Shown in pieces: positions 1 through 64,000 of a stretch of 64,000 bases of DNA. The DNA comes from Oceanobacillus senegalensis. Its GTDB lineage: Bacteria > Bacillota > Bacilli > Bacillales > Amphibacillaceae. The stretch covers positions 3,703,297-3,767,296 of the forward strand of contig NZ_LT839648.1 of assembly GCF_900176885.1 (NCBI RefSeq). The letters run 5' to 3'. The notes under the pieces are model-generated. The model was not told the DNA's origin. It was given only the letters and a program-made list of their open reading frames with translations, and did not search any database. Each line of letters opens with the position of its first letter. Position 1 is the first letter of the stretch. The position numbers and the translations under genes were made by a program.

Positions 1-7
1 TGGTTTT

Positions 8-46
8 TAAATAAGAAAAACCGCCAAAACATATGTAATGGCGGTT
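8..46 (-). terminator. Rho-independent terminator on the minus strand
   Basis: An 8-bp perfect stem (19-26 with 39-46, AACCGCCA/TGGCGGTT) is followed on the minus strand by a U-rich tract (positions 18 down to 8). There is no such tract on the plus side, so it terminates leftward transcription. No minus-strand protein gene lies to its right, which leaves its transcript unexplained (see findings). Confidence 0.6.
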
Positions 47-84
47 GGGGGTAGTGATATCGTCTTAAACTGATTGTAACACAA

Positions 85-113
85 ATTATAGTAAAAATAA
101 ATAATTTATTGAA
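85..113 (-). promoter_or_regulatory. Possible minus-strand promoter before the terminator at 8-46
   Basis: The minus strand carries TTCAAT (113-108), a 17-bp spacer and a perfect TATAAT (90-85). Transcription from about position 78 would end at the terminator near 8, giving an RNA of about 70 nt. The -35 box is weak and the region is AT-rich, so chance is possible. Confidence 0.3.
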
Positions 114-298
114 AATTTAATCTTTTAGGCAAATATTTGAGACATCCTAACTTTGTCGAATCAAGTCTATTAATTATCCAAATTGGTAAAAAAATAGTAC
201 ATATTTTTCTCTTAGAGCTATCGTAATTGGGCTAATAGTATGATATAATCACGTTTAAATATTTAGAAACTTTTAAACTACAAATGGAGGAAGAATAG

Positions 299-1339
299 AT
301 GAAAAAACTATTGTTATTTTTTGCTATTATTGCCCTTGTTATATTAGCAGCATGTGGTTCGGGCTCAGAAGAGAATACTTCCGGTGATGATACGGCAAGT
401 GATTCTAATGGATCTACAGAGGAAAATGCTGAGTCTGAAGGTGGAGACACGTATTTAGTTGGTGCAACTCAAATTGTAGAACATCCATCCTTAGACAAAG
501 CGTATGAAGGTTTTCAGGATGCACTTTCTGATGCTGGTTTAGATGTGGAATATGATTTTCAGAGTGCACAAAATGACCAAAATAATGTAAAGCCCATCTC
601 TGATGGTTTTGTAGCTGATGGCGTTGATTTAATATTTGCCAATTCTACTCCTAGTGCATTAGGTGCATTACAAGCAACAAGCGATATTCCTATTTTATTT
701 ACTTCTGTATCAGATGCGGTTGGAGCCGGACTAGTCCCATCCATGGATGAAGCAGGAGAAAATATTACAGGTAATGTTGACTTACATCCAGATGCTATTA
801 AGGAGACAGTTGCATTTATTGATAAATATTTCCCAGATTCAACGGTAGGAATGGTTTATAATGCAGGGGAGCAAAATGCTGTAACACAGGTTGAGGAAGT
901 AAAAGCTGCAGCTGAAGGGACTGGTCTTTCTGTAGCGGAACGTACCGTAGCAAATTCTGCTGAAGTTCAACAAGCTACGACAACATTAGTAGGAGAAGCA
1001 GATGTACTTTACATTATTACCGATAATACAGTAGTTTCAGCAATTGATAGTGTAGTAGGAATTGCAAATGAACAAGATATACCTTTAATTGTTGGGGAAC
1101 CAAATTCATTGGCAAAAGGTGGTTTTGCGACATTCGGAATTGATTACTATACTTTAGGTTACCGTGTTGGTGAAATGGGGGCGTCTATTCTATCAGGGGA
1201 AAAAGCGGTAAGTGATATACCACCAGAATTCCCGCCAGAAATCCAGTTATTCATCAATAAAGATGGAGCAGAAGAACAAGGTGTTGAATGGAATTCTGAC
1301 TGGGATGAGGCTGCTCAGATTATTGAAACAGAAAAATAG
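299..1339 (+). CDS. ABC transporter substrate-binding lipoprotein (TrpX/YtpX-like)
   Basis: 346 aa. It has an N-terminal lipoprotein signal with lipobox LAAC (lipidated Cys19), then a Ser/Glu/Gly-rich linker of about 30 residues and a two-lobed periplasmic-binding fold of the ABC_sub_bind family (COG2984). It should capture a small ligand at the outer membrane face and deliver it to the permease and ATPase encoded next. Members of this family have been linked to tryptophan or other amino acids, but the sequence does not fix the ligand. The start has AATGGAGGAAG upstream and a TATAAT at 244-249 with no clear -35. A 145-bp hairpin repeat separates it from the permease gene, which may set a higher level of the binding protein. 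Confidence 0.85.
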   Translation: MKKLLLFFAIIALVILAACGSGSEENTSGDDTASDSNGSTEENAESEGGDTYLVGATQIVEHPSLDKAYEGFQDALSDAGLDVEYDFQSAQNDQNNVKPISDGFVADGVDLIFANSTPSALGALQATSDIPILFTSVSDAVGAGLVPSMDEAGENITGNVDLHPDAIKETVAFIDKYFPDSTVGMVYNAGEQNAVTQVEEVKAAAEGTGLSVAERTVANSAEVQQATTTLVGEADVLYIITDNTVVSAIDSVVGIANEQDIPLIVGEPNSLAKGGFATFGIDYYTLGYRVGEMGASILSGEKAVSDIPPEFPPEIQLFINKDGAEEQGVEWNSDWDEAAQIIETEK

Positions 1340-1351
1340 TTAGTAGAAATG

Positions 1352-1496
1352 AATAGAGGTTGGGTCAAAAGTATTTTCTCGAAGTATATACGAACATAAT
1401 TGTTGTATAAATAAATCGCTCCGGAGATATATTTCGCTAAGTAGTGTATTATTCGTTTTTTGAGCTATACACGTTGCTTATGTCCCAACCTCTATA
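1352..1496 (-). repeat. Dispersed ~140-bp hairpin repeat, family A, copy 1 (inverted)
   Basis: The outer arms TAGAGGTTGGG (1354-1364) and CCCAACCTCTA (1484-1494) are perfectly complementary. The reverse complement aligns along most of its length with the copies at 14753-14891 and 39196-39333, sharing TGGGACATAA, CTCAAAA, CGAA, TATATT and GAAAATACTTTTG blocks. This copy lies inside an operon, between the binding protein and permease genes. It has no coding capacity. Confidence 0.8.
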
Positions 1497-1548
1497 GTGC
1501 TTTACTACTATCATAACTTCATGAATGACACACGAGAGGAAGGGAAAT

Positions 1549-2526
1549 ATGTTTATATCAGTTTTTGGTGCTGTGGAATCAGGAGTAATCTATGCAATCA
1601 TGGCTTTAGGAGTTTATCTAACCTTTCGTGTACTAGATTTTCCGGATTTAACGGTTGAAGGAAGTTTTGTGACGGGGGCAGCGGTTGCTGCGTTCTCCAT
1701 TGTTAATGGAATTCCACCCATTGTGGCTACCATATTAGCTGCTATTGCTGGTTTCTTTGCCGGATGCATAACTGGTTTATTGCATACGAAGGGTAAAATT
1801 AATTCATTGTTGGCTGGTATCCTTATGATGACAGCACTTTATTCAATTAATCTTAGAATTATGGGACAGCCAACCTTATCACTATTAAATGAAACGAGTA
1901 TATTTGATCAACTGGAAGCTATTTGGGCTTCAACAGGTCTGGACGCTATCTTTAATGGTATGCTTACTGCGTTAGGATTGGAACAATTGCCTGGGACATG
2001 GTCTATTCTAATTGTGATGACTATCGTTACTATTGGTATTAAATTTTTGACGGATTACTATTTAAAAACAGAGGTTGGTCTTGCATTACGAGCGATTGGT
2101 GATAACAAGAGGATGATACGTAGTTTATCTGCAAATACGGATTCCCTTATTATTGTTGGGGTTGGCGTATCTAATGCCCTTGTAGCATTAGCCGGGGGGC
2201 TGATTGCGCAATTAGGTGGATTTGCGGATGTTAATATGGGTCTAGGTTTAATTGTTATTGGTCTTGCCTCTATTATTATTGGTGAGGCATTGTTTGGAAC
2301 CAAAACAATTGTCCGTGCAACATTAGCCGTCCTATTGGGGGCAGTTATTTATCGAATTATTGTAACATTAGCACTGCGCGTAGACTTCCTAGAAACAGGG
2401 GATATGAAGTTAATTACAGCGGTAATCGTTGTGGTTGCTTTAGTAACACCTAAAATTATTCAGTCTAGAAGAGAGAAAAAACGTCGTATGCTAAAGCGTC
2501 AACGACTTAAGGCGGGAGGAGAATAG
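1549..2526 (+). CDS. ABC transporter permease (COG4120, BPD_transp_2 type)
   Basis: 325 aa integral membrane protein with about eight to nine hydrophobic helices, of the branched-chain amino acid/ribose permease superfamily (PF02653). It pairs with the COG2984-type binding protein upstream and the ATPase downstream. The conserved cytoplasmic loop GLALRAIGDNKRMIRSL (about residues 175-195) is the expected ATPase coupling segment. I chose the ATG at 1549 because GAGGAAGG lies just upstream; an in-frame start at 1525 lacks a site. The C-terminus is a basic tail (RREKKRRMLKRQRLK). The ATPase gene begins 3 nt after the stop, so the two are translationally linked. Confidence 0.87.
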   Translation: MFISVFGAVESGVIYAIMALGVYLTFRVLDFPDLTVEGSFVTGAAVAAFSIVNGIPPIVATILAAIAGFFAGCITGLLHTKGKINSLLAGILMMTALYSINLRIMGQPTLSLLNETSIFDQLEAIWASTGLDAIFNGMLTALGLEQLPGTWSILIVMTIVTIGIKFLTDYYLKTEVGLALRAIGDNKRMIRSLSANTDSLIIVGVGVSNALVALAGGLIAQLGGFADVNMGLGLIVIGLASIIIGEALFGTKTIVRATLAVLLGAVIYRIIVTLALRVDFLETGDMKLITAVIVVVALVTPKIIQSRREKKRRMLKRQRLKAGGE

Positions 2527-2528
2527 TC

Positions 2529-3323
2529 ATGCTAAAACTTCAAGATATTTCCGTCACATTTAATGAAGGTACGCCAGATGAGAAAAAGGCATTGAAGAAT
2601 ATCCAGTTAGAATTAAAACAGGGTGAGTTTGTAACGGTTATTGGGAGTAATGGAGCCGGGAAATCGACATTAATGAATATTATTTCCGGTGTATTAGTAC
2701 CAGATGTTGGTGATGTTTATATCGCCGATAAACAGGTTGTCCACTTACCTGAATACAAACGATCTAAATATATTGGCCGAGTTTTCCAAGACCCTATGGC
2801 TGGAACAGCACCGTCCATGACTATTGAGGAAAACCTTGCAATGGCATACTCCCGAAATAAAAAACGAAAGCTCAAACTAGGAGTAACGAAACAAAGGAAG
2901 AAATTGTTTAAGGAATACTTAGAAACTCTAAATCTTGGCTTAGAGAACCGGTTAACGGCAAAGGTTGGATTGCTCTCTGGAGGAGAAAGACAAGCATTAT
3001 CATTACTCATGTCAACCTTCACAGAACCCAACATCCTTTTGCTAGATGAGCATACAGCGGCACTAGATCCATCTCGTGCAGAGTTGATTACAAATCTGAC
3101 CGATCAAATTGTAAAAGATTCTGGGCTAACCACACTGATGATAACACATAACATGCAGCAAGCACTCGACCTTGGTAGTCGCTTGATTATGATGGATAAA
3201 GGGCAGATTATTTTTGATGTAAGCGGGAAAGAAAAAGAGAAATTAACAGTTGAGGATCTTATGAGAGAATTCCAGCGTATTCGCGGAGAACAATTCGGTA
3301 GTGATCGGGCGATTTTATCGTAA
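2529..3323 (+). CDS. ABC transporter ATP-binding protein (COG1101)
   Basis: 264 aa nucleotide-binding subunit of the preceding uptake system. Walker A GSNGAGKST is at residues 39-47. The signature LSGGERQ and Walker B ILLLDEHTAALD follow at about 150-180, and the switch histidine is in MITHNM. Having His rather than Pro after Asp-Glu in Walker B is typical of this subfamily. The ribosome site GGCGGGAGGA lies in the end of the permease gene. A terminator follows at 3344-3378, closing the three-gene operon. Confidence 0.9.
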   Translation: MLKLQDISVTFNEGTPDEKKALKNIQLELKQGEFVTVIGSNGAGKSTLMNIISGVLVPDVGDVYIADKQVVHLPEYKRSKYIGRVFQDPMAGTAPSMTIEENLAMAYSRNKKRKLKLGVTKQRKKLFKEYLETLNLGLENRLTAKVGLLSGGERQALSLLMSTFTEPNILLLDEHTAALDPSRAELITNLTDQIVKDSGLTTLMITHNMQQALDLGSRLIMMDKGQIIFDVSGKEKEKLTVEDLMREFQRIRGEQFGSDRAILS

Positions 3324-3343
3324 AATATATGCTTTTGAACCGT

Positions 3344-3378
3344 ACAGGGACCATAAGGAATGTGGTTCCTGTATTTTT
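3344..3378 (+). terminator. Terminator of the ABC uptake operon
   Basis: The 9-bp stem ACAGGGACC/GGTTCCTGT (one G-U pair, 11-nt loop) is followed by ATTTTTGT. It is placed 20 nt after the ATPase stop codon. Confidence 0.75.
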
Positions 3379-3534
3379 GTGTTATGGACTCATTGTGGAA
3401 GCAAATACGGATTTATTTCCAAGATAGTTATGACTTTTCTGTGATAAAAGAGGAGAGGTACCTCGGATAAAGGAGAAGATAAGGTTTTAAGAAAGGCTAC
3501 TTTCTAAAAGATTGTTACTATTTGCAAAAAATGG

Positions 3535-3610
3535 ATAGAATGCGCAATAACCAGACGAAGATAATCGGTGCATTAATACCGCTACGGAAATACACTACGC
3601 TTTCCGTATA
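3535..3610 (+). repeat. MITE-like GC-richer repeat, family C, left-end fragment
   Basis: It starts with ATAGAATGCGCAATAACC and continues with ACCGCTACGGAAATACACTA and CGCTTTCCG. Over 55 bp it is almost identical to 22494-22556. Only the left end is present; the GC-rich middle and right end are missing. The rest of 3379-3712 shows no gene. Confidence 0.7.
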
Positions 3611-3712
3611 ATGTATAATGGCATTCATAAAATTTATAGTATTTCGTAAAATGTTAAGACAATGTGAAACCAATAATGCTATACTTAATATAAAGATAAA
3701 GGAGTGGAGTTT

Positions 3713-3895
3713 ATGACAGAAAAGGAAGAGGTTCTTAAATTAATTAAAGAGCTACCGGAAGACGTAACATTAGAAGAGGTAATGAGAGAACTGTATATTT
3801 ACATAAAGTTTCAACAAGGTGTTAGGGAACTGAACGATGAAATGGCCAACAAGGGGAAAACAGTGAAGTTAGAGCATGATAAATTGTTTCATTAA
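3713..3895 (+). CDS. Small antitoxin-like protein without adjacent toxin
   Basis: 60 aa, acidic, two predicted helices. The segment LIKELPEDVTLEEVMRELYI followed by QQGVRELNDE resembles small proteins often annotated as antitoxin components of type II systems (pattern ‘I-LP-d-t-ee-m-el-v…gl-e-e-G’). I start at ATG 3713 because AAAGGAG at 3698-3704 has proper spacing; an in-frame GTG at 3704 overlaps that site. A TATACT lies at 3680-3685. No RelE/ParE-like reading frame follows, and the next gene is a transporter 218 bp away. Family assignment is from memory of the pattern and is moderate at best. Confidence 0.55.
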   Translation: MTEKEEVLKLIKELPEDVTLEEVMRELYIYIKFQQGVRELNDEMANKGKTVKLEHDKLFH

Positions 3896-4113
3896 TAATA
3901 ATTTTGTTAAAAGTAATGGTTGGAATGAAAGAGGTTAGAGATGTACAGGGATGGGTCTGGGCTAATCGCTATAGATCACAGCGGCTATATTGAAAGCGGA
4001 TTCAAATGATAAACAATTGAATTTTTCTGAAAGGGTCATTGTATTCCATCTTAACCTTCGATATAATTTAGAAATATTGATGGAACGAAGAACATGGAGA
4101 AGGGGATGGAATC

Positions 4114-5025
4114 TTGAGTCAAGGTAATCGGCCAAAATCTATAAGTATTCCTTTAATTGTTTCCATTATCGCTATTTCCTTTTCGGCTATTTTTGTAAAA
4201 TGGTCTGAATCTCCTGCGACTATATCTAGTATGTATCGCATGTGGTTTGCAGCTATCTTTTTGATTCCCATTGTATGGAAAAAGCGTGATGAGCTTCGAA
4301 AGGTTACAAAAAGAGATTGGAAACTATTCACTTTTTCGGGGGCATTTCTAGCCCTGCATTTTGCACTTTGGTTTGGCTCTTTAAAGCTGACGACAGTTGC
4401 AAGTTCTACTATTATTCTTGCATTACAGCCAGTTGTAGCAGTCATTGGTGGATTCATCCTATATAAAGAACGTTCTACAGCTTCCGCACTCACCACGATG
4501 GGGATTGCTGTTATAGGAGCTATCATGATTGGGTGGGGCGATTTAGCCTTAAGCACACAGGCTATTATCGGCGATATCCTTTCCTTTTTGAGTGTAGTGG
4601 CAGTTGTGGGCTATCTATTAATTGGACAAAATGTTGTGAAAAAGGTTTCACATTGGATTTATAGTTTTTTAGTCTTTACGATTGCAGCTGTATTTTTAAC
4701 GATTTACAATGTTTTAACTGGTGTTGCTTTAGGAGGCTATTCTTTTCAGGAGTGGGGCATTTTTATATTACTAGCAATAGTACCAACGATTTCTCATGTA
4801 ATAAATAACTGGTTATTAAATTATATAAACGCAACAACGATTTCGATGAGTATATTGGGAGAACCAGTTGGAGCAAGTGCCCTTGCTTTCGTGTTATTAG
4901 GTGAACGACTTACCAGCATGCAAATCATTGGAGGCTGTATTGTATTAGTTAGTGTGTTTTTCTTTTTATTACAGCAACGAAAACGAATACAAGCGCAAAG
5001 CTCGGCAATGGAAAACATCGGATAA
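4114..5025 (+). CDS. DMT family permease (EamA, two repeats)
   Basis: 303 aa with ten predicted membrane helices arranged as two EamA repeats (about residues 12-145 and 155-293). The family exports metabolites such as amino acids or drugs; the substrate cannot be read from the sequence. The start is a TTG, supported by AAGGGGATGG eight bases upstream; the ATG inside that site is out of frame and stops after three codons. The signature end of repeat 1 (LALQPVVAVIGGFILYKE) and of repeat 2 (ILGEPVGASALAFVLLGE) are clear. It is a stand-alone gene. Confidence 0.85.
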   Translation: MSQGNRPKSISIPLIVSIIAISFSAIFVKWSESPATISSMYRMWFAAIFLIPIVWKKRDELRKVTKRDWKLFTFSGAFLALHFALWFGSLKLTTVASSTIILALQPVVAVIGGFILYKERSTASALTTMGIAVIGAIMIGWGDLALSTQAIIGDILSFLSVVAVVGYLLIGQNVVKKVSHWIYSFLVFTIAAVFLTIYNVLTGVALGGYSFQEWGIFILLAIVPTISHVINNWLLNYINATTISMSILGEPVGASALAFVLLGERLTSMQIIGGCIVLVSVFFFLLQQRKRIQAQSSAMENIG

Positions 5026-5241
5026 ATGGTATGACCTCTTTAAATTTCTTGGTGTATTTTAATAAGTTACATGTTTTTGATTTCTTCTCATATATATTTT
5101 ATTAAGTATCAATTTTTAGTGATTTAGGGTGGAAATGGAGACTGCTCATATTAAGTTTTGTTAAGAGAAATAGCATACGAAACTAAAACTTACTTTATTT
5201 CCGGAATAATTTTTTAACATTTATTTCAGGGAGGACCGTTA

Positions 5242-5775
5242 ATGAAGACAGTCGTTATTCATGGATCAACTCGGGAAAATGGGAATACGGAGTACTTAAC
5301 GTATCATGCTGTTCCAAAAGAAAAAGGAACGCATATTTATTTACGTGAACATTTTATACAACCAATCGTGGATGAACGCCATGCAGAACATGGTTTTGAA
5401 GAAGTTGAAGATGATCATAAAAAACTCATAAATAAGATGTTGGAGCATGATGCAATTGTCTTTTCAACACCTATCTATTGGTATAGTATGTCGGGTCCAA
5501 TGAAGACATTTATTGATCGTTGGTCACAAATCTTACGTGATCCAGAATTTCCGCATTTTAGGGAAGAGCTAAAGAAAAAGAAAGTGTACTTAATTGCCGT
5601 TGGAGGAGATACTCCACAGGTGAAAGGTTTACCGCTAGTTCAACAATTTAACTACATCTGTCAGTTCTACGGGATGACTTTTGAAGGTTATGTGATTGGA
5701 AAGGCTAGTCGTCCAGGACAAATGGAAAATGACCAAAAGGCATTACGCGCTGCCTCGGTATTATTAGAGCAATGA
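5242..5775 (+). CDS. Flavodoxin-fold NAD(P)H-dependent FMN reductase family protein
   Basis: 177 aa cytosolic protein. The FMN phosphate-binding loop is HGSTRENGNTEYL (residues 6-18). The second flavin contact STPIYWYSMSGPMKTFIDRW lies at about 74-93. This matches the NADPH-dependent FMN reductase/WrbA-like group (PF03358/PF02525). It probably reduces quinones, nitro compounds or azo dyes, but the physiological acceptor is unknown. Start has GGGAGG upstream. It is monocistronic, with a terminator 35 bp downstream. Confidence 0.82.
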   Translation: MKTVVIHGSTRENGNTEYLTYHAVPKEKGTHIYLREHFIQPIVDERHAEHGFEEVEDDHKKLINKMLEHDAIVFSTPIYWYSMSGPMKTFIDRWSQILRDPEFPHFREELKKKKVYLIAVGGDTPQVKGLPLVQQFNYICQFYGMTFEGYVIGKASRPGQMENDQKALRAASVLLEQ

Positions 5776-5810
5776 CATATGGAAAGCATACAATTCTAAC
5801 TAATTAGTTA

Positions 5811-5840
5811 CGCTCAGATAATTTTCTGAGCGCTTTCTTA
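5811..5840 (+). terminator. Terminator after the FMN reductase gene
   Basis: The 8-bp perfect stem CGCTCAGA/TCTGAGCG with a 6-nt loop is followed by CTTTCTTATT. Confidence 0.7.
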
Positions 5841-5893
5841 TTGTCTTACAAGTATATCAATATTAGAAGAACTGTTCTTATATTTCACAAGAG

Positions 5894-5923
5894 ATAAAAA
5901 GCCCACCACTTATAGTGATGAGC
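5894..5923 (-). terminator. Minus-strand terminator of the M28 peptidase gene
   Basis: On the minus strand GCTCATCAC pairs with GTGGTGGGC (two G-U pairs) and is followed by TTTTTAT. It faces the plus-strand terminator of the preceding gene, so the two genes converge. Confidence 0.65.
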
Positions 5924-5936
5924 GGAAAAATTCATC

Positions 5937-5990
5937 TTATCACAGGTTAAGGGGCAGTCATCCCCCCATTTACTGAAGATTCATTTTATA
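5937..5990 (+). repeat. Dispersed repeat, family B, copy 1 (short, centre deleted)
   Basis: It has both conserved ends, TTATCACAGGTTAAGGGGCA and CTGAAGATTCATTTTATA, but only about 15 bp between them, so the middle has been lost. Its right end overlaps the stop codon (5986-5988) of the M28 peptidase gene on the minus strand. Confidence 0.8.
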
Positions 5991-6966
5991 AATTCGGTTC
6001 TTCATAATCATAATCGACTGGTACTGGTTTAACGGCTGATTTTTCTAATGCAGGTGTATCTTTACGAGTAATTTGGAAAGTTGCTGCTCCAATAATATTA
6101 GCAACATCATGTAGCTTTTCCTTACTAATATAATCCATAATGTCATCTTCTGTGTGATACCAAGGTTCAAGTGGTGTATGAATAAACAATGCTGCCGGGA
6201 TTCCTAAATGATGAAAGGGAACATGATCACTCCTGCCCAGTTCACTATAAGGTACAATATCGCTTACACGAGAACCTGCTGCGGCACCTAAGTCAGTTAC
6301 CGTGTTAGTCTTCCCATCTGCTGTAAACATGATTAGATCTCCAGCATCCTTACTTCCTACCATATCTAATTGAAACATCGCTACGGTACTCTCTATTTCT
6401 TCTTTAGACATTGCCTCTGCATAACGTCTTGAGCCCCATAAACCATTTTCTTCTGCGCCAAATGCAATGAATTTAATCGTTGTGTCTGTTGGTGTATTTG
6501 CATATATTCTCGCTAATTCGAGCAATACTCCAGTCCCAGACGCATCATCGTTAGCCCCTGGCCCCCATGCAACAGAATCATGATGGGAACCGATAATAAT
6601 TTGCTGCTCTGTATCATGATTTTTCATTGGTTCCTTTAAAGCTTCTACATTATAAGATGTAATTTCTTCCCCACGTGAAGTGAAGGTAAATTCGTGGACA
6701 TTCACCTTATCATAACCATAGCTTTCAAATTGTTCTACAAGATAATCAATAGTCCGCGCTTCCCCTTCTGTACCAGCAGCACGAGAACCAATTTCTTCAG
6801 ATAAATATGAAACGTGTTCATAAATATTATCGACTTTAATCCGTTTTACTATTTTATTATCCAATGCTTGTTTTGCGTTTCCGTTAGGTGCTGCAAGGAC
6901 AGGAGTTGTTACTACCATTAGAAAACTTAAGAGGATTAGACCAACTTTTACTTGTAATTTTTTCAA
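5986..6966 (-). CDS. Secreted M28 family zinc aminopeptidase
   Basis: 326 aa from the proposed start. A Sec signal peptide MKKLQVKVGLILLSFLMVVT…LAA precedes one M28 catalytic domain. The dinuclear-zinc motif residues are visible: GSHHDSVAWGPGANDDASG (His, Asp), AFGAEENGLWGS (catalytic Glu and Glu ligand), QLDMVGS (Asp) and SDHVPFHHLGIP (His). It lacks the PA domain of longer relatives such as B. subtilis YwaD. The TTG at 6966 is preferred because AAGGGTTGTGA lies properly upstream and a signal peptide then begins directly; an in-frame ATG is at 6984. It should cleave N-terminal residues from extracellular peptides. It is divergent from the M14 gene at 7277. Confidence 0.88.
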   Translation of the reverse strand: MKKLQVKVGLILLSFLMVVTTPVLAAPNGNAKQALDNKIVKRIKVDNIYEHVSYLSEEIGSRAAGTEGEARTIDYLVEQFESYGYDKVNVHEFTFTSRGEEITSYNVEALKEPMKNHDTEQQIIIGSHHDSVAWGPGANDDASGTGVLLELARIYANTPTDTTIKFIAFGAEENGLWGSRRYAEAMSKEEIESTVAMFQLDMVGSKDAGDLIMFTADGKTNTVTDLGAAAGSRVSDIVPYSELGRSDHVPFHHLGIPAALFIHTPLEPWYHTEDDIMDYISKEKLHDVANIIGAATFQITRKDTPALEKSAVKPVPVDYDYEEPNL

Positions 6967-7276
6967 AAAATCACAACCCTTCATTTGTTTGATTAGATAT
7001 ATTTTCGAGGAAAAACTAGGTTCTCCTCTATTTTCCAGAAAAATGGGATAATAGTCCTGCGGTTCAATTCATGTTTATAGAGGGTACTAGATTTTTTCAT
7101 AAAAATTCTCTAACAAAGTACCTATAATTACTTGACTAATTTATGTAACCTAACAAAACTCCCGGTAGATATATGGATAGATAGACAATATGATTCATTT
7201 TTGGATTATCGGAAGGAGTTTTGGCCAAATGCCCCGAAACGTTCTATATAAAACAAATTAAAATGGAGGGGTATGA
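6967..7276. other. Intergenic region between divergent peptidase genes
   Basis: It should hold promoters for both the M28 and M14 genes. TATAAT occurs at about 7123-7128 on the plus strand, and GTACT/AGTAC segments flank an AT-rich stretch near 7080-7123. I see no convincing complete promoter and no gene here. Confidence 0.4.
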
Positions 7277-8329
7277 ATGAAAAAGTTGAACAAACAATTA
7301 CTTATCTTGTCTATTACTAGTGCGATTGTGCTTGCAGGAACTTCTCTTGTTTCTCCTGTTATCCATGCGGTTGGCAATGGGCCAAACTATAATGGGAATG
7401 AGACGGTAAACACTTCGATTCTTACTACTTATGAAGAAATGGCAAGTTATCTCCAAAAACAAGAAGCAAAACAAAAGCATATGGAATTAGAGGTTATTGG
7501 CCAATCCATAAAAGGGAAAGATTTATATTTAGTTAAATATATTTCCAATCCAGAAAACCCAACCATTCTTTTCTTAACCCAACAGCATGGAAATGAGCAA
7601 TTAACGACAGAAGGTGCGCTAGAATTCATTAAGCATCTAGGAACAGGTAAGACAAAAGGGGTATTGGATAAAGTGAATGTATTAGTTGTACCGATGTTAA
7701 ATCCTGATGGTGCAATGGGGGATGTTGACTTTTCATTAGATGATTATGTTGCGAAGGGAGACCGTCATTTAACAAGATATAATGCTGTTGGAGCGGATAT
7801 TAACCGTGATCATATTGCTAAAATTCATCCTGAGACACAAGCACTTCATCAAAATGTATTACAGAAATACGATATTGATTATATGATTGATTTACATCAT
7901 CAAGGAGCATATAGCGAGAGAGACGGTGAGCTTGTATCCGGCTCCATTCTTCACCCAACAACTCCGAATGTGGACCCAGATGTGCTTCATAAATCCAAAC
8001 AATTAGGAGCAGTAGTATTTGATGCAATTGATTCGACTGGTTGGGGCCACTTAGGAAAATATGTTGGCGGTACAGCAGAAACAATTGCTCGAAATGGGAT
8101 TGCTGTGGAGTACGATATATCTACACTCTTATTTGAAATGCGTGGTATGGCAGATCATTCCTATGAGCCTTATGTACTTGGACAAAAGAGTAATGGGTAT
8201 TTAATCAAACAAACGATTAACACGCTTGATGCAGCTGTACGTGCGATTGCAGATAGATCCATTAATGAAAAGGATGTATCCATCTGGGATTCACTACCTG
8301 AACAAGAATGGCGAACTGATTCTGAATAA
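7277..8329 (+). CDS. Secreted M14 family zinc carboxypeptidase
   Basis: 350 aa. A signal peptide covers about residues 1-31 (MKKLNKQLLILSITSAIVLA…HA). The M14 zinc motif HxxE is in TQQHGNEQLTTEGA, the substrate-binding region in NPDGAMGDVD and NAVGADINRDH, and the third zinc ligand in IDLHHQGAYSE. The C-terminal catalytic Glu is probably in GIAVEYDIS. The protein would trim C-terminal residues from extracellular peptides. The start has GGAGGGG upstream. Divergence from the M28 gene and nearness to the Opp locus suggest peptide scavenging. A strong terminator follows. Confidence 0.88.
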   Translation: MKKLNKQLLILSITSAIVLAGTSLVSPVIHAVGNGPNYNGNETVNTSILTTYEEMASYLQKQEAKQKHMELEVIGQSIKGKDLYLVKYISNPENPTILFLTQQHGNEQLTTEGALEFIKHLGTGKTKGVLDKVNVLVVPMLNPDGAMGDVDFSLDDYVAKGDRHLTRYNAVGADINRDHIAKIHPETQALHQNVLQKYDIDYMIDLHHQGAYSERDGELVSGSILHPTTPNVDPDVLHKSKQLGAVVFDAIDSTGWGHLGKYVGGTAETIARNGIAVEYDISTLLFEMRGMADHSYEPYVLGQKSNGYLIKQTINTLDAAVRAIADRSINEKDVSIWDSLPEQEWRTDSE

Positions 8330-8381
8330 GGAGGATTCTTCCATTTCTCTATTTTTCGTTATACTATAAAATGAATAAAAG

Positions 8382-8415
8382 AAAAGCCGAAATCGATACC
8401 GATTTCGGCTTTTTA
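8382..8415. terminator. Bidirectional terminator
   Basis: A 14-bp perfect stem (8382-8395 with 8400-8413) starts with an A-run and ends with a T-run. It therefore works for the M14 gene on the plus strand and for the ABC exporter operon on the minus strand. Confidence 0.85.
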
Positions 8416-8419
8416 TAGA

Positions 8420-9649
8420 CTATGCTCTAATCCATTTCCAAATCTCCCCAGGGGTTGCATTTTTCCCGTACATAAGAATGCCAACTTTAAATATTTTCCC
8501 TGCAAGTTTCATGAATAATAGAATGCTAACGATTAATATTGCTAGGGAAATAATGATTTCCACCCAAGGCCATGAGTCCAAAATGGATAAGCGTAGAAGT
8601 AATACACCTGAAGAGGTAAATGGAATATATGACCCAATTTGTGCCCACATTCCTGATGGGTCGCTTATTACTGGACCAATAAATATAAACGTTGCAAATG
8701 GCAGCATCATAACTAATCCCTGGAAGTTTCCAGCAGTTGAAATATCAGACATCGTTGCGCCAATTCCAACGAATATGGATGCGAAAAGTAAATACCCGAG
8801 TATGGCAATAAATATAAAGAGTAAAAGCTCAGGGACAAATAGATGCTCCCAAATTGGAAGATCCATTCTCCAAGCTACAACCGGTAAGACAACGATAATA
8901 GAGACGATGGTTTGAATGATTCCTAGTACAAAATAACCGATAATTTTCCCTTGCATTAAATCAGTTGGTGTAATGGAAGATAGTATAATTTCCGCAATTT
9001 TATCCTTCTTTTCTTGTGAGGCACTTTGGAAAATAGCCATACCGGTAAATACAATAGATAAAAATATGAATCCAGCAAAAGCACCTGGTATGATTTTATT
9101 GAGAGAAATATTTGGCTCTATATCGGCTTGCTCGGATTCGGATGTTTGCTGTGCAGTAAATTTTTCAAACGTAATGTTGCTTGATATAACAGCTAATTGT
9201 TCACTTGATAGACCAAGCTGTTCCATTTGATGTGCCTTTATAGTGTTCTTTAAAACCTGTAATTGATCGAAGAAAAAAGGTACGGTTTCTTCGCTCGTAT
9301 AAACGGGAATAATACCATTTTTCAAGGCTTCATTCGTTAAAAACAGGTAGGCGGTATTCTCACTAGACTCTAGCTCACCTGCCACATCTTCTTCACGAAT
9401 ATCTGTCTGGTGAATATTCCAGTTGAAACCAGATGCGGCTTCCTCTATACTAGAATAGACATTTAATTGATCATGAATAAATATGTCCATGGCTTCACTA
9501 TTTGCTTCATCTGAATCATTCCCAAATATACTACCTAAAAACATAAATCCTACAATAAAGATGGGGGTAAGAAATAGACCGATAAGATAGGTCTTGTTTT
9601 TCATATTTCGTTTGATTTCCCATTTAGCAACCTTCATAGAGTTACGCAT
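8420..9649 (-). CDS. ABC-2 type transporter permease (NatB/YhaP-like)
   Basis: 409 aa. One N-terminal helix (about residues 20-42) is followed by a large extracytoplasmic domain of roughly 135 residues and then five or six C-terminal helices, the typical NatB/YhaP layout of the ABC-2_3 family. With the ATPase encoded just upstream it forms an exporter; NatAB exports sodium, but the substrate here is not shown. I start at ATG 9649, nine bases after GGAGGAGG; the GTG at 9658 abuts that site. The start overlaps the end of the ATPase gene by 8 bp. Confidence 0.86.
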   Translation of the reverse strand: MRNSMKVAKWEIKRNMKNKTYLIGLFLTPIFIVGFMFLGSIFGNDSDEANSEAMDIFIHDQLNVYSSIEEAASGFNWNIHQTDIREEDVAGELESSENTAYLFLTNEALKNGIIPVYTSEETVPFFFDQLQVLKNTIKAHQMEQLGLSSEQLAVISSNITFEKFTAQQTSESEQADIEPNISLNKIIPGAFAGFIFLSIVFTGMAIFQSASQEKKDKIAEIILSSITPTDLMQGKIIGYFVLGIIQTIVSIIVVLPVVAWRMDLPIWEHLFVPELLLFIFIAILGYLLFASIFVGIGATMSDISTAGNFQGLVMMLPFATFIFIGPVISDPSGMWAQIGSYIPFTSSGVLLLRLSILDSWPWVEIIISLAILIVSILLFMKLAGKIFKVGILMYGKNATPGEIWKWIRA

Positions 9650-10574
9650 GTTCAGCACCCTCCTCCACTAGTAAATTTTTATCTGTAGCTATATCAATGA
9701 AGATTTCATGGAGTGAAATCCGGTGTATCTTTAGCTCATGAATCGTAGTTTCATTTGGAAGTTGTTTTAACCATGTCGTTGGATTGACATCTTTATCTAA
9801 ATAGAGAATAGAGGTATCTCCATTTTGTTCAACCCTTTGAACGTTAGGAATGTTTTCCAAGGTGGAAGGGCGGTTTTTCCCGTGAATGGTACACTTGAAA
9901 TTCGCATATTCCGTCTTCACCTCATCTAAGGTTCCGTAAATTACCTTTTGTCCTCGTTGAATCATGAATACACGGTCACACATTTCTTCAACTAAATTCA
10001 TTTGATGGGAGGATAGGAGAATGGCAGTCCCATTATTTGCGAGATTTCTAATCTCCTCCTTGAATAATTCCTGACTTACCGGGTCAAGCCCAGAAAAAGG
10101 CTCATCTAAAATTAATAGTTCAGGTTCATGGATAATCGAGGAAATAAATTGTACTTTCTGTCCCATTCCTTTGGATAGTTCATCCATAGATACTTTTTCT
10201 TTCCCCTCTAAATCAAATTTTTTCAAGTATAAAAGAGCTCGTTCCTTCGCTTTATCGAGAGGATAATCTTTTAATTCGGCTAAATAAAGTAGAATATCCA
10301 TGACTTTTACATTCTTATATAGCCCACGTTCCTCTGGTAAGTACCCAATTTTATTTCGAGGAATGCCTTTTCCGTTATGTTGGTGAAAGGTGATGGATCC
10401 TTCATCAGGATACATAATTCCCATGATATTTCGGATGGTTGTTGATTTGCCGGCACCATTAGGACCAAGTATGGCCATAATTTCCCCTTTACGTACCTCG
10501 AAGGAAATACCTTTTAGTACATCTTTTTCTTTGAATGACTTCTTTAGTCCTTCAACCGTTAATAAAACTTCCAT
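9642..10574 (-). CDS. ABC transporter ATP-binding protein (NatA/YhaQ-like)
   Basis: 310 aa. Walker A GPNGAGKST is at about residues 36-44. A degenerate signature LSKGMGQKVQ and Walker B LLILDEPFSGLD follow, with the switch His in SSHQM. The region after residue 215 is a DUF4162-like C-terminal domain, as in YhaQ. The LSKGMGQK signature is characteristic of this exporter group. AAGGGAG lies upstream of the ATG. It forms a two-gene operon with the overlapping permease gene and is likely to drive efflux. Confidence 0.88.
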   Translation of the reverse strand: MEVLLTVEGLKKSFKEKDVLKGISFEVRKGEIMAILGPNGAGKSTTIRNIMGIMYPDEGSITFHQHNGKGIPRNKIGYLPEERGLYKNVKVMDILLYLAELKDYPLDKAKERALLYLKKFDLEGKEKVSMDELSKGMGQKVQFISSIIHEPELLILDEPFSGLDPVSQELFKEEIRNLANNGTAILLSSHQMNLVEEMCDRVFMIQRGQKVIYGTLDEVKTEYANFKCTIHGKNRPSTLENIPNVQRVEQNGDTSILYLDKDVNPTTWLKQLPNETTIHELKIHRISLHEIFIDIATDKNLLVEEGAEHA

Positions 10575-10949
10575 TCTCGTACAAAACTCCCTTCAAATTC
10601 GATTTAATGTCTATACGAAGCTAATAAATCTTATAACAGTAGTAATACGGATAGAGTGGAAAAAGGTTTCTAAAAAGAGCTTTTATCTCGTTAATAAATC
10701 TTTTAAGAGAAGCTTTCCCATTAAATAGGATATATAATATGTATTTAAGGTCCTCGTCCAAATGTTGTCCTTTTATTTCTATAGCATGTTCACAATCCTT
10801 TCAATACTTTGTTAACAAATTGTGAAATGGTGAGCAATAGTGTTTTCCAAGAGGCTGAAGCATGGTATGATACAAGTGTAGTAAGGTTAAACACAAAACA
10901 ACTTGTGAATTAATGAGCAGGTTGTACAATAGAAAAGGAGATGTTTACT
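10575..10949. promoter_or_regulatory. Intergenic region with paired TTGTGAA-containing repeats upstream of doxX
   Basis: Two similar sites occur at 10820-10836 and 10903-10919. Both read TTGTGAA, then T, then TGAGCA, and they are 83 bp apart. TTGTGAA is the half-site of the redox repressor Rex, but the second half is poor, so the identity is only a suggestion. A TATGAT -10-like box lies near 10865. No gene is seen. Confidence 0.35.
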
Positions 10950-11465
10950 ATGTTAATGGACTTTATTAGAAATAACAAAGTAGTTGCAGCTATTTTAACG
11001 GTATTACGCGTTTATATAGGATATACATGGTTCGTGGGTGGTTTAGGAAAAATAACAAGTGGTGGATTTGATGCAAGTGGATTTATCCAAGGAGCGATTG
11101 CTAGTGCTGGGGGAGAACATCCTGCCGTCCAGGGCTGGTGGGCAGCATTTCTAGAAACGGTAGCATTACCGAATGCAGGTATCTTTAGCTTCCTCGTTAT
11201 GTGGGGTGAAGTATTAGTTGGACTAGCACTTATCTTAGGTATTTTTACAAACTTCGCCGCATTAATGGGAATTACCATGAACTTTGCTTTCCTATTCAGT
11301 GGGACGGTAAGTACAAATGCACAAATGGTATTAATGACTATTTTCTTACTTGTAGCAGGATACAATGCAGGACGTTATGGCTTAGATAGATGGGTCATTC
11401 CATTCCTAAAGGAACGTACACCAATGTTCAAAAACAAAGGGAAAAAAGAAGTCGTTCCTGCTTAG
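10950..11465 (+). CDS. DoxX family membrane protein
   Basis: 171 aa with four predicted helices. The N-terminal LRVYIGYTWFVGGLGKI motif and the central MWGEVLVGLALILGIF are typical of the DoxX/DoxD family (PF07681). Family members have been connected to thiosulfate oxidation or redox homeostasis, but no function can be assigned here. I use ATG 10950, nine bases after AAGGAG; the in-frame ATG at 10941 touches that site. The C-terminal tail is basic. It is monocistronic with a downstream terminator. Confidence 0.82.
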   Translation: MLMDFIRNNKVVAAILTVLRVYIGYTWFVGGLGKITSGGFDASGFIQGAIASAGGEHPAVQGWWAAFLETVALPNAGIFSFLVMWGEVLVGLALILGIFTNFAALMGITMNFAFLFSGTVSTNAQMVLMTIFLLVAGYNAGRYGLDRWVIPFLKERTPMFKNKGKKEVVPA

Positions 11466-11570
11466 GTAATGGTACGTGATTACCGCTATAGAAAGCTATT
11501 TTTCGGAGTAGAATTCAACAATGCCACCTTTATTTCATCTATAAGGCTAACCAAATTTGAAAACAGCTTA

Positions 11571-11609
11571 AAGGGCTTGACCTACTTATTAAAGGTCAGC
11601 CCTTTTTCG
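11571..11609 (+). terminator. Terminator after doxX
   Basis: The stem GGGCTTGACCT/AGGTCAGCCC, with one bulged T, is followed by TTTTTCG. Confidence 0.65.
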
Positions 11610-11622
11610 TTTCCATCATCAT

Positions 11623-11793
11623 GTATCACAGGTTAAGGGCAGTAATACCCAGCCTTAAAAATGGAAGAAAAACCAATTCCTCAAATACGTAGTTCTTAGG
11701 AGGCGTAGCAAAAGACGCTGCGACTTTAGCCTTTGTTCCTTTTTTTAGTGTGGGGGTGAAAGATACCCCCTACAGATAGAAAACTCACTTTAT
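11623..11793 (+). repeat. Dispersed repeat, family B, copy 2 (with insertion)
   Basis: It begins TATCACAGGTTAAGGGCAGT and ends GAAAACTCACTTTAT. Between the conserved segments there is about 65 bp not found in the other copies, including GGCGTAGCAAAAGACGCTGC, and this accounts for its 171-bp length. Confidence 0.7.
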
Positions 11794-11874
11794 ATCCTCC
11801 TCTAGTTGTAGATGTTTAAACAAGCCCAAAATGGTGAAAAATGGTAGTAATTAAAATGGGAGGGAAATGGATAG

Positions 11875-12465
11875 ATGAAAAAAATATCGACAACAATAGG
11901 AATCCTATGCTTGCTTTTACTAGCTGCATGTAACCAAGAGGAAACAGAGGATACGAATCAGCAAATTTCCAATATAAATAGTGAAGAAGAGCATCAGCCA
12001 GTTAATGCAATAAAGGAATCGGATGTACTTGTAGATTTGAAAAATGCAGAAGGTGATAAGGTTGCTCAAGCCTCCTTAGTGGAAACCGATTCGGGTGTAA
12101 ATATTGCTTTAAAGGGAAACAACTTACCTCCTGGTGTACATGGCTTTCATATTCATGAGAATGGTTTGTGTGAAGCACCGGATTTTAAATCTGCTGGAGG
12201 TCATTTTAATCCATTTGGAAAAAAACATGGATTTGATCATCCAGAGGGTAGGCATGCCGGTGACTTAGAGAATATTGAAGTAGCTAATAATGGAGATATA
12301 TACACAGAGGTTCGAGCTGATTTGGTAACTCTGGAAAAAAACAAAAGAAACTCGCTTCTAAAAGAAGGTGGAACAGCGTTAGTCATTCATTCTGAAGCAG
12401 ATGACTATAAATCACAGCCTTCAGGTAATGCAGGGAGTCGAATTGCATGTGGAGTTATAAAGTGA
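11875..12465 (+). CDS. sodC: Lipoprotein Cu,Zn superoxide dismutase
   Basis: 196 aa. The lipobox LAAC has Cys19, so the enzyme is anchored outside the membrane. The SodC fold has HGFHIHENGLC (two copper His, first disulfide Cys), SAGGHFNP (bridging His), KKHG and RHAGDLEN (zinc His, His, Asp), ALVIHSEADDY (fourth copper His) and GSRIACGVI (Arg and second Cys). All metal ligands are thus present, unlike what is reported for B. subtilis YojM, where copper ligands are replaced. It should dismutate superoxide at the cell surface. Length equals that of YojM. Start has GGGAGGG upstream. Confidence 0.9.
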   Translation: MKKISTTIGILCLLLLAACNQEETEDTNQQISNINSEEEHQPVNAIKESDVLVDLKNAEGDKVAQASLVETDSGVNIALKGNNLPPGVHGFHIHENGLCEAPDFKSAGGHFNPFGKKHGFDHPEGRHAGDLENIEVANNGDIYTEVRADLVTLEKNKRNSLLKEGGTALVIHSEADDYKSQPSGNAGSRIACGVIK

Positions 12466-12590
12466 GGAAGGTCTATAGCTAGACGTGATGAGTGTTAACA
12501 ATCCTAAGTAGGGGTTTTACAGACCCTTTATCACATGGTAAAGTAGTATAATCAATGTAGCATATCATCTATGTAACACTCATAAGTATG

Positions 12591-12637
12591 AAGAGCGGTG
12601 TACCTTTACGAAGGTTCACTGCTCTTTCGCTTTTTAC
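12591..12637 (+). terminator. Terminator after sodC
   Basis: A long stem with AAGAGC…ACCT pairing to AGGT…GCTCTT (two mismatches) is followed by TCGCTTTTT. A TATAAT at 12674-12679 further on may belong to the MFS gene promoter. The remainder of 12466-12811 shows nothing else. Confidence 0.6.
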
Positions 12638-12811
12638 TATTCTGAATTGTTATGTATTTCAATCCTAATCATGTATAATAAGGGCAAGTAACTTGAAAAT
12701 TATATGGATCGATAAACTAGATGTTGGGCAGCGAATACTCTTCTGTTTTAAGAGAATCACTGCCCATTCCTACGTGATAAATTTCAATTATGGAAGGAAA
12801 GGGAGAAGAGG

Positions 12812-14005
12812 ATGGAGACAGCGACAAAGGTTCACTTCAAACCGGAAAAGGAGAAAATTTGGACCCGTGACTTTGTATTAATTTGTTTAGCTAACTTTTT
12901 TGTGTTTTTAGGATTTCAAATGACATTGCCGACTATCCCATTATTTGTAAAGGAATTAGGTGGTGGGGATCAGTTAGTTGGTGCGGTGGTTGGTATATTT
13001 ACTTTTTCTGCACTACTTATTCGTCCATATGCTGGGCATGCCCTTGAATCAAAGGGAAGAGGATTTGTTTTTTTATTAGGTTTAGCTATTTTTGTCGTGT
13101 TTGTAGGGGCCTTTGCTTTTGTTGCCAGTATTGTTCTGTTATTTTTAATTCGAATTATTCAAGGAGTGGGATGGGGTTTTTCCACAACAGCAGGTGGGAC
13201 AGTAGCGACAGATATTATTCCGCCAAAGCGACGAGGGGAAGGGTTAGGTTATTTTGGTTTATCAGGTAATATTGCCCTTGCATTTGGGCCATCCTTGGGA
13301 TTAGCACTAGTCGGTGTCATATCCTTTACACAACTGTTTTTAATTTGTGCTGGAATGGGGCTTGTAGCACTTTTATTGGCATCAAGAATTCAATATAAAA
13401 AGGTGGAACATTCTGAGCATAAAACGGCGACCATACAATTGGACCTTTTTGAAAAGTCAGCGATAAAACCTTCCATATTATTATTTTTTATTACCTTTAC
13501 ATTTGGCGGTATCGCTACTTTTCTTCCGTTACATACGATGGAAAAAGGTATTGACGGCATTGGGTTATATTTTCTTATCTATGCGATATTTCTAATGATA
13601 TCGAGAACGTTTGCAGGGAAAATCTATGACAGAAAAGGTCATCTTTATGTGTTTCTTCCAGGTACCGTACTTATATTTACGGCGATGTTGTTCCTAGCAT
13701 GGATTCCGAATACAACGGTTTTGCTAATAGGTGCTGCTTTATATGGGCTTGGATTTGGGTCGGTACAGCCTGCACTTCAAGCATGGGCGGTCGAAAAGTC
13801 TCCAAATAATCGAAAGGGAATGGCGAATGCAACGTTCTTCTCATTCTTTGATTTAGGAATTGGGATTGGTGCTATTCTATTTGGACAAATTGCGTTATTT
13901 GGTTATGCAACTATCTATTTGACATCAGCAGGATCCGTCCTTCTCTCCATGATTTTATACGTGTATCTTTATATGAGGGCAAAGAAAGTGGTAAATGAAT
14001 CGTGA
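12812..14005 (+). CDS. MFS transporter
   Basis: 397 aa with twelve predicted helices. The N-terminal half carries FLGFQMTLPTIPLFVKELGG and, between helices 2 and 3, a short loop RPYAGHALESKGR resembling the MFS motif G-x-x-x-D-R/K. It looks like the YfkF/YwoG-type group of putative drug or metabolite exporters; substrate unknown. The start ATG has GGGAG upstream. The following membrane-protein gene begins 26 nt after its stop and is probably cotranscribed. Confidence 0.82.
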   Translation: METATKVHFKPEKEKIWTRDFVLICLANFFVFLGFQMTLPTIPLFVKELGGGDQLVGAVVGIFTFSALLIRPYAGHALESKGRGFVFLLGLAIFVVFVGAFAFVASIVLLFLIRIIQGVGWGFSTTAGGTVATDIIPPKRRGEGLGYFGLSGNIALAFGPSLGLALVGVISFTQLFLICAGMGLVALLLASRIQYKKVEHSEHKTATIQLDLFEKSAIKPSILLFFITFTFGGIATFLPLHTMEKGIDGIGLYFLIYAIFLMISRTFAGKIYDRKGHLYVFLPGTVLIFTAMLFLAWIPNTTVLLIGAALYGLGFGSVQPALQAWAVEKSPNNRKGMANATFFSFFDLGIGIGAILFGQIALFGYATIYLTSAGSVLLSMILYVYLYMRAKKVVNES

Positions 14006-14031
14006 TTTTCTAATGAGAGGATACAACAAAC

Positions 14032-14754
14032 ATGAATGCAATAGGAATTTTTATTCTAACGGCAGCGGTAACCTTTATGTATATTGCTGCCTTTCTTATT
14101 TTTAAAAGGCGGAAATACATCTTTATATCTGGAATGAGAAATCGTACGGATGAAGAAATAAAAAAGCTGGAGAAGTCTGGGTACCTAAAAGCGGCGGGAA
14201 AGTTGTATGTCGTGACAGCTGTTCTATTAACCATTGGACTATTACTGACGGTGCTTGAGATTCCATATGGTTTTGAGATAGCTGTTGGTATTACGGTATT
14301 GGTATTTATTATCGGCTATATTTATATACAGAAATATGAAATGAAGGAAAGGCGGAAAAGTGCTTATATATCTAGTGTTATTACTGCTTTCATCACCATT
14401 GGGATAATTGGCTATATTATCAGTAGGGCATTTTTGGCGAATGAGTTGATGGTGTTAGAGGATGATTTAGAAATAACAGGCCCCTATGGCACAGAGATAA
14501 ATATCGAAAGTATACAAGAAATAGAACTTCTCGACAAACTTCCAGCGATAAACTTACGTACAAATGGTTATAAAGTGGGAGAACGTTTAATGGGGCATTT
14601 TCAAGTAGAAGAGTATGGAGCAGTCACGCTTTATATTCATGGAGGAAATCGTCCGTATTTATTGATTAAGCATAATGATTCTTATACGTTAATAAACAGT
14701 AAGAAAGAGGAAGAAACCATTGATTGGTATGAACAGCTAAAAGAAAAGATATAG
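14032..14754 (+). CDS. DUF3784-like membrane protein with PH-like C-terminus
   Basis: 240 aa of unknown function. The N-terminal third matches the pattern of DUF3784 (helix, FISGMRNRTDEEIKKLEKSGY, helix). Four predicted helices lie within about residues 1-140. After residue 145 comes a soluble β-rich segment (ITGPYGTEINIESIQEIELL…) resembling the bacterial PH-like domains found after membrane anchors. It lies close behind the MFS gene. Its TAG stop is the first part of a family A repeat, so the transcript ends in that hairpin. Confidence 0.65.
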   Translation: MNAIGIFILTAAVTFMYIAAFLIFKRRKYIFISGMRNRTDEEIKKLEKSGYLKAAGKLYVVTAVLLTIGLLLTVLEIPYGFEIAVGITVLVFIIGYIYIQKYEMKERRKSAYISSVITAFITIGIIGYIISRAFLANELMVLEDDLEITGPYGTEINIESIQEIELLDKLPAINLRTNGYKVGERLMGHFQVEEYGAVTLYIHGGNRPYLLIKHNDSYTLINSKKEEETIDWYEQLKEKI

Positions 14755-14891
14755 AGACTGGGACATAACTAAAGTATTTAACTCAAAAGAACGAACAACG
14801 TATTATTTAGTGAAGTATATTTCCACAGCGGTTTTTATCCACCAATCGTGTTCGACTTTTTTTAGAGAAAATACTTTTGTTCCAGTCTTTT
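14753..14891 (+). repeat. Dispersed ~140-bp hairpin repeat, family A, copy 2
   Basis: It starts within the upstream stop codon as AGAGACTGGGACATAACT and ends CTTTTGTTCCAGTCTTTTAT. The outer arms pair (AGACTGG/CCAGTCT). It is highly similar to 39196-39333 and, inverted, to 1352-1496. The T-rich right end suggests it works as a terminator. Confidence 0.82.
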
Positions 14892-15057
14892 ATTGATGTA
14901 TTTATGTATAATCTACTAATTTACATCCTATCCTAGTTATTAGAGCAAATGTCATAGTTTTCATAGCGAATGGTTTAAAAACAGTTGATTCTCGTTTAAA
15001 ATAGAGGGTAGTAACGTAAATATAAACGAGAGATCTAGAAGGTAGGTTGCTAGTGTT

Positions 15058-18000
15058 TTGAAAAGACTTAGTGATATCAATCTCCAAAAATTATTTCCAT
15101 CAGTTATTTATAGAAGAGGGCTAGAATATTTTAAACAAAATAAAGTAAGTGACCTTTTATTTGATATTAACTATAATGTTTGGACTGCAACGGTTCATGG
15201 AGCGGAGGATTATTTTGTTGAAATTAATACGTCTGAAATAGAAAAAGGATCGGTTGAAACATATTGTGATTGTCCAGCATTTGATACGTTTGGTTCTTGT
15301 AAGCATATTGTTGCAACCTTAATTAGCGTTGCGAATAAGGAATCCAACAATAACAGCTTTCATTCCACAACGTATGACTATCAATTAACGGATCGCTTTA
15401 TGCAGGCGTTAAGTGCAGCCGACCAGTCGGATAGAAACAAAGAAATTTTACCAGACAGAACACCGATGCAGGTAGAGTATTATTGTAAATGGTCCTATAA
15501 TCGAAATATAGTGATTGAGTTGAAGGCAGGAGAATCCCATCGTTATGTAGTGAAGGATGCCTTTGACTTTTTGCGTGATGTGTTACAAGGAAGAGAATAT
15601 TTTTTTACAAAGAAATTCACCTATAGTCCAGACAGTCATTACTTCTTGAAAAGGGATCTAGACATATTTGAGATGCTTTACTCCATACGGAAAAACGAGG
15701 AAGTCTATGATGGATTTCATTTTCATCATTATCAAAGCAATGTCAATGACAAAAGAGCAATTGTCATCCCGCCATATATGATAAAGGAACTACTAGAAAA
15801 GCTTGTAGATAGAGACCTTGTAGTAGATTCGCGTCAGAAGACCTATGAACATATTAGTATTGAAAAGGGCATTCTACCATTTCAATTCTCATTAACGAAA
15901 AACGAACGGGATGATTTATTATTATCCATGGATGATATACAAGATGCATATTATTTCAAACATTATGAGCTACTTTTTTCTCAAGGGGTGTTCTATTACC
16001 CGAAAAAAGAACAGATCCCTATCATTGAACAGATTGTCGGATTTGGGATGGAGGATTTAAATCTGCCCATTACGAGACAGCAAGCGGATACGTTTGTGTC
16101 AGAGGTTCTACCTTCGTTGAGAAAGTTAGGGGACGTAGAGGCTTCAGAAAAGGTAAAATCTGAAATTATTCAATATCCTTTACGTGCGAAACTCTATCTG
16201 GAAGTGAAGGATGATTGGATTGTGGGGAACTTGGAATATCACTATGGAGAACACTTAATAGACCCGTTTAACGGTACAAGGGACCAAAGTGATGTCATCA
16301 TTATCCGGGATGTTGAAAAAGAGCAATACATTATGCAACTTATTGAACATGCTAACTTCCATTATAATGGCAGAGATCTATATATTGAAACGGATGAAGA
16401 AGAATTATATGATTTCCTTTACCATGTCATGCCACTTTTAGATAAGGAAGTTGAGTTATTCTTATCAACTGAAATTCGCAACCTGTTCGTTGAAAATCAC
16501 ACAGCGCCTAGTACGAGTGTACGACTAGAATCCTCCTCTAACTTATTAGAGATTGGTTTCGACATCGATGGGGTGGATGACTCCGAAATCAACCAAATTT
16601 TAGATGCTGTCATAGAAAAGAAACGGTATTATCGGTTACCAGATGGAGCATTACTTTCTTTAGAAGGAGAGGAGTTCCATTCGTTAAATCAACTTTTCCA
16701 AGACCTAGATATTCATAAATCAGATATCCAGGACGGTCAAGTTCAAATGCCTGTTTATCGTGGGACACAGTTGGATGAGCTCATTCAAATGGATAAAAGC
16801 TATGACCCGGCATTTCGAAAGCTATTACATCAACTGAAGTCACCTGAGGAACAGGTATATGATTTGCCAGATAACCTACATGCGGATCTTAGAAGTTACC
16901 AAATGACCGGATATCAATGGTTTAAGTCTTTAAGTCATTATCATTTAGGTGGCATTTTAGCGGATGATATGGGGTTAGGGAAAACCTTGCAAAGTATTGC
17001 TTATATTGCATCAGAGCCTACGGAACAAGGTCCACATTTAATTGTTGCACCATCATCTGTTGTATATAATTGGAAAAATGAGCTGAATAAATTTGCACCA
17101 ACCTTACACGCAGCCATTATGACAGGAGCGCCAGCTGAACGGCATGAGAAAATGGAAGCTTCCAAAGATATGGATGTTTGGATTACATCGTATGCAACAT
17201 TACGACAAGATATTGATTTTTATCGAGAAATGTCGTTTCAAACGCTAATCTTAGATGAGGCACAATATATTAAAAATTATGCGACCAAAACTTCTCAGGC
17301 AATAAGGGAAGTGAAAGCGACGAGAAGGTTCGCTTTAAGTGGAACACCAATTGAAAATTCCATTGATGAACTATGGGCCATTTTTCAAGTGATTTTGCCG
17401 GGGTTAATGCCAAGTCATCGGAAATTTAAGCAATTGTCCAATGAGAAAATATCGATGATCACAAGGCCATTTATTTTAAGACGGTTGAAAAAAGATGTCT
17501 TAAAGGAACTACCGGAAAAAATAGAATCGGTCCATGTTTCCGAGTTAACGAAGGAACAGAAGGACTTGTATATTGGTTATTTAAGACAGGTACAACAAGA
17601 AGCTGCGCAATCCATAGAGGAAAGTGGATTTAGCCAAAGTCGAATGAAAATTTTAGCTGGGCTAACAAGACTTCGCCAAATCTGTTGTCATCCTTCCATG
17701 TTTATTGAGAATTATGAAGGAAAGTCTGGTAAGATGGAACAACTCATGGATACGGTTAAAAGTGCAGTGGAAAATGGAAAACGTATGCTAATCTTTTCAC
17801 AGTTTACAAGTATGCATGAGCTTATTATCGAGCGATTAGAAAACGAAGGATACGATTACTTTTATCTAAGTGGTCAAACCCATTCCAAGGATCGGGTCGA
17901 GATGAGTGAGAAATTTAATAACGGTGAAAAGAGTATTTTCCTTATTTCCTTGAAAGCTGGGGGAACGGGCTTGAATTTAACTGGAGCGGATACGGTAATT

Positions 18001-18237
18001 CTTTATGATCTGTGGTGGAATCCAGCTGTAGAAGATCAAGCAACAGGACGTGCTTACCGATTTGGACAGAAAAATGTTGTTCAAGTCATCCGATTGGTTA
18101 CGGAGGGTACCATTGAAGAAAAAATTTACGAGTTGCAGCAGAAAAAGCGAGAGCTCATTGACCAAATTATCCAGCCTGGAGAAACCATGCTTTCCAGCTT
18201 AAGTGAAGAAGATGTTCGGGAGTTGTTGAGTATATAA
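15058..18237 (+). CDS. SWIM zinc-finger SNF2-family helicase (YwqA-like)
   Basis: 1059 aa. A SWIM zinc finger comes first (Cys70, Cys72, Cys81, His83 in CDCPAFDTFGSCKH), then a long helicase-associated region (about 100-600). The SNF2 ATPase has motif I DDMGLGKT (about 636-643), DEAQ (about 733), SGTPIENS, then the C-terminal lobe with GTGLNLTGADTVI and QATGRAYRFGQ (about 994). Such proteins translocate on double-stranded DNA and may act in transcription or repair; the role in Bacillaceae is not settled. The start is a TTG with AAGGTAGG about 12 bases upstream, so the exact start is uncertain. Monocistronic. Confidence 0.88.
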   Translation: MKRLSDINLQKLFPSVIYRRGLEYFKQNKVSDLLFDINYNVWTATVHGAEDYFVEINTSEIEKGSVETYCDCPAFDTFGSCKHIVATLISVANKESNNNSFHSTTYDYQLTDRFMQALSAADQSDRNKEILPDRTPMQVEYYCKWSYNRNIVIELKAGESHRYVVKDAFDFLRDVLQGREYFFTKKFTYSPDSHYFLKRDLDIFEMLYSIRKNEEVYDGFHFHHYQSNVNDKRAIVIPPYMIKELLEKLVDRDLVVDSRQKTYEHISIEKGILPFQFSLTKNERDDLLLSMDDIQDAYYFKHYELLFSQGVFYYPKKEQIPIIEQIVGFGMEDLNLPITRQQADTFVSEVLPSLRKLGDVEASEKVKSEIIQYPLRAKLYLEVKDDWIVGNLEYHYGEHLIDPFNGTRDQSDVIIIRDVEKEQYIMQLIEHANFHYNGRDLYIETDEEELYDFLYHVMPLLDKEVELFLSTEIRNLFVENHTAPSTSVRLESSSNLLEIGFDIDGVDDSEINQILDAVIEKKRYYRLPDGALLSLEGEEFHSLNQLFQDLDIHKSDIQDGQVQMPVYRGTQLDELIQMDKSYDPAFRKLLHQLKSPEEQVYDLPDNLHADLRSYQMTGYQWFKSLSHYHLGGILADDMGLGKTLQSIAYIASEPTEQGPHLIVAPSSVVYNWKNELNKFAPTLHAAIMTGAPAERHEKMEASKDMDVWITSYATLRQDIDFYREMSFQTLILDEAQYIKNYATKTSQAIREVKATRRFALSGTPIENSIDELWAIFQVILPGLMPSHRKFKQLSNEKISMITRPFILRRLKKDVLKELPEKIESVHVSELTKEQKDLYIGYLRQVQQEAAQSIEESGFSQSRMKILAGLTRLRQICCHPSMFIENYEGKSGKMEQLMDTVKSAVENGKRMLIFSQFTSMHELIIERLENEGYDYFYLSGQTHSKDRVEMSEKFNNGEKSIFLISLKAGGTGLNLTGADTVILYDLWWNPAVEDQATGRAYRFGQKNVVQVIRLVTEGTIEEKIYELQQKKRELIDQIIQPGETMLSSLSEEDVRELLSI

Positions 18238-18361
18238 GGCATATGAAACATGTGGCGTTAGATATGTGATAAGCGGTCACCCGATTTCTGAGCATGTTGC
18301 TTAGCGAAACGATCATGAGCCTACATGCCAAAAGAGGGGAGCGCCGATAAAATATCCACAG

Positions 18362-18401
18362 AAATAAGCCGGATACCTAAGTTTGGTAACCGGCTTATTT
18401 T
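18362..18401. terminator. Bidirectional terminator between helicase and regulator genes
   Basis: The inverted repeat AAATAAGCCGG-TACC/GGTA-CCGGCTTATTT (small asymmetries) has A-rich and T-rich flanks. It serves the plus-strand helicase gene and the minus-strand regulator gene. Confidence 0.75.
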
Positions 18402-18406
18402 GGACT

Positions 18407-19696
18407 CTATTGATTTAACGTAAACAGTTTTCTTGGTCGCCCTTTTTGATATGGTCTCTCTTCGCCTGCAACTCTTATGACTTCCCCGTTTAGGAGCTTA
18501 TTAACGGTTCGTTCTGCACTACGTTTTGTTACATTATAGTAGTTCGCAATATCATTTGATGAGAATGGCTCATTATTTCTTAGACGGATGAAGTCAATAA
18601 AATTATAGGATAGCTCATTGTTTAATCTGGCTTTGTGGATGAGTGCCTGGTAAAGTTTGGATGCATCAAATTCCTTTTTTATTCCAATTGGCCCAATTGT
18701 TTCTTTTCTTTCGTTTACAATGTAGCACTTACTGTCTTCAGTTTTACCGCATGTTTCGATAGCTATTTGTGCATTGACATCCGACTGTTTCGCTGTTAAT
18801 CCTAGCCCATATCCCATATCCACTGGAACATCAAGTGCTGTTTTAATTTCACGAAGAAGTGGGAAATCACGGTAATGGTTTGTTAAATGATTGATTAATG
18901 CTTTGGTACCAAATAAAATCAATTGGTGATTATTTAGTGGGTAAACAGAAATATCCGTCTTTTTACTGAATTTGGTTAAAATCACCTGTAGCTTTGTTAT
19001 TATTTGTTGGAGCTCTTTTTCGCCCTTCTTTTTTGCTATTTCTTCATGGTTTTTAATTCGAACGTACCCGGTTACAACTTGAGCACTTTTGCTTAAATCC
19101 AGTTTCACTTTTGATTTTGCCTTTTCTAAAGCTTGTTTCAAGCTGACAGAAGGAATAACCATTGGCCTAGTAGGGATTCCCATTTCAAGGAGACGGTCGC
19201 CAACACTTTTCACAGATGTTAACACGTAATCTATTTTACCTTCCCCCCATAAATTGGAATGATAATCTACTATATGATCAATGGAAATATCTGAATCGGA
19301 ACTATAGTCATAGATGTGAATGTTCTGGCGATTCATATGTAAATCTTCTAATACATGGTTAATCGCAGTTTTATCTCCGTAATCGATAGATATTCGTCTA
19401 ATCGTATCTCTACTATTTTTTAACTGATAGAGATTGGTTAATACCATCAGCTCATCGGAAGGAATGACAATAGTAGGTAATCGCTTTTTCTCAATCTTCT
19501 GTTTCGCAAATAAATAGGTTATTTCCTCCGTAAAAAGAAACACATCACACATGAAAGCCTTTTCAATTAACTCCACGGTTTCTGCTTCATTATCGTAAGG
19601 GAATGGCACCATCTCTACATCTGTTTGGTTCGTAACCATTGTTTTCAACCGGTTAATGGTTATTTCTTTTCCAAACACTGCAATCTTCACTTTCAT
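18407..19696 (-). CDS. Putative one-component transcriptional regulator next to the opp locus
   Basis: 429 aa. I read three parts: an N-terminal α/β sensor-like region (about 1-205, beginning MKVKIAVFGKEITINRL), a middle domain (about 210-340) with DMGYGLGLTAKQSDVNAQIA, resembling the GGDEF/GTP-cyclohydrolase III fold, and a C-terminal winged helix (about 370-429) with SSNDIANYYNVTKRSAERTV and GRPRK. The start ATG 19696 has AAAGGAG eleven bases upstream; longer in-frame starts lack a site. It is divergent from the first oppA gene, so control of peptide uptake is a reasonable inference. I do not recognise a characterised orthologue. Confidence 0.65.
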   Translation of the reverse strand: MKVKIAVFGKEITINRLKTMVTNQTDVEMVPFPYDNEAETVELIEKAFMCDVFLFTEEITYLFAKQKIEKKRLPTIVIPSDELMVLTNLYQLKNSRDTIRRISIDYGDKTAINHVLEDLHMNRQNIHIYDYSSDSDISIDHIVDYHSNLWGEGKIDYVLTSVKSVGDRLLEMGIPTRPMVIPSVSLKQALEKAKSKVKLDLSKSAQVVTGYVRIKNHEEIAKKKGEKELQQIITKLQVILTKFSKKTDISVYPLNNHQLILFGTKALINHLTNHYRDFPLLREIKTALDVPVDMGYGLGLTAKQSDVNAQIAIETCGKTEDSKCYIVNERKETIGPIGIKKEFDASKLYQALIHKARLNNELSYNFIDFIRLRNNEPFSSNDIANYYNVTKRSAERTVNKLLNGEVIRVAGEERPYQKGRPRKLFTLNQ

Positions 19697-19791
19697 GAAT
19701 AACACTACTCCTTTAATTAAGTATTCTTTTTGCTTGAGTAGATCCAATGATGATTATATATATTAAAATGTTTAACTATCATAAAGGATAA

Positions 19792-19935
19792 AAGTATATG
19801 AATACATATTGATTTTCGCTATTTATAGCGAAAAATCGTGTGTTTTATCTAACATTTCATTAATAGTTGTGTTTATATATTATATTATATTTACTATTTT
19901 ACATGAAGAACGGTGATAAGTATATGAATGTATAT
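19792..19935. promoter_or_regulatory. Candidate operators between regulator and oppA genes
   Basis: AAGTATATGAATACATATT (19792-19810) is nearly repeated at 19918-19935 (AAGTATATGAATGTATAT). Between them is an inverted repeat TTTTCGCTA/TAGCGAAAA with a 4-nt loop (19813-19834). The 472-bp gap is otherwise AT-rich with no gene. Binding by the divergent regulator is inferred. Confidence 0.4.
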
Positions 19936-20065
19936 GAAATGATTAGTTAATTATTACTATCATATTGAATTTTCGTAATATTGTCAAGAAGTATGGAAGA
20001 CAAGCTATCTTTGGCGCTTTAAGTAAGAATATTCACTATCTAAAAGGACGAATTATTAAAAATAC

Positions 20066-20093
20066 TTTACAATTTTAATAATAGGGGTATAAT
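20066..20093 (+). promoter_or_regulatory. Promoter of the first oppA gene
   Basis: TTTACA (20066-20071), a 16-bp spacer and TATAAT (20088-20093) form a good sigma-A promoter about 75 bp before the start codon. Confidence 0.6.
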
Positions 20094-20168
20094 TCTGTTT
20101 AAGGTTTTACTAGCTTCTTTATACCTATTTTTTTCAGAATAAAGGGACAACGACGAGGAGGAATAAAA

Positions 20169-21854
20169 ATGAAGCGAAAGTATTGGTTAATGCTAATGAC
20201 ATTAGGTTTATTACTTAGTGTATTAGTTGCGTGTTCCGGTGGAGATAGCGAAAAGACTACCGGTTCAGATGATAGTAGTTCGGGGGAAGAAGCAGCAACT
20301 ACTGAAGGAGAAAAGGTTCTAAGTTTTACGAATCCAGAGGTCATTCCAACAATGGATCCTTCGTTAGCAACAGACGAGTCTTCTTTTGTATATTTGGCTG
20401 CGACGATGGAGGGTTTATACCGTCTAGATGAAAATGCACAGCCAGTAGATGGAATTGCTACTGATCATGAAGTAAGTGATGATGGGCTTACATGGACGTT
20501 TACATTACGTGAGGATGCAGTGTGGTCAAATGGCGACCCGGTTACGGCACATGACTTTGTTTATGCATGGCAGCGCGCTGTTAATCCGGAAACAGGTTCT
20601 GAGTATGGTCCATATATGATGAATGGTGTGATTAAAAATGCAACAGCAGTAAGTTCTGGAGAAGCACCAGTTGAAGATTTAGGTGTAACTGCAAAAGATG
20701 ATTATACACTTGTGGTAGAATTGGAAAATCCAACACCATATTTTGAGACATTAACAACCTTTGGAACATTCTTCCCATTAAATCAATCATTTGTAGAAGA
20801 GAAGGGAAGTAGTTTCGCAACAAGTTCGGACAATCTATTAGCAAATGGTCCGTATACTATTTCTAATTGGGAAAGTACAAGCAATTCCTGGGAGCTTGTA
20901 AAAAACGAGAATTATTGGGATGCTGAAACGGTACAAATGGATAAGATAACGTTTGAAGTAGTAAAAGATCCACAAACAGCTGTACGTTTATATGAAGAAG
21001 GTACAGTTGACCGTATCGATTTAACTTCTGACTTAGTTGACCAGTATGGTACAAATGAAGATTATGTCGTTTCTCCACAAACATTTGTGTATTTCTTGAA
21101 GTTTAATCAAGAAACAAGTGATGCTTTAGCAAATGAAAACATCCGTGCAGCAATTAGTAGAGCATTTAATAAAGAAGCATTAGTTAATGAAATTTTAAAT
21201 AATGGCTCAATTGTCGCGAATGGATTAGTGCCAGCAGAATTTTCACCTATGCCTGAAACCGGGGAGGACTTCCGTGAAGTAAGTGGGGACCTTGTAACTT
21301 ATGATCTGGAAGCTGCTCAGGAATATTGGGAAAAGGGCTTAGAGGAAATTGGTAAAGAAACAGTAGAATTAGAGTTCTTAGCTGATGATGATGAGACAAC
21401 GAAAACACTTGTTGAATACATAGCTAATCAGCTTTCAACGAATTTAGAAGGGTTAACTGTAAAAATTAAGCAGGTTCCTAAAGAGCAACGACTTGACTTA
21501 GATACAAATATGGATTATGAATTACAACTTACTAGATGGGGTCCAGATTTCTTAGATCCATTAACATTCATGAATCTATGGATAACAGATGGTGGTAATA
21601 ACTTAATGGGATATTCGAACCCGGAATATGATAAGTTAATAGAAGAAACGTCTACAACCTATGCAACAGATAATGCAGCGCGCTATGAGAATTTCCTAAA
21701 GGCAGAGAAAATCCTATTTGAAGATGCTGCTATAGCACCTGTATACCAAGCATCCCGTGCTCAATTGATTTCACCAAGAGTAGAAGGTGTATTTGTAAAC
21801 CCATTTGGTGCAACATATGAATATAAATGGGCAGATGTTAGTAGCACCGAATAA
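20169..21854 (+). CDS. oppA: Oligopeptide ABC transporter substrate-binding lipoprotein, paralogue 1
   Basis: 561 aa. Lipobox LVAC with Cys22, then an acidic linker and an SBP_bac_5 domain of the OppA/DppE group (family 5), including TWTFTLREDAVWSNGDPVTAHDFVYAWQ split around the peptide-binding region. It presents extracellular oligopeptides to the Opp translocator encoded at 26.6-30.7 kb. The start has GGAGGAAT upstream. It differs more from paralogues 2 and 3 than they do from each other (for example ISNWESTSNSWELV against TLENWTSTANEWDLV). It has its own promoter and terminator, so it can be expressed alone. Confidence 0.9.
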   Translation: MKRKYWLMLMTLGLLLSVLVACSGGDSEKTTGSDDSSSGEEAATTEGEKVLSFTNPEVIPTMDPSLATDESSFVYLAATMEGLYRLDENAQPVDGIATDHEVSDDGLTWTFTLREDAVWSNGDPVTAHDFVYAWQRAVNPETGSEYGPYMMNGVIKNATAVSSGEAPVEDLGVTAKDDYTLVVELENPTPYFETLTTFGTFFPLNQSFVEEKGSSFATSSDNLLANGPYTISNWESTSNSWELVKNENYWDAETVQMDKITFEVVKDPQTAVRLYEEGTVDRIDLTSDLVDQYGTNEDYVVSPQTFVYFLKFNQETSDALANENIRAAISRAFNKEALVNEILNNGSIVANGLVPAEFSPMPETGEDFREVSGDLVTYDLEAAQEYWEKGLEEIGKETVELEFLADDDETTKTLVEYIANQLSTNLEGLTVKIKQVPKEQRLDLDTNMDYELQLTRWGPDFLDPLTFMNLWITDGGNNLMGYSNPEYDKLIEETSTTYATDNAARYENFLKAEKILFEDAAIAPVYQASRAQLISPRVEGVFVNPFGATYEYKWADVSSTE

Positions 21855-21875
21855 TAAATAATAAGCAAGTTTGAA

Positions 21876-21910
21876 AATGGCAGGGAAATGGATTTCCCTG
21901 CCATTTTTGT
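21876..21910 (+). terminator. Terminator after oppA paralogue 1
   Basis: A 13-bp perfect stem AATGGCAGGGAAA/TTTCCCTGCCATT with a 4-nt loop is followed by TTTGTTG. Confidence 0.85.
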
Positions 21911-22052
21911 TGTTTTATGGCTGGTTGTTTTCGTTATGAAGATCAAATGGGAAATCTCCTTCCTACTAGCTATGTAGATTAAATCAAGATTTAAAAAGGA
22001 GAGAAACGCACTTTTTACGACGATGGAATAGTCATTCAGACCATTCCAGTAA

Positions 22053-22406
22053 TCAAACATAATAAAGTATGAGCAGGATTATAAAAAGAGCTAAAAGGAT
22101 AAGCGTTTGAAATTTCATCGCTTGGTAGAATCCTTCGTTTCGTTTTTCGGATGGGAGCGGCTTTTCCTTCCATTCCTCAAGGTAATCTTTTTTTGTCATA
22201 ATACTGGTAAATCTACGAAACCCAAATGTTACCCCATCATAAAAACCGCCTCGTTTGGTGTATAAAAATAAGGTAATGATTAAATAAAGAAAACTAAAGT
22301 AAAACATGATATTAATTAAGTTTACGAACGTATATTCAAAAGAAAAAAGATAGAACAATGCGATGATTAGGATGGTTATTATTAAGTATATGTATTGTTT
22401 TTTCAT
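22053..22406 (-). CDS. DUF3899 domain membrane protein
   Basis: 117 aa with three predicted helices: two near the N-terminus (about 5-25 and 28-50) and one at the C-terminus (about 95-116). The loop has GGFYDGVTFGFRRF, the typical DUF3899 pattern. Function is unknown, but this family often lies beside oligopeptide transporter genes, as here. Upstream on its strand is AAAAGGTGAAATTATA. It lies opposite to the oppA genes and separates paralogues 1 and 2. Confidence 0.75.
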   Translation of the reverse strand: MKKQYIYLIITILIIALFYLFSFEYTFVNLINIMFYFSFLYLIITLFLYTKRGGFYDGVTFGFRRFTSIMTKKDYLEEWKEKPLPSEKRNEGFYQAMKFQTLILLALFIILLILYYV

Positions 22407-22490
22407 TATAATTTCACCTTTTATAAATAGAATTATGCTTTTTTAATGGTGTGTTCTAAAGGTTGTTGTTTTAGGACGTAAAATAGATAG

Positions 22491-22645
22491 ATAGAATGCC
22501 CAGTAACCAGACGAAGATAATTGGTGCATTAATACCGCTACGGAAATACACTACGCGGACCTTAGGGCGCTGCTGAACCTCCTCCGAGCTAACGCTCTCC
22601 AGAGTCTCCAGAGGCTGAAGCCGTTCCCTGAGTTACTGCGCATCA
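22491..22645 (+). repeat. MITE-like repeat, family C, nearly complete short copy
   Basis: It begins ATAGAATGCCCAGTAACCAG and ends with the inverted counterpart GAGTTACTGCGCAT. The centre is GC-rich (GGGCGCTGCTGAACCTCCTC, GAGGCTGAAGCCG). The first 60 bp match 3535-3600 closely. It lies between the DUF3899 gene and oppA paralogue 2 and contains no coding sequence. Confidence 0.75.
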
Positions 22646-22872
22646 TCCCTCTACTGCGAAACAAAAAATATGTAAGATCATCCTTCTTTAAAAAACTACT
22701 CCACATTATATCACAACATTCTTTACCCTAGATGGACTGACTTATTGGTAATTTTGTGTAAGGCATACATTATTAAGGTGGTTAAGGGGACACTAGACAG
22801 TGATGTGAAATGCGATAGCAGGGCATTACTGCTGTTATAAAATGGAGTTTTTTTAAGAGGAGGTCATCCGTT

Positions 22873-24534
22873 ATGGATGTAAGGTGTAAAAAAATGGCAT
22901 TTGTCTTAGGCTTACTAATTCTACTTTTAGTTGCATGTGGGGGAAATGATGGAGAACCGGTGCCAGGAGATGAAAACAATGGTGCGGAAGGAGGGAAAAC
23001 ACTAAGCTTTGTAAATGGGGATACGATACCTTCTATGGATCCCTCTATGGCTACGGATGAATATGGGTTTCAGTTTTTAGGGGCTACAATGGAAGGACTT
23101 TATCGATTAGATGAAAATGCTGAACCAGTAGAGGGAATAGCGATGGATCATGAGGTAAGTGATGATGGGCTAACATGGACATTCCAGTTGCGTGAGGATG
23201 CAAAATGGTCAAATGGCGATCCAGTGACAGCCCATGATTTTGTGTTTGCGTGGCAGCGAGCAGTAGATCCCAATACGGGTTCTGAATATGGTCCGTACAT
23301 GATGGGAGGAGTTTTAAAGAATGCTACTGCTGTTAGTAAAGGGGACGTTCCGGTTGAAGAGTTAGGGGTAAGAGCCGAGAATGACTATACATTAGTAGTT
23401 GAATTAGAAAATCCAACACCATATTTTGAGTCACTTACGACATTTGGTACGTTCTTACCGTTAAACAAAGACTTTGTAGAAGAACAAGGGGATCAATTTG
23501 CAACAAGTACAGAGTCATTGCTGTTCAATGGTCCGTTTACATTAGAAAATTGGACAAGCACAGCGAATGAGTGGGATCTTGTTAAAAATAAAAACTACTG
23601 GGATGTGGAGACGGTGCAATTAGATAAAATTCATCATACCGTCGTTAAGGATCCAACAACTCAAGTAAGATTGTATGAAGAAGGTACGGTAGATCGTGCG
23701 GGTATTTCATCTGATTTGGTTGATCAATATCAAACACACGAGGATTATCAGGTTACCCCAGAAACATCCGTATTTTTCCTTAAGTTAAACCAAGAAGGAA
23801 ATAAAGCATTAGCCAATAAAAACATTCGGGCTGCCATTAGTAGGGCGATTGATAAAGAGGCCTTGGTGAATGAAATTTTAAATAATGGATCCATTGTCGC
23901 TAATGGGCTAATTCCATCTGATTTTGTGAATGTACCTGAATCCAATAAAGATTTTAGAGAAGTGAATGGGGATTTAGTGACCTATGATCTTGAGGCAGCA
24001 AAAGAGTATTGGGAAAAAGGACTACAGGAGCTTGGAACAGACACCATAGAACTTGAATTGCTTGGCGGTGATACTGAAACATCTAAGGTAATGAATGAGT
24101 ACCTTGCCAATCAATTATCAACCAATTTGCCCGGGCTTCAAGTTAATTTGAAAAATGTTCCTTTTGAACAACGTTTGGATTTAGATACAGCAATGGACTA
24201 TGAAATTCAAGTTTCTGGATGGGGACCGGATTATCTTGATCCCAACACATTTTTAGATCTGTGGGTAACGGGTAGTGGAAACAATAAGATGGGTTATTCG
24301 AATAAAGAATACGATGCATTGATAGAAGAAGCGGCGACGGATTTAGCGAATGATAATGTAGCTCGCTATAAAAATTTTCTAGAAGCAGAAAAAATTCTAT
24401 TTGAAGATGCAGCAATAGCGCCAATTTACCAAAGTGCAATGGCGCAGCTTGTGTCACCGAGAATAGAAGGGGTGTTCGTAAATCCATTTGGAGCAACCTA
24501 TGAGTACAAATGGGCAAATGTAACCTCAGAATAA
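22873..24534 (+). CDS. oppA: Oligopeptide ABC transporter substrate-binding lipoprotein, paralogue 2
   Basis: 553 aa. Lipobox LVAC with Cys22 and an SBP_bac_5 domain. It is closest to paralogue 3 (shared FNGPFTLENWTSTANEWDLV, then IPSDFVN in place of VPAEFSP). The start has GAGGAGG nine bases upstream. A weak promoter-like TTGGTA-N17-CATTAT lies about 100 bp before. A terminator follows at 24543-24575, so it is probably its own transcription unit. Specificity for different peptides would be the simplest reason to keep three paralogues. Confidence 0.88.
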   Translation: MDVRCKKMAFVLGLLILLLVACGGNDGEPVPGDENNGAEGGKTLSFVNGDTIPSMDPSMATDEYGFQFLGATMEGLYRLDENAEPVEGIAMDHEVSDDGLTWTFQLREDAKWSNGDPVTAHDFVFAWQRAVDPNTGSEYGPYMMGGVLKNATAVSKGDVPVEELGVRAENDYTLVVELENPTPYFESLTTFGTFLPLNKDFVEEQGDQFATSTESLLFNGPFTLENWTSTANEWDLVKNKNYWDVETVQLDKIHHTVVKDPTTQVRLYEEGTVDRAGISSDLVDQYQTHEDYQVTPETSVFFLKLNQEGNKALANKNIRAAISRAIDKEALVNEILNNGSIVANGLIPSDFVNVPESNKDFREVNGDLVTYDLEAAKEYWEKGLQELGTDTIELELLGGDTETSKVMNEYLANQLSTNLPGLQVNLKNVPFEQRLDLDTAMDYEIQVSGWGPDYLDPNTFLDLWVTGSGNNKMGYSNKEYDALIEEAATDLANDNVARYKNFLEAEKILFEDAAIAPIYQSAMAQLVSPRIEGVFVNPFGATYEYKWANVTSE

Positions 24535-24542
24535 TAGGGTAG

Positions 24543-24575
24543 AAGGGGGAGTACATTTTAACGTATTCCCCTTTT
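24543..24575 (+). terminator. Terminator after oppA paralogue 2
   Basis: AAGGGGGAGTAC pairs with GTATTCCCCTT, with one extra G bulged, followed by TTAAATC. It is moderate in strength. Confidence 0.55.
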
Positions 24576-24732
24576 AAATCGTTAAAGAGAATGTTAAATT
24601 ATTCACAAGTGATTTTGACGTAAAAATGTATAAGTGTATTTAAAGTAATAACGAAAATCGTCGAATAAATTAAGAAATTTGTCGATAAATGTAACATTTT
24701 AATAAATATTTTTACATTTTTTTAAAAAAGTA

Positions 24733-24762
24733 TTTACATTATTCACAATCTCGGGATATAAT
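24733..24762 (+). promoter_or_regulatory. Promoter of oppA paralogue 3 and the opp operon
   Basis: TTTACA (24733-24738), 18 bp, then TATAAT (24757-24762). The AT-rich upstream part (24600-24730) could act as an UP element. Transcription would cover oppA3-oppBCDF. Confidence 0.65.
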
Positions 24763-24837
24763 TCATTATGATAACTTTCTATACAGATTTAATTTCTGAA
24801 GTTTTCAGAAAAAAATAACTACAGGGAGGACAGAAAA

Positions 24838-26508
24838 ATGAGGCTTAAAAATTGGGCTTTGTTATTAGCTCTAGGGTTACTGTTAACTGTATTAGCTGCC
24901 TGTGGCGGTAGTGATACAGATGAATCGGCAGAATCGGCTGATGGAGATACAGAAGAAGCAACAGAAGGAGAAAGAGTCCTTAACTTTATTAATGGAGATA
25001 CGATTCCAACAATGGATCCATCTATGGCAACAGACCAATACGGATTCCAATTTATTGGGGAAACGATGGAAGGTCTGTACCGTTTAGATAAAAATGCACA
25101 ACCTGTGGAAGGTATTGCAGTGGATCATAAAGTAAGTGAGGATGGCCTAACTTGGACATTTAACTTACGCGAAGACGCAAAATGGTCAAATGGTGACCCT
25201 GTAACAGCACATGACTTTGTATATGCTTGGAGACGTGCGGTTGATCCAGCAACTGGCTCTGAGTATGGTCCATATATGATGGGCGGCGTTATTAAAAATG
25301 CAACAGCAGTAAATACAGGGGAAGTTCCGGTAGAGGAATTAGGTGTAACGGCAAAAGATGATTATACACTTGTAGTGGAACTTGAAAATCCAACTCCTTA
25401 CTTTGAAACACTAACAACTTTCGGAACTTTCATGCCGTTAAATGAAGCGTTTGTTGAAGCACAGGGAGACGAATTTGCTACAAGTACAGAAACATTATTA
25501 TTTAATGGTCCATTTACACTAGAAAACTGGACCAGTACTGCTAACGAATGGGATCTTGTAAAAAATGAAAACTATTGGGATGCGGAAACAGTACAGGTTG
25601 ATCGTATCAACCATGTAGTTGTTAAAGACCCTACAACATCTGTGCGATTATATGAAGAGGGTACAGTGGACCGTGCTGATATTTCTTCTGATTTAGTAGA
25701 CCAATATTCTACACATGAAGATTATCAAGTGAGACCACAAACAGCTGTATTTTACTTGAAAATGAATCAAACTAGAAATGAAGCTTTAGCAAATGAGAAT
25801 ATCCGTAAAGCAATCAGTATGGCATTTGATAAAGAAGCATTAGTAAATGAGATTTTAAACAATGGTTCTATCGTTGCAAATGGGTTAATTCCTTCTGACT
25901 TTGTTAACATGCCAGAATCTGGTGAAGATTTCCGTGAAGTTAGTGGTGACTTAGTAACCTACGATAAGGAAAAAGCTCTAGAGTACTGGGAAAAAGGTTT
26001 AGAGGAATTGGGAACAGACACAATAGAACTTGAATATCTTGGTGGAGATACCGAAACAGCGAAAGTAATGGATGAATACATTGCGAACCAATTAACATCC
26101 AATCTGCCAGGCCTAAAAATCAATCTTAAGAATGTTCCATTTGAACAACGTTTAGATCTAGATACAGCAATGGACTATGATATTCAAAATGCTGGATGGG
26201 GACCAGACTTCCTTGACCCATATACATTCTTAAGTCTATGGATTACGGACGGTGGAAACAACAAGATGGGCTATTCAAATGAAGAATATGATGCTTTATT
26301 AAAAGAAGCTCAAACGACTTTAGCACTAGATAATGCTGCACGTTATGAAAACTTCCTTGAAGCAGAGAAGATTCTATTAGAAGATGCAGCAATTGCGCCT
26401 ATCTATCAAAAAGCCTATGCACAGCTTATTTCACCAAAAATAGAAGGTGTGTTTATGAACCCATTTGGTCATGAATATGAATATAAATGGGCACGTATTG
26501 CTGAATAA
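24838..26508 (+). CDS. oppA: Oligopeptide ABC transporter substrate-binding lipoprotein, paralogue 3
   Basis: 556 aa. Lipobox LAAC with Cys22, an acidic linker and a full SBP_bac_5 domain. It is the binding protein immediately before oppB, so it is the most probable primary partner of the translocator. The ribosome site is GGGAGGA. A 10-bp hairpin without strong U-tract lies between it and oppB, a common arrangement that gives more binding protein than translocator. Confidence 0.9.
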   Translation: MRLKNWALLLALGLLLTVLAACGGSDTDESAESADGDTEEATEGERVLNFINGDTIPTMDPSMATDQYGFQFIGETMEGLYRLDKNAQPVEGIAVDHKVSEDGLTWTFNLREDAKWSNGDPVTAHDFVYAWRRAVDPATGSEYGPYMMGGVIKNATAVNTGEVPVEELGVTAKDDYTLVVELENPTPYFETLTTFGTFMPLNEAFVEAQGDEFATSTETLLFNGPFTLENWTSTANEWDLVKNENYWDAETVQVDRINHVVVKDPTTSVRLYEEGTVDRADISSDLVDQYSTHEDYQVRPQTAVFYLKMNQTRNEALANENIRKAISMAFDKEALVNEILNNGSIVANGLIPSDFVNMPESGEDFREVSGDLVTYDKEKALEYWEKGLEELGTDTIELEYLGGDTETAKVMDEYIANQLTSNLPGLKINLKNVPFEQRLDLDTAMDYDIQNAGWGPDFLDPYTFLSLWITDGGNNKMGYSNEEYDALLKEAQTTLALDNAARYENFLEAEKILLEDAAIAPIYQKAYAQLISPKIEGVFMNPFGHEYEYKWARIAE

Positions 26509-26546
26509 TATATTGGGTTTAAAATTGTATAGTTAATACAAAAATA

Positions 26547-26581
26547 AACAAGAGAGTGTGCCAATAACATGCTCTCTTGTT
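26547..26581 (+). terminator. Attenuating hairpin between oppA3 and oppB
   Basis: AACAAGAGAG pairs perfectly with CTCTCTTGTT across a 15-nt loop. It is followed by CCATTTCG, without a good U-run. It probably causes partial termination or protects the oppA3 mRNA end. Confidence 0.6.
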
Positions 26582-26663
26582 CCATTTCGATTGAAAAATC
26601 GTACAATAATGAACATTTCTCACTTTTTGAATATAATTTTAAATCAACGGGAGGTGTGCGAGA

Positions 26664-27593
26664 ATGGTTCGTTATATTTTACGACGGGTAATGTATATGC
26701 TGATTACCTTATTTATCATAGCAACATTATCGTTCTTCCTCATGAAAATGCTACCTGGTAGTCCGCTTAATGCAGAGGATAAATTGACGGAAGAACAAAA
26801 AGCAATTGTTTTAGAAAAATATGGGCTGAATGATCCAATACCAGTTCAATATGTGAACTATATTACTGGTTTAGTGGAGGGGGATTTAGGGATATCCTTT
26901 GCCTTCAGTAATACGCCGGTGACAGATATTTTGATGGATCGAATTGGACCATCCGCACAATTAGGTGCACAGGCGCTTATAATAGGGACAATACTCGGGG
27001 TTCTTTTGGGTCTTATAGCAGCAATATCTCATAATGGTTTTCTTGATTATACCTCAACTGTTATCGCTGTATTAGGTACATCCATCCCCAACTTTGTGTT
27101 TGCAGGTCTTCTTCAATATGTCTTTGCTGCGGAATTGGAATGGTTCCCTGTTGCACTGTGGGGAAGCTTTGAACACTCCATATTACCTACCATCGCATTA
27201 ATGATTTTCCCAATGGCAACGGCTGCCCGTTTTGTGCGTACGGAAATGGTAGAGGTATTAGGGTCAAATTATATTACAACAGCACGTGCAAAAGGTGTAA
27301 CGGAACCAGGAGTTGTTTTTAAACACGGGCTTAGAAACGCATTAATTCCATTAATTACGGTTATTGGACCAATGGCGGTTAGCTTAATGACTGGATCAAT
27401 GGTTATCGAACAAATCTTTGCTATCCCTGGAATCGGGGAACAGTTTGTAAACTCTGTTTTGGTTAATGATTATCCAACAATTATGGGTACCACGCTGTTG
27501 TTTGCAGCATTATTCATTGGAATTATTTTAATAATTGACCTTCTGTATGGACTAATTGATCCAAGAATTAGAATTAGCGGAGGGAATAAATAA
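26664..27593 (+). CDS. oppB: Oligopeptide ABC transporter permease OppB
   Basis: 309 aa with six predicted helices. The N-terminal MVRYILRRVMYMLITLFIIA and the FLMKMLPGSP motif are hallmarks of DppB/OppB. The EAA loop, YITTARAKGVTEPGVVFKHG, lies at about residues 208-227 and docks to the ATPases. Start has GGGAGGTG. The stop overlaps the oppC start by one base (TAATG), giving translational coupling. Confidence 0.92.
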   Translation: MVRYILRRVMYMLITLFIIATLSFFLMKMLPGSPLNAEDKLTEEQKAIVLEKYGLNDPIPVQYVNYITGLVEGDLGISFAFSNTPVTDILMDRIGPSAQLGAQALIIGTILGVLLGLIAAISHNGFLDYTSTVIAVLGTSIPNFVFAGLLQYVFAAELEWFPVALWGSFEHSILPTIALMIFPMATAARFVRTEMVEVLGSNYITTARAKGVTEPGVVFKHGLRNALIPLITVIGPMAVSLMTGSMVIEQIFAIPGIGEQFVNSVLVNDYPTIMGTTLLFAALFIGIILIIDLLYGLIDPRIRISGGNK

Positions 27594-28744
27594 TGGATAC
27601 AAAAGATAACAACATACCAAAAGAACTTCTTGTCCCGATGAAGCAGAAAGAAGATACGAGTGAAGCGATCACTAGTCCGAGCAGAACATTCTTGCAGGAT
27701 GCTAGAAGAACGTTCTTTAAAAATAAATTGGCCGTAGTAAGTATGCTTGCACTACTCTTTATCATAATCATGAGCTTTGTTGGGCCACTAATGAATGACC
27801 ATGGACTAGATGAACAGGACCTATCCCGTGCAAAAATGCCAGCACGTATTCCTGTATTAGAAAATATATCCTGGTTAGGATTTAGCGGTGTTTTAAGTGA
27901 TACATTCAAAGGAGATACGGTTGAACAAGCAACAACTAATGCAATTGCAAGGTATGATAATGCCGAGGAATTTATCGATATCAAAGTGTTAAATGAAGGG
28001 GACGGAAGCAGAAACTCTGCGGAAGTAAAGGCTACTTATCATATATATGAAGCAAAAGATATGGGTGACCAATATTTTTGGTTAGGTACCGATACACTAG
28101 GACGTGATCAATGGACAAGGCTTTGGGATGGTACGAAGGTATCATTACTTATTGCGTTCATTGCAGCGATTATTGGTCTAGTAATCGGTGTTGCTTATGG
28201 TGGTATTGCTGGTTATTATGGCGGTAAAGTGGACGATGTACTAATGCGTATTCTTGAGGTACTTATTGGTATACCGAACCTTGTTATTATTCTATTGATG
28301 ATGCTTGTGTTAGAGCCAGGTATCACCTCCATTGTTATAGCATTGACAATAACAGGTTGGACGGGGATGGCCCGTATTGTTCGTGGAGAAGTCATGAAAT
28401 TAAAGAACCAAGAATATGTACTAGCGGCTAGAACACTTGGTCAGTCGAACTGGAAGGTAATTACAAAGCATTTATTGCCTAACATTAGTGGGATTATCAT
28501 AATTAATACCATGTTTACTATTCCTGATGCGATTTTCTTTGAAGCATTCTTAAGCTTTATTGGTCTAGGGATTACTCCACCAGACGCATCACTTGGTACG
28601 TTGATTAACACTGGTTTTGACAATATTATGCTTTATCCATATATGCTCGTATTCCCGGCTATTCTGATTTCGGTTATTATGATTGCATTTAACCTAATCG
28701 GTGATGGATTACGTGATGCATTTGATCCGAAAATGCATAAATAA
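27593..28744 (+). CDS. oppC: Oligopeptide ABC transporter permease OppC
   Basis: 383 aa. An N-terminal cytoplasmic stretch and first helix (about 45-68) precede an unusually long extracytoplasmic segment of about 100 residues. After it come GTDTLGRDQWTRLWDGTKVS, the conserved DppC/OppC entry to the five core helices, and the EAA loop YVLAARTLGQSNWKVITKH. It forms the translocation pore with OppB. Typical OppC proteins are about 300 residues; the long loop (about 70-165) accounts for the extra length and is a known variant in Bacilli. Confidence 0.9.
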   Translation: MDTKDNNIPKELLVPMKQKEDTSEAITSPSRTFLQDARRTFFKNKLAVVSMLALLFIIIMSFVGPLMNDHGLDEQDLSRAKMPARIPVLENISWLGFSGVLSDTFKGDTVEQATTNAIARYDNAEEFIDIKVLNEGDGSRNSAEVKATYHIYEAKDMGDQYFWLGTDTLGRDQWTRLWDGTKVSLLIAFIAAIIGLVIGVAYGGIAGYYGGKVDDVLMRILEVLIGIPNLVIILLMMLVLEPGITSIVIALTITGWTGMARIVRGEVMKLKNQEYVLAARTLGQSNWKVITKHLLPNISGIIIINTMFTIPDAIFFEAFLSFIGLGITPPDASLGTLINTGFDNIMLYPYMLVFPAILISVIMIAFNLIGDGLRDAFDPKMHK

Positions 28745-28763
28745 TAAAGGTAGGTGTCTTTAA

Positions 28764-29807
28764 ATGAGTAAATTATTAGAAGTAAAAGATTTAGCTGTTT
28801 CATTTAACACCTACAATGGTGAGGTGCAAGCTGTCCGTGGTGTTAGCTTTGATTTGGACAAAGGAGAAACATTAGCGATTGTTGGGGAATCAGGTTCTGG
28901 TAAATCTGTAACAACAAGTGCGCTAATGGGGCTTGTACCCAAACCACAAGGTGTTATTAAATCTGGGGAAATTCTTCTTGAAGGAGAGGACTTAGTTAAA
29001 AAGTCAAATAAGGAAATGCAGAAAATCCGTGGGAAGGATATTTCTATGGTGTTTCAGGACCCAATGACTTCCTTAAATCCAACGATGAAGGTTGGGAATC
29101 AAATTATAGAGGGGCTAATTAAACATCAAAACATGAACCGCAGTGAGGCTAAGAAAAAAGCTATTGAATTGCTTGATCAGGTAGGAATTCCTCATCCAGA
29201 AATTAGAATTAATCAATACCCACATCAATTTTCAGGTGGGATGCGTCAGCGTGTTGTTATCGCGATTGCATTAGCATGTAATCCGAAAGTGCTAATTGCG
29301 GATGAGCCAACAACTGCACTTGATGTAACCATTCAAGCACAGATTTTAGAGTTGATGAAAACCATTCAGAAGGAAACCAATAGTGCGATTGTGTTTATCA
29401 CGCATGACCTTGGCGTGGTGGCTAATGTCGCTGACCGTGTTGCCGTGATGTATGCTGGTAAAGTTGTGGAATATGGTACGGTTGACGACATATTCTACAA
29501 TCCGAAACACCCATATACTTGGGGATTACTTGGATCCATGCCAACATTAGATAGCGAGGATGAGGAACTGTATGCTATTCCTGGGAGCCCGCCAAACATG
29601 TTGAATCCACCTAAAGGAGATGCCTTTGCACCTAGAAATAAGTTCGCATTGGAAATTGATGCAGTCATGGAGCCTCCGATGTTTCAAGTGTCTGATACGC
29701 ATTATGCAGCAACATGGCTACTTCATGAAGATGCACCAAAAATAGAACCTCCAGAATCTGTTAAGAAACGTATGGAAGGATTTGCAAGAACTGGGGGTGA
29801 CAAGTAA
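28764..29807 (+). CDS. oppD: Oligopeptide ABC transporter ATPase OppD
   Basis: 347 aa. Walker A GESGSGKS at residues 41-48, signature FSGGMRQR and Walker B VLIADEPTTALD, then His in FITHDLG. The C-terminal oligo_HPY region includes HPYTWGLLGSMP and IPGSPPNMLNPP. The usual cysteine cluster for a [4Fe-4S] site in some OppD proteins is absent in the visible C-terminus. It powers peptide import with OppF. The gene ends one base into oppF (TAATG). Confidence 0.92.
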   Translation: MSKLLEVKDLAVSFNTYNGEVQAVRGVSFDLDKGETLAIVGESGSGKSVTTSALMGLVPKPQGVIKSGEILLEGEDLVKKSNKEMQKIRGKDISMVFQDPMTSLNPTMKVGNQIIEGLIKHQNMNRSEAKKKAIELLDQVGIPHPEIRINQYPHQFSGGMRQRVVIAIALACNPKVLIADEPTTALDVTIQAQILELMKTIQKETNSAIVFITHDLGVVANVADRVAVMYAGKVVEYGTVDDIFYNPKHPYTWGLLGSMPTLDSEDEELYAIPGSPPNMLNPPKGDAFAPRNKFALEIDAVMEPPMFQVSDTHYAATWLLHEDAPKIEPPESVKKRMEGFARTGGDK

Positions 29808-30742
29808 TGGCGGAGGACAAAATTCTAGAAGTTAAAAATCTTCAAAAGCACTTTAGGGTAGGCAGAAATAAAACGGTAAAAGCAGTGGATGGCGTTACGT
29901 TTGATATTTACCGTGGAGAAACGTTCGGTCTTGTTGGTGAATCTGGTAGTGGGAAATCAACAACCGGAAGAACCATTATCCGCCTTTACGATGCAACAGG
30001 CGGAGAGGTTAAGTTTAATAATGAAGATGTCCATGGAAAGAAATCAAAGGAAGAATTATTAAAGTTCAACCGTAAAATGCAAATGATTTTCCAAGACCCC
30101 TCCTCATCTCTTAATCCACGTATGACGGTTATGGACATTATAGCGGAAGGATTGGATATCCATAACTTAGTAAAAAATGAGAAAGAACGTAAAGAACGTG
30201 TTGAAGAATTATTAGAAGTAGTTGGATTAAATAAAGAGCATGCAAGTAGATTCCCACATGAATTTAGTGGTGGACAACGTCAGCGTATTGGTATAGCTCG
30301 TGCCTTGGCTGTAGAACCAGACCTTATTATTGCAGATGAGCCAATTTCAGCATTAGATGTGTCGATTCAAGCGCAAGTCGTTAACTTGTTGAAAAAGCTT
30401 CAAAAGGAACGTGGCCTAACCTATTTATTTATTGCCCATGATTTATCCATGGTGAAATACATTAGTGACCGAATTGGTGTGATGTATTTAGGTAATCTGG
30501 TGGAGTTAGCGGATAGTGATGAATTGTATAATAATCCAATTCATCCATACACAAAATCGTTGTTAACAGCTATTCCACTTCCTGACCCGGAATATGAGCG
30601 GAATCGTAAACGTGTTCCGTATGATCCGAGTGTACACGACACAAGTGAGGTACCAGAGTTTAGGGAGATTAGGCCTAGACACTGGGTACGCTGTACGAAG
30701 AAGGAATTTGAACAATATAAAAAAGAACTTGAGAATGAATAA
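29807..30742 (+). CDS. oppF: Oligopeptide ABC transporter ATPase OppF
   Basis: 311 aa. Walker A GESGSGKS at residues 44-51, signature FSGGQRQR, Walker B LIIADEPISALD and the His switch in FIAHDLS. The C-terminus has HPYTKSLLTAIPLPDP and ends with RPRHWVRCTKKEFEQY. It is the second ATPase of the Opp complex. It is the last gene of the operon; a terminator follows directly. Confidence 0.92.
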   Translation: MAEDKILEVKNLQKHFRVGRNKTVKAVDGVTFDIYRGETFGLVGESGSGKSTTGRTIIRLYDATGGEVKFNNEDVHGKKSKEELLKFNRKMQMIFQDPSSSLNPRMTVMDIIAEGLDIHNLVKNEKERKERVEELLEVVGLNKEHASRFPHEFSGGQRQRIGIARALAVEPDLIIADEPISALDVSIQAQVVNLLKKLQKERGLTYLFIAHDLSMVKYISDRIGVMYLGNLVELADSDELYNNPIHPYTKSLLTAIPLPDPEYERNRKRVPYDPSVHDTSEVPEFREIRPRHWVRCTKKEFEQYKKELENE

Positions 30743-30786
30743 AAAATCTCCTTGTTACCTTTCACGGTAGCGAGGGATTTTTTTTC
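30743..30786 (+). terminator. Terminator of the opp operon
   Basis: An imperfect stem AATCTCC…TACC/GGTA…GGGATT is followed by an eight-T run (30778-30785). Confidence 0.75.
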
Positions 30787-30892
30787 TAGGTCAACCACCC
30801 CTTTCTGTAGGGTTCTTTTTAGTAAACTTGTACCCATTGATCGAATTTCATGTATTTTGTTATTTAACAATGATTCGTGAATGATGAATTGT

Positions 30893-30922
30893 TTGACAAC
30901 AGGTCCTGTATTATAATAAAAT
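30893..30922 (+). promoter_or_regulatory. Promoter of the TRAP-TAXI gene cluster
   Basis: A perfect TTGACA (30893-30898) is followed after 18 bp by TAAAAT (30917-30922). A better TATAAT at 30912-30917 is too close to that -35 box, so the exact -10 is unsure. Confidence 0.5.
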
Positions 30923-30959
30923 ATTGAACAGAAGTATGAGAAAAAAAGGGGGATATGAA

Positions 30960-31955
30960 ATGAGAAAGAAGACACTTTTTACCTTTGTAATGCTTTTCGT
31001 TTTAGCGATGGTCTTAGTTGCCTGTGGAGGCGGGACAGACACTGGAAATGAAGACGGTAGTTCGAATGGAGGGGGAGAAGCTCCTGAATTCTTGAGCATG
31101 TTAACCGGCGGAACAAGTGGTACGTATTACCCATTGGGTGGGGAAATGGCAAGTATTATTACAGATGAAACAGGAATTCAAACGGATGCGATTTCTTCCA
31201 ATGCTTCCGCGGATAATGTAGTTTCTTTACAAGAAGGGGAAGCGGAATTAGCATTTGTTCAAACGGATGTTATTGCAAACGCTGTAGAAGGTGTTAATGC
31301 ATTTGATGGTAACCCAGTGGATAATGTATTAGCGTTAGGTTCATTATATCCAGAAACGATTCAAATTGTTACAACAGCGGATTCAGGGATTGAGTCTGTG
31401 GAAGATTTAAAAGGAAAAACCGTTTCTGTAGGTGCACCAGGATCTGGAACTTACATTAATGCAGAGCAAATCCTTGAAGTTCATGGATTATCCATTGAAG
31501 ATGATATTGAAGCACAGAACCTAGACTTTGGTGAATCTACTGGTGGAATTCAAGATGGTAACATCGATGCTGCATTTATTACAGCCGGAACTCCTACTGG
31601 TGCGGTAGAAGGATTAGGAGCTACTACAGATGTAAGTATCGTTCCAATTGCCGAGGAAAAAATTAATGAGCTTGTGGAACAATATCCTTATTATGCTGCA
31701 GATACCATTACTGCTGGAACGTATGGACTGGAAGAGGATGTAACAACAGTTGCCGTTCTTGCCATGCTTGCTGTAACGGATTCATTATCTGAAGATGCTG
31801 TTTACGATATTACAAAAGCAATTTACGATAATACGGATGCTATTTCCCATGCTAAAGGGGAATTTATTACGAAGGATTCTGCCTTGGACGGTATTGGAAT
31901 TGACTTGCATCCAGGAGCAGAAAAGTACTTCCAAGAAGAAGGACTACTTGAATAG
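30960..31955 (+). CDS. TAXI family TRAP transporter solute-binding lipoprotein
   Basis: 331 aa from ATG 30960, which has AAAGGGGG upstream; an in-frame TTG at 30924 has no site and would spoil the signal peptide. Lipobox LVAC with Cys22, then a Gly/Asn-rich linker. The TAXI motif is LTGGTSGTYYPLGGEMA (about residues 47-63), followed by FVQTDVIANAVEG and VSVGAPGSGTYINAEQIL. TAXI proteins feed fused DctQM TRAP permeases; glutamate or other carboxylates are reported substrates, but the ligand here is unknown. It heads a cluster with DUF1850 and permease genes. Confidence 0.88.
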   Translation: MRKKTLFTFVMLFVLAMVLVACGGGTDTGNEDGSSNGGGEAPEFLSMLTGGTSGTYYPLGGEMASIITDETGIQTDAISSNASADNVVSLQEGEAELAFVQTDVIANAVEGVNAFDGNPVDNVLALGSLYPETIQIVTTADSGIESVEDLKGKTVSVGAPGSGTYINAEQILEVHGLSIEDDIEAQNLDFGESTGGIQDGNIDAAFITAGTPTGAVEGLGATTDVSIVPIAEEKINELVEQYPYYAADTITAGTYGLEEDVTTVAVLAMLAVTDSLSEDAVYDITKAIYDNTDAISHAKGEFITKDSALDGIGIDLHPGAEKYFQEEGLLE

Positions 31956-31967
31956 AACATAGAATAA

Positions 31968-32019
31968 GGCCGGCTGTTAAACCTATTGTTCATAGGCTTA
32001 AGCTGCCGGCTACTTTTTT
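31968..32019 (+). terminator. Hairpin after the TAXI binding-protein gene
   Basis: GCCGGC pairs with GCCGGC, and further inside TTAA with TTAA and CCTAT with ATAGG, so the stem is long with small interruptions; ACTTTTTTA follows. It may separate high binding-protein expression from the permease. Confidence 0.7.
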
Positions 32020-32228
32020 AAGTCTTTATAACCTTCATGTATGGATTCAAAAAGAAGGATGACAGAATCATCCGCTCAGGTCACATTTTGCCGGATTTTG
32101 AATATACCCTTAACGTATTACATATATAGTCTATCAATAACTCATTCGCATATACCCTAGAAACGAATGCATTTTTCAAATTATCCCTCTGGTTATATAA
32201 TAGTAGGATACGAATAGGTGGACTGAAT

Positions 32229-32759
32229 ATGAAATTAAAGAAATTATTACTTTCCTTTATCATTCTGCTCCTTTTACTCATCGGTTTGTTTGTTCCCTTT
32301 CGTACTGCTTTAGTCTTTTATAAAGAGAATACAGATTATATTGAAGCATTTTTGCCCATTCAAAAGGGAGACACCTTCCAAATTATTTTTAAACATTCTA
32401 TTCACTTAAAAGATGTGGTTGAAAAATATAAAGTTACAGATGATTTACAAATAAAACAATATGAATTTGTCTATGAGGAATTCGGAATTGGAATGCCTAG
32501 TAATGCACAAGAAGGAGAGTCTTTTGTATATGAAGATGGGAAATATCATATAAGAGATATAGATCGAATATTTCCATTCATTAATGTTCGAAATGGTAAG
32601 ACCGTATCAAAAAATCGATTAGTTTGGGGAACAGAGGATTCAGAAGAAGAGCATATGGTTTGGTTTAATGAGTACTTCAAGCCAGGTGCATGGTTTACGA
32701 TTAAAGTGGAGAGGATTTCACTTTGGGAATACTTGAAAGGAGTGAAAATACATGACTGA
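32229..32759 (+). CDS. DUF1850 domain-containing protein
   Basis: 176 aa. One N-terminal membrane anchor (about residues 5-27) precedes a small β-rich extracytoplasmic domain. The conserved FKHSIHLKDVVEKYKV and GIGMPSNAQEGESF segments are typical of DUF1850. The function is unknown; the family is nearly always encoded between a TAXI binding protein and a fused TRAP permease, as here. Its end overlaps the permease start by 8 bp. Confidence 0.82.
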   Translation: MKLKKLLLSFIILLLLLIGLFVPFRTALVFYKENTDYIEAFLPIQKGDTFQIIFKHSIHLKDVVEKYKVTDDLQIKQYEFVYEEFGIGMPSNAQEGESFVYEDGKYHIRDIDRIFPFINVRNGKTVSKNRLVWGTEDSEEEHMVWFNEYFKPGAWFTIKVERISLWEYLKGVKIHD

Positions 32760-34779
32760 TCAAAATAAAAAAGTTGAGTTAACGGAAGAAGAACAGCAAA
32801 AACTATTAGAAAAATATGATGCAGAATCCAATACGAGGAAGTTGACTGGTTTTGCGGGATGGCTTGTATTTCTTACATTAATTGCATTTTCTTTATTTCA
32901 ATTATATACGGGGGCATTCGGTGCCTATACAGCATATATTCAACGAACCATACACTTAGGGTTTGCTTTATCTCTCATATTTTTATTATTTCCAGCTAAA
33001 AGAGGGACAAATAGAAATAGAGTACCATGGTATGATTGGATTTTAGTTATTTTATCCGTTGTCGTGTCGAGTTATTGGCCTTTATTCTATGAAACGTTAG
33101 TACAGCAAATTGGTGGGATTAACCAAGCACAGATGATTATTGGTTTAATTGCTATTTTACTTGTCTTAGAGGCTACTAGACGAGCAGTTGGTCTACCTAT
33201 TATCATTATTGCAATTGTTTTCTTGCTTTATGCTTATTTTGGCCGACAAATGCCGGGAATGTTAGCCCATCGTGGACTTAGTTTAGAACAATTAGTTGAT
33301 TCTATGTTCTTTACGACAGAAGGTATTTTGGGTACACCGTTACAGGTTTCCTCCACATATATCTTTCTATTTTTACTATTTGGAGCGTTTTTAGTACAGA
33401 CTGGTGTTGGTTTGTATTTCAATGATTTGGCTTTAGCTATTGCGGGTCGCCGTGTTGGTGGACCGGCGAAGGTAGCAATATTCTCAAGTGCATTGAACGG
33501 AACCATCTCCGGGAGCTCTGTTGCCAACACAGTAACCACTGGTTCATATACGATTCCAATGATGAAAAAGTTAGGGTATAGGCCAAACTTCGCAGGTGCT
33601 GTTGAGGCTGCTTCTTCCACAGGTGGTCAAATTATGCCTCCGATCATGGGTGCAGCAGCATTCTTGATGATTGAATTTGCAGGTGTACCGTATTGGGATA
33701 TCGCTAAGGCAGCGGTTATACCAGCAATTCTATATTTCTCTGGTATTTGGATTATGACACACTTTGAAGCGAAAAGGGTTGGACTTGTTGGACTAGCAAA
33801 AGAGGAAATACCGAATAAAAAGGAAGTATTTAAAAAGCTATATCTACTACTACCAATTCTGGCAATTGTTTATTTCCTTTTTGATGGATATAGTATTGAA
33901 AGAACTGCTATATATGGAATTCTTATTACCATAGGTGTTAGCTTACTTCGTAAAGACACAAATATATTCATTGAGAATGGCAAATTTACATTAAGGAAGC
34001 TAATTACGGCACTTACGGATGGTGCTCGTACTGCATTAGGTGTAGCAGCAGCAACTGCATGTGCTGGTATTATTGTAGGTGTTGTAACGAAGACGGGATT
34101 AGGTCTAAAGCTTGGTAATGGATTAGTAGATATGGCAGCAGCTATCACTAGTACACCATTAGCGCTTTTATTATTGACACTTTTCTTTACCATGGTAACC
34201 TCTATTATTTTAGGTATGGGTTCACCTACAACAGCTAACTATATTATTACATCAACGATTGCTTTACCTGCTATTATGGCGTTGGTTGATCAATATCAAT
34301 TTGCGATTCCGGTATTAGCAGCTCATATGTTTGTATTTTACTTCGGAATTGTTGCGGATATCACACCGCCTGTTGCGTTGGCTGCATTTGCAGCAACAGG
34401 TATATCGGGTGGTGAGCCGATACGAACTGGTTTTAATGCATCGAAATTGGCGATTGCAGCATTTATCATTCCATACATGTTTATCCTTGAACCACAATTA
34501 TTAATGATTGATGTAACAACAGGTGGAATGATTTGGTTACTCCTAACGGCCATTACAGGTATGATTGCTATTGGTGCTGGCTTAATTGGCTTCTGGTATC
34601 GAAAACTACATTGGGTAGAACGTATCGTTACAGTTGTTACTGGTTTACTACTCATTTATCCTGAAGGTAACACGGATATATATGGACTCGTTCTATTTAT
34701 TGCTATGTTAGTTGTTCAATTTATGACTAGGAATCGAGCAAAAGGTCAAAAACAAAAAGTGGCTGGTGGAGAAGCTTAA
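32752..34779 (+). CDS. TRAP transporter permease, DctQ-DctM fusion
   Basis: 675 aa. The first part (about 1-190) has the four-helix DctQ-like module. The remainder is a DctM-type module with about twelve helices, containing SSALNGTISGSSVANTVTTG and ASSTGGQIMPPIMGAAAFL, the family signature. It uses an ion gradient, often sodium, to import the solute caught by the TAXI protein. RBS AAAGGAG lies within the DUF1850 gene. A terminator follows at 34807-34836. Confidence 0.9.
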   Translation: MTDQNKKVELTEEEQQKLLEKYDAESNTRKLTGFAGWLVFLTLIAFSLFQLYTGAFGAYTAYIQRTIHLGFALSLIFLLFPAKRGTNRNRVPWYDWILVILSVVVSSYWPLFYETLVQQIGGINQAQMIIGLIAILLVLEATRRAVGLPIIIIAIVFLLYAYFGRQMPGMLAHRGLSLEQLVDSMFFTTEGILGTPLQVSSTYIFLFLLFGAFLVQTGVGLYFNDLALAIAGRRVGGPAKVAIFSSALNGTISGSSVANTVTTGSYTIPMMKKLGYRPNFAGAVEAASSTGGQIMPPIMGAAAFLMIEFAGVPYWDIAKAAVIPAILYFSGIWIMTHFEAKRVGLVGLAKEEIPNKKEVFKKLYLLLPILAIVYFLFDGYSIERTAIYGILITIGVSLLRKDTNIFIENGKFTLRKLITALTDGARTALGVAAATACAGIIVGVVTKTGLGLKLGNGLVDMAAAITSTPLALLLLTLFFTMVTSIILGMGSPTTANYIITSTIALPAIMALVDQYQFAIPVLAAHMFVFYFGIVADITPPVALAAFAATGISGGEPIRTGFNASKLAIAAFIIPYMFILEPQLLMIDVTTGGMIWLLLTAITGMIAIGAGLIGFWYRKLHWVERIVTVVTGLLLIYPEGNTDIYGLVLFIAMLVVQFMTRNRAKGQKQKVAGGEA

Positions 34780-34806
34780 TAGATTAATAATGTCAATGAA
34801 TATTGG

Positions 34807-34836
34807 ATGGCCAGGATATTTCCTGGTCATTTTTTT
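34807..34836 (+). terminator. Terminator of the TRAP-TAXI cluster
   Basis: GGCCAGGA pairs with TCCTGGTC (one G-U) around TATT, followed by ATTTTTTTAC. Confidence 0.8.
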
Positions 34837-34980
34837 ACTGTTTTCCAATCTTTAATTACATATACTTCAATGAGTCACTAAAAATCTGGCAGTCTATTAA
34901 TATGCTTTTAGAAAAGGATTTAGCTATGGGTCTATGCTAAAATAGATGTCAGAATAAATTAGAAAAGGCTGGTTTTATAA

Positions 34981-36324
34981 ATGAAAAAACAGCATGATTT
35001 TACACAGGGAAATATAGTTAGGCAACTTATTGTATTTTCCGGACCAATCATGTTAGCAAATCTTTTGCAGACGTCTTATCAGTTTATTGATAGTCTTTGG
35101 GTTGGGAATTTATTAGGGGCAAATGCTTTGGGTGCTGTTGCTGTTTCAAGTACGATTATATTTACTGTATTATCATTTGTCATTGGACTAAATAATGCTG
35201 CACTCACGATACTTTCTCAACAAAAAGGGCGTGATAATAAGGAAGGTTTAACGCGCTACTTAAATGCATTTGTTGTTATTTTAACAACGATATCTATATT
35301 ACTAGGGCTTATTGGATATTTCTTTGCGGAAGGTTTTTTACATCTACTAGGTACACCTGAAAGTATGATGGATGAGGCTATAAGTTATTTGCGAATTAAC
35401 TTTCTGGGAATTCTCTTCCTTTTCGGTTATAACTTTATTAGTACGGTGCTTCGTGCCTTAGGAGATAGTAAAACTCCCATGCATTTTGTTACGCTTGCCG
35501 TATTACTTAACATTGTACTTGATCCATTATTTATATCTACTTTTAATTGGAAAGTAGAGGGGGCAGCATTAGCTACGGTTGTCTCTCAGGGGAGTGCATT
35601 TTTGTATGGAATTATTTATGTTCTTTCTAAAAAACTTGCGCCATTTACAATGCCGACATTACCAGCTTGGAAAGAAGTTCGTCTAATCTTAAATTTGGGG
35701 ATTCCATCTGGGCTGCAAATGGCTGTGATTTCAGCTGGCTCTGCCGCCATTATGAGTGTTGTAACTACATTTGGTGCAGGAGTTGTGGCTGGCTTTAGTG
35801 CAGCGCAACGTTTAGATAGTTTATTACTCTTGCCAGCCCACGCACTTAGCACAGCTGTTGGTAGTATGGCCGGACAAAATATTGGAGTGAAAAACTGGTC
35901 ACGCGTAAGCAGTATAGTGAAGTATGGTGTTTTGTATAATTTAACCATCATGGGGTTAGTGGCCATTTTAGTTGTGTTTCTTGCCCAATATGGTGTACAG
36001 CTGTTTATTCGTGAAGAAGAAGCTGTTCAGTTTGGTACCATGTATTTGCAAATCATTGCCCTTTGCTACCCATTTCTCGGAATCAACTTTGTCTTAAATG
36101 GGATTGTAAGAGCCGCTGGTGCGATGTATCAAGTGCTTGCTCTGAATATCATTTCCTTTTGGGTCTTACGTTTCCCGTTAACGGCATTATTCGCCAATCT
36201 GTTTGGGGAAATGGGTATTGCAATTGGAATGGGATCGAGCTTTATTGTAAGTAGTTGTATTGCATTCCTATATTTCCGGTTTGGTAAATGGCGTGAAAAG
36301 GAGTTATTCGTCAAAAATCGATAA
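34981..36324 (+). CDS. MATE family efflux transporter
   Basis: 447 aa with twelve predicted helices in two homologous halves (MatE, PF01554). The N-terminal ITF-like motif QLIVFSGPIMLANLLQTSYQ and VDSLWVGN-type FIDSLWVGNLLG are typical of the DinF/NorM-related group, as is LRALGDSKTPM. It should extrude organic cations by sodium or proton antiport; substrates not inferable. Start ATG follows AAAAGGCTGG. It appears monocistronic. Confidence 0.88.
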   Translation: MKKQHDFTQGNIVRQLIVFSGPIMLANLLQTSYQFIDSLWVGNLLGANALGAVAVSSTIIFTVLSFVIGLNNAALTILSQQKGRDNKEGLTRYLNAFVVILTTISILLGLIGYFFAEGFLHLLGTPESMMDEAISYLRINFLGILFLFGYNFISTVLRALGDSKTPMHFVTLAVLLNIVLDPLFISTFNWKVEGAALATVVSQGSAFLYGIIYVLSKKLAPFTMPTLPAWKEVRLILNLGIPSGLQMAVISAGSAAIMSVVTTFGAGVVAGFSAAQRLDSLLLLPAHALSTAVGSMAGQNIGVKNWSRVSSIVKYGVLYNLTIMGLVAILVVFLAQYGVQLFIREEEAVQFGTMYLQIIALCYPFLGINFVLNGIVRAAGAMYQVLALNIISFWVLRFPLTALFANLFGEMGIAIGMGSSFIVSSCIAFLYFRFGKWREKELFVKNR

Positions 36325-36389
36325 TATGTGCATAGGGCTGTTGATATCTTATGGATATTTTCCAAGGATTGGGGATAAGTGAATAAAGT

Positions 36390-36990
36390 TGTGGATAAAA
36401 TTGTTTATAATGGGGGATATTTCCACAAGGATTTAGTGCTTAGGTAGATGTTTTATAGATTTAATGATCAGTAGATGTACGGTAAGTATTGATTTGGCGG
36501 TAATTAATATGTGGATAAGGGTTAGGATATATCCTTCTAGTTGCCCTCTTAAAATAATAGAATTAATAATATGATATGTTGATAATTAGATAGATATCCA
36601 CAATTAATTCACAACCTGTGTATTTCTCTGATTGATTCTAATCTTATTGCTTTTCAAACGATTATACGTTGTGTTAAAAATCAATATCTATTAATAGATT
36701 TATCGCAGGTTAAGGGGCAGTAATATCCTCCACCTTAAAAATGAGGATGGGGGATGAAAGAAACCCACCACTGATTGAAGATTCACTTTATATTATCAAG
36801 ATAGGTGATTTAAATTGAAGAAACAAACGAAAAAAGCAATCTATCAAATTATGCTTATCATTATTTTATTTTTTACAGTGTTTATCGTTATTTCTATCTT
36901 ATCATTCATAGATCATAGTCCAAGAGAGTCAACTTCAAATTATCCACAAATATCAGATGAGGTTCGGCAATATAGGCCACTTGTGGATAA
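36390..36990. promoter_or_regulatory. DnaA-box cluster
   Basis: Four exact TTATCCACA boxes are at 36390-36398 (minus), 36510-36518 (minus), 36940-36948 (plus) and 36982-36990 (minus). Single-mismatch boxes lie at 36577-36585, 36594-36602 and 36605-36613. The first part is a 490-bp intergenic, AT-rich region; the last two exact boxes are inside the lysozyme-like gene. No dnaA, dnaN or other replication gene is near, so it is more like the chromosomal DnaA-box clusters of B. subtilis than an origin. Confidence 0.55.
36700..36792 (+). repeat. Dispersed repeat, family B, copy 3
   Basis: It starts TTATCGCAGGTTAAGGGGCA and ends GATTGAAGATTCACTTTATA, probably close to the family consensus. It lies between the DnaA-box region and the lysozyme-like gene; its right end is 23 bp before that start codon. 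Confidence 0.85.
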
Positions 36991-37435
36991 ATATGCAAAG
37001 AAATATGGAGTAGCTAATTATGTGGATGTCCTATTAGCAATGATGATGCAAGAATCATCTGGTAGGGGAAAGGACCCAATGCAGGCTTCTGAAAGCTATT
37101 GTGGACAGATTGGATGCATAGATAATCCGGAGTTATCTATTAAACAAGGAGTCTATTATTTTAGTGAAGTTTTAAAAGATGCCGAGGGTGATCTGGAATT
37201 AGCCATTCAATCCTATAATTTTGGTAGAGGATTTATTGATTACGTATTAAGTGAATCCGGACATTATACAGAAGATATTGCAATTGACTTTTCCCAAGAA
37301 ATGTATAAAAGGGCGCCAGATAAGACAATTTATACCTGTCTAAGGGAAGAAGCAAAAAAATATAATGCTTGTTATGGTGACATCTATTACGTGAGATCGG
37401 TTATGGCCTATAAAGAGGGATTAGCCTTAGAATAA
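36815..37435 (+). CDS. Membrane-anchored lysozyme-like protein
   Basis: 206 aa. One N-terminal membrane helix (about 9-32) then a lysozyme-like (PF13702) domain, as in the N-terminal half of B. subtilis CwlT. The probable catalytic Glu80 lies in AMMMQESSGRGKDPMQASES, followed by AIQSYNFGRGFIDYV. It would cut the glycan strand of peptidoglycan at the outer membrane face. Four cysteines near the middle and end could form disulfides. The TTG start has AGGTGAT upstream. Two DnaA boxes fall in its 5′ part. Confidence 0.8.
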   Translation: MKKQTKKAIYQIMLIIILFFTVFIVISILSFIDHSPRESTSNYPQISDEVRQYRPLVDKYAKKYGVANYVDVLLAMMMQESSGRGKDPMQASESYCGQIGCIDNPELSIKQGVYYFSEVLKDAEGDLELAIQSYNFGRGFIDYVLSESGHYTEDIAIDFSQEMYKRAPDKTIYTCLREEAKKYNACYGDIYYVRSVMAYKEGLALE

Positions 37436-37553
37436 TGAAGCTGTTAAAATATGGGTAAAGGCTATAAGTGTCTGGGTAATGGAAATCATTCTGCCTACAC
37501 GTATAGCTTTTAAGAAAATATAGTTTTTTTCTAATAAAAAGGAGGAAATGGAA

Positions 37554-37931
37554 ATGACAAAAGCAATACATACTGAAAATGCCCCAGCTGCAATTGGACC
37601 TTATTCACAAGCTATTCAAGCGGGAGACTTTGTTTATGTTTCAGGGCAAATCCCGATTGACCCAGCTACAGGAGAAGTAGTAGAAGGAATTGAAAAGCAA
37701 ACTGAACAGGTATTAAAAAATCTTCAGGCTATTTTAGCGGAAGTTGGTACGGATTTTTCTAAAGTAGTGAAGTTCACGATTTATATTGCAAACATGGATG
37801 ACTTCGGTACAATTAATGAAATTTATGGAGGGTTTTTATCCGAGCCATATCCTGCGCGTGCGACTGTAGAGGTAAGTCGATTACCAAAAGATGTACAAGT
37901 TGAGATGGATGTTGTTGCGTACGTGAAATAA
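37554..37931 (+). CDS. ridA: RidA family reactive intermediate deaminase
   Basis: 125 aa. Conserved AAIGPYSQAIQAGDFVYVSGQIP at the N-terminus (given here as the GPYSQA…SGQ motifs), the active-site Arg in PARATVEVSRLP and ending VEMDVVAYV. It hydrolyses reactive 2-aminoacrylate and related imines. I choose ATG 37554, eight bases after AAAAGGAGG; the ATG at 37548 is too close. The iron alcohol dehydrogenase gene begins 24 nt after the stop, so the pair is likely one transcript. Confidence 0.92.
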   Translation: MTKAIHTENAPAAIGPYSQAIQAGDFVYVSGQIPIDPATGEVVEGIEKQTEQVLKNLQAILAEVGTDFSKVVKFTIYIANMDDFGTINEIYGGFLSEPYPARATVEVSRLPKDVQVEMDVVAYVK

Positions 37932-37955
37932 GCGAGTAAAAAGAGGGGGAAGTGC

Positions 37956-39131
37956 ATGATGGATAACTTTATTTATCAAAACCCAACAAAGTTAATTTTT
38001 GGAAAAGGGCAATTGGATCGTTTGCCTAAGGAAGTGGAAAAATACGGTAGAAAAGTACTTATAGTATATGGCGGCGGAAGCATCAAGAAGAATGGCATCT
38101 ATGATAATGTGTTGAACATGTTAAAGGAAATAGATGCTAATGTTTTTGAACTTCCTGGAGTAGAACCGAATCCCCGTATTTCTACGGTTCGAAAAGGAGT
38201 AGAAATTTGTAAATCAGAGGGGATTGAATTTATTTTAGCAGTCGGTGGTGGAAGTACGATCGATTGTACGAAGGCTATCGCTGTTGGTGCCAAAACAGAT
38301 GTAGATATGTGGGATGTTGTAACCAAAAAGGAAAGAGCTTCTGACGGCTTGCCTTTTGGTACGGTATTAACACTTGCGGCTACGGGGTCAGAAATGAATG
38401 GTGGATCCGTCATTACGAATTGGGAAACAAATGAAAAGCATGGGTGGGGAGCAGCTCCATACACCTTCCCGAAATTCTCTATCCTTGACCCTGAACACAC
38501 CATGACTGTGCCACGTAATCAAACGGTATACGGTATTGTGGATTCCATGTCACATGTGTTAGAGCATTATTTCCATCAAACATCAAATACACCGATTCAG
38601 GATAGATTTTGTGAAGGCATCTTAACAACTGTGATGGAAACAGCACCCAAGCTACTTGAGAATCCAAATAATTATGAATATCGTGAAACGGTTATGTTGG
38701 CAAGTACATTAGCATTGAATAATATGCTAAACATGGGATATCGTGGAGATTGGGCAACTCATAATATCGAGCACGCTGTCTCTGCTGTTCATGACATTCC
38801 ACATGGGGGAGGATTAGCAATTATATTCCCACATTGGATGAGACATGTATTAGATGACGAGAATTCCGCCCGTTTTAAACAGCTGGCGGTTCGTGTCTTT
38901 GGTCTAGACCCTTCTGGAAAATCGGATAAAGAGGTAGCGCTTGAGGGAATTGACAAACTAAGTGAATTCTGGACATCTATTGGCGCTCCATCTAGATTAG
39001 CTGATTATGAAATAGATGAATCGACAGTTGAGTTAATGGCTGAAAAAACCGTTATTGCAAGACCTCAATACGGAAACTTCAAAAAGTTAGATAAACAAGA
39101 CTCGATAGCCATTTTGAAAGCTAGTTTATAA
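37956..39131 (+). CDS. Iron-containing alcohol dehydrogenase (YugJ/BdhA-like)
   Basis: 391 aa. The N-terminal NAD(P)-binding half shows [13 protein letters not shown] and [15 protein letters not shown]. Metal-binding His and Asp residues are in [12 protein letters not shown], and His is in [20 protein letters not shown]. It resembles NADPH-dependent butanol dehydrogenases of Firmicutes and probably reduces aldehydes. ATG 37956 or 37959 could start it (GAGGGGGA lies upstream). It is cotranscribed with ridA; a family A repeat follows. Confidence 0.88.
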
Positions 39132-39195
39132 TTCATTGATAATGGCAAGATTCGACAATATTTCCTGGGGAATATCCGAATGTTGTCACATAAAA

Positions 39196-39333
39196 ATAGA
39201 CTGGGACATAACTAAGTATTTAACTCAAAAGACGAACAACGCACTACTTAGCCAAGTATATTTACGGAGCGTTTTTTATCCACCAATCGTGTTCGGCTTT
39301 TGCTTAGAGAAAATACTTTTGTCCCAGTCTCTT
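39196..39333 (+). repeat. Dispersed ~140-bp hairpin repeat, family A, copy 3
   Basis: Arms AGACTGGGAC and GTCCCAGTCT pair perfectly over 10 bp. The interior matches copy 2 over nearly all its length (TATTTAACTCAAAAG, TATCCACCAATCGTGTTCG, AGAGAAAATACTTTTG). It sits between convergent genes and could terminate both. Confidence 0.85.
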
Positions 39334-39395
39334 TACATATTATATTCCCTAACTTAATACGATAATGATTGCGTTAAATACCAAAATCAACTTTC

Positions 39396-40637
39396 CTAAT
39401 GCGAATGTCTAGATCTTGCTGATGATACAGATTGGCTGTGTTTTGGTGAATACTCATATTTATACCAGATTACTAGAAGAATAACCCCTCCAAGAATAAG
39501 AAGGATACTTGTAGTAACGAATACGGTTGAGAATCCGTACATAGCTGCGAGCAAACCACCAAGTGCCGGCCCGATAATGTTTCCAAGGAAGCGTAAGCTC
39601 GTATTGTAACCTATCACTTCTCCTTGCATAGAAAGTGGTGCTGCGGTTCGGATATATGCCATTCGAACAGGAATAATACCACCAATGGACATACCAAGTA
39701 AGAATCGCAGAACAACCAATTGCCATATATTGGATACAAATGCGCCTGGTAAATAGACAATACCAGCAGCAAATAATAGAATAATTAATATTTTCGTGTG
39801 ACCAACTTGGTCTCCTAATTTACCCCAGTTTCTGGACATGAGTAAATTTCCTAACCCGGCAGCAGAAAAGGCTAATCCGGCATAGAAAGCAACATTTACT
39901 GGTCCATGTATTTCGGCTACGAACAAGGATAGAATCGGTTGAATACTAAAGTGTGCTACTTGTACGAGTGTTGATAATAATAGAACAATAAGAAGAACCG
40001 GGCTTTTTAAGATGTGTAAGATTACTTGTTTACTAGAATATGTTTGGTAGTCCGATGCATCGTTAGATAGTTTCAGCTTAACCTCTTTCGTTCCAAACAT
40101 AACTAAGAATGCTGAAACAAAGATGGTTAGGGAAATCCATTTAAATGTGTTAGCATATCCGAATGTATCTGCTAGAATTCCTCCAAGCATCGGTCCCATT
40201 AATGCTCCGGTAATATTTCCAGTTTGCAAGGTACCTAGAACCTTACCTGCCACCTGCTTTGGAGTCTGTGTTGAGATAAAGGCCTGAGACATAGGAATAA
40301 ATCCAGTTACAACTCCCATAAATAGACGCAATAAAAAAAGCTGCCATACAGTTGAGACAAACCCCATTAGAAAAACGGATAGTCCAATACCGATTGCAGA
40401 GAAAATTAGAATATACCTTCTTCCATATTTATCGCCGATTCTTCCCCATATAGGAGAAAAGAGAAATGCAGTGACAAAGGTTATCGCAAAGGTTAATCCT
40501 GACCAAGTTTGCACGTAAGAATCAGAAAAATCCCCCAGTGTTTCAATATACAGGGAGAGGAATGGGATGACCATTGTCATACTTCCGGCAATAAAAAAAT
40601 TAGCAAACCACATGATTGCTAAGTTCCGTTTGACCAA
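39396..40637 (-). CDS. MFS multidrug efflux transporter (YxlH/MdtG-like)
   Basis: 413 aa with twelve predicted helices. Motif A is GRIGDKYGRRYILIFSAIG between helices 2 and 3, and motif C-like GPMLGGILADTFG is in helix 5, so it is a proton-driven exporter of the DHA1 type. TTG 40637 has no ribosome site. An in-frame ATT at 40655 has AAGAAGG exactly eight bases upstream and no stop between, so the real protein may begin six codons earlier at a rare ATT. No ATG, GTG or earlier TTG is available; a stop lies at 40673. Confidence 0.85.
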   Translation of the reverse strand: MVKRNLAIMWFANFFIAGSMTMVIPFLSLYIETLGDFSDSYVQTWSGLTFAITFVTAFLFSPIWGRIGDKYGRRYILIFSAIGIGLSVFLMGFVSTVWQLFLLRLFMGVVTGFIPMSQAFISTQTPKQVAGKVLGTLQTGNITGALMGPMLGGILADTFGYANTFKWISLTIFVSAFLVMFGTKEVKLKLSNDASDYQTYSSKQVILHILKSPVLLIVLLLSTLVQVAHFSIQPILSLFVAEIHGPVNVAFYAGLAFSAAGLGNLLMSRNWGKLGDQVGHTKILIILLFAAGIVYLPGAFVSNIWQLVVLRFLLGMSIGGIIPVRMAYIRTAAPLSMQGEVIGYNTSLRFLGNIIGPALGGLLAAMYGFSTVFVTTSILLILGGVILLVIWYKYEYSPKHSQSVSSARSRHSH

Positions 40638-40935
40638 TAAGTCCGTATTAGTAATTGTATATACCTTCTTTCAATAATTTTTATTCCACTTCCTAGAATG
40701 ATAAATTAAGTAGGAAGTCTTCCGTTTATTACGTCTTAACTAGTTTCATTTTATTTCAGTTACCTTAACTATACGCTATTCGAACTAAATTTGAAAGCTC
40801 TCTGCTCATATGTTAAATGTTTGTAAAGGAAGGTAATAATGTGCACAAGCAATAAAAAGCAGTATAATAAATTTATGGAAATTGCTGAGTGATATGATAA
40901 TGAATCATCTTGTTCTAATAGGAAGGAGACTTTTA

Positions 40936-41868
40936 ATGAGATATAACATGAAGCGAATTCTTTGTATATTGACTTTGACTATTTTAATCTTTGGGCTTAT
41001 CCTACCAAGTCATGCCTCACATGCTGCAACGAATACAGAAAGCATCAATGAAAAGCTGGGACCGCCAATTGTTGTGTATGGTGGAACTTTATCGGAAGCA
41101 CAGCGAGAAGAGGTTAGAGAGTTATTAGAAGTGACGAACATGGAAAATGTGATTGAATATGATGTGACAGGGGAAGATATAGCTAACTATATTAATGGGG
41201 ATATTCATTCTAATATGTATTCTTCCGCTAAAATTGTGAGGCAAGAGGAAGGAACTGGATTAAATATAAATATTGTGACACCCGAAAACATAACAGAGGT
41301 AACGAGTGATATGTATGCGAATGCATTATTAACGGCTGGTGTTGAGAATGCAACAGTTGATGTAGCATCTCCTGTACGTGTGAGTGGCCACTCTGCCTTA
41401 ACTGGGATTTATAAAGCATATGATGCAGAAGGGGAAGAGCTTGATAAGGAACGAATGGAATTAGCAAATGAGGAGCTAGATGTTGCTACAGACCTAGTTA
41501 ATGAAGATAAAGGAATAACACAGGAAAAGGTTAGTCAATTGTTGACGGAAATTAAACAAACGATTGCGGAACAAAATCCAGCAACCAGGGAAGATGTGGA
41601 GCAAATTGTTAGTGAACAATTGGAAAATGTCGGTATATCACTTAGTGAAGCAGATCGGCAAATGCTGATCGATTTATTTGATAAGATGCGAAATTTAGAT
41701 ATTGATTTTAATGCGGTGAAAAGTCAATTAGAGGACATCGCCTCAACTATAACTGAAAAGGCGGAGGAATTAGGATTAGACCAAAACTTTTGGGAAAAAG
41801 TGGCCGCCTTCTTTAGTCAGCTATTTGGGGCTTTGAGCGAATTTCTAGGAGGACTCGTTAACGAATAA
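40936..41868 (+). CDS. Secreted DUF1002 domain protein (YpuA-like)
   Basis: 310 aa from ATG 40936 (GGAAGGAG nine bases upstream; upstream in-frame starts lack a site). A signal peptide ends near residue 33 (LPSHASHAA). The DUF1002 domain begins PPIVVYGGTLSEAQREEVRE and includes NEDKGITQEKVSQLL. The C-terminal third is helical, perhaps coiled coil. Function is unknown; B. subtilis YpuA is the known relative. It is exported and may act in the envelope. Confidence 0.82.
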   Translation: MRYNMKRILCILTLTILIFGLILPSHASHAATNTESINEKLGPPIVVYGGTLSEAQREEVRELLEVTNMENVIEYDVTGEDIANYINGDIHSNMYSSAKIVRQEEGTGLNINIVTPENITEVTSDMYANALLTAGVENATVDVASPVRVSGHSALTGIYKAYDAEGEELDKERMELANEELDVATDLVNEDKGITQEKVSQLLTEIKQTIAEQNPATREDVEQIVSEQLENVGISLSEADRQMLIDLFDKMRNLDIDFNAVKSQLEDIASTITEKAEELGLDQNFWEKVAAFFSQLFGALSEFLGGLVNE

Positions 41869-41877
41869 AACAATCTT

Positions 41878-41909
41878 AAAAGGACTCTATGCTTGCAGAG
41901 TCCTTTTTA
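41878..41909 (+). terminator. Terminator after the DUF1002 gene
   Basis: A perfect 11-bp stem AAAAGGACTCT/AGAGTCCTTTT with 8-nt loop is followed by TTAA. Confidence 0.8.
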
Positions 41910-41931
41910 AGTATGCTGGAGTTGAGAGAAG

Positions 41932-43281
41932 ATGATGACGAAGCAGACAAACCCACAAGCATGGGCAATTGCCCTTTTTACAATAGGTGTATTTATGGCT
42001 GGATTAGATAATGGAATCATAAGTACAGCGTTAACTACGATAAATGAATCCTATCAAGTTTCTCCAACATGGGGAGCATGGACTGTAACGCTTTACACAC
42101 TTGGTCTGGCTATTAGTACACCAATCATTGGAAAACTATCAGACCGTTACGGTAGAAAACGACTATTTATCATGGAAATCACGCTTTTTGGATTAGGATC
42201 TGTCCTTGTTGCTCTCAGTCCAAATTTTATCATGTTATTGGTAGCAAGGTTTATCCAAGCAATTGGTGGTGGAGGAATATTTATAATCGGAAGTTCCCAT
42301 ATACTTTCCACCTTGCCTAAGCAAAAACAAGGTAAGGCATTGGGTATGTTAGGCGGAATGCATGGACTTTCTGCTGTAATTGGCCCTAATTTAGGAGCTG
42401 TCATTCTTAGTTTTACTGGTGCATGGCAATGGATGTTTTTGATCAATGTGCCGATTGCCATCTTTCTTATTGTATTTGGTTTAAGAAAATTAGAGGAATC
42501 CAAACCAGGAACAGAAGCAAACTTAGATGTGATAGGGGCTACGCTGTTATCCATTAGTATTCTAACGATGATGTATGGAATCACTCAAGTAGCTATTCCA
42601 TTCCTTTTTGTTGCAATTATCGTATTTATTGTATTTGTAATCCATGAAAAACGAATAGAACAGAACGAAGGAGATCCCATTTTATCCTTTTCACTATTAA
42701 CAAAAGGAAAATTCATAATGACACTAGTGCTTGGTTTTTTGTCTGGTGGATTTCTGGCAGGAATTATTTTTATTCCTTCCTTCGTGGAAAATGCCCTAGG
42801 TGTTCCGGTTGAATATGCAGGTTATTGGGTGACTCCATTAGCCTTAGCCTCGGGAATTGGTGCTGGATTGGGAGGAGCTATGACCGATAAATTAGGACCA
42901 CTACGAGCCATTGCTAGTTCTGGAGTGATTGGGATTATTGGTTTCACATGGTTCGCCGTATTTGTTGAAGGTTTTACAAGCTTTTTATTGGCAAGTATCC
43001 TTGCAGGTGTAGGGTTAGGGATATTACTTGGTGCCCCATTAAATATGCTTGCCGGGGAAAGTGCAAAGGAATCCGAACAGGGAACAGCGATTGGTACCCT
43101 GTCACTAGCCAGACAAATTGGACTGACCATTTTCCCTGCATTATTTGCTGTATTTATGGCAACATCAGGTACAGTTGTTCGATCAGGTTACAATCAAATG
43201 TTTATTACAGCCGCAATCTTAGCTCTAATTGTATTTATTATTGGATTCGTCATGTCGGTACGATTAAGGGTTAGGGGATAG
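41932..43281 (+). CDS. MFS drug transporter (DHA2 type)
   Basis: 449 aa with about twelve to fourteen helices. The start of helix 1 has FMAGLDNGIISTALTTI, the DHA2-type motif D1. Motif A is GKLSDRYGRKRLFIMEI and motif C-like GPNLGAVILS follows. It is a proton-coupled exporter with unknown substrate. The start could be ATG 41932 or 41935 (GAGAGAAG upstream). A TetR regulator is encoded 179 bp downstream in the same direction and may control it. Confidence 0.85.
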   Translation: MMTKQTNPQAWAIALFTIGVFMAGLDNGIISTALTTINESYQVSPTWGAWTVTLYTLGLAISTPIIGKLSDRYGRKRLFIMEITLFGLGSVLVALSPNFIMLLVARFIQAIGGGGIFIIGSSHILSTLPKQKQGKALGMLGGMHGLSAVIGPNLGAVILSFTGAWQWMFLINVPIAIFLIVFGLRKLEESKPGTEANLDVIGATLLSISILTMMYGITQVAIPFLFVAIIVFIVFVIHEKRIEQNEGDPILSFSLLTKGKFIMTLVLGFLSGGFLAGIIFIPSFVENALGVPVEYAGYWVTPLALASGIGAGLGGAMTDKLGPLRAIASSGVIGIIGFTWFAVFVEGFTSFLLASILAGVGLGILLGAPLNMLAGESAKESEQGTAIGTLSLARQIGLTIFPALFAVFMATSGTVVRSGYNQMFITAAILALIVFIIGFVMSVRLRVRG

Positions 43282-43337
43282 CTGGTTAAAAGAATTGAGT
43301 TTGACTGATCGCCAATCCATTTTAAAAGTATGTTTTC

Positions 43338-43422
43338 TAAAGTGAATCTTCAATCTGGGGGCTTTTTGCATTCCCCACTTAACATAACTCATTTTTGAGG
43401 GGTATTACTGACCTGCAATAAA
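43338..43422 (-). repeat. Dispersed repeat, family B, copy 4 (inverted)
   Basis: Read on the minus strand it goes from TTATTGCAGGTCAGTAATACC through CAAAAATGAG to TTGAAGATTCACTTT. It lies between the MFS and TetR genes. Confidence 0.78.
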
Positions 43423-43460
43423 ACAGAAAATGGTTGTAAAAATAGGAGGGAATTTTCAAG

Positions 43461-44015
43461 ATGACTCAATCCAAGCAAGATCCACGAATTCTTCGTACCC
43501 GCAAGTTAATTATGGATTCTTTTATTGAACTATCCGGTAAAAAGGAATTTAAGGATATTACCGTTAAGGATATTACAACAGAGGCTATGATAAACCGGGC
43601 TACATTCTATTATCATTTCGCGGATATATATGATCTATTGGAAAAAGTATTATCTGAAGTATTATTGATTAATTTGAACGGTCATAACTATCAGGAAAGT
43701 AGCCTTAATGAGGAATCCATTATTCGTATTTTTACGGCCATTACAAACTTTCAAGAGTCCCTATCCAATCGCTGTCATAGAGGATACGAAGACACGATTG
43801 CTCGTATTATAAGGGAACAGCTTGAAATTATTTTTTATAAAATGTTGTTAAAACAAGGTAAAACGGATGAAGATGAAGCCTTAAAAGTGACAGCTGTCAT
43901 ACTAAGTTGGGGAATTTATGGGGCCTCTGTGGAATGGAGAAGAAATAGAAAAGAGATAGAGCCGAAAGAATTTATCCAATCAGCTATTCCTTATATATTT
44001 TCTGGGATTCAATAA
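43461..44015 (+). CDS. TetR/AcrR family transcriptional regulator
   Basis: 184 aa. The N-terminal helix-turn-helix spans about residues 10-57 (RTRKLIMDSFIELSGKK, then TTEAMINRATFYYHF), as in TetR regulators. The C-terminal ligand-binding part resembles the TetR_C_33/YsiA-like group. RBS AGGAGGG. It is probably the repressor of the preceding efflux pump. The stop codon TAA coincides with the end of a family B repeat. Confidence 0.85.
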   Translation: MTQSKQDPRILRTRKLIMDSFIELSGKKEFKDITVKDITTEAMINRATFYYHFADIYDLLEKVLSEVLLINLNGHNYQESSLNEESIIRIFTAITNFQESLSNRCHRGYEDTIARIIREQLEIIFYKMLLKQGKTDEDEALKVTAVILSWGIYGASVEWRRNRKEIEPKEFIQSAIPYIFSGIQ

Positions 44016-44104
44016 AGTGAATCTCAATCAGTGGGGGTTTTCTTTCATCCCCCACTTAAAATGATTCGTTTCTTCCATTTTTGAGGTGGATTACTTACGA
44101 TAAA
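44013..44104 (-). repeat. Dispersed repeat, family B, copy 5 (inverted)
   Basis: It begins on the plus strand TAAAGTGAATCTCAATCAGT and ends TTACTTACGATAAA, with GGGGGTTTTC and CCCCCACTT in between. The first three bases are the stop codon of the TetR gene. The two GGGGG/CCCCC blocks can form a hairpin and may terminate the TetR transcript. The rest of 44105-44334 contains no gene. Confidence 0.82.
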
Positions 44105-44334
44105 TGTCGAAAAGTAATTCAAGGCATCGATTAAAAATCCTTATCAGGAAATTAGAATTTTAAAACTATCGTAATAGAATAGTATGTTACTAGTACTAAT
44201 GTATCATTTTTATTACAGATGTTACAAGATTGGTAGGTTAAGTAATGCTTGTAATGGATTCTTAACTAGCCTGTTACTGTTTTCCCTAGAATCCTATGAT
44301 AGTATTATCCATAGAATTCGAAGGAGGAATTGAT

Positions 44335-45081
44335 ATGAGAAAGCTAGTAACAGTGTTAGCCACAGGTCTAATTCTAGCATTAACATCTGTAACTACTGTT
44401 TCCGCAGAGGAATATGAAATTAAAAAAGGGGATACCCTTTGGGATATTGCAAATGAACATAATACAACTGTTGATAGTTTAATAGATATAAATGATTTAA
44501 AAACAACTTTGATCCATCCGAAACAAATCCTATTATTACATGAAGAATATACGGTTCAAAAAGGGGATACTTTAATTAGTATTGCCGATAAATACGATGT
44601 ATCAGTAGAGGATTTAAAGAAATGGAATAATTTAGATTCTGATATCATTGTAATTGGACAAGACTTAGAAATTAAAGGTGTAACGGAAGAGGATTCAGAG
44701 GAGAAAGACCAATTCGCATCAGTCCAAACAAAAGAAGAAGATAAAGCAGAAAAAGCAGAAAAAGCATCAAAAGATGAGCCAAGCGGAAAGAAAATGACTG
44801 TAACAGCAACGGCATACACAGCTAACTGTGAGGGTTGTACAGGAATTACTTATACAGGTGTAGATTTAAACAAAAATCCAGATGCAAAAGTTATTGCAGT
44901 GGATCCGGATGTTATCCCATTAGGTTCTGAAGTATATGTGGAAGGCTATGGATACGCAACAGCAGCCGATATTGGAAGTGCCATTCAGGGTTCAAGAATC
45001 GATTTATTTATTCCTGAGTTAAGTGATGCAAAGGAATATGGGGTAAAAGATGTAGAAATAACTATTGTGAATGAAGCATAG
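44335..45081 (+). CDS. Secreted LysM–3D domain cell-wall protein (YocH-like)
   Basis: 248 aa from ATG 44335, seven bases after AAGGAGG. A signal peptide ends at about residue 24 (TVSAEE). Two LysM repeats follow (EYEIKKGDTLWDIANEHN and EYTVQKGDTLISIADKYD), then a Lys/Glu-rich linker and a 3D domain with TATAYTANCEG, AVDPDVIPLGSEVYVEGYG and the aspartates in AADIG and RIDLF. This is the architecture of B. subtilis YocH, a peptidoglycan-cutting autolysin under WalR. I could find only imperfect WalR half-sites upstream. Confidence 0.9.
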   Translation: MRKLVTVLATGLILALTSVTTVSAEEYEIKKGDTLWDIANEHNTTVDSLIDINDLKTTLIHPKQILLLHEEYTVQKGDTLISIADKYDVSVEDLKKWNNLDSDIIVIGQDLEIKGVTEEDSEEKDQFASVQTKEEDKAEKAEKASKDEPSGKKMTVTATAYTANCEGCTGITYTGVDLNKNPDAKVIAVDPDVIPLGSEVYVEGYGYATAADIGSAIQGSRIDLFIPELSDAKEYGVKDVEITIVNEA

Positions 45082-45085
45082 AAAC

Positions 45086-45129
45086 AAAGAAGGAATACAG
45101 CCACTTATAGGCTTGTATTCCTTCTTTTT
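45086..45129 (+). terminator. Terminator after the LysM–3D gene
   Basis: AAAGAAGGAATAC-AGCC pairs with GGCT-GTATTCCTTCTTT, followed by TTG. Confidence 0.8.
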
Positions 45130-45266
45130 GTATAGTAGTTATCCGTAAAGTAATATTTCCATTTCAAAGGTGTAGAATAGCGGTCCCTAAAAAGCTCGAT
45201 ACATATAACAATATCAGTGGGAAAAGGATTTTTCACTGATGTAGATCCCTTTATCTTCTATCATGT

Positions 45267-45398
45267 TTAGAAGCTAATTTCAGTGGAAATATTATTATCT
45301 TCAATAATCTTTACTGGATCATCTGTTGTTTTTACTACTCCAACAGTACCAACTGTTAGGATAAGCATAACAAATAATGCAAATAAAACTTTCTTCAT
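45267..45398 (-). CDS. Small exported peptide, function unknown
   Basis: 43 aa, not previously flagged by length filters. The start ATG (45398) has GGAGGGC eight bases upstream. The peptide begins MKKVLFALFVMLILTVGTVG, a clear signal or anchor segment, followed by VVKTTDDPVKII and ending NNISTEISF. Size and layout resemble Phr-type pro-peptides, but there is no adjacent Rap gene and no recognisable Phr pentapeptide. It could also be a small membrane protein. The coding reading is supported by start context and composition, not by homology. Confidence 0.5.
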   Translation of the reverse strand: MKKVLFALFVMLILTVGTVGVVKTTDDPVKIIEDNNISTEISF

Positions 45399-45581
45399 TC
45401 TTGATGCCCTCCATCAAAAGTTACTAACAACAGTATAATAAAAATAACGAGAAATCACCACATGGAAATCCTTCAAAATGTGAACGATTTTAGATAGATA
45501 TTCTTAGAGGACAAACGATAGATAGAGAGGAACATACAACATTCCATTTAGTGAACACCAAATCTCTCTTTGTAATCCAAA

Positions 45582-45612
45582 TAAAAAGCACCCCCATTCT
45601 ACTAGGGGTGCA
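45582..45612 (-). terminator. Terminator of the ABC-F gene
   Basis: On the minus strand GCACCCCT pairs with GGGGGTGC (one T·G) and is followed by TTTTTAT. Confidence 0.75.
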
Positions 45613-45624
45613 ATAGATAAAATC

Positions 45625-47253
<1,629 letters not shown>

Positions 47254-47502
47254 TTATTTCCTCCAATTTTTAGAAATATACTATTCGCCTTCCAATTTGA
47301 GCGAAAGTGTAGTTATTTTTATACTTAAAAAAATTTTAGAATTTTATTTTTGGCGATTCCCTTTATCTAAATTTTAAATGTAAAAATAAGTAATCAAAGC
47401 TAGCTTACGTTATTTATAAGAATACGTCAATAAAGAAACATCATATATTATATAACAGGAATTTCCAAACGAGGATGTTGAAAGTAAATGATTAATAGGA
47501 GC

Positions 47503-47610
47503 ATAAAGGGAATCTTCATTCAGCGGTTTTTTTTAGCCTCCAACTAAAATGATCCGTTTTATCTCGATTTTTGGGATGGTGGTATGGCTGCCCTCTTAAC
47601 CTGCGATAAA
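47503..47610 (-). repeat. Dispersed repeat, family B, copy 6 (inverted)
   Basis: Plus strand ATAAAGGGAATCTTCATTCA at the left and CTCTTAACCTGCGATAAA at the right. It is the reverse complement of copy 3 with moderate divergence inside. The rest of 47248-47679 has no gene. Confidence 0.78.
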
Positions 47611-47679
47611 AGACTTATAGAGATGTGGGGCTAAATTCAGCGAGGTTTTATGTCCCTCGCTGAATGGATTATGATTATA

Positions 47680-48327
47680 TTAATCTAGCTTTAATGTATC
47701 GATACCTAATCGTTTATAGGGGATTTGGATACGGAATGCTAGATGGTTAGCCTCGAGGTCAATATGCTCCACGGAAACTTTAAAATTGCTTTTCATTTCC
47801 ATTTCTGTAACAGCCACATAGATTTCTTCCTCTTTTGGATTAATGGTCACCCATTCTGGCATATCTAAGTATTTATCCATGTATTCCATGATTTTTTGAT
47901 TTGGCAATTCTAATAAACCAATGGAAATGGAACGTTGTTTTAAAATAATATCACCGTTGTCCAATACCAGTGGTTCCAAATGTACTGATAGGGGAACCGT
48001 AGTAGAAAAGGCTGGTAATTCCCCCATCAAATGAACATCGTCCTCTAAAGATATGGAGTAATGATGTTTCGACCCTTGTAGCATTTCTTGAAGGTAGGCG
48101 TTTACGAGTTCATTTAAATTTTGTTTCGTTGTTCGAACTACAAATTCAGAGCTTCCTTCTGTGTTTGGTTTTTGATTTGGGATTATTTCCCGTTCTGAAA
48201 CAGGCCAAAACAGAAGGGTAGCAAGAACGATGATTACTATTATATTGAAACCTAGTAAACTATAAAATAAGCCTCTCCATTTATTTTTCCTCTTTCTTTT
48301 TTCTTCGTGAGCGGTCACTTCCCTCAA
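47680..48327 (-). CDS. ypmS: YpmS family membrane-anchored protein (DUF2140)
   Basis: 215 aa. A short basic N-terminus and one membrane helix (about 22-44) precede an extracytoplasmic domain of DUF2140 type with NELVNAYLQEML and ISLEDDVHLMGELPAF. Function unknown. The gene overlaps the end of ypmR by 4 bp and starts at TTG 48327; GTG 48318 is an alternative. The same gene pair exists in B. subtilis, so joint action with the YpmR hydrolase is likely. Confidence 0.82.
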   Translation of the reverse strand: MREVTAHEEKRKRKNKWRGLFYSLLGFNIIVIIVLATLLFWPVSEREIIPNQKPNTEGSSEFVVRTTKQNLNELVNAYLQEMLQGSKHHYSISLEDDVHLMGELPAFSTTVPLSVHLEPLVLDNGDIILKQRSISIGLLELPNQKIMEYMDKYLDMPEWVTINPKEEEIYVAVTEMEMKSNFKVSVEHIDLEANHLAFRIQIPYKRLGIDTLKLD

Positions 48328-49241
48328 CTCTCTTCATTTGTAATATAGTTCAGTACACGCTCTGCAATCAGGTGATAGCCTTGGTAATTAGGATGAAAGT
48401 TATCCTCGGCAAATAAGTTTATATCCTTATCTTGAAATAAATCCAGTGTAGGAATAAATTCTACATTATCATTTTCATCTGCAATGGCTTTCGTTGTACC
48501 GTTGTACGCATTTACAATCATATTTAATTCCTTAATATCCTGAAAGTATTTCTCGAATGGATTGTAAAAACCAATGAGATAGATAGTTGCATCTGGGTTG
48601 TGTCCTTTTATTTTCCTCATAATCTGTTTTAGGTTATTTTCATAATGTACTCTCTGTTCGATAAAGTCATTAAGCGTTAAATTCATGAAGTTTTCTTTTG
48701 CGACTTGCATAATATCATTTGCACCAATAGTAATTAAAATAATATCCGCTTTAGAAATAGCGGAAGAAACCTCATCTAGGTTTAGGCGTTCTAGCAGTTG
48801 CTCTGAACGCGATCCTCGTTTACCGAAATTTTCAAAATGAGCAACCTTCTTATCTTCTGTATTAATCGTTCTTTCTAGGATACCAACATATCCACCTTGA
48901 TTGGTAGTGTCTCCAACCCCTTGGGTGAGGGAGTCACCAACAGCAACAATATGAATAGGATAATTGTTCTGGAAAAATGCCATCGTTCCTTGAACTGTTT
49001 CAGCAATTCTCTCAGGGAGTTCTTTAGGGTCGCTGGGCTGAACTTCCTTCTCAGTAGGTTCTTTTGTTTCTTTGCCGTTCTCACTTACTTCTATTTGTTG
49101 TAATTCTTCTAGTTTCGTTTCCTTTAATAAAGCTGGGCGGGATTCCATTTTATCTGGGCCTTCCATTGGAAAAATTATAGAAATCATTGCAATTCCCAAT
49201 AAAATAGTGCCAAATATAGTATAGAAATATGTTTTTTTCAT
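48324..49241 (-). CDS. ypmR: SGNH/GDSL-type lipase/esterase (YpmR-like)
   Basis: 305 aa from ATG 49241 (AGGTGTGA upstream; GTG 49250 is in frame but worse). One N-terminal membrane anchor (about 6-25) and an acidic linker lead to an SGNH hydrolase domain. The blocks are AVGDSLTQGVG (catalytic Ser), NFGKRGSRSEQL, ITIGANDI (Asn) and EDNFHPNYQGYHLIAE (Asp and His). It should be an outward-facing esterase; substrate unknown. Co-transcribed with ypmS by a 4-bp overlap. Confidence 0.86.
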   Translation of the reverse strand: MKKTYFYTIFGTILLGIAMISIIFPMEGPDKMESRPALLKETKLEELQQIEVSENGKETKEPTEKEVQPSDPKELPERIAETVQGTMAFFQNNYPIHIVAVGDSLTQGVGDTTNQGGYVGILERTINTEDKKVAHFENFGKRGSRSEQLLERLNLDEVSSAISKADIILITIGANDIMQVAKENFMNLTLNDFIEQRVHYENNLKQIMRKIKGHNPDATIYLIGFYNPFEKYFQDIKELNMIVNAYNGTTKAIADENDNVEFIPTLDLFQDKDINLFAEDNFHPNYQGYHLIAERVLNYITNEES

Positions 49242-49480
49242 GTGTATCACACCTATACTGGTTTACTATATATTATGGCTAGGTGAGTCAAATATCCACG
49301 TACAGAGATAGGTCTTCTTTATTAGTATATGACAAACTTTCCCTCATATTAAATATACCCTAATATTATAATCATTAAAATAAAAAGTTAAACGTTGTTG
49401 TAGGATTGTAAACAGGTTGTCATATAAGGTAGGAGTTACGCTTTTAAGTTGATGAGACGTAGGCTGTCATTTGAGCAAAT

Positions 49481-49718
49481 ATACCGCTGCGGAAATACAC
49501 TACGCTTTCCGTGGGCGCTGCTGAGCCTACTTCGAGCTATCGCTCTTCGTAGTCTCGCCGAGGCTTGTCCTATGGGAATAGCACGTGTCTAAAGACTACG
49601 GAGCGGTGGTCTTCCAATACGGAGGCTGAAGCCGTGCCCTAAGGTCCGCGACTGCTCGCAGTGGAAATCAACGTGCACCAACAAACATTATTGTTCTACA
49701 GGTTATTGCGCATTCTAT
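49481..49718 (+). repeat. MITE-like GC-richer repeat, family C, longest copy
   Basis: It begins ATACCGCTGCGGAAATACAC and ends GGTTATTGCGCATTCTAT, the exact inverted form of the ATAGAATGCGCAATAACC left end seen at 3535. The centre holds GCTTTCCGTGGGCGCTGCTG, GGAGGCTGAAGCCGTGCCCT and CGCGACTGCTCGCAGTGG, allowing long hairpins. The left tip is missing or altered. GC content is well above its surroundings. No gene is in 49242-49777. Confidence 0.72.
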
Positions 49719-49736
49719 ATGACAAAAGTAGATAAT

Positions 49737-49770
49737 AAAAAGGATGTAAGCTTATGCTCACATCCTTTTT
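49737..49770 (-). terminator. Terminator of metY
   Basis: AAAAAGGATGT pairs with ACATCCTTTTT, with one mismatch pair next to the GC/GC loop base. The minus-strand T-run closes the metY transcript. Confidence 0.78.
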
Positions 49771-49777
49771 ATTGTGT

Positions 49778-51493
49778 TTAAACGAAAGCAGCTTCTGTTG
49801 TTTTGTTCCCTCTTAATCGATCTGCTTCTTCAAATGGGTTTTTACCTGTGATAACAGTGATTCCTGCCGCTTTTGCGTTTTCGACTGTTGAATCGGCAGA
49901 ATCTGCATTTTCTACCCAAAGGATTTTTCCTTGTTTATTGATTACCTGTTCAATAGTAGATGTTGGTAATGCTTCTCCATTGATCCAAACGGCATCAATA
50001 TTACCAGGGATATCTGTTAGTTCATTATATTTTTGACCTTCACCGAACGGTACAAGTTCAAATCCTAAAGCTTCTAATTTCTTCGCTGATTCACAAGTAG
50101 AACCAGTGCTTGCGATTACTTTCTTTCTAACGCCCCCAGCACGGTCAAATGGGGAAGAAAGAAGCCATTTAATTGCGTCTTCTTCCGTTTCTTTTATAAC
50201 AGGTGCTTCTCCTGTAGCTTTAGCAATGGCTTGATCTAAATCAGCTAGAATATCATCTGTTGATTCAAGACCGATAGAAAGTCGAACAAGCTCTTCTGTT
50301 ACACCACTCTTCTTCAAGTCCTCTTCACCTAATTGTTGGTGTGTAGTAGAAGCAGGGTGGATGATTAAGGATTTCGCATCCCCAACATTTGCCACATGAG
50401 ACCATAGTGTAATGTTATCGATAAGTTTCCTTCCTGCATCACGTCCACCTTTAATTCCAAAGGTAATAATAGATCCGTATCCTTCTTTAAAGTATTTTTT
50501 AGCAACTTCATGGGAAGGATGTTCTTCTAATCCTGGGAAGTTCACCCATTCAACAGCAGGATGTTCTTTCAGAAAGTTTACTACTTTAACAGCATTTTCA
50601 TTATGTCTTGTAATACGCAAGTGCAATGTTTCTAATCCTTGTAATAATAGGAAAGCATTTTGTGGACTCAAGCATGCACCGATGTCACGTAGCAATTGGA
50701 CACGTAATTTTGTAATAAATGCTGCTGGACCAAGGTCAACATATTTTAGACCGGCATAGCTTTCATCAGGTTCGGTAAATCCCGGGAATCTTCCATTACC
50801 CCAATTGAAGCGCCCGCCGTCGACAACAAGACCACCAATTGTTGTTCCATGTCCACCAATCCATTTCGTAGCAGAATGAACAACAATATCTGCACCCCAT
50901 GTAAGTGGTTTTGTCACATATGGTGTTGCAAATGTATTGTCGATAATAAGTGGAATTCCGTTTTCGTGTGCCACTTCAGCAACAGCTTCAACATCAAATA
51001 CATTTAAGCTTGGGTTTGTAATAATTTCACCAAAAATTGCCTTTGTTTTATCGGTAATAGCTTTACTGATTTCCTCTGGTTTTGTACCATCAACAAATTT
51101 AACGGTAATGCCGTATTTTGGAAGCGTGTTAGCAAAAAGGTTATAGGTTCCACCGTAAAGATTACTATCTGCAATAATTTCGTCTCCTGTACCTGCTAGG
51201 TTTAGGATGGAAAGTGTAATAGCTGCCATTCCAGATGAGGTAGCAAGTGCACCAACACCATCTTCTAATGTAGCAATTCGTTGTTCCAGTGCATCTAACG
51301 TTGGATTCATTATACGAGAGTAGATGTTTCCTGGTTCAGCAAGCCCGAAAAGGTTTTGTGCATGTTCTGTATCACGGAAAACATAAGAAGTAGTTTGATA
51401 GATTGGAACCGCACGTGAACCTGTTGTGGGGTCAACTTCTTGACCAGCGTGTAGTAATTGTGTTTCTGGATTTTGCAAATGGAAATCAGACAT
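49778..51493 (-). CDS. metY: O-acetylhomoserine sulfhydrylase with extra C-terminal domain
   Basis: 571 aa. Residues 1-430 form a Cys/Met-metabolism PLP enzyme: SSGMAAITL, the region [21 protein letters not shown], and Lys210 in [10 protein letters not shown] that binds PLP. It uses sulfide and O-acetylhomoserine to form homocysteine. Residues from about 435 to 571 form an additional α/β domain with [20 protein letters not shown] and [12 protein letters not shown] resembling a CoA-binding/Rossmann module; usual MetY is about 430 aa. A SAM-I riboswitch and a strong promoter precede it. RBS AAGGAGG. Confidence 0.9.
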
Positions 51494-51544
51494 GAAAAAT
51501 TCCTCCTTAAATTTTAAATAGATATGATTATGTATCTGGAAGCG

Positions 51545-51716
51545 GAGATAAGAAAAGCCCTCTTCATAAGAGAAGAGGGCTTTGATATGTAGCCGGACCT
51601 CCTCTTATCTTCCAAATCATAAGATCTGTAGGATTTAGCACCGGAAAAAGCAAACACTGCCTTCAGGTTGCCGGGTTTCACAGGGCCTATTCCCTCCACC
51701 GCTCTTGATAAGAGAT
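51545..51716 (-). promoter_or_regulatory. SAM-I riboswitch (S-box) with terminator before metY
   Basis: On the minus strand the P1 strand CTCTTATCAAGAGC (51715-51702) starts the aptamer. It continues with GGTGGAGGGAATAGGCCCTG, GAAACCCGGCAACC, GGTGCTAAATCC and closes with GATAAGAGGAGG (near 51605). A strong terminator, AAGCCCTCTTC/GAAGAGGGCTT plus TTTCTTATCT, is at 51583-51545. When SAM is bound the terminator forms, so metY is off if methionine is plentiful. Confidence 0.95.
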
Positions 51717-51731
51717 TATTAAGTTAAACTC

Positions 51732-51760
51732 AGTATAGTCGTCAGAATTTTATTTGTCAA
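51732..51760 (-). promoter_or_regulatory. Promoter of the metY leader
   Basis: Perfect TTGACA (51760-51755), 17-bp spacer, TATACT (51737-51732). Start of transcription is expected near 51724, just before the aptamer. Confidence 0.85.
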
Positions 51761-51892
51761 CTAATTTTATCAAATAATTCCTCAACTTTTTCTAAAGGAA
51801 ACATTAGCACCTTCATATAAGTCAAGTATGTCATGGAATAAAATACCAGAAAATATTACCTAATGGGAAATTTGCGTATATTCATTATGTTA

Positions 51893-51921
51893 TTGACGAA
51901 ATTTGTAGAATTATTTAGTAT
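51893..51921 (+). promoter_or_regulatory. Likely promoter of the AGCS symporter gene
   Basis: TTGACG (51893-51898), 17 bp, TAGTAT (51916-51921). This predicts an untranslated leader of about 170 nt with a small inverted repeat GTGTAA/TTACAC (51973-51998). I see no known riboswitch there. Confidence 0.45.
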
Positions 51922-52096
51922 TATGTTGTACAGTGATCTCTTTCAGATTGTTTTAATAAAAGATAGCAATAGGTGTAAACTAATGAAAGGCGTTACACAA
52001 TTATCTTTTAACCTGTACATTTTGATGAAGTTGTTTTTTAAAAGCGTTTTCATCTATTTAATCGTATCTTATTAAAAGACTTGGGGGATAGGAACA

Positions 52097-53488
52097 ATGG
52101 TAGAAATAATAAATAAGATAAACGATTTTCTTTGGGGAGCGCCCAGCTTAATATTGCTTGTTGGGACAGGCCTCTTTTTAACCATTATTTTAAAGGGGAT
52201 GCCCTTTAGGAAGCTGTTTTATGCTATGAAGCTTGCTTTTGTTCCGGATAAGGAAGATTCTAGTGCAGAAGGGGATGTCAGTAATTTTAAAGCGCTGATG
52301 ACATCGCTTGCTGGAATGATTGGTAACGGTAACATTGCCGGAATAGCAACCGCTATTACACTTGGTGGACCGGGAGCACTCTTTTGGATGTGGGTTGTCG
52401 GCTTGCTTGGAATGGCAACCAAATATTCAGAGGCATTGCTCGCGCAAATTTACCGGGTGAAAAATGAGAATGGTGAGTATTCCAGTGGGCCAATGTATTA
52501 TATCGAACGCGGGATTGGAAAAAAGTGGAAACCGTTAGCTGCAGCATTCGCCATTTTTGCAGCAATTGCTGCACTTGGAACGGGGAATGGTGTGCAGTCA
52601 AATACCATTGCAGACGTAATGGATAACAGTTTCCATGTCACTGGTTGGGTGACAGGTATAATACTTGTTGTACTGACTGCACTTATCATTTTTGGTGGTT
52701 TGAAACGTATTAGTAATGTTGCGGGTGTATTTGTACCGTTTTTAGCTCTATTATATATTGTTGGTGCTCTTTTAGTCTTAGTGATAAACTATGATCAAAT
52801 TCTTCCGGCATTTGAGTTGATTTTCACACATGCCTTTACTCCTGTATCTGCAGCAGGTGGCTTTACAGGTTTTGTTGTTAGTCAGGCAATTCAGCAAGGG
52901 GTATCCAAAGGGATATTCTCAAACGAAGCGGGTCTTGGTACCGTCGCACTAATTGCTGGTAATGCGAAGACAACTCATCCAGTAAAACAAGGACTTGTTG
53001 CTATGACAGGTGTTTTCATTGTAACAATTATTATTTGTACGATGACGGGACTTGTACTAATCATAACTGGTTTCTGGGATCCTTCGGGAGGACTTATTTC
53101 TGGAGTAGAGCATAATCCAAACCTTGAAGCGGGTGCATTAACGAGTGCTGCATTTGGATCAGTGCTTGGGGTACTAGGCGAGTATATCGTATCGGTTTCC
53201 GTTATTTTCTTCGGATTTTCCACGATTATCGGCTGGTATGTCTATGGAGCGAAATGCTTTGAATATTTATTTGGTCTAAAATATATTTCCCTTTATGGTG
53301 TGATTTATCTTGCATGTACTTATTTGGGTTCAGTAGCCGATTTATCACTTATGTGGACGATAGCTAATCTGACAAACGGACTGATGATTATACCGAACTT
53401 GATTGGATTATTACTGCTGTATAAAGTGATTAAACGCGAAACAGAGAAGTTCTTTGCAAATCCAGTAGAAAAGAATCAGTTAAGTTAA
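52097..53488 (+). CDS. Alanine/glycine:cation symporter (AlsT/AGCS family)
   Basis: 463 aa with about ten to eleven helices. Family signatures include SLAGMIGNGNIAGIATAITL, GPGALFWMWVVGLLGMATKY and GVSKGIFSNEAGLGTVALIA. It imports alanine or glycine with sodium or protons. RBS is GGGGGATAGG before the ATG. It lies divergently from metY and ends with a strong terminator. Whether serine or glycine supply links it to sulfur metabolism is only a guess. Confidence 0.92.
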   Translation: MVEIINKINDFLWGAPSLILLVGTGLFLTIILKGMPFRKLFYAMKLAFVPDKEDSSAEGDVSNFKALMTSLAGMIGNGNIAGIATAITLGGPGALFWMWVVGLLGMATKYSEALLAQIYRVKNENGEYSSGPMYYIERGIGKKWKPLAAAFAIFAAIAALGTGNGVQSNTIADVMDNSFHVTGWVTGIILVVLTALIIFGGLKRISNVAGVFVPFLALLYIVGALLVLVINYDQILPAFELIFTHAFTPVSAAGGFTGFVVSQAIQQGVSKGIFSNEAGLGTVALIAGNAKTTHPVKQGLVAMTGVFIVTIIICTMTGLVLIITGFWDPSGGLISGVEHNPNLEAGALTSAAFGSVLGVLGEYIVSVSVIFFGFSTIIGWYVYGAKCFEYLFGLKYISLYGVIYLACTYLGSVADLSLMWTIANLTNGLMIIPNLIGLLLLYKVIKRETEKFFANPVEKNQLS

Positions 53489-53550
53489 ATAGATTATCAA
53501 AATTTGTTAGGATGCACTAAAGGAAATAGATACAACTGAAGGATAAGGAA

Positions 53551-53595
53551 AACGAACCTATTCGCGTATAAAGGTGCGAATGGGTTCGTTTTTTA
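53551..53595 (+). terminator. Terminator after the symporter gene
   Basis: ACGAACCTATTCGC pairs with GCGAATGGGTTCGT (one mismatch), followed by TTTTTAA. Confidence 0.85.
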
Positions 53596-53800
53596 ATAGG
53601 AATAAAGAAGGAAGTTTTGATTTTAATATTGTGATGATCCACTCTTTTCTATTAGCTAGATGTCTAACTGTACGTTTGACATATGGATTCATGAAAGTAA
53701 ATGCAATGAAATGTGATGTAGTAGATTCCTAAGGTATTCTGAAAATGCCATCAATGTTGCCCAATCAGTTACATATACTAGTTATGGGTAGAAGACTCAT

Positions 53801-53892
53801 TTTATTGCAGGTCTAGGGACACACCCCGAAAATGGAGGATAAACAAATCATTTTAAGTGGGGATGGGGCCCTGCTGATTGAACATTCACTTG
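53801..53892 (+). repeat. Dispersed repeat, family B, copy 7
   Basis: TTTATTGCAGGTCTAGGGAC at the left and GATTGAACATTCACTTGA at the right, with CATTTTAAGTGGGGATGGGG inside. The right end is just before the ribosome binding site of the methionine gamma-lyase gene, so the element forms part of its 5′ leader. Confidence 0.8.
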
Positions 53893-53910
53893 ATGGGGAG
53901 GAATCATGAT

Positions 53911-55095
53911 ATGTCTGGAAAGTTTAAGCGTTTTGAAACAGCTGTGATTCATGATGGTTATGATGACCGAAAAATGCTTGGTAGTTTGACCCCTCCGATA
54001 TTTCAGACGTCGACGTATACATTTGATTCTGCTGAGCAAGGGGAACGAAGGTTTCGTGGGGAAGAAGAAGGTTATATGTATTCAAGATTGGGGAATCCGA
54101 CCATAACCATCCTTGAGGAAAAAATGGCAGCACTAGAAAATGGGGAAAAAGGGTTGGCTTTTGGTTCAGGGATGGCTGCGATTTCTGCTGTTTTAGTTGC
54201 TTTAACAAAGGCAAATGATCATATTCTCTGTTCCTCTGGATTATATGGATGTACATTTGGATTATTATCAATGATGAAGGAAAAATATAATATATCCCTC
54301 GACTTTTCTGATATGAAAACAAAAGAAGAGGTTCGTGCTAGCATAAAGCCAGAAACGACGGTTATTTACGTGGAAACCCCAATTAATCCAACCATGCAAT
54401 TAGTGGACTTAAAAATGGTTGCAGAGGTTGCGAAAGAAAAAGGTATTCCTGTTGTTGTGGATAATACGTTTTCCTCACCCTACTTACAGAAGCCGCTTGA
54501 CTTGGGATGTGATGTTGTTATTCACAGTGCAACAAAGTATATCGGTGGTCATGGGGATGTTATTGGTGGACTTGCGATTGGGAAGAGAGATTTTCTTGGG
54601 AAAGTGGCCATGACTACACAAAAGGATATGGGTGGAGTCATGTCACCCTTTGATGCGTGGCTGTTAATACGTGGGCTAAAGACTCTCCCGATTCGTATGG
54701 ATCGACATTGTGATAATGCGGAAAAACTGTTGACCTTCTTAAACGATCATCCAAAGGTAAACCATATTTATTATCCACATGATGTGAACAATCCCGATTA
54801 TCATACGGGGAAAAAGCAAATGAAGAAAGGGGGCGGAATGATTTCCTTTGAGATTAAAGGGACAAAACAAGATGCACAGCGTTTTTTAAACCGGCTTTCC
54901 TTTATTAAGCTTGCTGTAAGTCTTGGGGATGCAGAGACATTAATTGAGCATCCGGCGACCATGACTCATGCTGTCGTGCCTGAAGAATCACGTAGGAAAA
55001 TGGGGATTACCGATCAATTGATTCGCTTATCTGTCGGTTTAGAAGCGTGGGAGGATATATGGAAGGACTTGGAGCAATCTTTAGATCAGATATAA
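53911..55095 (+). CDS. Methionine gamma-lyase (Cys/Met metabolism PLP enzyme)
   Basis: 394 aa. ATG 53911 is nine bases after GGGGAGG; ATG-like starts upstream fall in the repeat. PLP-binding Lys209 is in SATKYIGGHGDVIGG. The segment SSGLYGCTFGLL contains Cys114, the active-site cysteine characteristic of methionine gamma-lyase, next to Tyr112. The expected reaction splits methionine into methanethiol, 2-oxobutyrate and ammonia. Cystathionine gamma-lyase or a general C-S lyase remains possible. It stands alone, without a riboswitch, about 2 kb from metY. Confidence 0.82.
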   Translation: MSGKFKRFETAVIHDGYDDRKMLGSLTPPIFQTSTYTFDSAEQGERRFRGEEEGYMYSRLGNPTITILEEKMAALENGEKGLAFGSGMAAISAVLVALTKANDHILCSSGLYGCTFGLLSMMKEKYNISLDFSDMKTKEEVRASIKPETTVIYVETPINPTMQLVDLKMVAEVAKEKGIPVVVDNTFSSPYLQKPLDLGCDVVIHSATKYIGGHGDVIGGLAIGKRDFLGKVAMTTQKDMGGVMSPFDAWLLIRGLKTLPIRMDRHCDNAEKLLTFLNDHPKVNHIYYPHDVNNPDYHTGKKQMKKGGGMISFEIKGTKQDAQRFLNRLSFIKLAVSLGDAETLIEHPATMTHAVVPEESRRKMGITDQLIRLSVGLEAWEDIWKDLEQSLDQI

Positions 55096-55167
55096 TCTCT
55101 TTCGTTAAGCTTGTCTGGGGAACCGGTATAGAAAAACAGAGAAAAGGGAATAGACTAGGAGGATAGT

Positions 55168-55272
55168 TTTATCTTAGTTTAAGGGACCGTCATACCTCAC
55201 CTCAAAAAAGAGGAAAAACAAACCATTTTAGGTGGGAATGAGAGTCCCCCCACTATTGAAGATTTACCTTAT
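55168..55272 (+). repeat. Dispersed repeat, family B, copy 8
   Basis: TTTATCTTAGTTTAAGGGAC at the left, ATTGAAGATTTACCTTA at the right, with GGAAAAACAAACCATTTTAG and GTGGGAATGA inside. More diverged than copies 3 and 9. Nothing else is seen in 55096-55429. Confidence 0.75.
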
Positions 55273-55429
55273 TTGATAATATACCGCTTTTTGTTAAAGG
55301 ATATACAGGAGAAAGTCCAAGGAATAATACATTCAAATGTTGTTGCTAACAGGAATTTTTTTCTTGTGCTATATTAAGGATAGTATTATTTTTAATGTGT
55401 TTTTCTAGTGATCGGAAAGGAGTAAAACA

Positions 55430-56878
55430 ATGGGAATACTGACATATTTATTAGGATTTGTTCTTGTGACAAATATTATCTTAGGTATTTCTATTGTGTT
55501 TCTCGAGAGGAAAAATGCTACGGCAACCTGGGCTTGGCTAATGGTTCTGTTATTTATACCTATTCTGGGATTTGCTCTTTATTTAATTTTTGGCAGGCCT
55601 ATTAATAAGAAGCGAATATTTACTTGGGATAAAAAAAGTCGTCAAGAAGTAACAAGGCAAGTGCAAATGCAGATGAAGGCCTTAAATGAGGACGAATTTA
55701 ATTTTCGTGATCGGGGCCAGCCGATGGATGATTATGAGACATTAATCTATTTACATTTGCGGAATGATGAGGCGATTTTTACACAAAATAACCATATAGA
55801 TATTTTTACAGATGGTCGGGAAAAATTTGACGCATTGATTCGTGATATGGAACAGGCAAAAAACCATATTCATCTGCTATATTATATTCTCAAGCATGAT
55901 GAGTTGGGCCAGCGTATTGCTGATGTTCTAAGAAGAAAATCCAAACAAGGTGTAGAGGTTCGCGTTCTATTTGATGATATGGGCTCACGTACCTTAAAAA
56001 AGCGTTACATTAAAAGGTTACGTAATGCTGGAGTTGAAATAGAGGCTTTCTTTCCATCTAGTATTTTAAATATTAACTTAGAAATCAATTATAGAAATCA
56101 CCGGAAATTAGCTATCATTGATGGAGAAATAGGTTATATTGGTGGATTTAATATTGGAGACGAATACCTAGGAAAAAATAAGAAGTTCGGTTACTGGCGA
56201 GATACACATCTCCGTGTTACAGGACATGCCGTTCATAATATGCAAACTAGATTTATATTAGATTGGAACCAAGCTTCTAGGAATGATATTTTATATGAGG
56301 AACGTCTTTATAATGCCAAGCCAAGTGGAAATGTGGGCATGCAGATTGTATCGAGCGGACCGGATTCAAAGTGGGAACAGATTAAATATGGCTATATCAA
56401 AATGATTATGTCAGCGAAGGAGTACATCTATATTCAAACCCCTTATTTTATCCCGGATGAAAGCCTTCTGGATGCATTACGGATAGCTGTTTTCTCAGGG
56501 GTTAAGGTAAAGTTGATGATTCCCAACAAGCCAGATCATCCATTTGTCTATTGGGCAACATTATCTTATTGTGGTGATTTACTTGCTGCTGGAGCGGAAG
56601 TGTATGTTTATCAAAATGGTTTCTTGCATGCAAAAACCATTGTAGTGGATGGTGAAATTGCATCTGTAGGAACAGCAAATATTGATGTGCGAAGTTTTCG
56701 TTTGAATTTTGAAGTGAATGCCTTTTTATACAATGAGAAAATATCGATGGATTTGGTGCAGGCCTTTAATGAGGATGTGAAGCTATCGACGCAAATGACG
56801 AAGAAATTATATGACAAACGCACAGTCGGGATTCGTTTTAAAGAGTCTATATCCCGACTGATTTCACCGGTACTATGA
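55430..56878 (+). CDS. cls: Cardiolipin synthase
   Basis: 482 aa. Two N-terminal membrane helices (about 3-24 and 33-54) precede two phospholipase D domains. HKD motif 1 is HRKLAIIDGEIGYIGGFNIG (His about 223), motif 2 HAKTIVVDGEIASVGTANID (His about 399). It joins two phosphatidylglycerol molecules to cardiolipin and glycerol at the membrane. Length agrees with B. subtilis ClsA. RBS AAAGGAG. The ykhA-like gene starts 19 nt after its stop. Confidence 0.94.
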   Translation: MGILTYLLGFVLVTNIILGISIVFLERKNATATWAWLMVLLFIPILGFALYLIFGRPINKKRIFTWDKKSRQEVTRQVQMQMKALNEDEFNFRDRGQPMDDYETLIYLHLRNDEAIFTQNNHIDIFTDGREKFDALIRDMEQAKNHIHLLYYILKHDELGQRIADVLRRKSKQGVEVRVLFDDMGSRTLKKRYIKRLRNAGVEIEAFFPSSILNINLEINYRNHRKLAIIDGEIGYIGGFNIGDEYLGKNKKFGYWRDTHLRVTGHAVHNMQTRFILDWNQASRNDILYEERLYNAKPSGNVGMQIVSSGPDSKWEQIKYGYIKMIMSAKEYIYIQTPYFIPDESLLDALRIAVFSGVKVKLMIPNKPDHPFVYWATLSYCGDLLAAGAEVYVYQNGFLHAKTIVVDGEIASVGTANIDVRSFRLNFEVNAFLYNEKISMDLVQAFNEDVKLSTQMTKKLYDKRTVGIRFKESISRLISPVL

Positions 56879-56896
56879 CACAGGAGGATATGTAAT

Positions 56897-57397
56897 ATGG
56901 AAGCAAAGCCTTGTTCAGAATCAAGAGCAGTAAAGACAACACTTGTTCTACCACCAGATACGAATAATCATGGCACCCTCTTCGGGGGGAGGCTTCTTGC
57001 AGATATTGATGAAATTGCATCCATTGCAGCAATTAGGCATGCGAGAGAGTTAGTTGTTACAGCTTCAACAGATTCCGTTGACTTTTTATCTCCCGTAAAA
57101 TTGGGGCAATCGATATGTATTGAAGCGTTCGTTACATGGACCCATAACACTTCCATGGAGGTATTCGTAAAGGTTGTTACAGAAGATTTGATAACAGGGG
57201 AGGAGCAAGTGTGTAATACCGCATTTCTAACCTTTGTCGCTGTAGATAACGATGGCAACCCAATCCCTGTTCCTCCCGTATATCCAGAAACAGAGCATGA
57301 AAAAAGGTTATACGAAAGTGGGCCAAAGCGATCACAAGAGCGAAAAGATAGAAGAAAAAGGTCAAAGGAATTTGCAAAAGAATTTGGAATGAATTAG
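56897..57397 (+). CDS. ykhA: Acyl-CoA thioesterase (hotdog fold, YkhA-like)
   Basis: 166 aa. Hotdog domain with NNHGTLFGGRLLADIDEIAS (the Asn-His-x-x-x-Gly motif, residues about 21-40, with the catalytic Asp) and STDSVDFLSPVKLGQ. The C-terminus is charged (KRSQERKDRRKRSKEF). It hydrolyses acyl-CoA thioesters. RBS AGGAGGAT. Coupling with cls suggests a lipid-related transcript, ended by a terminator at 57402-57440. Confidence 0.9.
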   Translation: MEAKPCSESRAVKTTLVLPPDTNNHGTLFGGRLLADIDEIASIAAIRHARELVVTASTDSVDFLSPVKLGQSICIEAFVTWTHNTSMEVFVKVVTEDLITGEEQVCNTAFLTFVAVDNDGNPIPVPPVYPETEHEKRLYESGPKRSQERKDRRKRSKEFAKEFGMN

Positions 57398-57401
57398 AAG
57401 G

Positions 57402-57440
57402 AAAAAACTGTCTATGTGAGGTGGGCAGTTTTTTCCTTTT
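57402..57440 (+). terminator. Terminator after the thioesterase gene
   Basis: AAAAAACTGTC pairs with GGCAGTTTTTT (one T·G), with an 11-nt loop, followed by CCTTTTTA. Confidence 0.75.
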
Positions 57441-57518
57441 TATCACAGGTGAAGGGGCCGTCATCCCCCCAGCATTTTAGGTGGGGGATGATGCCCCTCA
57501 TTAATGGAAGATTCAACG
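57440..57518 (+). repeat. Dispersed repeat, family B, copy 9
   Basis: TTATCACAGGTGAAGGGGCC at the left and GGAAGATTCAACGAAG at the right. The ATCCCCCCAGC/GTGGGGGATGA blocks in between form a strong hairpin. It directly follows the terminator of the preceding gene. Confidence 0.78.
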
Positions 57519-57550
57519 AAGAAGCGGGTTAGAATGAAAAAGAACAAAAC

Positions 57551-57580
57551 AAAAAACGCTCAGAATGAATCTGGCGTTTA
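57551..57580 (-). terminator. Terminator of the HxlR gene
   Basis: On the minus strand AACGCCAGA pairs with TCTGAGCGTT (one bulge), followed by TTTTGTTTTG. Confidence 0.6.
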
Positions 57581-57596
57581 GCTTCATAAGTTCTAT

Positions 57597-57929
57597 TTAT
57601 TTTACTTTTTCTGCTTCAACTTCTTCCATTGTAACATTATCCTCTGCCCAATTTTGTATTTCTTTGATAACGGGCTCTAATGCCTTGCCTTTTTCTGATA
57701 GAGAATATTCAATTCTCACGGGAAATTCGGAGTAGATATTCCGTTCGACAATTCCTTCTTTTTCGAGCATTTTTAGTCGATCAGAGAGCAATCTTCCACT
57801 AATAGGCAAATCCGATTCCATCTCAGAGAAACGTTTTGTCCCTTCTAGTAGCTCAAATAAAATAAGTCCCACCCAACGTGTGCTAAGAAGACCCATCGCT
57901 TTTTCAAATCGTGGACATAATTTCTCCAT
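57597..57929 (-). CDS. HxlR family winged-helix transcriptional regulator
   Basis: 110 aa from ATG 57929, behind AGGTGAT; GTG 57938 is in frame but overlaps that site. HxlR signature: N-terminal Cys in EKLCPRFEKAMGLLSTRWVG, then recognition helix ISGRLLSDRLKMLEKEGIVE and the wing with PVRIEYSLSEKGKALEP. Members sense aldehydes or oxidants through the N-terminal Cys (Cys5 here) in some cases. Its target is unknown; the divergent aminopeptidase gene at 58160 is the nearest candidate. Confidence 0.88.
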   Translation of the reverse strand: MEKLCPRFEKAMGLLSTRWVGLILFELLEGTKRFSEMESDLPISGRLLSDRLKMLEKEGIVERNIYSEFPVRIEYSLSEKGKALEPVIKEIQNWAEDNVTMEEVEAEKVK

Positions 57930-58159
57930 CCTGATCACCTCACTCTTTTATAAAAATATCTATACAAAAATTAGTAATTACCAAAAGTAACTATATATTA
58001 TCTTATCAAATTCCAACTCTTGAGTAAATAGAATTGGGGTGATGATTTGATGACATGAGATAGGCAATGGGTTATAGTAACTACCTTTTTTGGTAATTTC
58101 TTCACGTTTGTGGAATAATTATAGTGGTATGAAACTTTTGGATTATTGGAGGGTTAATT

Positions 58160-59386
58160 ATGGTAAATCAAAAATCACTTGAAAAATATGCAGAGCTTGC
58201 ATTAAAGACGGGGGTCAATCTACAAAAAAATCAAGCTATAATGATAAATGCACCAATTGATGGTGCGGATTTTACAAGAATCGTTGCGAGAAAAGCATAT
58301 GAGATGGGTGCGAAGGATGTACATATTAACTGGACAGATGATGAATTAACGCTACTCAAATACGAAAATGCTCCAGATGAAGTAATCGGTAATTTCCCAG
58401 AATGGCGTGTAAAACTTCACGATATGTATGCAGAAGATGGAGCTTGTGTGCTGAGCATTCGCTCCACGAATCCAGATTTATTACAAAATATTGATCCAAA
58501 GCGTGTTGCTTTAGCAAATAAAGCCGCTGGTGAAGCCATGAAAAACTTCCGTAAATATACGATGAACGATAAAATTGCATGGTCCATTATTTCTATTCCA
58601 TCAGGGGATTGGGCACAGAAAATCTTCCCGAATCAATCACGTGAAGATGCAATCGAGAACCTGTGGGATGCTATTCTAAAAATTGTTCGTGTGGATAAAG
58701 AAGATCCAATTGCTGCATGGGATGAACATAATGCAACATTAAAGGCAAAGCGGGAAGAGCTAAATGAAAAGAATTATAAAAAACTTATATTCAAAGCTCC
58801 TGGAACAGATTTAGAACTGGAACTTCCTGAAGGACATATTTGGAAGGGTGGCTCAGCTGTAAATGAATCTGGTGTAACGTTTAATCCCAATATGCCGACA
58901 GAGGAAGTTTTCTCTATGCCGCATAAGTATGGGGTAAATGGAACCGTATCAAGTACGAAGCCATTAAATTATGGTGGTAGCGTCATTGATAACTTTAGCC
59001 TAACCTTTAAAGATGGGAAAGTGGTTGATTTTCAAGCAGAGCAAGGGGAAGAAGTGTTAAAACATTTACTTGAATCGGATGAAGGTGCAAAGCGATTAGG
59101 AGAAGTGGCACTCGTACCACATGAATCACCAGTATCCCAATCAGGCTTAATTTTCTATAATACCCTGTTTGATGAAAATGCATCCTGTCATATTGCCCTA
59201 GGGAAAGCATATCCAACCAATATAGAAAATGGTTCATCTATGTCAGAAGAAGAATTAGATAAGCATGGCGTAAATGACAGCTTAATCCACGTTGACTTTA
59301 TGATTGGTTCGGAAAAATTGGATATTGACGGTGTAAAAGCTGACGATACAACGGAACCTGTATTTCGTAATGGAACATGGGTGTAA
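58160..59386 (+). CDS. ampS: M29 family aminopeptidase (AmpS-like)
   Basis: 408 aa, cytosolic, the usual length of M29 thermophilic aminopeptidases. Clear family regions are AELALKTGVNLQKNQAIMIN at the N-terminus and, in the metal-binding C-terminal half, EEVFSMPHKYGVNGTVSSTK, ALVPHESPVSQSGLIFYNTL and DENASCHIALGKAYP, ending HVDFMIGSEKLDIDG. It releases N-terminal amino acids from imported peptides with two metal ions. RBS GGAGGG. Its own terminator follows. Confidence 0.92.
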   Translation: MVNQKSLEKYAELALKTGVNLQKNQAIMINAPIDGADFTRIVARKAYEMGAKDVHINWTDDELTLLKYENAPDEVIGNFPEWRVKLHDMYAEDGACVLSIRSTNPDLLQNIDPKRVALANKAAGEAMKNFRKYTMNDKIAWSIISIPSGDWAQKIFPNQSREDAIENLWDAILKIVRVDKEDPIAAWDEHNATLKAKREELNEKNYKKLIFKAPGTDLELELPEGHIWKGGSAVNESGVTFNPNMPTEEVFSMPHKYGVNGTVSSTKPLNYGGSVIDNFSLTFKDGKVVDFQAEQGEEVLKHLLESDEGAKRLGEVALVPHESPVSQSGLIFYNTLFDENASCHIALGKAYPTNIENGSSMSEEELDKHGVNDSLIHVDFMIGSEKLDIDGVKADDTTEPVFRNGTWV

Positions 59387-59390
59387 GGAG

Positions 59391-59430
59391 AAAAGACTGT
59401 CCTTTCATTGATTTAGGACAGTCTTTTTAC
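59391..59430 (+). terminator. Terminator after ampS
   Basis: AAAGACTGTCCT pairs with AGGACAGTCTTT around a 10-nt loop, followed by TTAC. Confidence 0.85.
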
Positions 59431-59568
59431 ATATTCTAAACGATTGTTGTTATGGAATACAGAAAAGTTTCTATACCATTGCAATCCTAAATCAATGCTT
59501 TATCATACTAAAACTAGAATGCTATAAACCGTTATGTTCCTATTGGACTATGAATAAGAACAGTTTCC

Positions 59569-59616
59569 TTGATATTTTTAAGAAAAGTAGTATACTAGTT
59601 AATGTAAACGCATACA
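59569..59616 (+). promoter_or_regulatory. Aldehyde dehydrogenase promoter with CcpA (cre) site
   Basis: TTGATA (59569-59574), 16 bp, TATACT (59591-59596). Right after it TGTAAACGCATACA (59603-59616) fits the cre consensus TGTAANCGNTNACA with one difference. The site would cover the transcription start, so CcpA should repress the gene when sugar is present. Confidence 0.65.
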
Positions 59617-59685
59617 AATAGTGATGAGTGGAATGGGAGCGCTTATATAATAATATACTCTAATTACGAAATAGGGGGATTTTAC

Positions 59686-61206
59686 ATGATCTATGCAAAT
59701 CCAAATACAGAAGATGCACTTATAAACTTCAGAGAAAAATATGATAACTTTATTGGCGGTGAGTGGGTAGCACCAGTAAAAGGGGAATATTTCGACGTTA
59801 AGACTCCAGTTACTGGTCAAGTTTTTACAAAAGCAGCTCGTTCATCTGAAGAAGATATTGAATTAGCATTAGACGCAGCACATGCAGCAAAAGATGCTTG
59901 GGGTAAAACATCAGCCGCAGAGCGTGCTCGTATATTAAATAAAATTGCCGATCGTATAGAAGAAAACTTAGAAATGATTGCTGTTGCTGAAACTTGGGAC
60001 AATGGGAAAGCGGTACGGGAAACATTAAATGCGGACATTCCATTAGCCATTGACCATTTCCGTTATTTTGCAAGTGCCATTCGTTCACAAGAAGGTCGGA
60101 CAACCCAATTAGATAATGATACGGTTGCCTATCATTTCCAAGAGCCACTAGGGGTTGTTGGGCAAATTATTCCATGGAACTTCCCGATTTTAATGGCAGC
60201 GTGGAAAATTGCACCGGCATTAGCTGCAGGGAACTGTATTGTATTGAAACCAGCAGAACAAACTCCTGCCTCTATTCTGGTAGTAGCTGAGTTGATTCAA
60301 GATTTACTTCCGGCAGGTGTTCTTAACATTGTAAACGGTTATGGTGTGGAAGTAGGGAAACCACTTGCAACCAACCCACGTATTGCCAAAGTTGCTTTTA
60401 CTGGTTCGACAGCTGTTGGGCGTCAAATTATGCAATATGCAACCGAAAATATTATTCCTGTAACATTAGAACTTGGTGGTAAATCACCGAACGTATTCTT
60501 TGAGGATGTTATGGATGGGGACGATGAATTTTTAGACAAAGCAATAGAAGGATTTGTTATGTTTGCATTAAACTCTGGTGAGATTTGTACTTGTCCATCT
60601 CGTGCATTGATCCAAGAATCTATTTATGACGAATTCATGGAACGTGCGTTAGAAAGAGTTAAAAATATTAAAGTAGGTAATCCACTAGATACAGAGGTTA
60701 TGATGGGTGCACAAGCATCTACGCAACAACAAGAAAAAATCCTTTCTTATATCAAGCTAGGTAAAGAGGAAGGTGCTGAATTACTAATTGGTGGTGAAGA
60801 AAATCATCTTGGTGGCGAACTAGAAGATGGTAACTACATCCAACCTACTGTATTCAAGGGTAATAATAAAATGCGTATCTTCCAAGAGGAAATCTTTGGT
60901 CCTGTACTTGCGGTTACTACGTTCAAAGACTTTGATGAAGCGATGGAAATCGCAAATGACACCCTATACGGTTTAGGTGCTGGTGTATGGTCTCGTAGTG
61001 GTGATATTGCATACCGTGCTGGTCGTGGCATTGAAGCTGGTCGTGTTTGGACTAACACGTACCATCAATATCCTGCAGGTGCTGCATTCGGTGGATACAA
61101 ACTATCTGGTGTAGGGCGCGAAAACCACGCAATGATGCTTGATCATTACCAACAAACGAAAAACCTATTAGTAAGTTATGATAGAAAAGCCCAAGGATTC
61201 TTCTAA
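59686..61206 (+). CDS. Aldehyde dehydrogenase (NAD-dependent, ExaC/AldA-like)
   Basis: 506 aa. Family motifs are [32 protein letters not shown] (cofactor binding), [12 protein letters not shown] (general base Glu) and [14 protein letters not shown] with the catalytic Cys at about 301. The last part has [14 protein letters not shown]. It probably oxidises acetaldehyde or similar aldehydes to acids. RBS ATAGGGGGA. It is co-encoded with a DUF779 gene 21 nt downstream, the usual arrangement for this ALDH group. A cre-like site suggests carbon catabolite repression. Confidence 0.92.
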
Positions 61207-61227
61207 TTCGAAAGGAGAGAATGTTAC

Positions 61228-61566
61228 ATGGCAGAACATGTTGTTGCAACAGATGCAGCGCTTGATTTAGTGGATTTAATTAAAGGTAGACATGGGTCTA
61301 TCATGTTCTATCAATCTGCTGGTTGTTGTGATGGATCTGCGCCAATGTGTTATCGAGAGGATGATTTTAAGTTAGGGGATTCGGATGTCTATTTAGGCTC
61401 TGTAGGGGGTACCCCTTTCTATATGCATCAAAGCCAATACGATTATTTGGAGCATACACAGCTTGTTCTTGATGCTCAAGATGGTCAAGGACCAGCATTT
61501 TCACTCGATAGCGTGGAACAAAAGCATTTTGTAACGAACTTTCGGATCTTGAATAAAGAAGAATAG
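61228..61566 (+). CDS. DUF779 domain-containing protein
   Basis: 112 aa. MFYQSAGCCDGSAPMCY (about residues 30-46) with three cysteines and GTPFYMHQSQYDYLEHTQL are typical of DUF779 (PF05610). Function is not established; it nearly always follows an acetaldehyde dehydrogenase gene and may help that enzyme. RBS AAAGGAGAG. It ends with SLDSVEQKHFVTNFRILNKE. A terminator follows. Confidence 0.88.
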   Translation: MAEHVVATDAALDLVDLIKGRHGSIMFYQSAGCCDGSAPMCYREDDFKLGDSDVYLGSVGGTPFYMHQSQYDYLEHTQLVLDAQDGQGPAFSLDSVEQKHFVTNFRILNKEE

Positions 61567-61572
61567 TACGAT

Positions 61573-61610
61573 AATGCCAGTCTCTTTTGTAGGGACTGGC
61601 ATTCTTATTT
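61573..61610 (+). terminator. Terminator of the ALDH–DUF779 operon
   Basis: AATGCCAGTC pairs with GACTGGCATT, followed by CTTATTTT. Confidence 0.82.
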
Positions 61611-61777
61611 TGCCATACCAAGCTGAAAGGCTATTTCTGTTCTATTTCCTCCAAACATTCCTACTATCGTTATAGGAAATTGTACGTATATTTCCTTATA
61701 TCATTTTAATAGTTTATTAATCTCTTCTTTATATTGACTTCTTATAATAGAGTTAACAATACATAAGGAGTGGTTAG

Positions 61778-62641
61778 ATGAAACGAATGATTCCTATTTT
61801 AGCGGGGATTAGTATTGCGATGACATCCTTTACTGGATCTGCACTTGCTGCCGAACACGGAGAAGTAGGGAAAGAGATATCGAAACAGGAACAGCAAAAG
61901 ATGGTAAATGTTGCGCATCGTGGTGCATCAGGTCATGCCCCAGAGAATACGATGGCGGCTTTTCAAAAAGGATTTGAAATGAAGGCGGACTATGTTGAAA
62001 TTGATGTTCAAATGACGAAAGATGGAGAGCTTGTCGTTATTCACGACACCACTGTAGATCGTACAACAAATGGTACTGGATATGTGGGTGATTTGACGTT
62101 AGAGGAAATAAGACAATTAGATGCTGGTAGCTGGTTTAGTGAATCCTATGCTGGTGAAAAAGTTCCTACTTTTGAAGAGGTATTAGATGCATTTCGTGGA
62201 AAAGTTGGTATTTTAATAGAATTGAAAGCACCAGAACTTTATCCTGGAATAGAAAAGAAAATTGCGGAGGCTTTGAAGGAGAGAAATATGCATCAATCGA
62301 ATAATGAGAAAATCATTATCCAGTCCTTTAACCATGAATCCATGGAAAAATCTAAAGAACTATTACCAAATCTTCCACATGGCGTTTTAGCCGGAACAAG
62401 CTGGAAAAATGTAACGGAAGAACAATTATCTGAGTTTGCTATGTATGCTGATTATTTTAATCCAAATATGAACATTGTCACGGATGAGCTCGTAAGTGAT
62501 GTTCATGAAGCAGGAATGGAAATTTACCCATACACTTCTAGGTCACAAGAACAAGCTTTCCATTTATTTGATTTAAATGTAGATGGAATTATTACAGATT
62601 ATACGGAACATGTCTACTACCATCCGGTAAAAAATAATTAA
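61778..62641 (+). CDS. glpQ: Secreted glycerophosphodiester phosphodiesterase (GlpQ-like)
   Basis: 287 aa. Signal peptide to about residue 24 (ALAAEHG). GDPD domain: VAHRGASGHAPENTMAAF (His, Arg, Glu), VEIDVQMTKDGELVVIHDTT (Glu, Asp, catalytic His), IELKAPELYPG (Glu), ending DGIITDYTEHVY. It splits glycerophosphodiesters to glycerol-3-phosphate and alcohol outside the cell. RBS AAGGAG. The size is near that of B. subtilis GlpQ (about 293). It stands alone, not next to a glpT-like transporter. Confidence 0.9.
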   Translation: MKRMIPILAGISIAMTSFTGSALAAEHGEVGKEISKQEQQKMVNVAHRGASGHAPENTMAAFQKGFEMKADYVEIDVQMTKDGELVVIHDTTVDRTTNGTGYVGDLTLEEIRQLDAGSWFSESYAGEKVPTFEEVLDAFRGKVGILIELKAPELYPGIEKKIAEALKERNMHQSNNEKIIIQSFNHESMEKSKELLPNLPHGVLAGTSWKNVTEEQLSEFAMYADYFNPNMNIVTDELVSDVHEAGMEIYPYTSRSQEQAFHLFDLNVDGIITDYTEHVYYHPVKNN

Positions 62642-62655
62642 TAGAATCATTGATT

Positions 62656-62692
62656 AGGTAGAGAGCTCGTGGAAGAGTCCTCTACCTTTTCT
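62656..62692 (+). terminator. Terminator after glpQ
   Basis: AGGTAGAG pairs with CTCTACCT with a 15-nt loop, followed by TTTCTT. Confidence 0.7.
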
Positions 62693-62726
62693 TATTTCGA
62701 ATATATGGTGTGTCCCTTTTTATTCG

Positions 62727-62754
62727 ACATTTCCCGGGAAATGTTGCGGGAAAT
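62727..62754. promoter_or_regulatory. Perfect 18-bp palindrome with extra half-site
   Basis: ACATTTCCCGGGAAATGT (62727-62744) is a perfect palindrome. CGGGAAAT occurs again three bases later (62747-62754). The location, about 400 bp before the next gene and after a terminator, has no known regulator. It may be a protein-binding site. Confidence 0.35.
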
Positions 62755-62974
62755 TATGGTTTATTTCGACAATTGTTTGTTTCATGAGCTAATGTTTTCT
62801 TTTTACATTTCTCCGTTAGCTAGCTCCATGGCATCGAATAAAAAAAATAGCTATGTCCCCAGTCGGTACTTATATAAGAAAGAGCGTCTTTATATTCTAG
62901 TAACTTTTAGGTACAATTTTAATATAATTGGTTATGTAACAGGATAAATCTATGAGAATGGCAGTTTTTGTACG

Positions 62975-63075
62975 GTGCGCATGTTGATTTCCGCTCCGGA
63001 CAGTCGCTTTTCAGGGGAACGGCTTCAGTCTCCAAAGCGGAAACCACCGCTTCGAAGTTTTCGGATATGTGCGAT
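62975..63075. repeat. MITE-like GC-richer repeat, family C, diverged fragment
   Basis: GTTGATTTCCGCTCCGGACA and AACGGCTTCAGTCTCC resemble, in inverted orientation, the right half of the 49481-49718 copy (GACTGCTCGCAGTGGAAATC and GGAGGCTGAAGCCGT). It is GC-richer than its surroundings. No gene is in 62755-63139. Confidence 0.55.
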
Positions 63076-63139
63076 TCTTGTAATATACATACTATAGAAA
63101 ATCAGCCATTAGGAAAAAAGCATTGTGGAGTGTTGTGAA

Positions 63140-63547
63140 ATGTTGTTTGTGATTGGAATGACCATAGGGATCATTGTGTCGTTTATTGGTTCTTTTATCA
63201 TCAGTTTAATACCGTACATACCTTTTGTACCGGTGTTTTTAATAAGCATCCTTCCTTCTATTCTGGTTTTTAGCCTTGTAACGTTTCAAACAAATTCGAA
63301 GTCAACAAAAATGAAACACTGGTTAACGGCATCTCTAGCTTTATTTGTAATTGGATTATTATCCTTTGGTATAAAAAATTACTTTGAGGCGAGGGCTGTC
63401 TCAGGTAATCCTGGAGGTGGCCTTAACTGGGATGCGATTATTCTATTCAATATTCTATATTCACTAGGAGCTGCTTTTATTGTTTCGCCAATTGGTTATT
63501 TTGCTATTCGTTGGTTGTCCCATTACAAAGAAGGAATCAAAGGGTAA
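63140..63547 (+). CDS. Small membrane protein of unknown function
   Basis: 135 aa with four predicted helices (about 1-22, 27-48, 62-80 and 102-125). ATG 63140 is nine bases after GGAG; GTG 63125 is in frame but sits ahead of that site. I recognise no domain. The following ATPase gene begins 35 nt after the stop, so they may be one transcript. Confidence 0.6.
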   Translation: MLFVIGMTIGIIVSFIGSFIISLIPYIPFVPVFLISILPSILVFSLVTFQTNSKSTKMKHWLTASLALFVIGLLSFGIKNYFEARAVSGNPGGGLNWDAIILFNILYSLGAAFIVSPIGYFAIRWLSHYKEGIKG

Positions 63548-63582
63548 GTATAATGATTTTCTAAAAAAGGTAGGGGAAAATT

Positions 63583-64000
63583 ATGAAGTTGAATCGAGAT
63601 AGTCAATACATAAGGGCAGTTAGATTGAAGAGAGAGCAAATTTCCTCATTTGATACATTTCCTTTTCATCTCCCAGTGATAAGGAATTTTAAAGAAATCC
63701 AATTTCACCCTAATATTACATATATTATAGGCGAGAATGGCATGGGGAAGTCAACCTTGCTTGAGGGGATTGCGATCGAATTTGGATTTAATCCAGAAGG
63801 TGGCACATTGAACTTTAATTTTGCAACCTATGATACTCATTCTAATCTCGATCAATATCTTCGTTTAGTGAAGGGGATCAATCGTGCAAGGGATCACTTT
63901 TTCTTTCGGGCTGAGACATTTTATAATGTTGCAACAAATATAGAAGAAATGGATCAAGTGCTGTCATATGGAGGGAAAGTTATTGATTCCTATGGTGGGA
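63583..64000 (+). CDS. AAA family ATPase, partial (COG3910-like), runs off the window
   Basis: The first 139 codons are present with no stop. Walker A is GENGMGKST (about residues 51-59) in TYIIGENGMGKSTLLEGIA, followed by an insertion-rich region as in RecF/SMC-like ‘predicted ATPases’. The N-terminus has IRNFKEIQFHPNITYIIG, where a flavour of the ABC ATPase fold starts. AGGTAGGGG precedes the ATG. Walker B and signature would be beyond the window, so the function is open. Confidence 0.75.
   Translation, partial: MKLNRDSQYIRAVRLKREQISSFDTFPFHLPVIRNFKEIQFHPNITYIIGENGMGKSTLLEGIAIEFGFNPEGGTLNFNFATYDTHSNLDQYLRLVKGINRARDHFFFRAETFYNVATNIEEMDQVLSYGGKVIDSYGG

What the first reader, a model, noticed from the sequence alone, without database searches (positions are those of the whole stretch)
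5937..57518. Family B: nine dispersed ~50-170 bp intergenic repeats with conserved ends
Copies at 5937-5990, 11623-11793, 36700-36792, 43338-43422(-), 44013-44104(-), 47503-47610(-), 53801-53892, 55168-55272 and 57440-57518 share a left end near TTATCGCAGGTTAAGGGGCA and a right end near GATTGAAGATTCACTTTAT. The centre is variable but can form hairpins of C-runs with G-runs. They lie only between genes, in both orientations, about one per 7 kb. They could be miniature mobile elements, REP-like sequences or structured RNA ends. I have seen similar words in related genomes but do not know a described function.
Basis: partly seen in the sequence, partly recalled or inferred. Interest (0 to 1): 0.7.

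Follow-up and report, generated by a model that had tools for sequence, protein, structure and literature searches.

The report
Replication-oriented mobile repeats in Bacillales
Short folded DNA repeats scattered between this bacterium's genes look like a widespread transposon family without genes of its own, whose copies point along DNA replication whatever the neighbouring genes do, and no enzyme that moves them was found.

Summary
A covariance model recovers all nine copies and a tenth (45127-45257). They belong to a family with about 119 copies scored in this genome, matches in 28 of 28 sampled genomes of the genus and in 97 of 299 sampled genomes (56 of 116 genera) of the order. The full unit is about 155 bp: TTTAT, hairpin P1 enclosing P2, a conserved linker, hairpin P3, and an end reading TTCACTTTAT. 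The three hairpins covary strongly (22 of 28 pairs with two-sided changes). Window copies are mostly internally deleted versions. Some longer versions carry Rfam's Bacillaceae-1 RNA as an inner module. Orientation follows replication (89 of 112 here; 42 of 44 listed copies in G202 of another genus), with no detectable effect of gene direction. This fits a non-autonomous single-stranded-DNA element inserting at TTTAT in the lagging-strand template, as IS200/IS605 elements do. But this genome gave no Y1 transposase or TnpB match, and no transposase bracketed by these ends was found in the loci read. The described B. cereus repeats bcr1-bcr3 share the TTTAT ends; their sequence could not be compared. 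New variant of a known kind.

The parts
5937..5990 (+). Minimal copy (53 bp): left end, short GGGG...CCCC hairpin, right end
   Evidence: R1 match 5934-5992, E 2.9e-4
11623..11793 (+). Long copy (171 bp) with a degenerate, reversed Bacillaceae-1-like inner module (TTAGGAGGCGTAGCAAAAGACGCTGCGACTTTAGCCTTTGTTCC)
   Evidence: R1 match 11620-11796, E 1.2e-6; module listed; this copy itself has no Rfam match at the gathering score, clearer homologues do
36700..36792 (+). Intermediate copy (92 bp), TTTAT at both ends
   Evidence: R1 E 1.3e-7
43338..43422 (-). Intermediate copy (85 bp)
   Evidence: R1 match 43334-43424, E 3.5e-4
44013..44104 (-). Intermediate copy (about 92 bp)
   Evidence: R1 match 44009-44106, E 1.7e-6
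45127..45257 (+).
   Evidence: R1 E 6e-4; sequence
47503..47610 (-). Intermediate copy (107 bp)
   Evidence: R1 match 47500-47612, E 3.6e-6
53801..53892 (+). Intermediate copy (93 bp)
   Evidence: R1 match 53799-53897, E 0.0024
55168..55272 (+). Intermediate copy (104 bp); the orthologous spacer has no copy in 14 of 17 congeners read and a different decayed copy in 3
   Evidence: R1 E 1.7e-8
57440..57518 (+). Short copy with a damaged right end
   Evidence: R1 match 57437-57524, E 0.0027

Best explanation
The repeats are non-autonomous, single-stranded-DNA transposable elements. The strand written left-to-right folds into hairpins near both ends (P1 enclosing P2 at the left, P3 at the right). 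An enzyme acting in trans would cut at TTTAT, excise the folded strand and join it 3' of a TTTAT exposed on the lagging-strand template of a replication fork, leaving TTTAT at both ends. Once inserted, copies lose their interior by slippage between CCCCCAC or GGGGGAT repeats at the stem feet, giving the 50-170 bp versions in the window. Shown: family, ends, covarying hairpins, replication-linked orientation independent of gene direction, uneven abundance. Inferred: the ssDNA intermediate, the cutting site, the trans-acting enzyme, the deletion route, and TTAA/CTAAC before the P1 and P3 feet as guide-like sequences.
For: Dispersed family: 129 matches at E<=1 here, 150 of 2120 candidates scored; 28 of 28 sampled genomes of the genus with 1 to 104 matches; 97 of 299 genomes of the order. 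TTTAT within the search zone at the 5' end in 80, the 3' end in 79 and both in 58 of 112 copies. Tandem copies share a single TTTAT (L121, L290, L118). Hairpins: 95.5% of 1643 cells paired, 22 of 28 pairs with two-sided changes, 0 of 500 shuffles as good on any of five measures, slid controls lower on all; 93.6% and 21 of 28 on a structure-blind MAFFT realignment. Orientation: 89 of 112 along replication, including 11 of 14 between genes that both point against replication (binomial p 0.057 alone), 18 of 21 between convergent and 24 of 28 between divergent genes; likelihood-ratio p 3e-10 for replication given genes, 0.41 for genes given replication. G202, another genus: 42 of 44 listed copies. 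G112, another genus, short forms: 38 of 49 scored. Lagging-strand targeting, subterminal hairpins and foot guides are published hallmarks of IS200/IS605 (PMC6006769, abstract and passages). Orthologous spacer without a copy in 14 of 17 congeners.
Against: No Y1 transposase and no PF07282 TnpB match in this genome. G023 has 14 matches but no Y1 match. None of 30 Y1 loci read, of 64 Y1 matches, is bracketed by the ends. No fetched left-right pair encloses a transposase. No base-level empty site was obtained, because congeners are mostly 66-82% identical in the tested region. Within 0.3 Mb of the origin only 11 of 20 copies follow replication. The 225-bp form in G112 does not follow replication (8 of 18). 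In the congener G019 skew is noisy and 16 of 22 listed copies follow the broad arms (counted by eye). IS605 elements of Halanaerobium show no strand preference in print (PMC7290912, passages).
Confidence: 0.6

Rival explanations
1. Insertion is random in orientation, but copies are kept or lost, or selected for polarity, according to replication direction: structured G-run/C-run repeats may be deleted faster on one strand, or the repeat may serve as a polar sequence read along the chromosome arm (as KOPS-like motifs do; recalled).
For: In this genome the bias is weak within 0.3 Mb of the origin (11 of 20) and strong beyond 1.1 Mb (57 of 64), as for polar chromosome-arm motifs. Copies shortened from within are common.
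Against: G202 shows two exceptions among 44 listed copies, neither within 0.6 Mb of the skew switch taken as the origin, and its orientation switch points agree with the GC-skew switches. Match number from 1 to 104 within one genus is odd for an essential polar signal.
Confidence: 0.17
2. The unit is a retroelement: a folded RNA copied into TTTAT sites at replication forks by a reverse transcriptase acting in trans, such as a group II intron protein.
For: Compact conserved fold; orientation linked to replication. That group II intron retrotransposition can also use fork strands is recalled and was not tested.
Against: G-T to A-C in stems is 61 to 45, or 58 to 36 on the fitted alignment, whereas a selected RNA stem would be expected (recalled) to show a clear G-U excess; no control RNA family was measured. 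No reverse transcriptase was searched for.
Confidence: 0.08
3. The copies are sites of a site-specific recombinase (cassette- or integron-like), with tandem arrays formed by recombination at TTTAT, as suggested in print for the B. cereus repeats.
For: Tandem arrays with one shared TTTAT; [quoted passage not shown]
Against: The tandem copies read (L121, L290, L118) abut directly, with no gene between them. Conserved hairpins at both ends and dispersal to unrelated spacers fit transposition better (inference). No recombinase was searched for.
Confidence: 0.08
4. The repeats are chromosomally kept regulatory or processing RNA elements rather than mobile DNA.
For: Covarying structure; 84 of 165 and 62 of 155 B. 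cereus intergenic repeats were found within transcripts in two strains (PMC3446304, passage); the inner module matches an Rfam sRNA family.
Against: Orientation shows no dependence on gene direction (likelihood-ratio p 0.41); the same spacer in 14 of 17 congeners lacks a copy; G-U excess is slight.
Confidence: 0.07

Closest known systems
Bacillus cereus repeats bcr1-bcr3 (group A)
   Same: Short, mostly intergenic repeats associated with TTTAT, tens of bcr1 copies per strain in variable number, described as MITE-like (PMC6542083 and PMC3446304, passages). A bcr1 length of about 155 bp and TTTAT at each end are recalled from Okstad 2004, which is not held.
   Different: Described as specific to the B. 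cereus group (title of Okstad 2004, seen in reference lists), while this family is in 97 of 299 sampled genomes of the order. No bcr1 sequence was available; four queries from the present family matched no record labelled as B. cereus group among the plasmids. Whether bcr1 is a member is open.
PATEs: ends-only derivatives of IS200/IS605 elements
   Same: Subterminal hairpins, no inverted terminal repeats, fixed short flank, lagging-strand orientation, no coding capacity.
   Different: No parent IS with these ends was found; a conserved linker and an enclosed inner hairpin; TTTAT at both ends.
REP/REPIN repeats with TnpA-REP (RAYT), and the orphan CGTC repeats
   Same: Intergenic, high copy number, hairpins. 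CGTC repeats too are reported without a dedicated transposase (PMC3733652, passages), a precedent for an orphan family.
   Different: No GT[AG]G or CGTC foot; no Y1 match in this genome; a three-helix unit rather than a single short palindrome.
Bacillaceae-1 RNA (RF01690, Weinberg 2010)
   Same: The inner module of some long copies is this family, above the gathering score in four loci of this genome (L088, L090, L180, L183).
   Different: Of 14 matches above the gathering score, ten are reversed relative to the element (centre) and four run with it (L012, L050, L067, L042; P3 loop). In these loci it sits inside a repeat rather than standing alone.

Membership tests
Non-autonomous IS200/IS605 (PATE) | Hairpins near both ends acting on one strand | tested here: met
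   P1 and P3 supported by covariation; that one strand is the acting one is inferred from orientation bias
Non-autonomous IS200/IS605 (PATE) | No inverted terminal repeats | tested here: met
   Left TTTATCCCGC/TTTATCGCAG and right GAAGTTTCACTTTAT are not inverted repeats (read)
Non-autonomous IS200/IS605 (PATE) | Fixed short target next to the left end | tested here: met
   TTTAT in 80 of 112, TTAT in 90 of 112 copies
Non-autonomous IS200/IS605 (PATE) | Insertion into the lagging-strand template | tested here: met
   89 of 112 here, 42 of 44 listed in G202, 38 of 49 for G112 short forms; weaker in G019 (16 of 22) and not met for the G112 225-bp form, 8 of 18
Non-autonomous IS200/IS605 (PATE) | Guide tetranucleotide 5' of each hairpin foot | tested here: inconclusive
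   TTAA before P1 and CTAAC before P3 are conserved, but pairing with TTTAT is not demonstrated
Non-autonomous IS200/IS605 (PATE) | A parent IS or Y1 transposase with the same ends | tested here: not met
   0 Y1 matches in own genome and in G023; 0 of 30 Y1 loci read (of 64 matches) bracketed by the ends. Therefore not filed as a member
bcr1 family | TTTAT flank at both ends, unit near 155 bp | tested here: met
   tandem offset 155 bp (G024 rows). The bcr1 length is recalled
bcr1 family | Sequence homology to the bcr1 consensus | not testable with these tools
   Consensus papers not held; indirect searches of plasmids gave no B. cereus-group record
bcr1 family | Restricted to the B. cereus group | tested here: not met
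   Family in 56 of 116 sampled genera
REP/REPIN | GT[AG]G foot and associated TnpA-REP | tested here: not met
   Feet are TTAA and CTAAC; no Y1 match
MITE (inverted-repeat type) | Terminal inverted repeats | tested here: not met
   Ends differ
Bacillaceae-1 RNA | Match to RF01690 above gathering score | tested here: met
   For the inner module of some long copies only; the window itself has no match at the gathering threshold

The most novel reading that the evidence does not exclude
An order-wide family of gene-less single-strand transposons moves without any Y1 transposase, using an unrecognised enzyme or the replication machinery itself, and can amplify as units as small as 52 bp; Rfam's Bacillaceae-1 'RNA' is one of its cargo modules rather than a free-standing RNA gene.
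Probability: 0.2. Interest if true: 0.85.

Novelty: new variant of a known kind. Interest (0 to 1): 0.58.

Why it matters
Repeats of this type have been described as a speciality of the B. cereus group. Here a covarying family with the same TTTAT flank is found in about a third of the sampled genomes of the order, and in every sampled genome of this genus. The replication-following orientation, separated from gene direction, turns the question of how such orphan repeats move into a testable one: single-strand transposition at forks against selective retention. It also offers a new reading of Bacillaceae-1 RNA as repeat cargo, and a concrete search target: the enzyme that recognises these ends.

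Tried and rejected
IS605-type TnpB as carrier: 12 TnpB loci from G371 and G028 were fetched. Three (L067, L069, L070) had a right-end word, with up to 3 mismatches, somewhere in the locus. A script given 11 of the 12 (not L070) read a C-terminus in 7; one of these (L061) ends with its contig and one (L067) has a stop inside; none of the six 3' flanks shown carries the family's right end directly behind the gene. Only L070 has a decayed TnpB tail directly against a right end.

Y1 transposases as carriers: 30 of 64 Y1 matches were fetched as loci and scanned with R1; 3 loci had a match (L236, L251, L242), none bracketing the gene.

A long autonomous copy: 198 left-right pairs in 356 sequences held then (1.33 Mb; overlapping loci count more than once). 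Two span more than 330 bp. The 1.5-kb one (L323) encloses what I read as a desaturase gene (no family search); its left end is a weak match (E 0.0035), its right end a clear one (E 1.5e-6).

My first reading that congeners lack the family (exact-word search) was wrong: with R1 all 28 genomes of the genus sample, this one included, have matches.

52-bp copies as proof of a 52-bp mobile unit: three 52-bp copies share GAGATTC, but the same variant occurs in a full-length copy (2352731) and in the window copy at 44013, so repeated deletion from longer copies is not excluded.

Plasmid pairs for an empty site: both Peribacillus asahii plasmids carry the same copy, and the Pseudalkalibacillus plasmid has no comparable relative. 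Phage records: no match.

A tRNA control for G-U excess was started; only the first lines of its output were seen and no tRNA was counted, so there is no such control.

Rows dropped: of 129 own-genome matches the last 10 (E above 0.3) were left out; of the remaining 119, seven had no fetched flanks; of the 112, two lacked a neighbour on one side and are not in the logistic model. For G202 44 of 128, for G112 77 of 107 and for G019 22 of 49 matches were listed by the tool. In some searches I had left out three listed G112 short-form rows by oversight (36 of 46); restores them (38 of 49; 10 of 59 short-form rows near the skew switches left out).
Full report
OBSERVATION. The nine copies are at the stated coordinates with the stated ends. 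A covariance model, R1, was built from 14 full-length copies, none from the window. It recovers all nine at E 1.7e-8 to 0.0027, plus a tenth decayed copy at 45127-45257. The left-end word with one mismatch occurs 58 times in the genome against 0 for the reversed word. A further six weak R1 rows in the window (E 0.11-0.9) are not counted.

ANATOMY. Across the order the unit reads roughly TTTATCCCGC-n-TTAAcGGGCAGTAA ... GTAAAnGnCCGATTnGTTCAACTAACnATCAGTGGGGG ... CCCCCACTGATnGAAGTTTCACTTTAT. Three helices: P1 (GGGCAGT with ACTGCCC) encloses P2 (CCCCCACTT with AAGTGGGGG); P3 (ATCAGTGGGGG with CCCCCACTGAT) stands near the right end. On 61 copies from other genomes, 95.5% of 1643 cells pair and 22 of 28 pairs show two-sided changes, against 0 of 500 shuffles and lower values for slid structures. 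That alignment was fitted to the structure; a structure-blind MAFFT realignment gives 93.6% and 21 of 28. In the stems G-T and A-C mismatches number 61 and 45 on the blind alignment and 58 and 36 on the fitted one. That slight excess is weak evidence for a DNA-level fold; no control RNA family was measured.

INTERNAL DELETION. Copies in this genome range from 51 to 242 bp (112 copies). Nine are 51-53 bp, where the interior between two CCCCCAC repeats seems gone. The common form of about 85-115 bp seems to lack the stretch between two GGGGGAT repeats. A GGGCCTTGTGTCATACCCTTGTGGTATAAACT segment was matched in 13 of 112 and a Bacillaceae-1-like motif in 14 of 112; 9 of the 12 copies of 202 bp or more have one or both. 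The deletion route is inferred from the sequences. R1 is mostly matched over its whole length, so end-truncated copies may be missed.

BACILLACEAE-1. Rfam's Bacillaceae-1 RNA (RF01690) scores above the gathering threshold inside elements in L046, L044, L054 and L012; L038 is below it. In one search it does so in 8 of the 20 loci scanned: L088, L180, L183 and L090 of this genome, and L067, L042, L050 and L069. Compared with the element strands, ten of these 14 matches are reversed relative to the element and lie in its centre; four (L012, L050 and one each in L067 and L042) run with it, in the P3 loop. L067 and L042 hold one of each. The loci were chosen for carrying the element, so this does not show how many Bacillaceae-1 copies genome-wide lie inside elements. 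The original paper tables it as RNA 'Y', cis-regulatory 'n', Bacillaceae (PMC2864571, passages). The listings showed no paper linking it to a repeat; the three papers were not opened.

DISTRIBUTION. About 119 copies in this genome at E<0.2 (E-values are rough, and only 150 of 2120 candidates were scored, so probably a lower bound; only six of the ten window copies appear in that list). Within the genus sample, 28 of 28 genomes, this one included, have matches at E<=0.001, from 1 to 104 (104 candidates scored each). In the order, 97 of 299 sampled genomes and 56 of 116 genera at E<=1e-4 (9 candidates scored each). Named carriers of full or partial copies include Bacillus dakarensis and Bacillaceae bacterium Marseille-Q3522 and a Pseudalkalibacillus hwajinpoensis plasmid. 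Plasmid searches found 4, 5, 3 and 2 of 72,556 records, the phage searches none.

ORTHOLOGOUS SITE. The spacer holding window copy 55168-55272 was fetched from 20 congeners; 17 could be read with both flanking genes. Fourteen show no copy (no R1 match at E<=1; one of them has masked bases in the spacer). Three (L277, L278, L279) have a decayed right end elsewhere in the spacer, next to the downstream promoter-like sequence (L277 and L278 are R1 matches at E 0.78 and 0.14, L279 is my reading of the sequence). The congeners are too diverged for a base-level empty site.

REPLICATION. GC skew sampled along the chromosome places the origin near 3.6 Mb and the terminus near 1.4 Mb (20 stretches of 6 kb plus the window). 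Of 119 copies 94 point along replication; of the 112 with flanks, 89 do. Split by neighbours: both genes along replication, 35 of 47 elements along; both genes against, 11 of 14 still along replication (p 0.057 on its own); convergent 18 of 21; divergent 24 of 28. In a logistic model on 110 copies, replication given genes has p 3e-10 and genes given replication p 0.41. In G202, of another family, 42 of 44 listed copies follow the skew, switching at the same places. In G112 the short forms follow in 38 of 49 scored copies; the 225-bp form does not (8 of 18). In the congener G019 the skew is noisy; taking 0.24-3.46 Mb as plus and 3.69-0.01 Mb as minus, 16 of 22 listed copies follow (counted by eye). 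Also against the simple picture, only 11 of 20 copies within 0.3 Mb of the origin of this genome follow replication; the window is in that zone, with 7 of its 10 copies along replication. The left-to-right strand is thus mostly the lagging-strand template, the strand used by IS200/IS605 transposases (PMC6006769, abstract and passages). In Halanaerobium, however, IS605 elements showed no such preference (PMC7290912, passages).

MOVER. This genome has no PF01797 match and no PF07282 match. Y1 proteins are matched in 14 of 15 element-bearing genomes tested but not in G023, and none of the 30 Y1 loci read is bracketed by the ends. No fetched left-right pair encloses a transposase. The copies may therefore be relics whose enzyme was lost here, or use an enzyme not looked for (no tyrosine or serine recombinase, IS91-type or reverse transcriptase search was made).

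COMPARISON. The nearest described repeats are bcr1-bcr3 of the B. cereus group, called MITE-like and TTTAT-associated (PMC6542083 and PMC3446304, passages). The primary papers are not held, no bcr1 sequence was available, and four queries matched no plasmid record labelled as B. cereus group, so identity with bcr1 is open. It works like an IS200/IS605 ends-only element, but the parent-transposase test was not met, so it is not filed there. REP and inverted-repeat MITE criteria are not met.

VERDICT. Real, and most likely mobile single-strand DNA. The family-wide structure and the gene-independent replication polarity are the new points. Mechanism and mover remain inferred.

Noticed in passing
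window 51602-51714 (-): SAM riboswitch (RF00162, 83.2 bits, E 3.8e-18), lying just upstream of the minus-strand ORF 49778-51493; ordinary.
   Followed up: no
   Followed up: partly
L067 69-211 and L042 1271-1418: Two Bacillaceae-1 modules in opposite orientation inside one element, one of them in the P3 loop, as if the module itself had inserted twice.
   Followed up: partly
L058 (Klebsiella grimontii plasmid pNY3A) 2971-3067: A Bacillales-type copy (R1 E 1.1e-9) on a plasmid recorded from Klebsiella, next to a CPBP protease gene; transfer or a mixed assembly.
   Followed up: no
   Followed up: no
window about 44000-52000: GC skew near zero (0.004, -0.022) and mostly minus-strand genes within an otherwise plus-strand arm, with the three minus-oriented copies in or beside it; looks like an old local inversion.
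   Followed up: partly
L277-L279, spacer upstream of the second gene: In three congeners a decayed right end (such as TTTTATGCTATGATAA) overlaps the downstream -10-like sequence, so an insertion may have become part of a promoter.
   Followed up: no
G112 225-bp form, rows: A longer form in another genus does not follow replication direction (8 of 18); perhaps a different element or reverse-strand matches, which R1 can give on good copies.
   Followed up: partly
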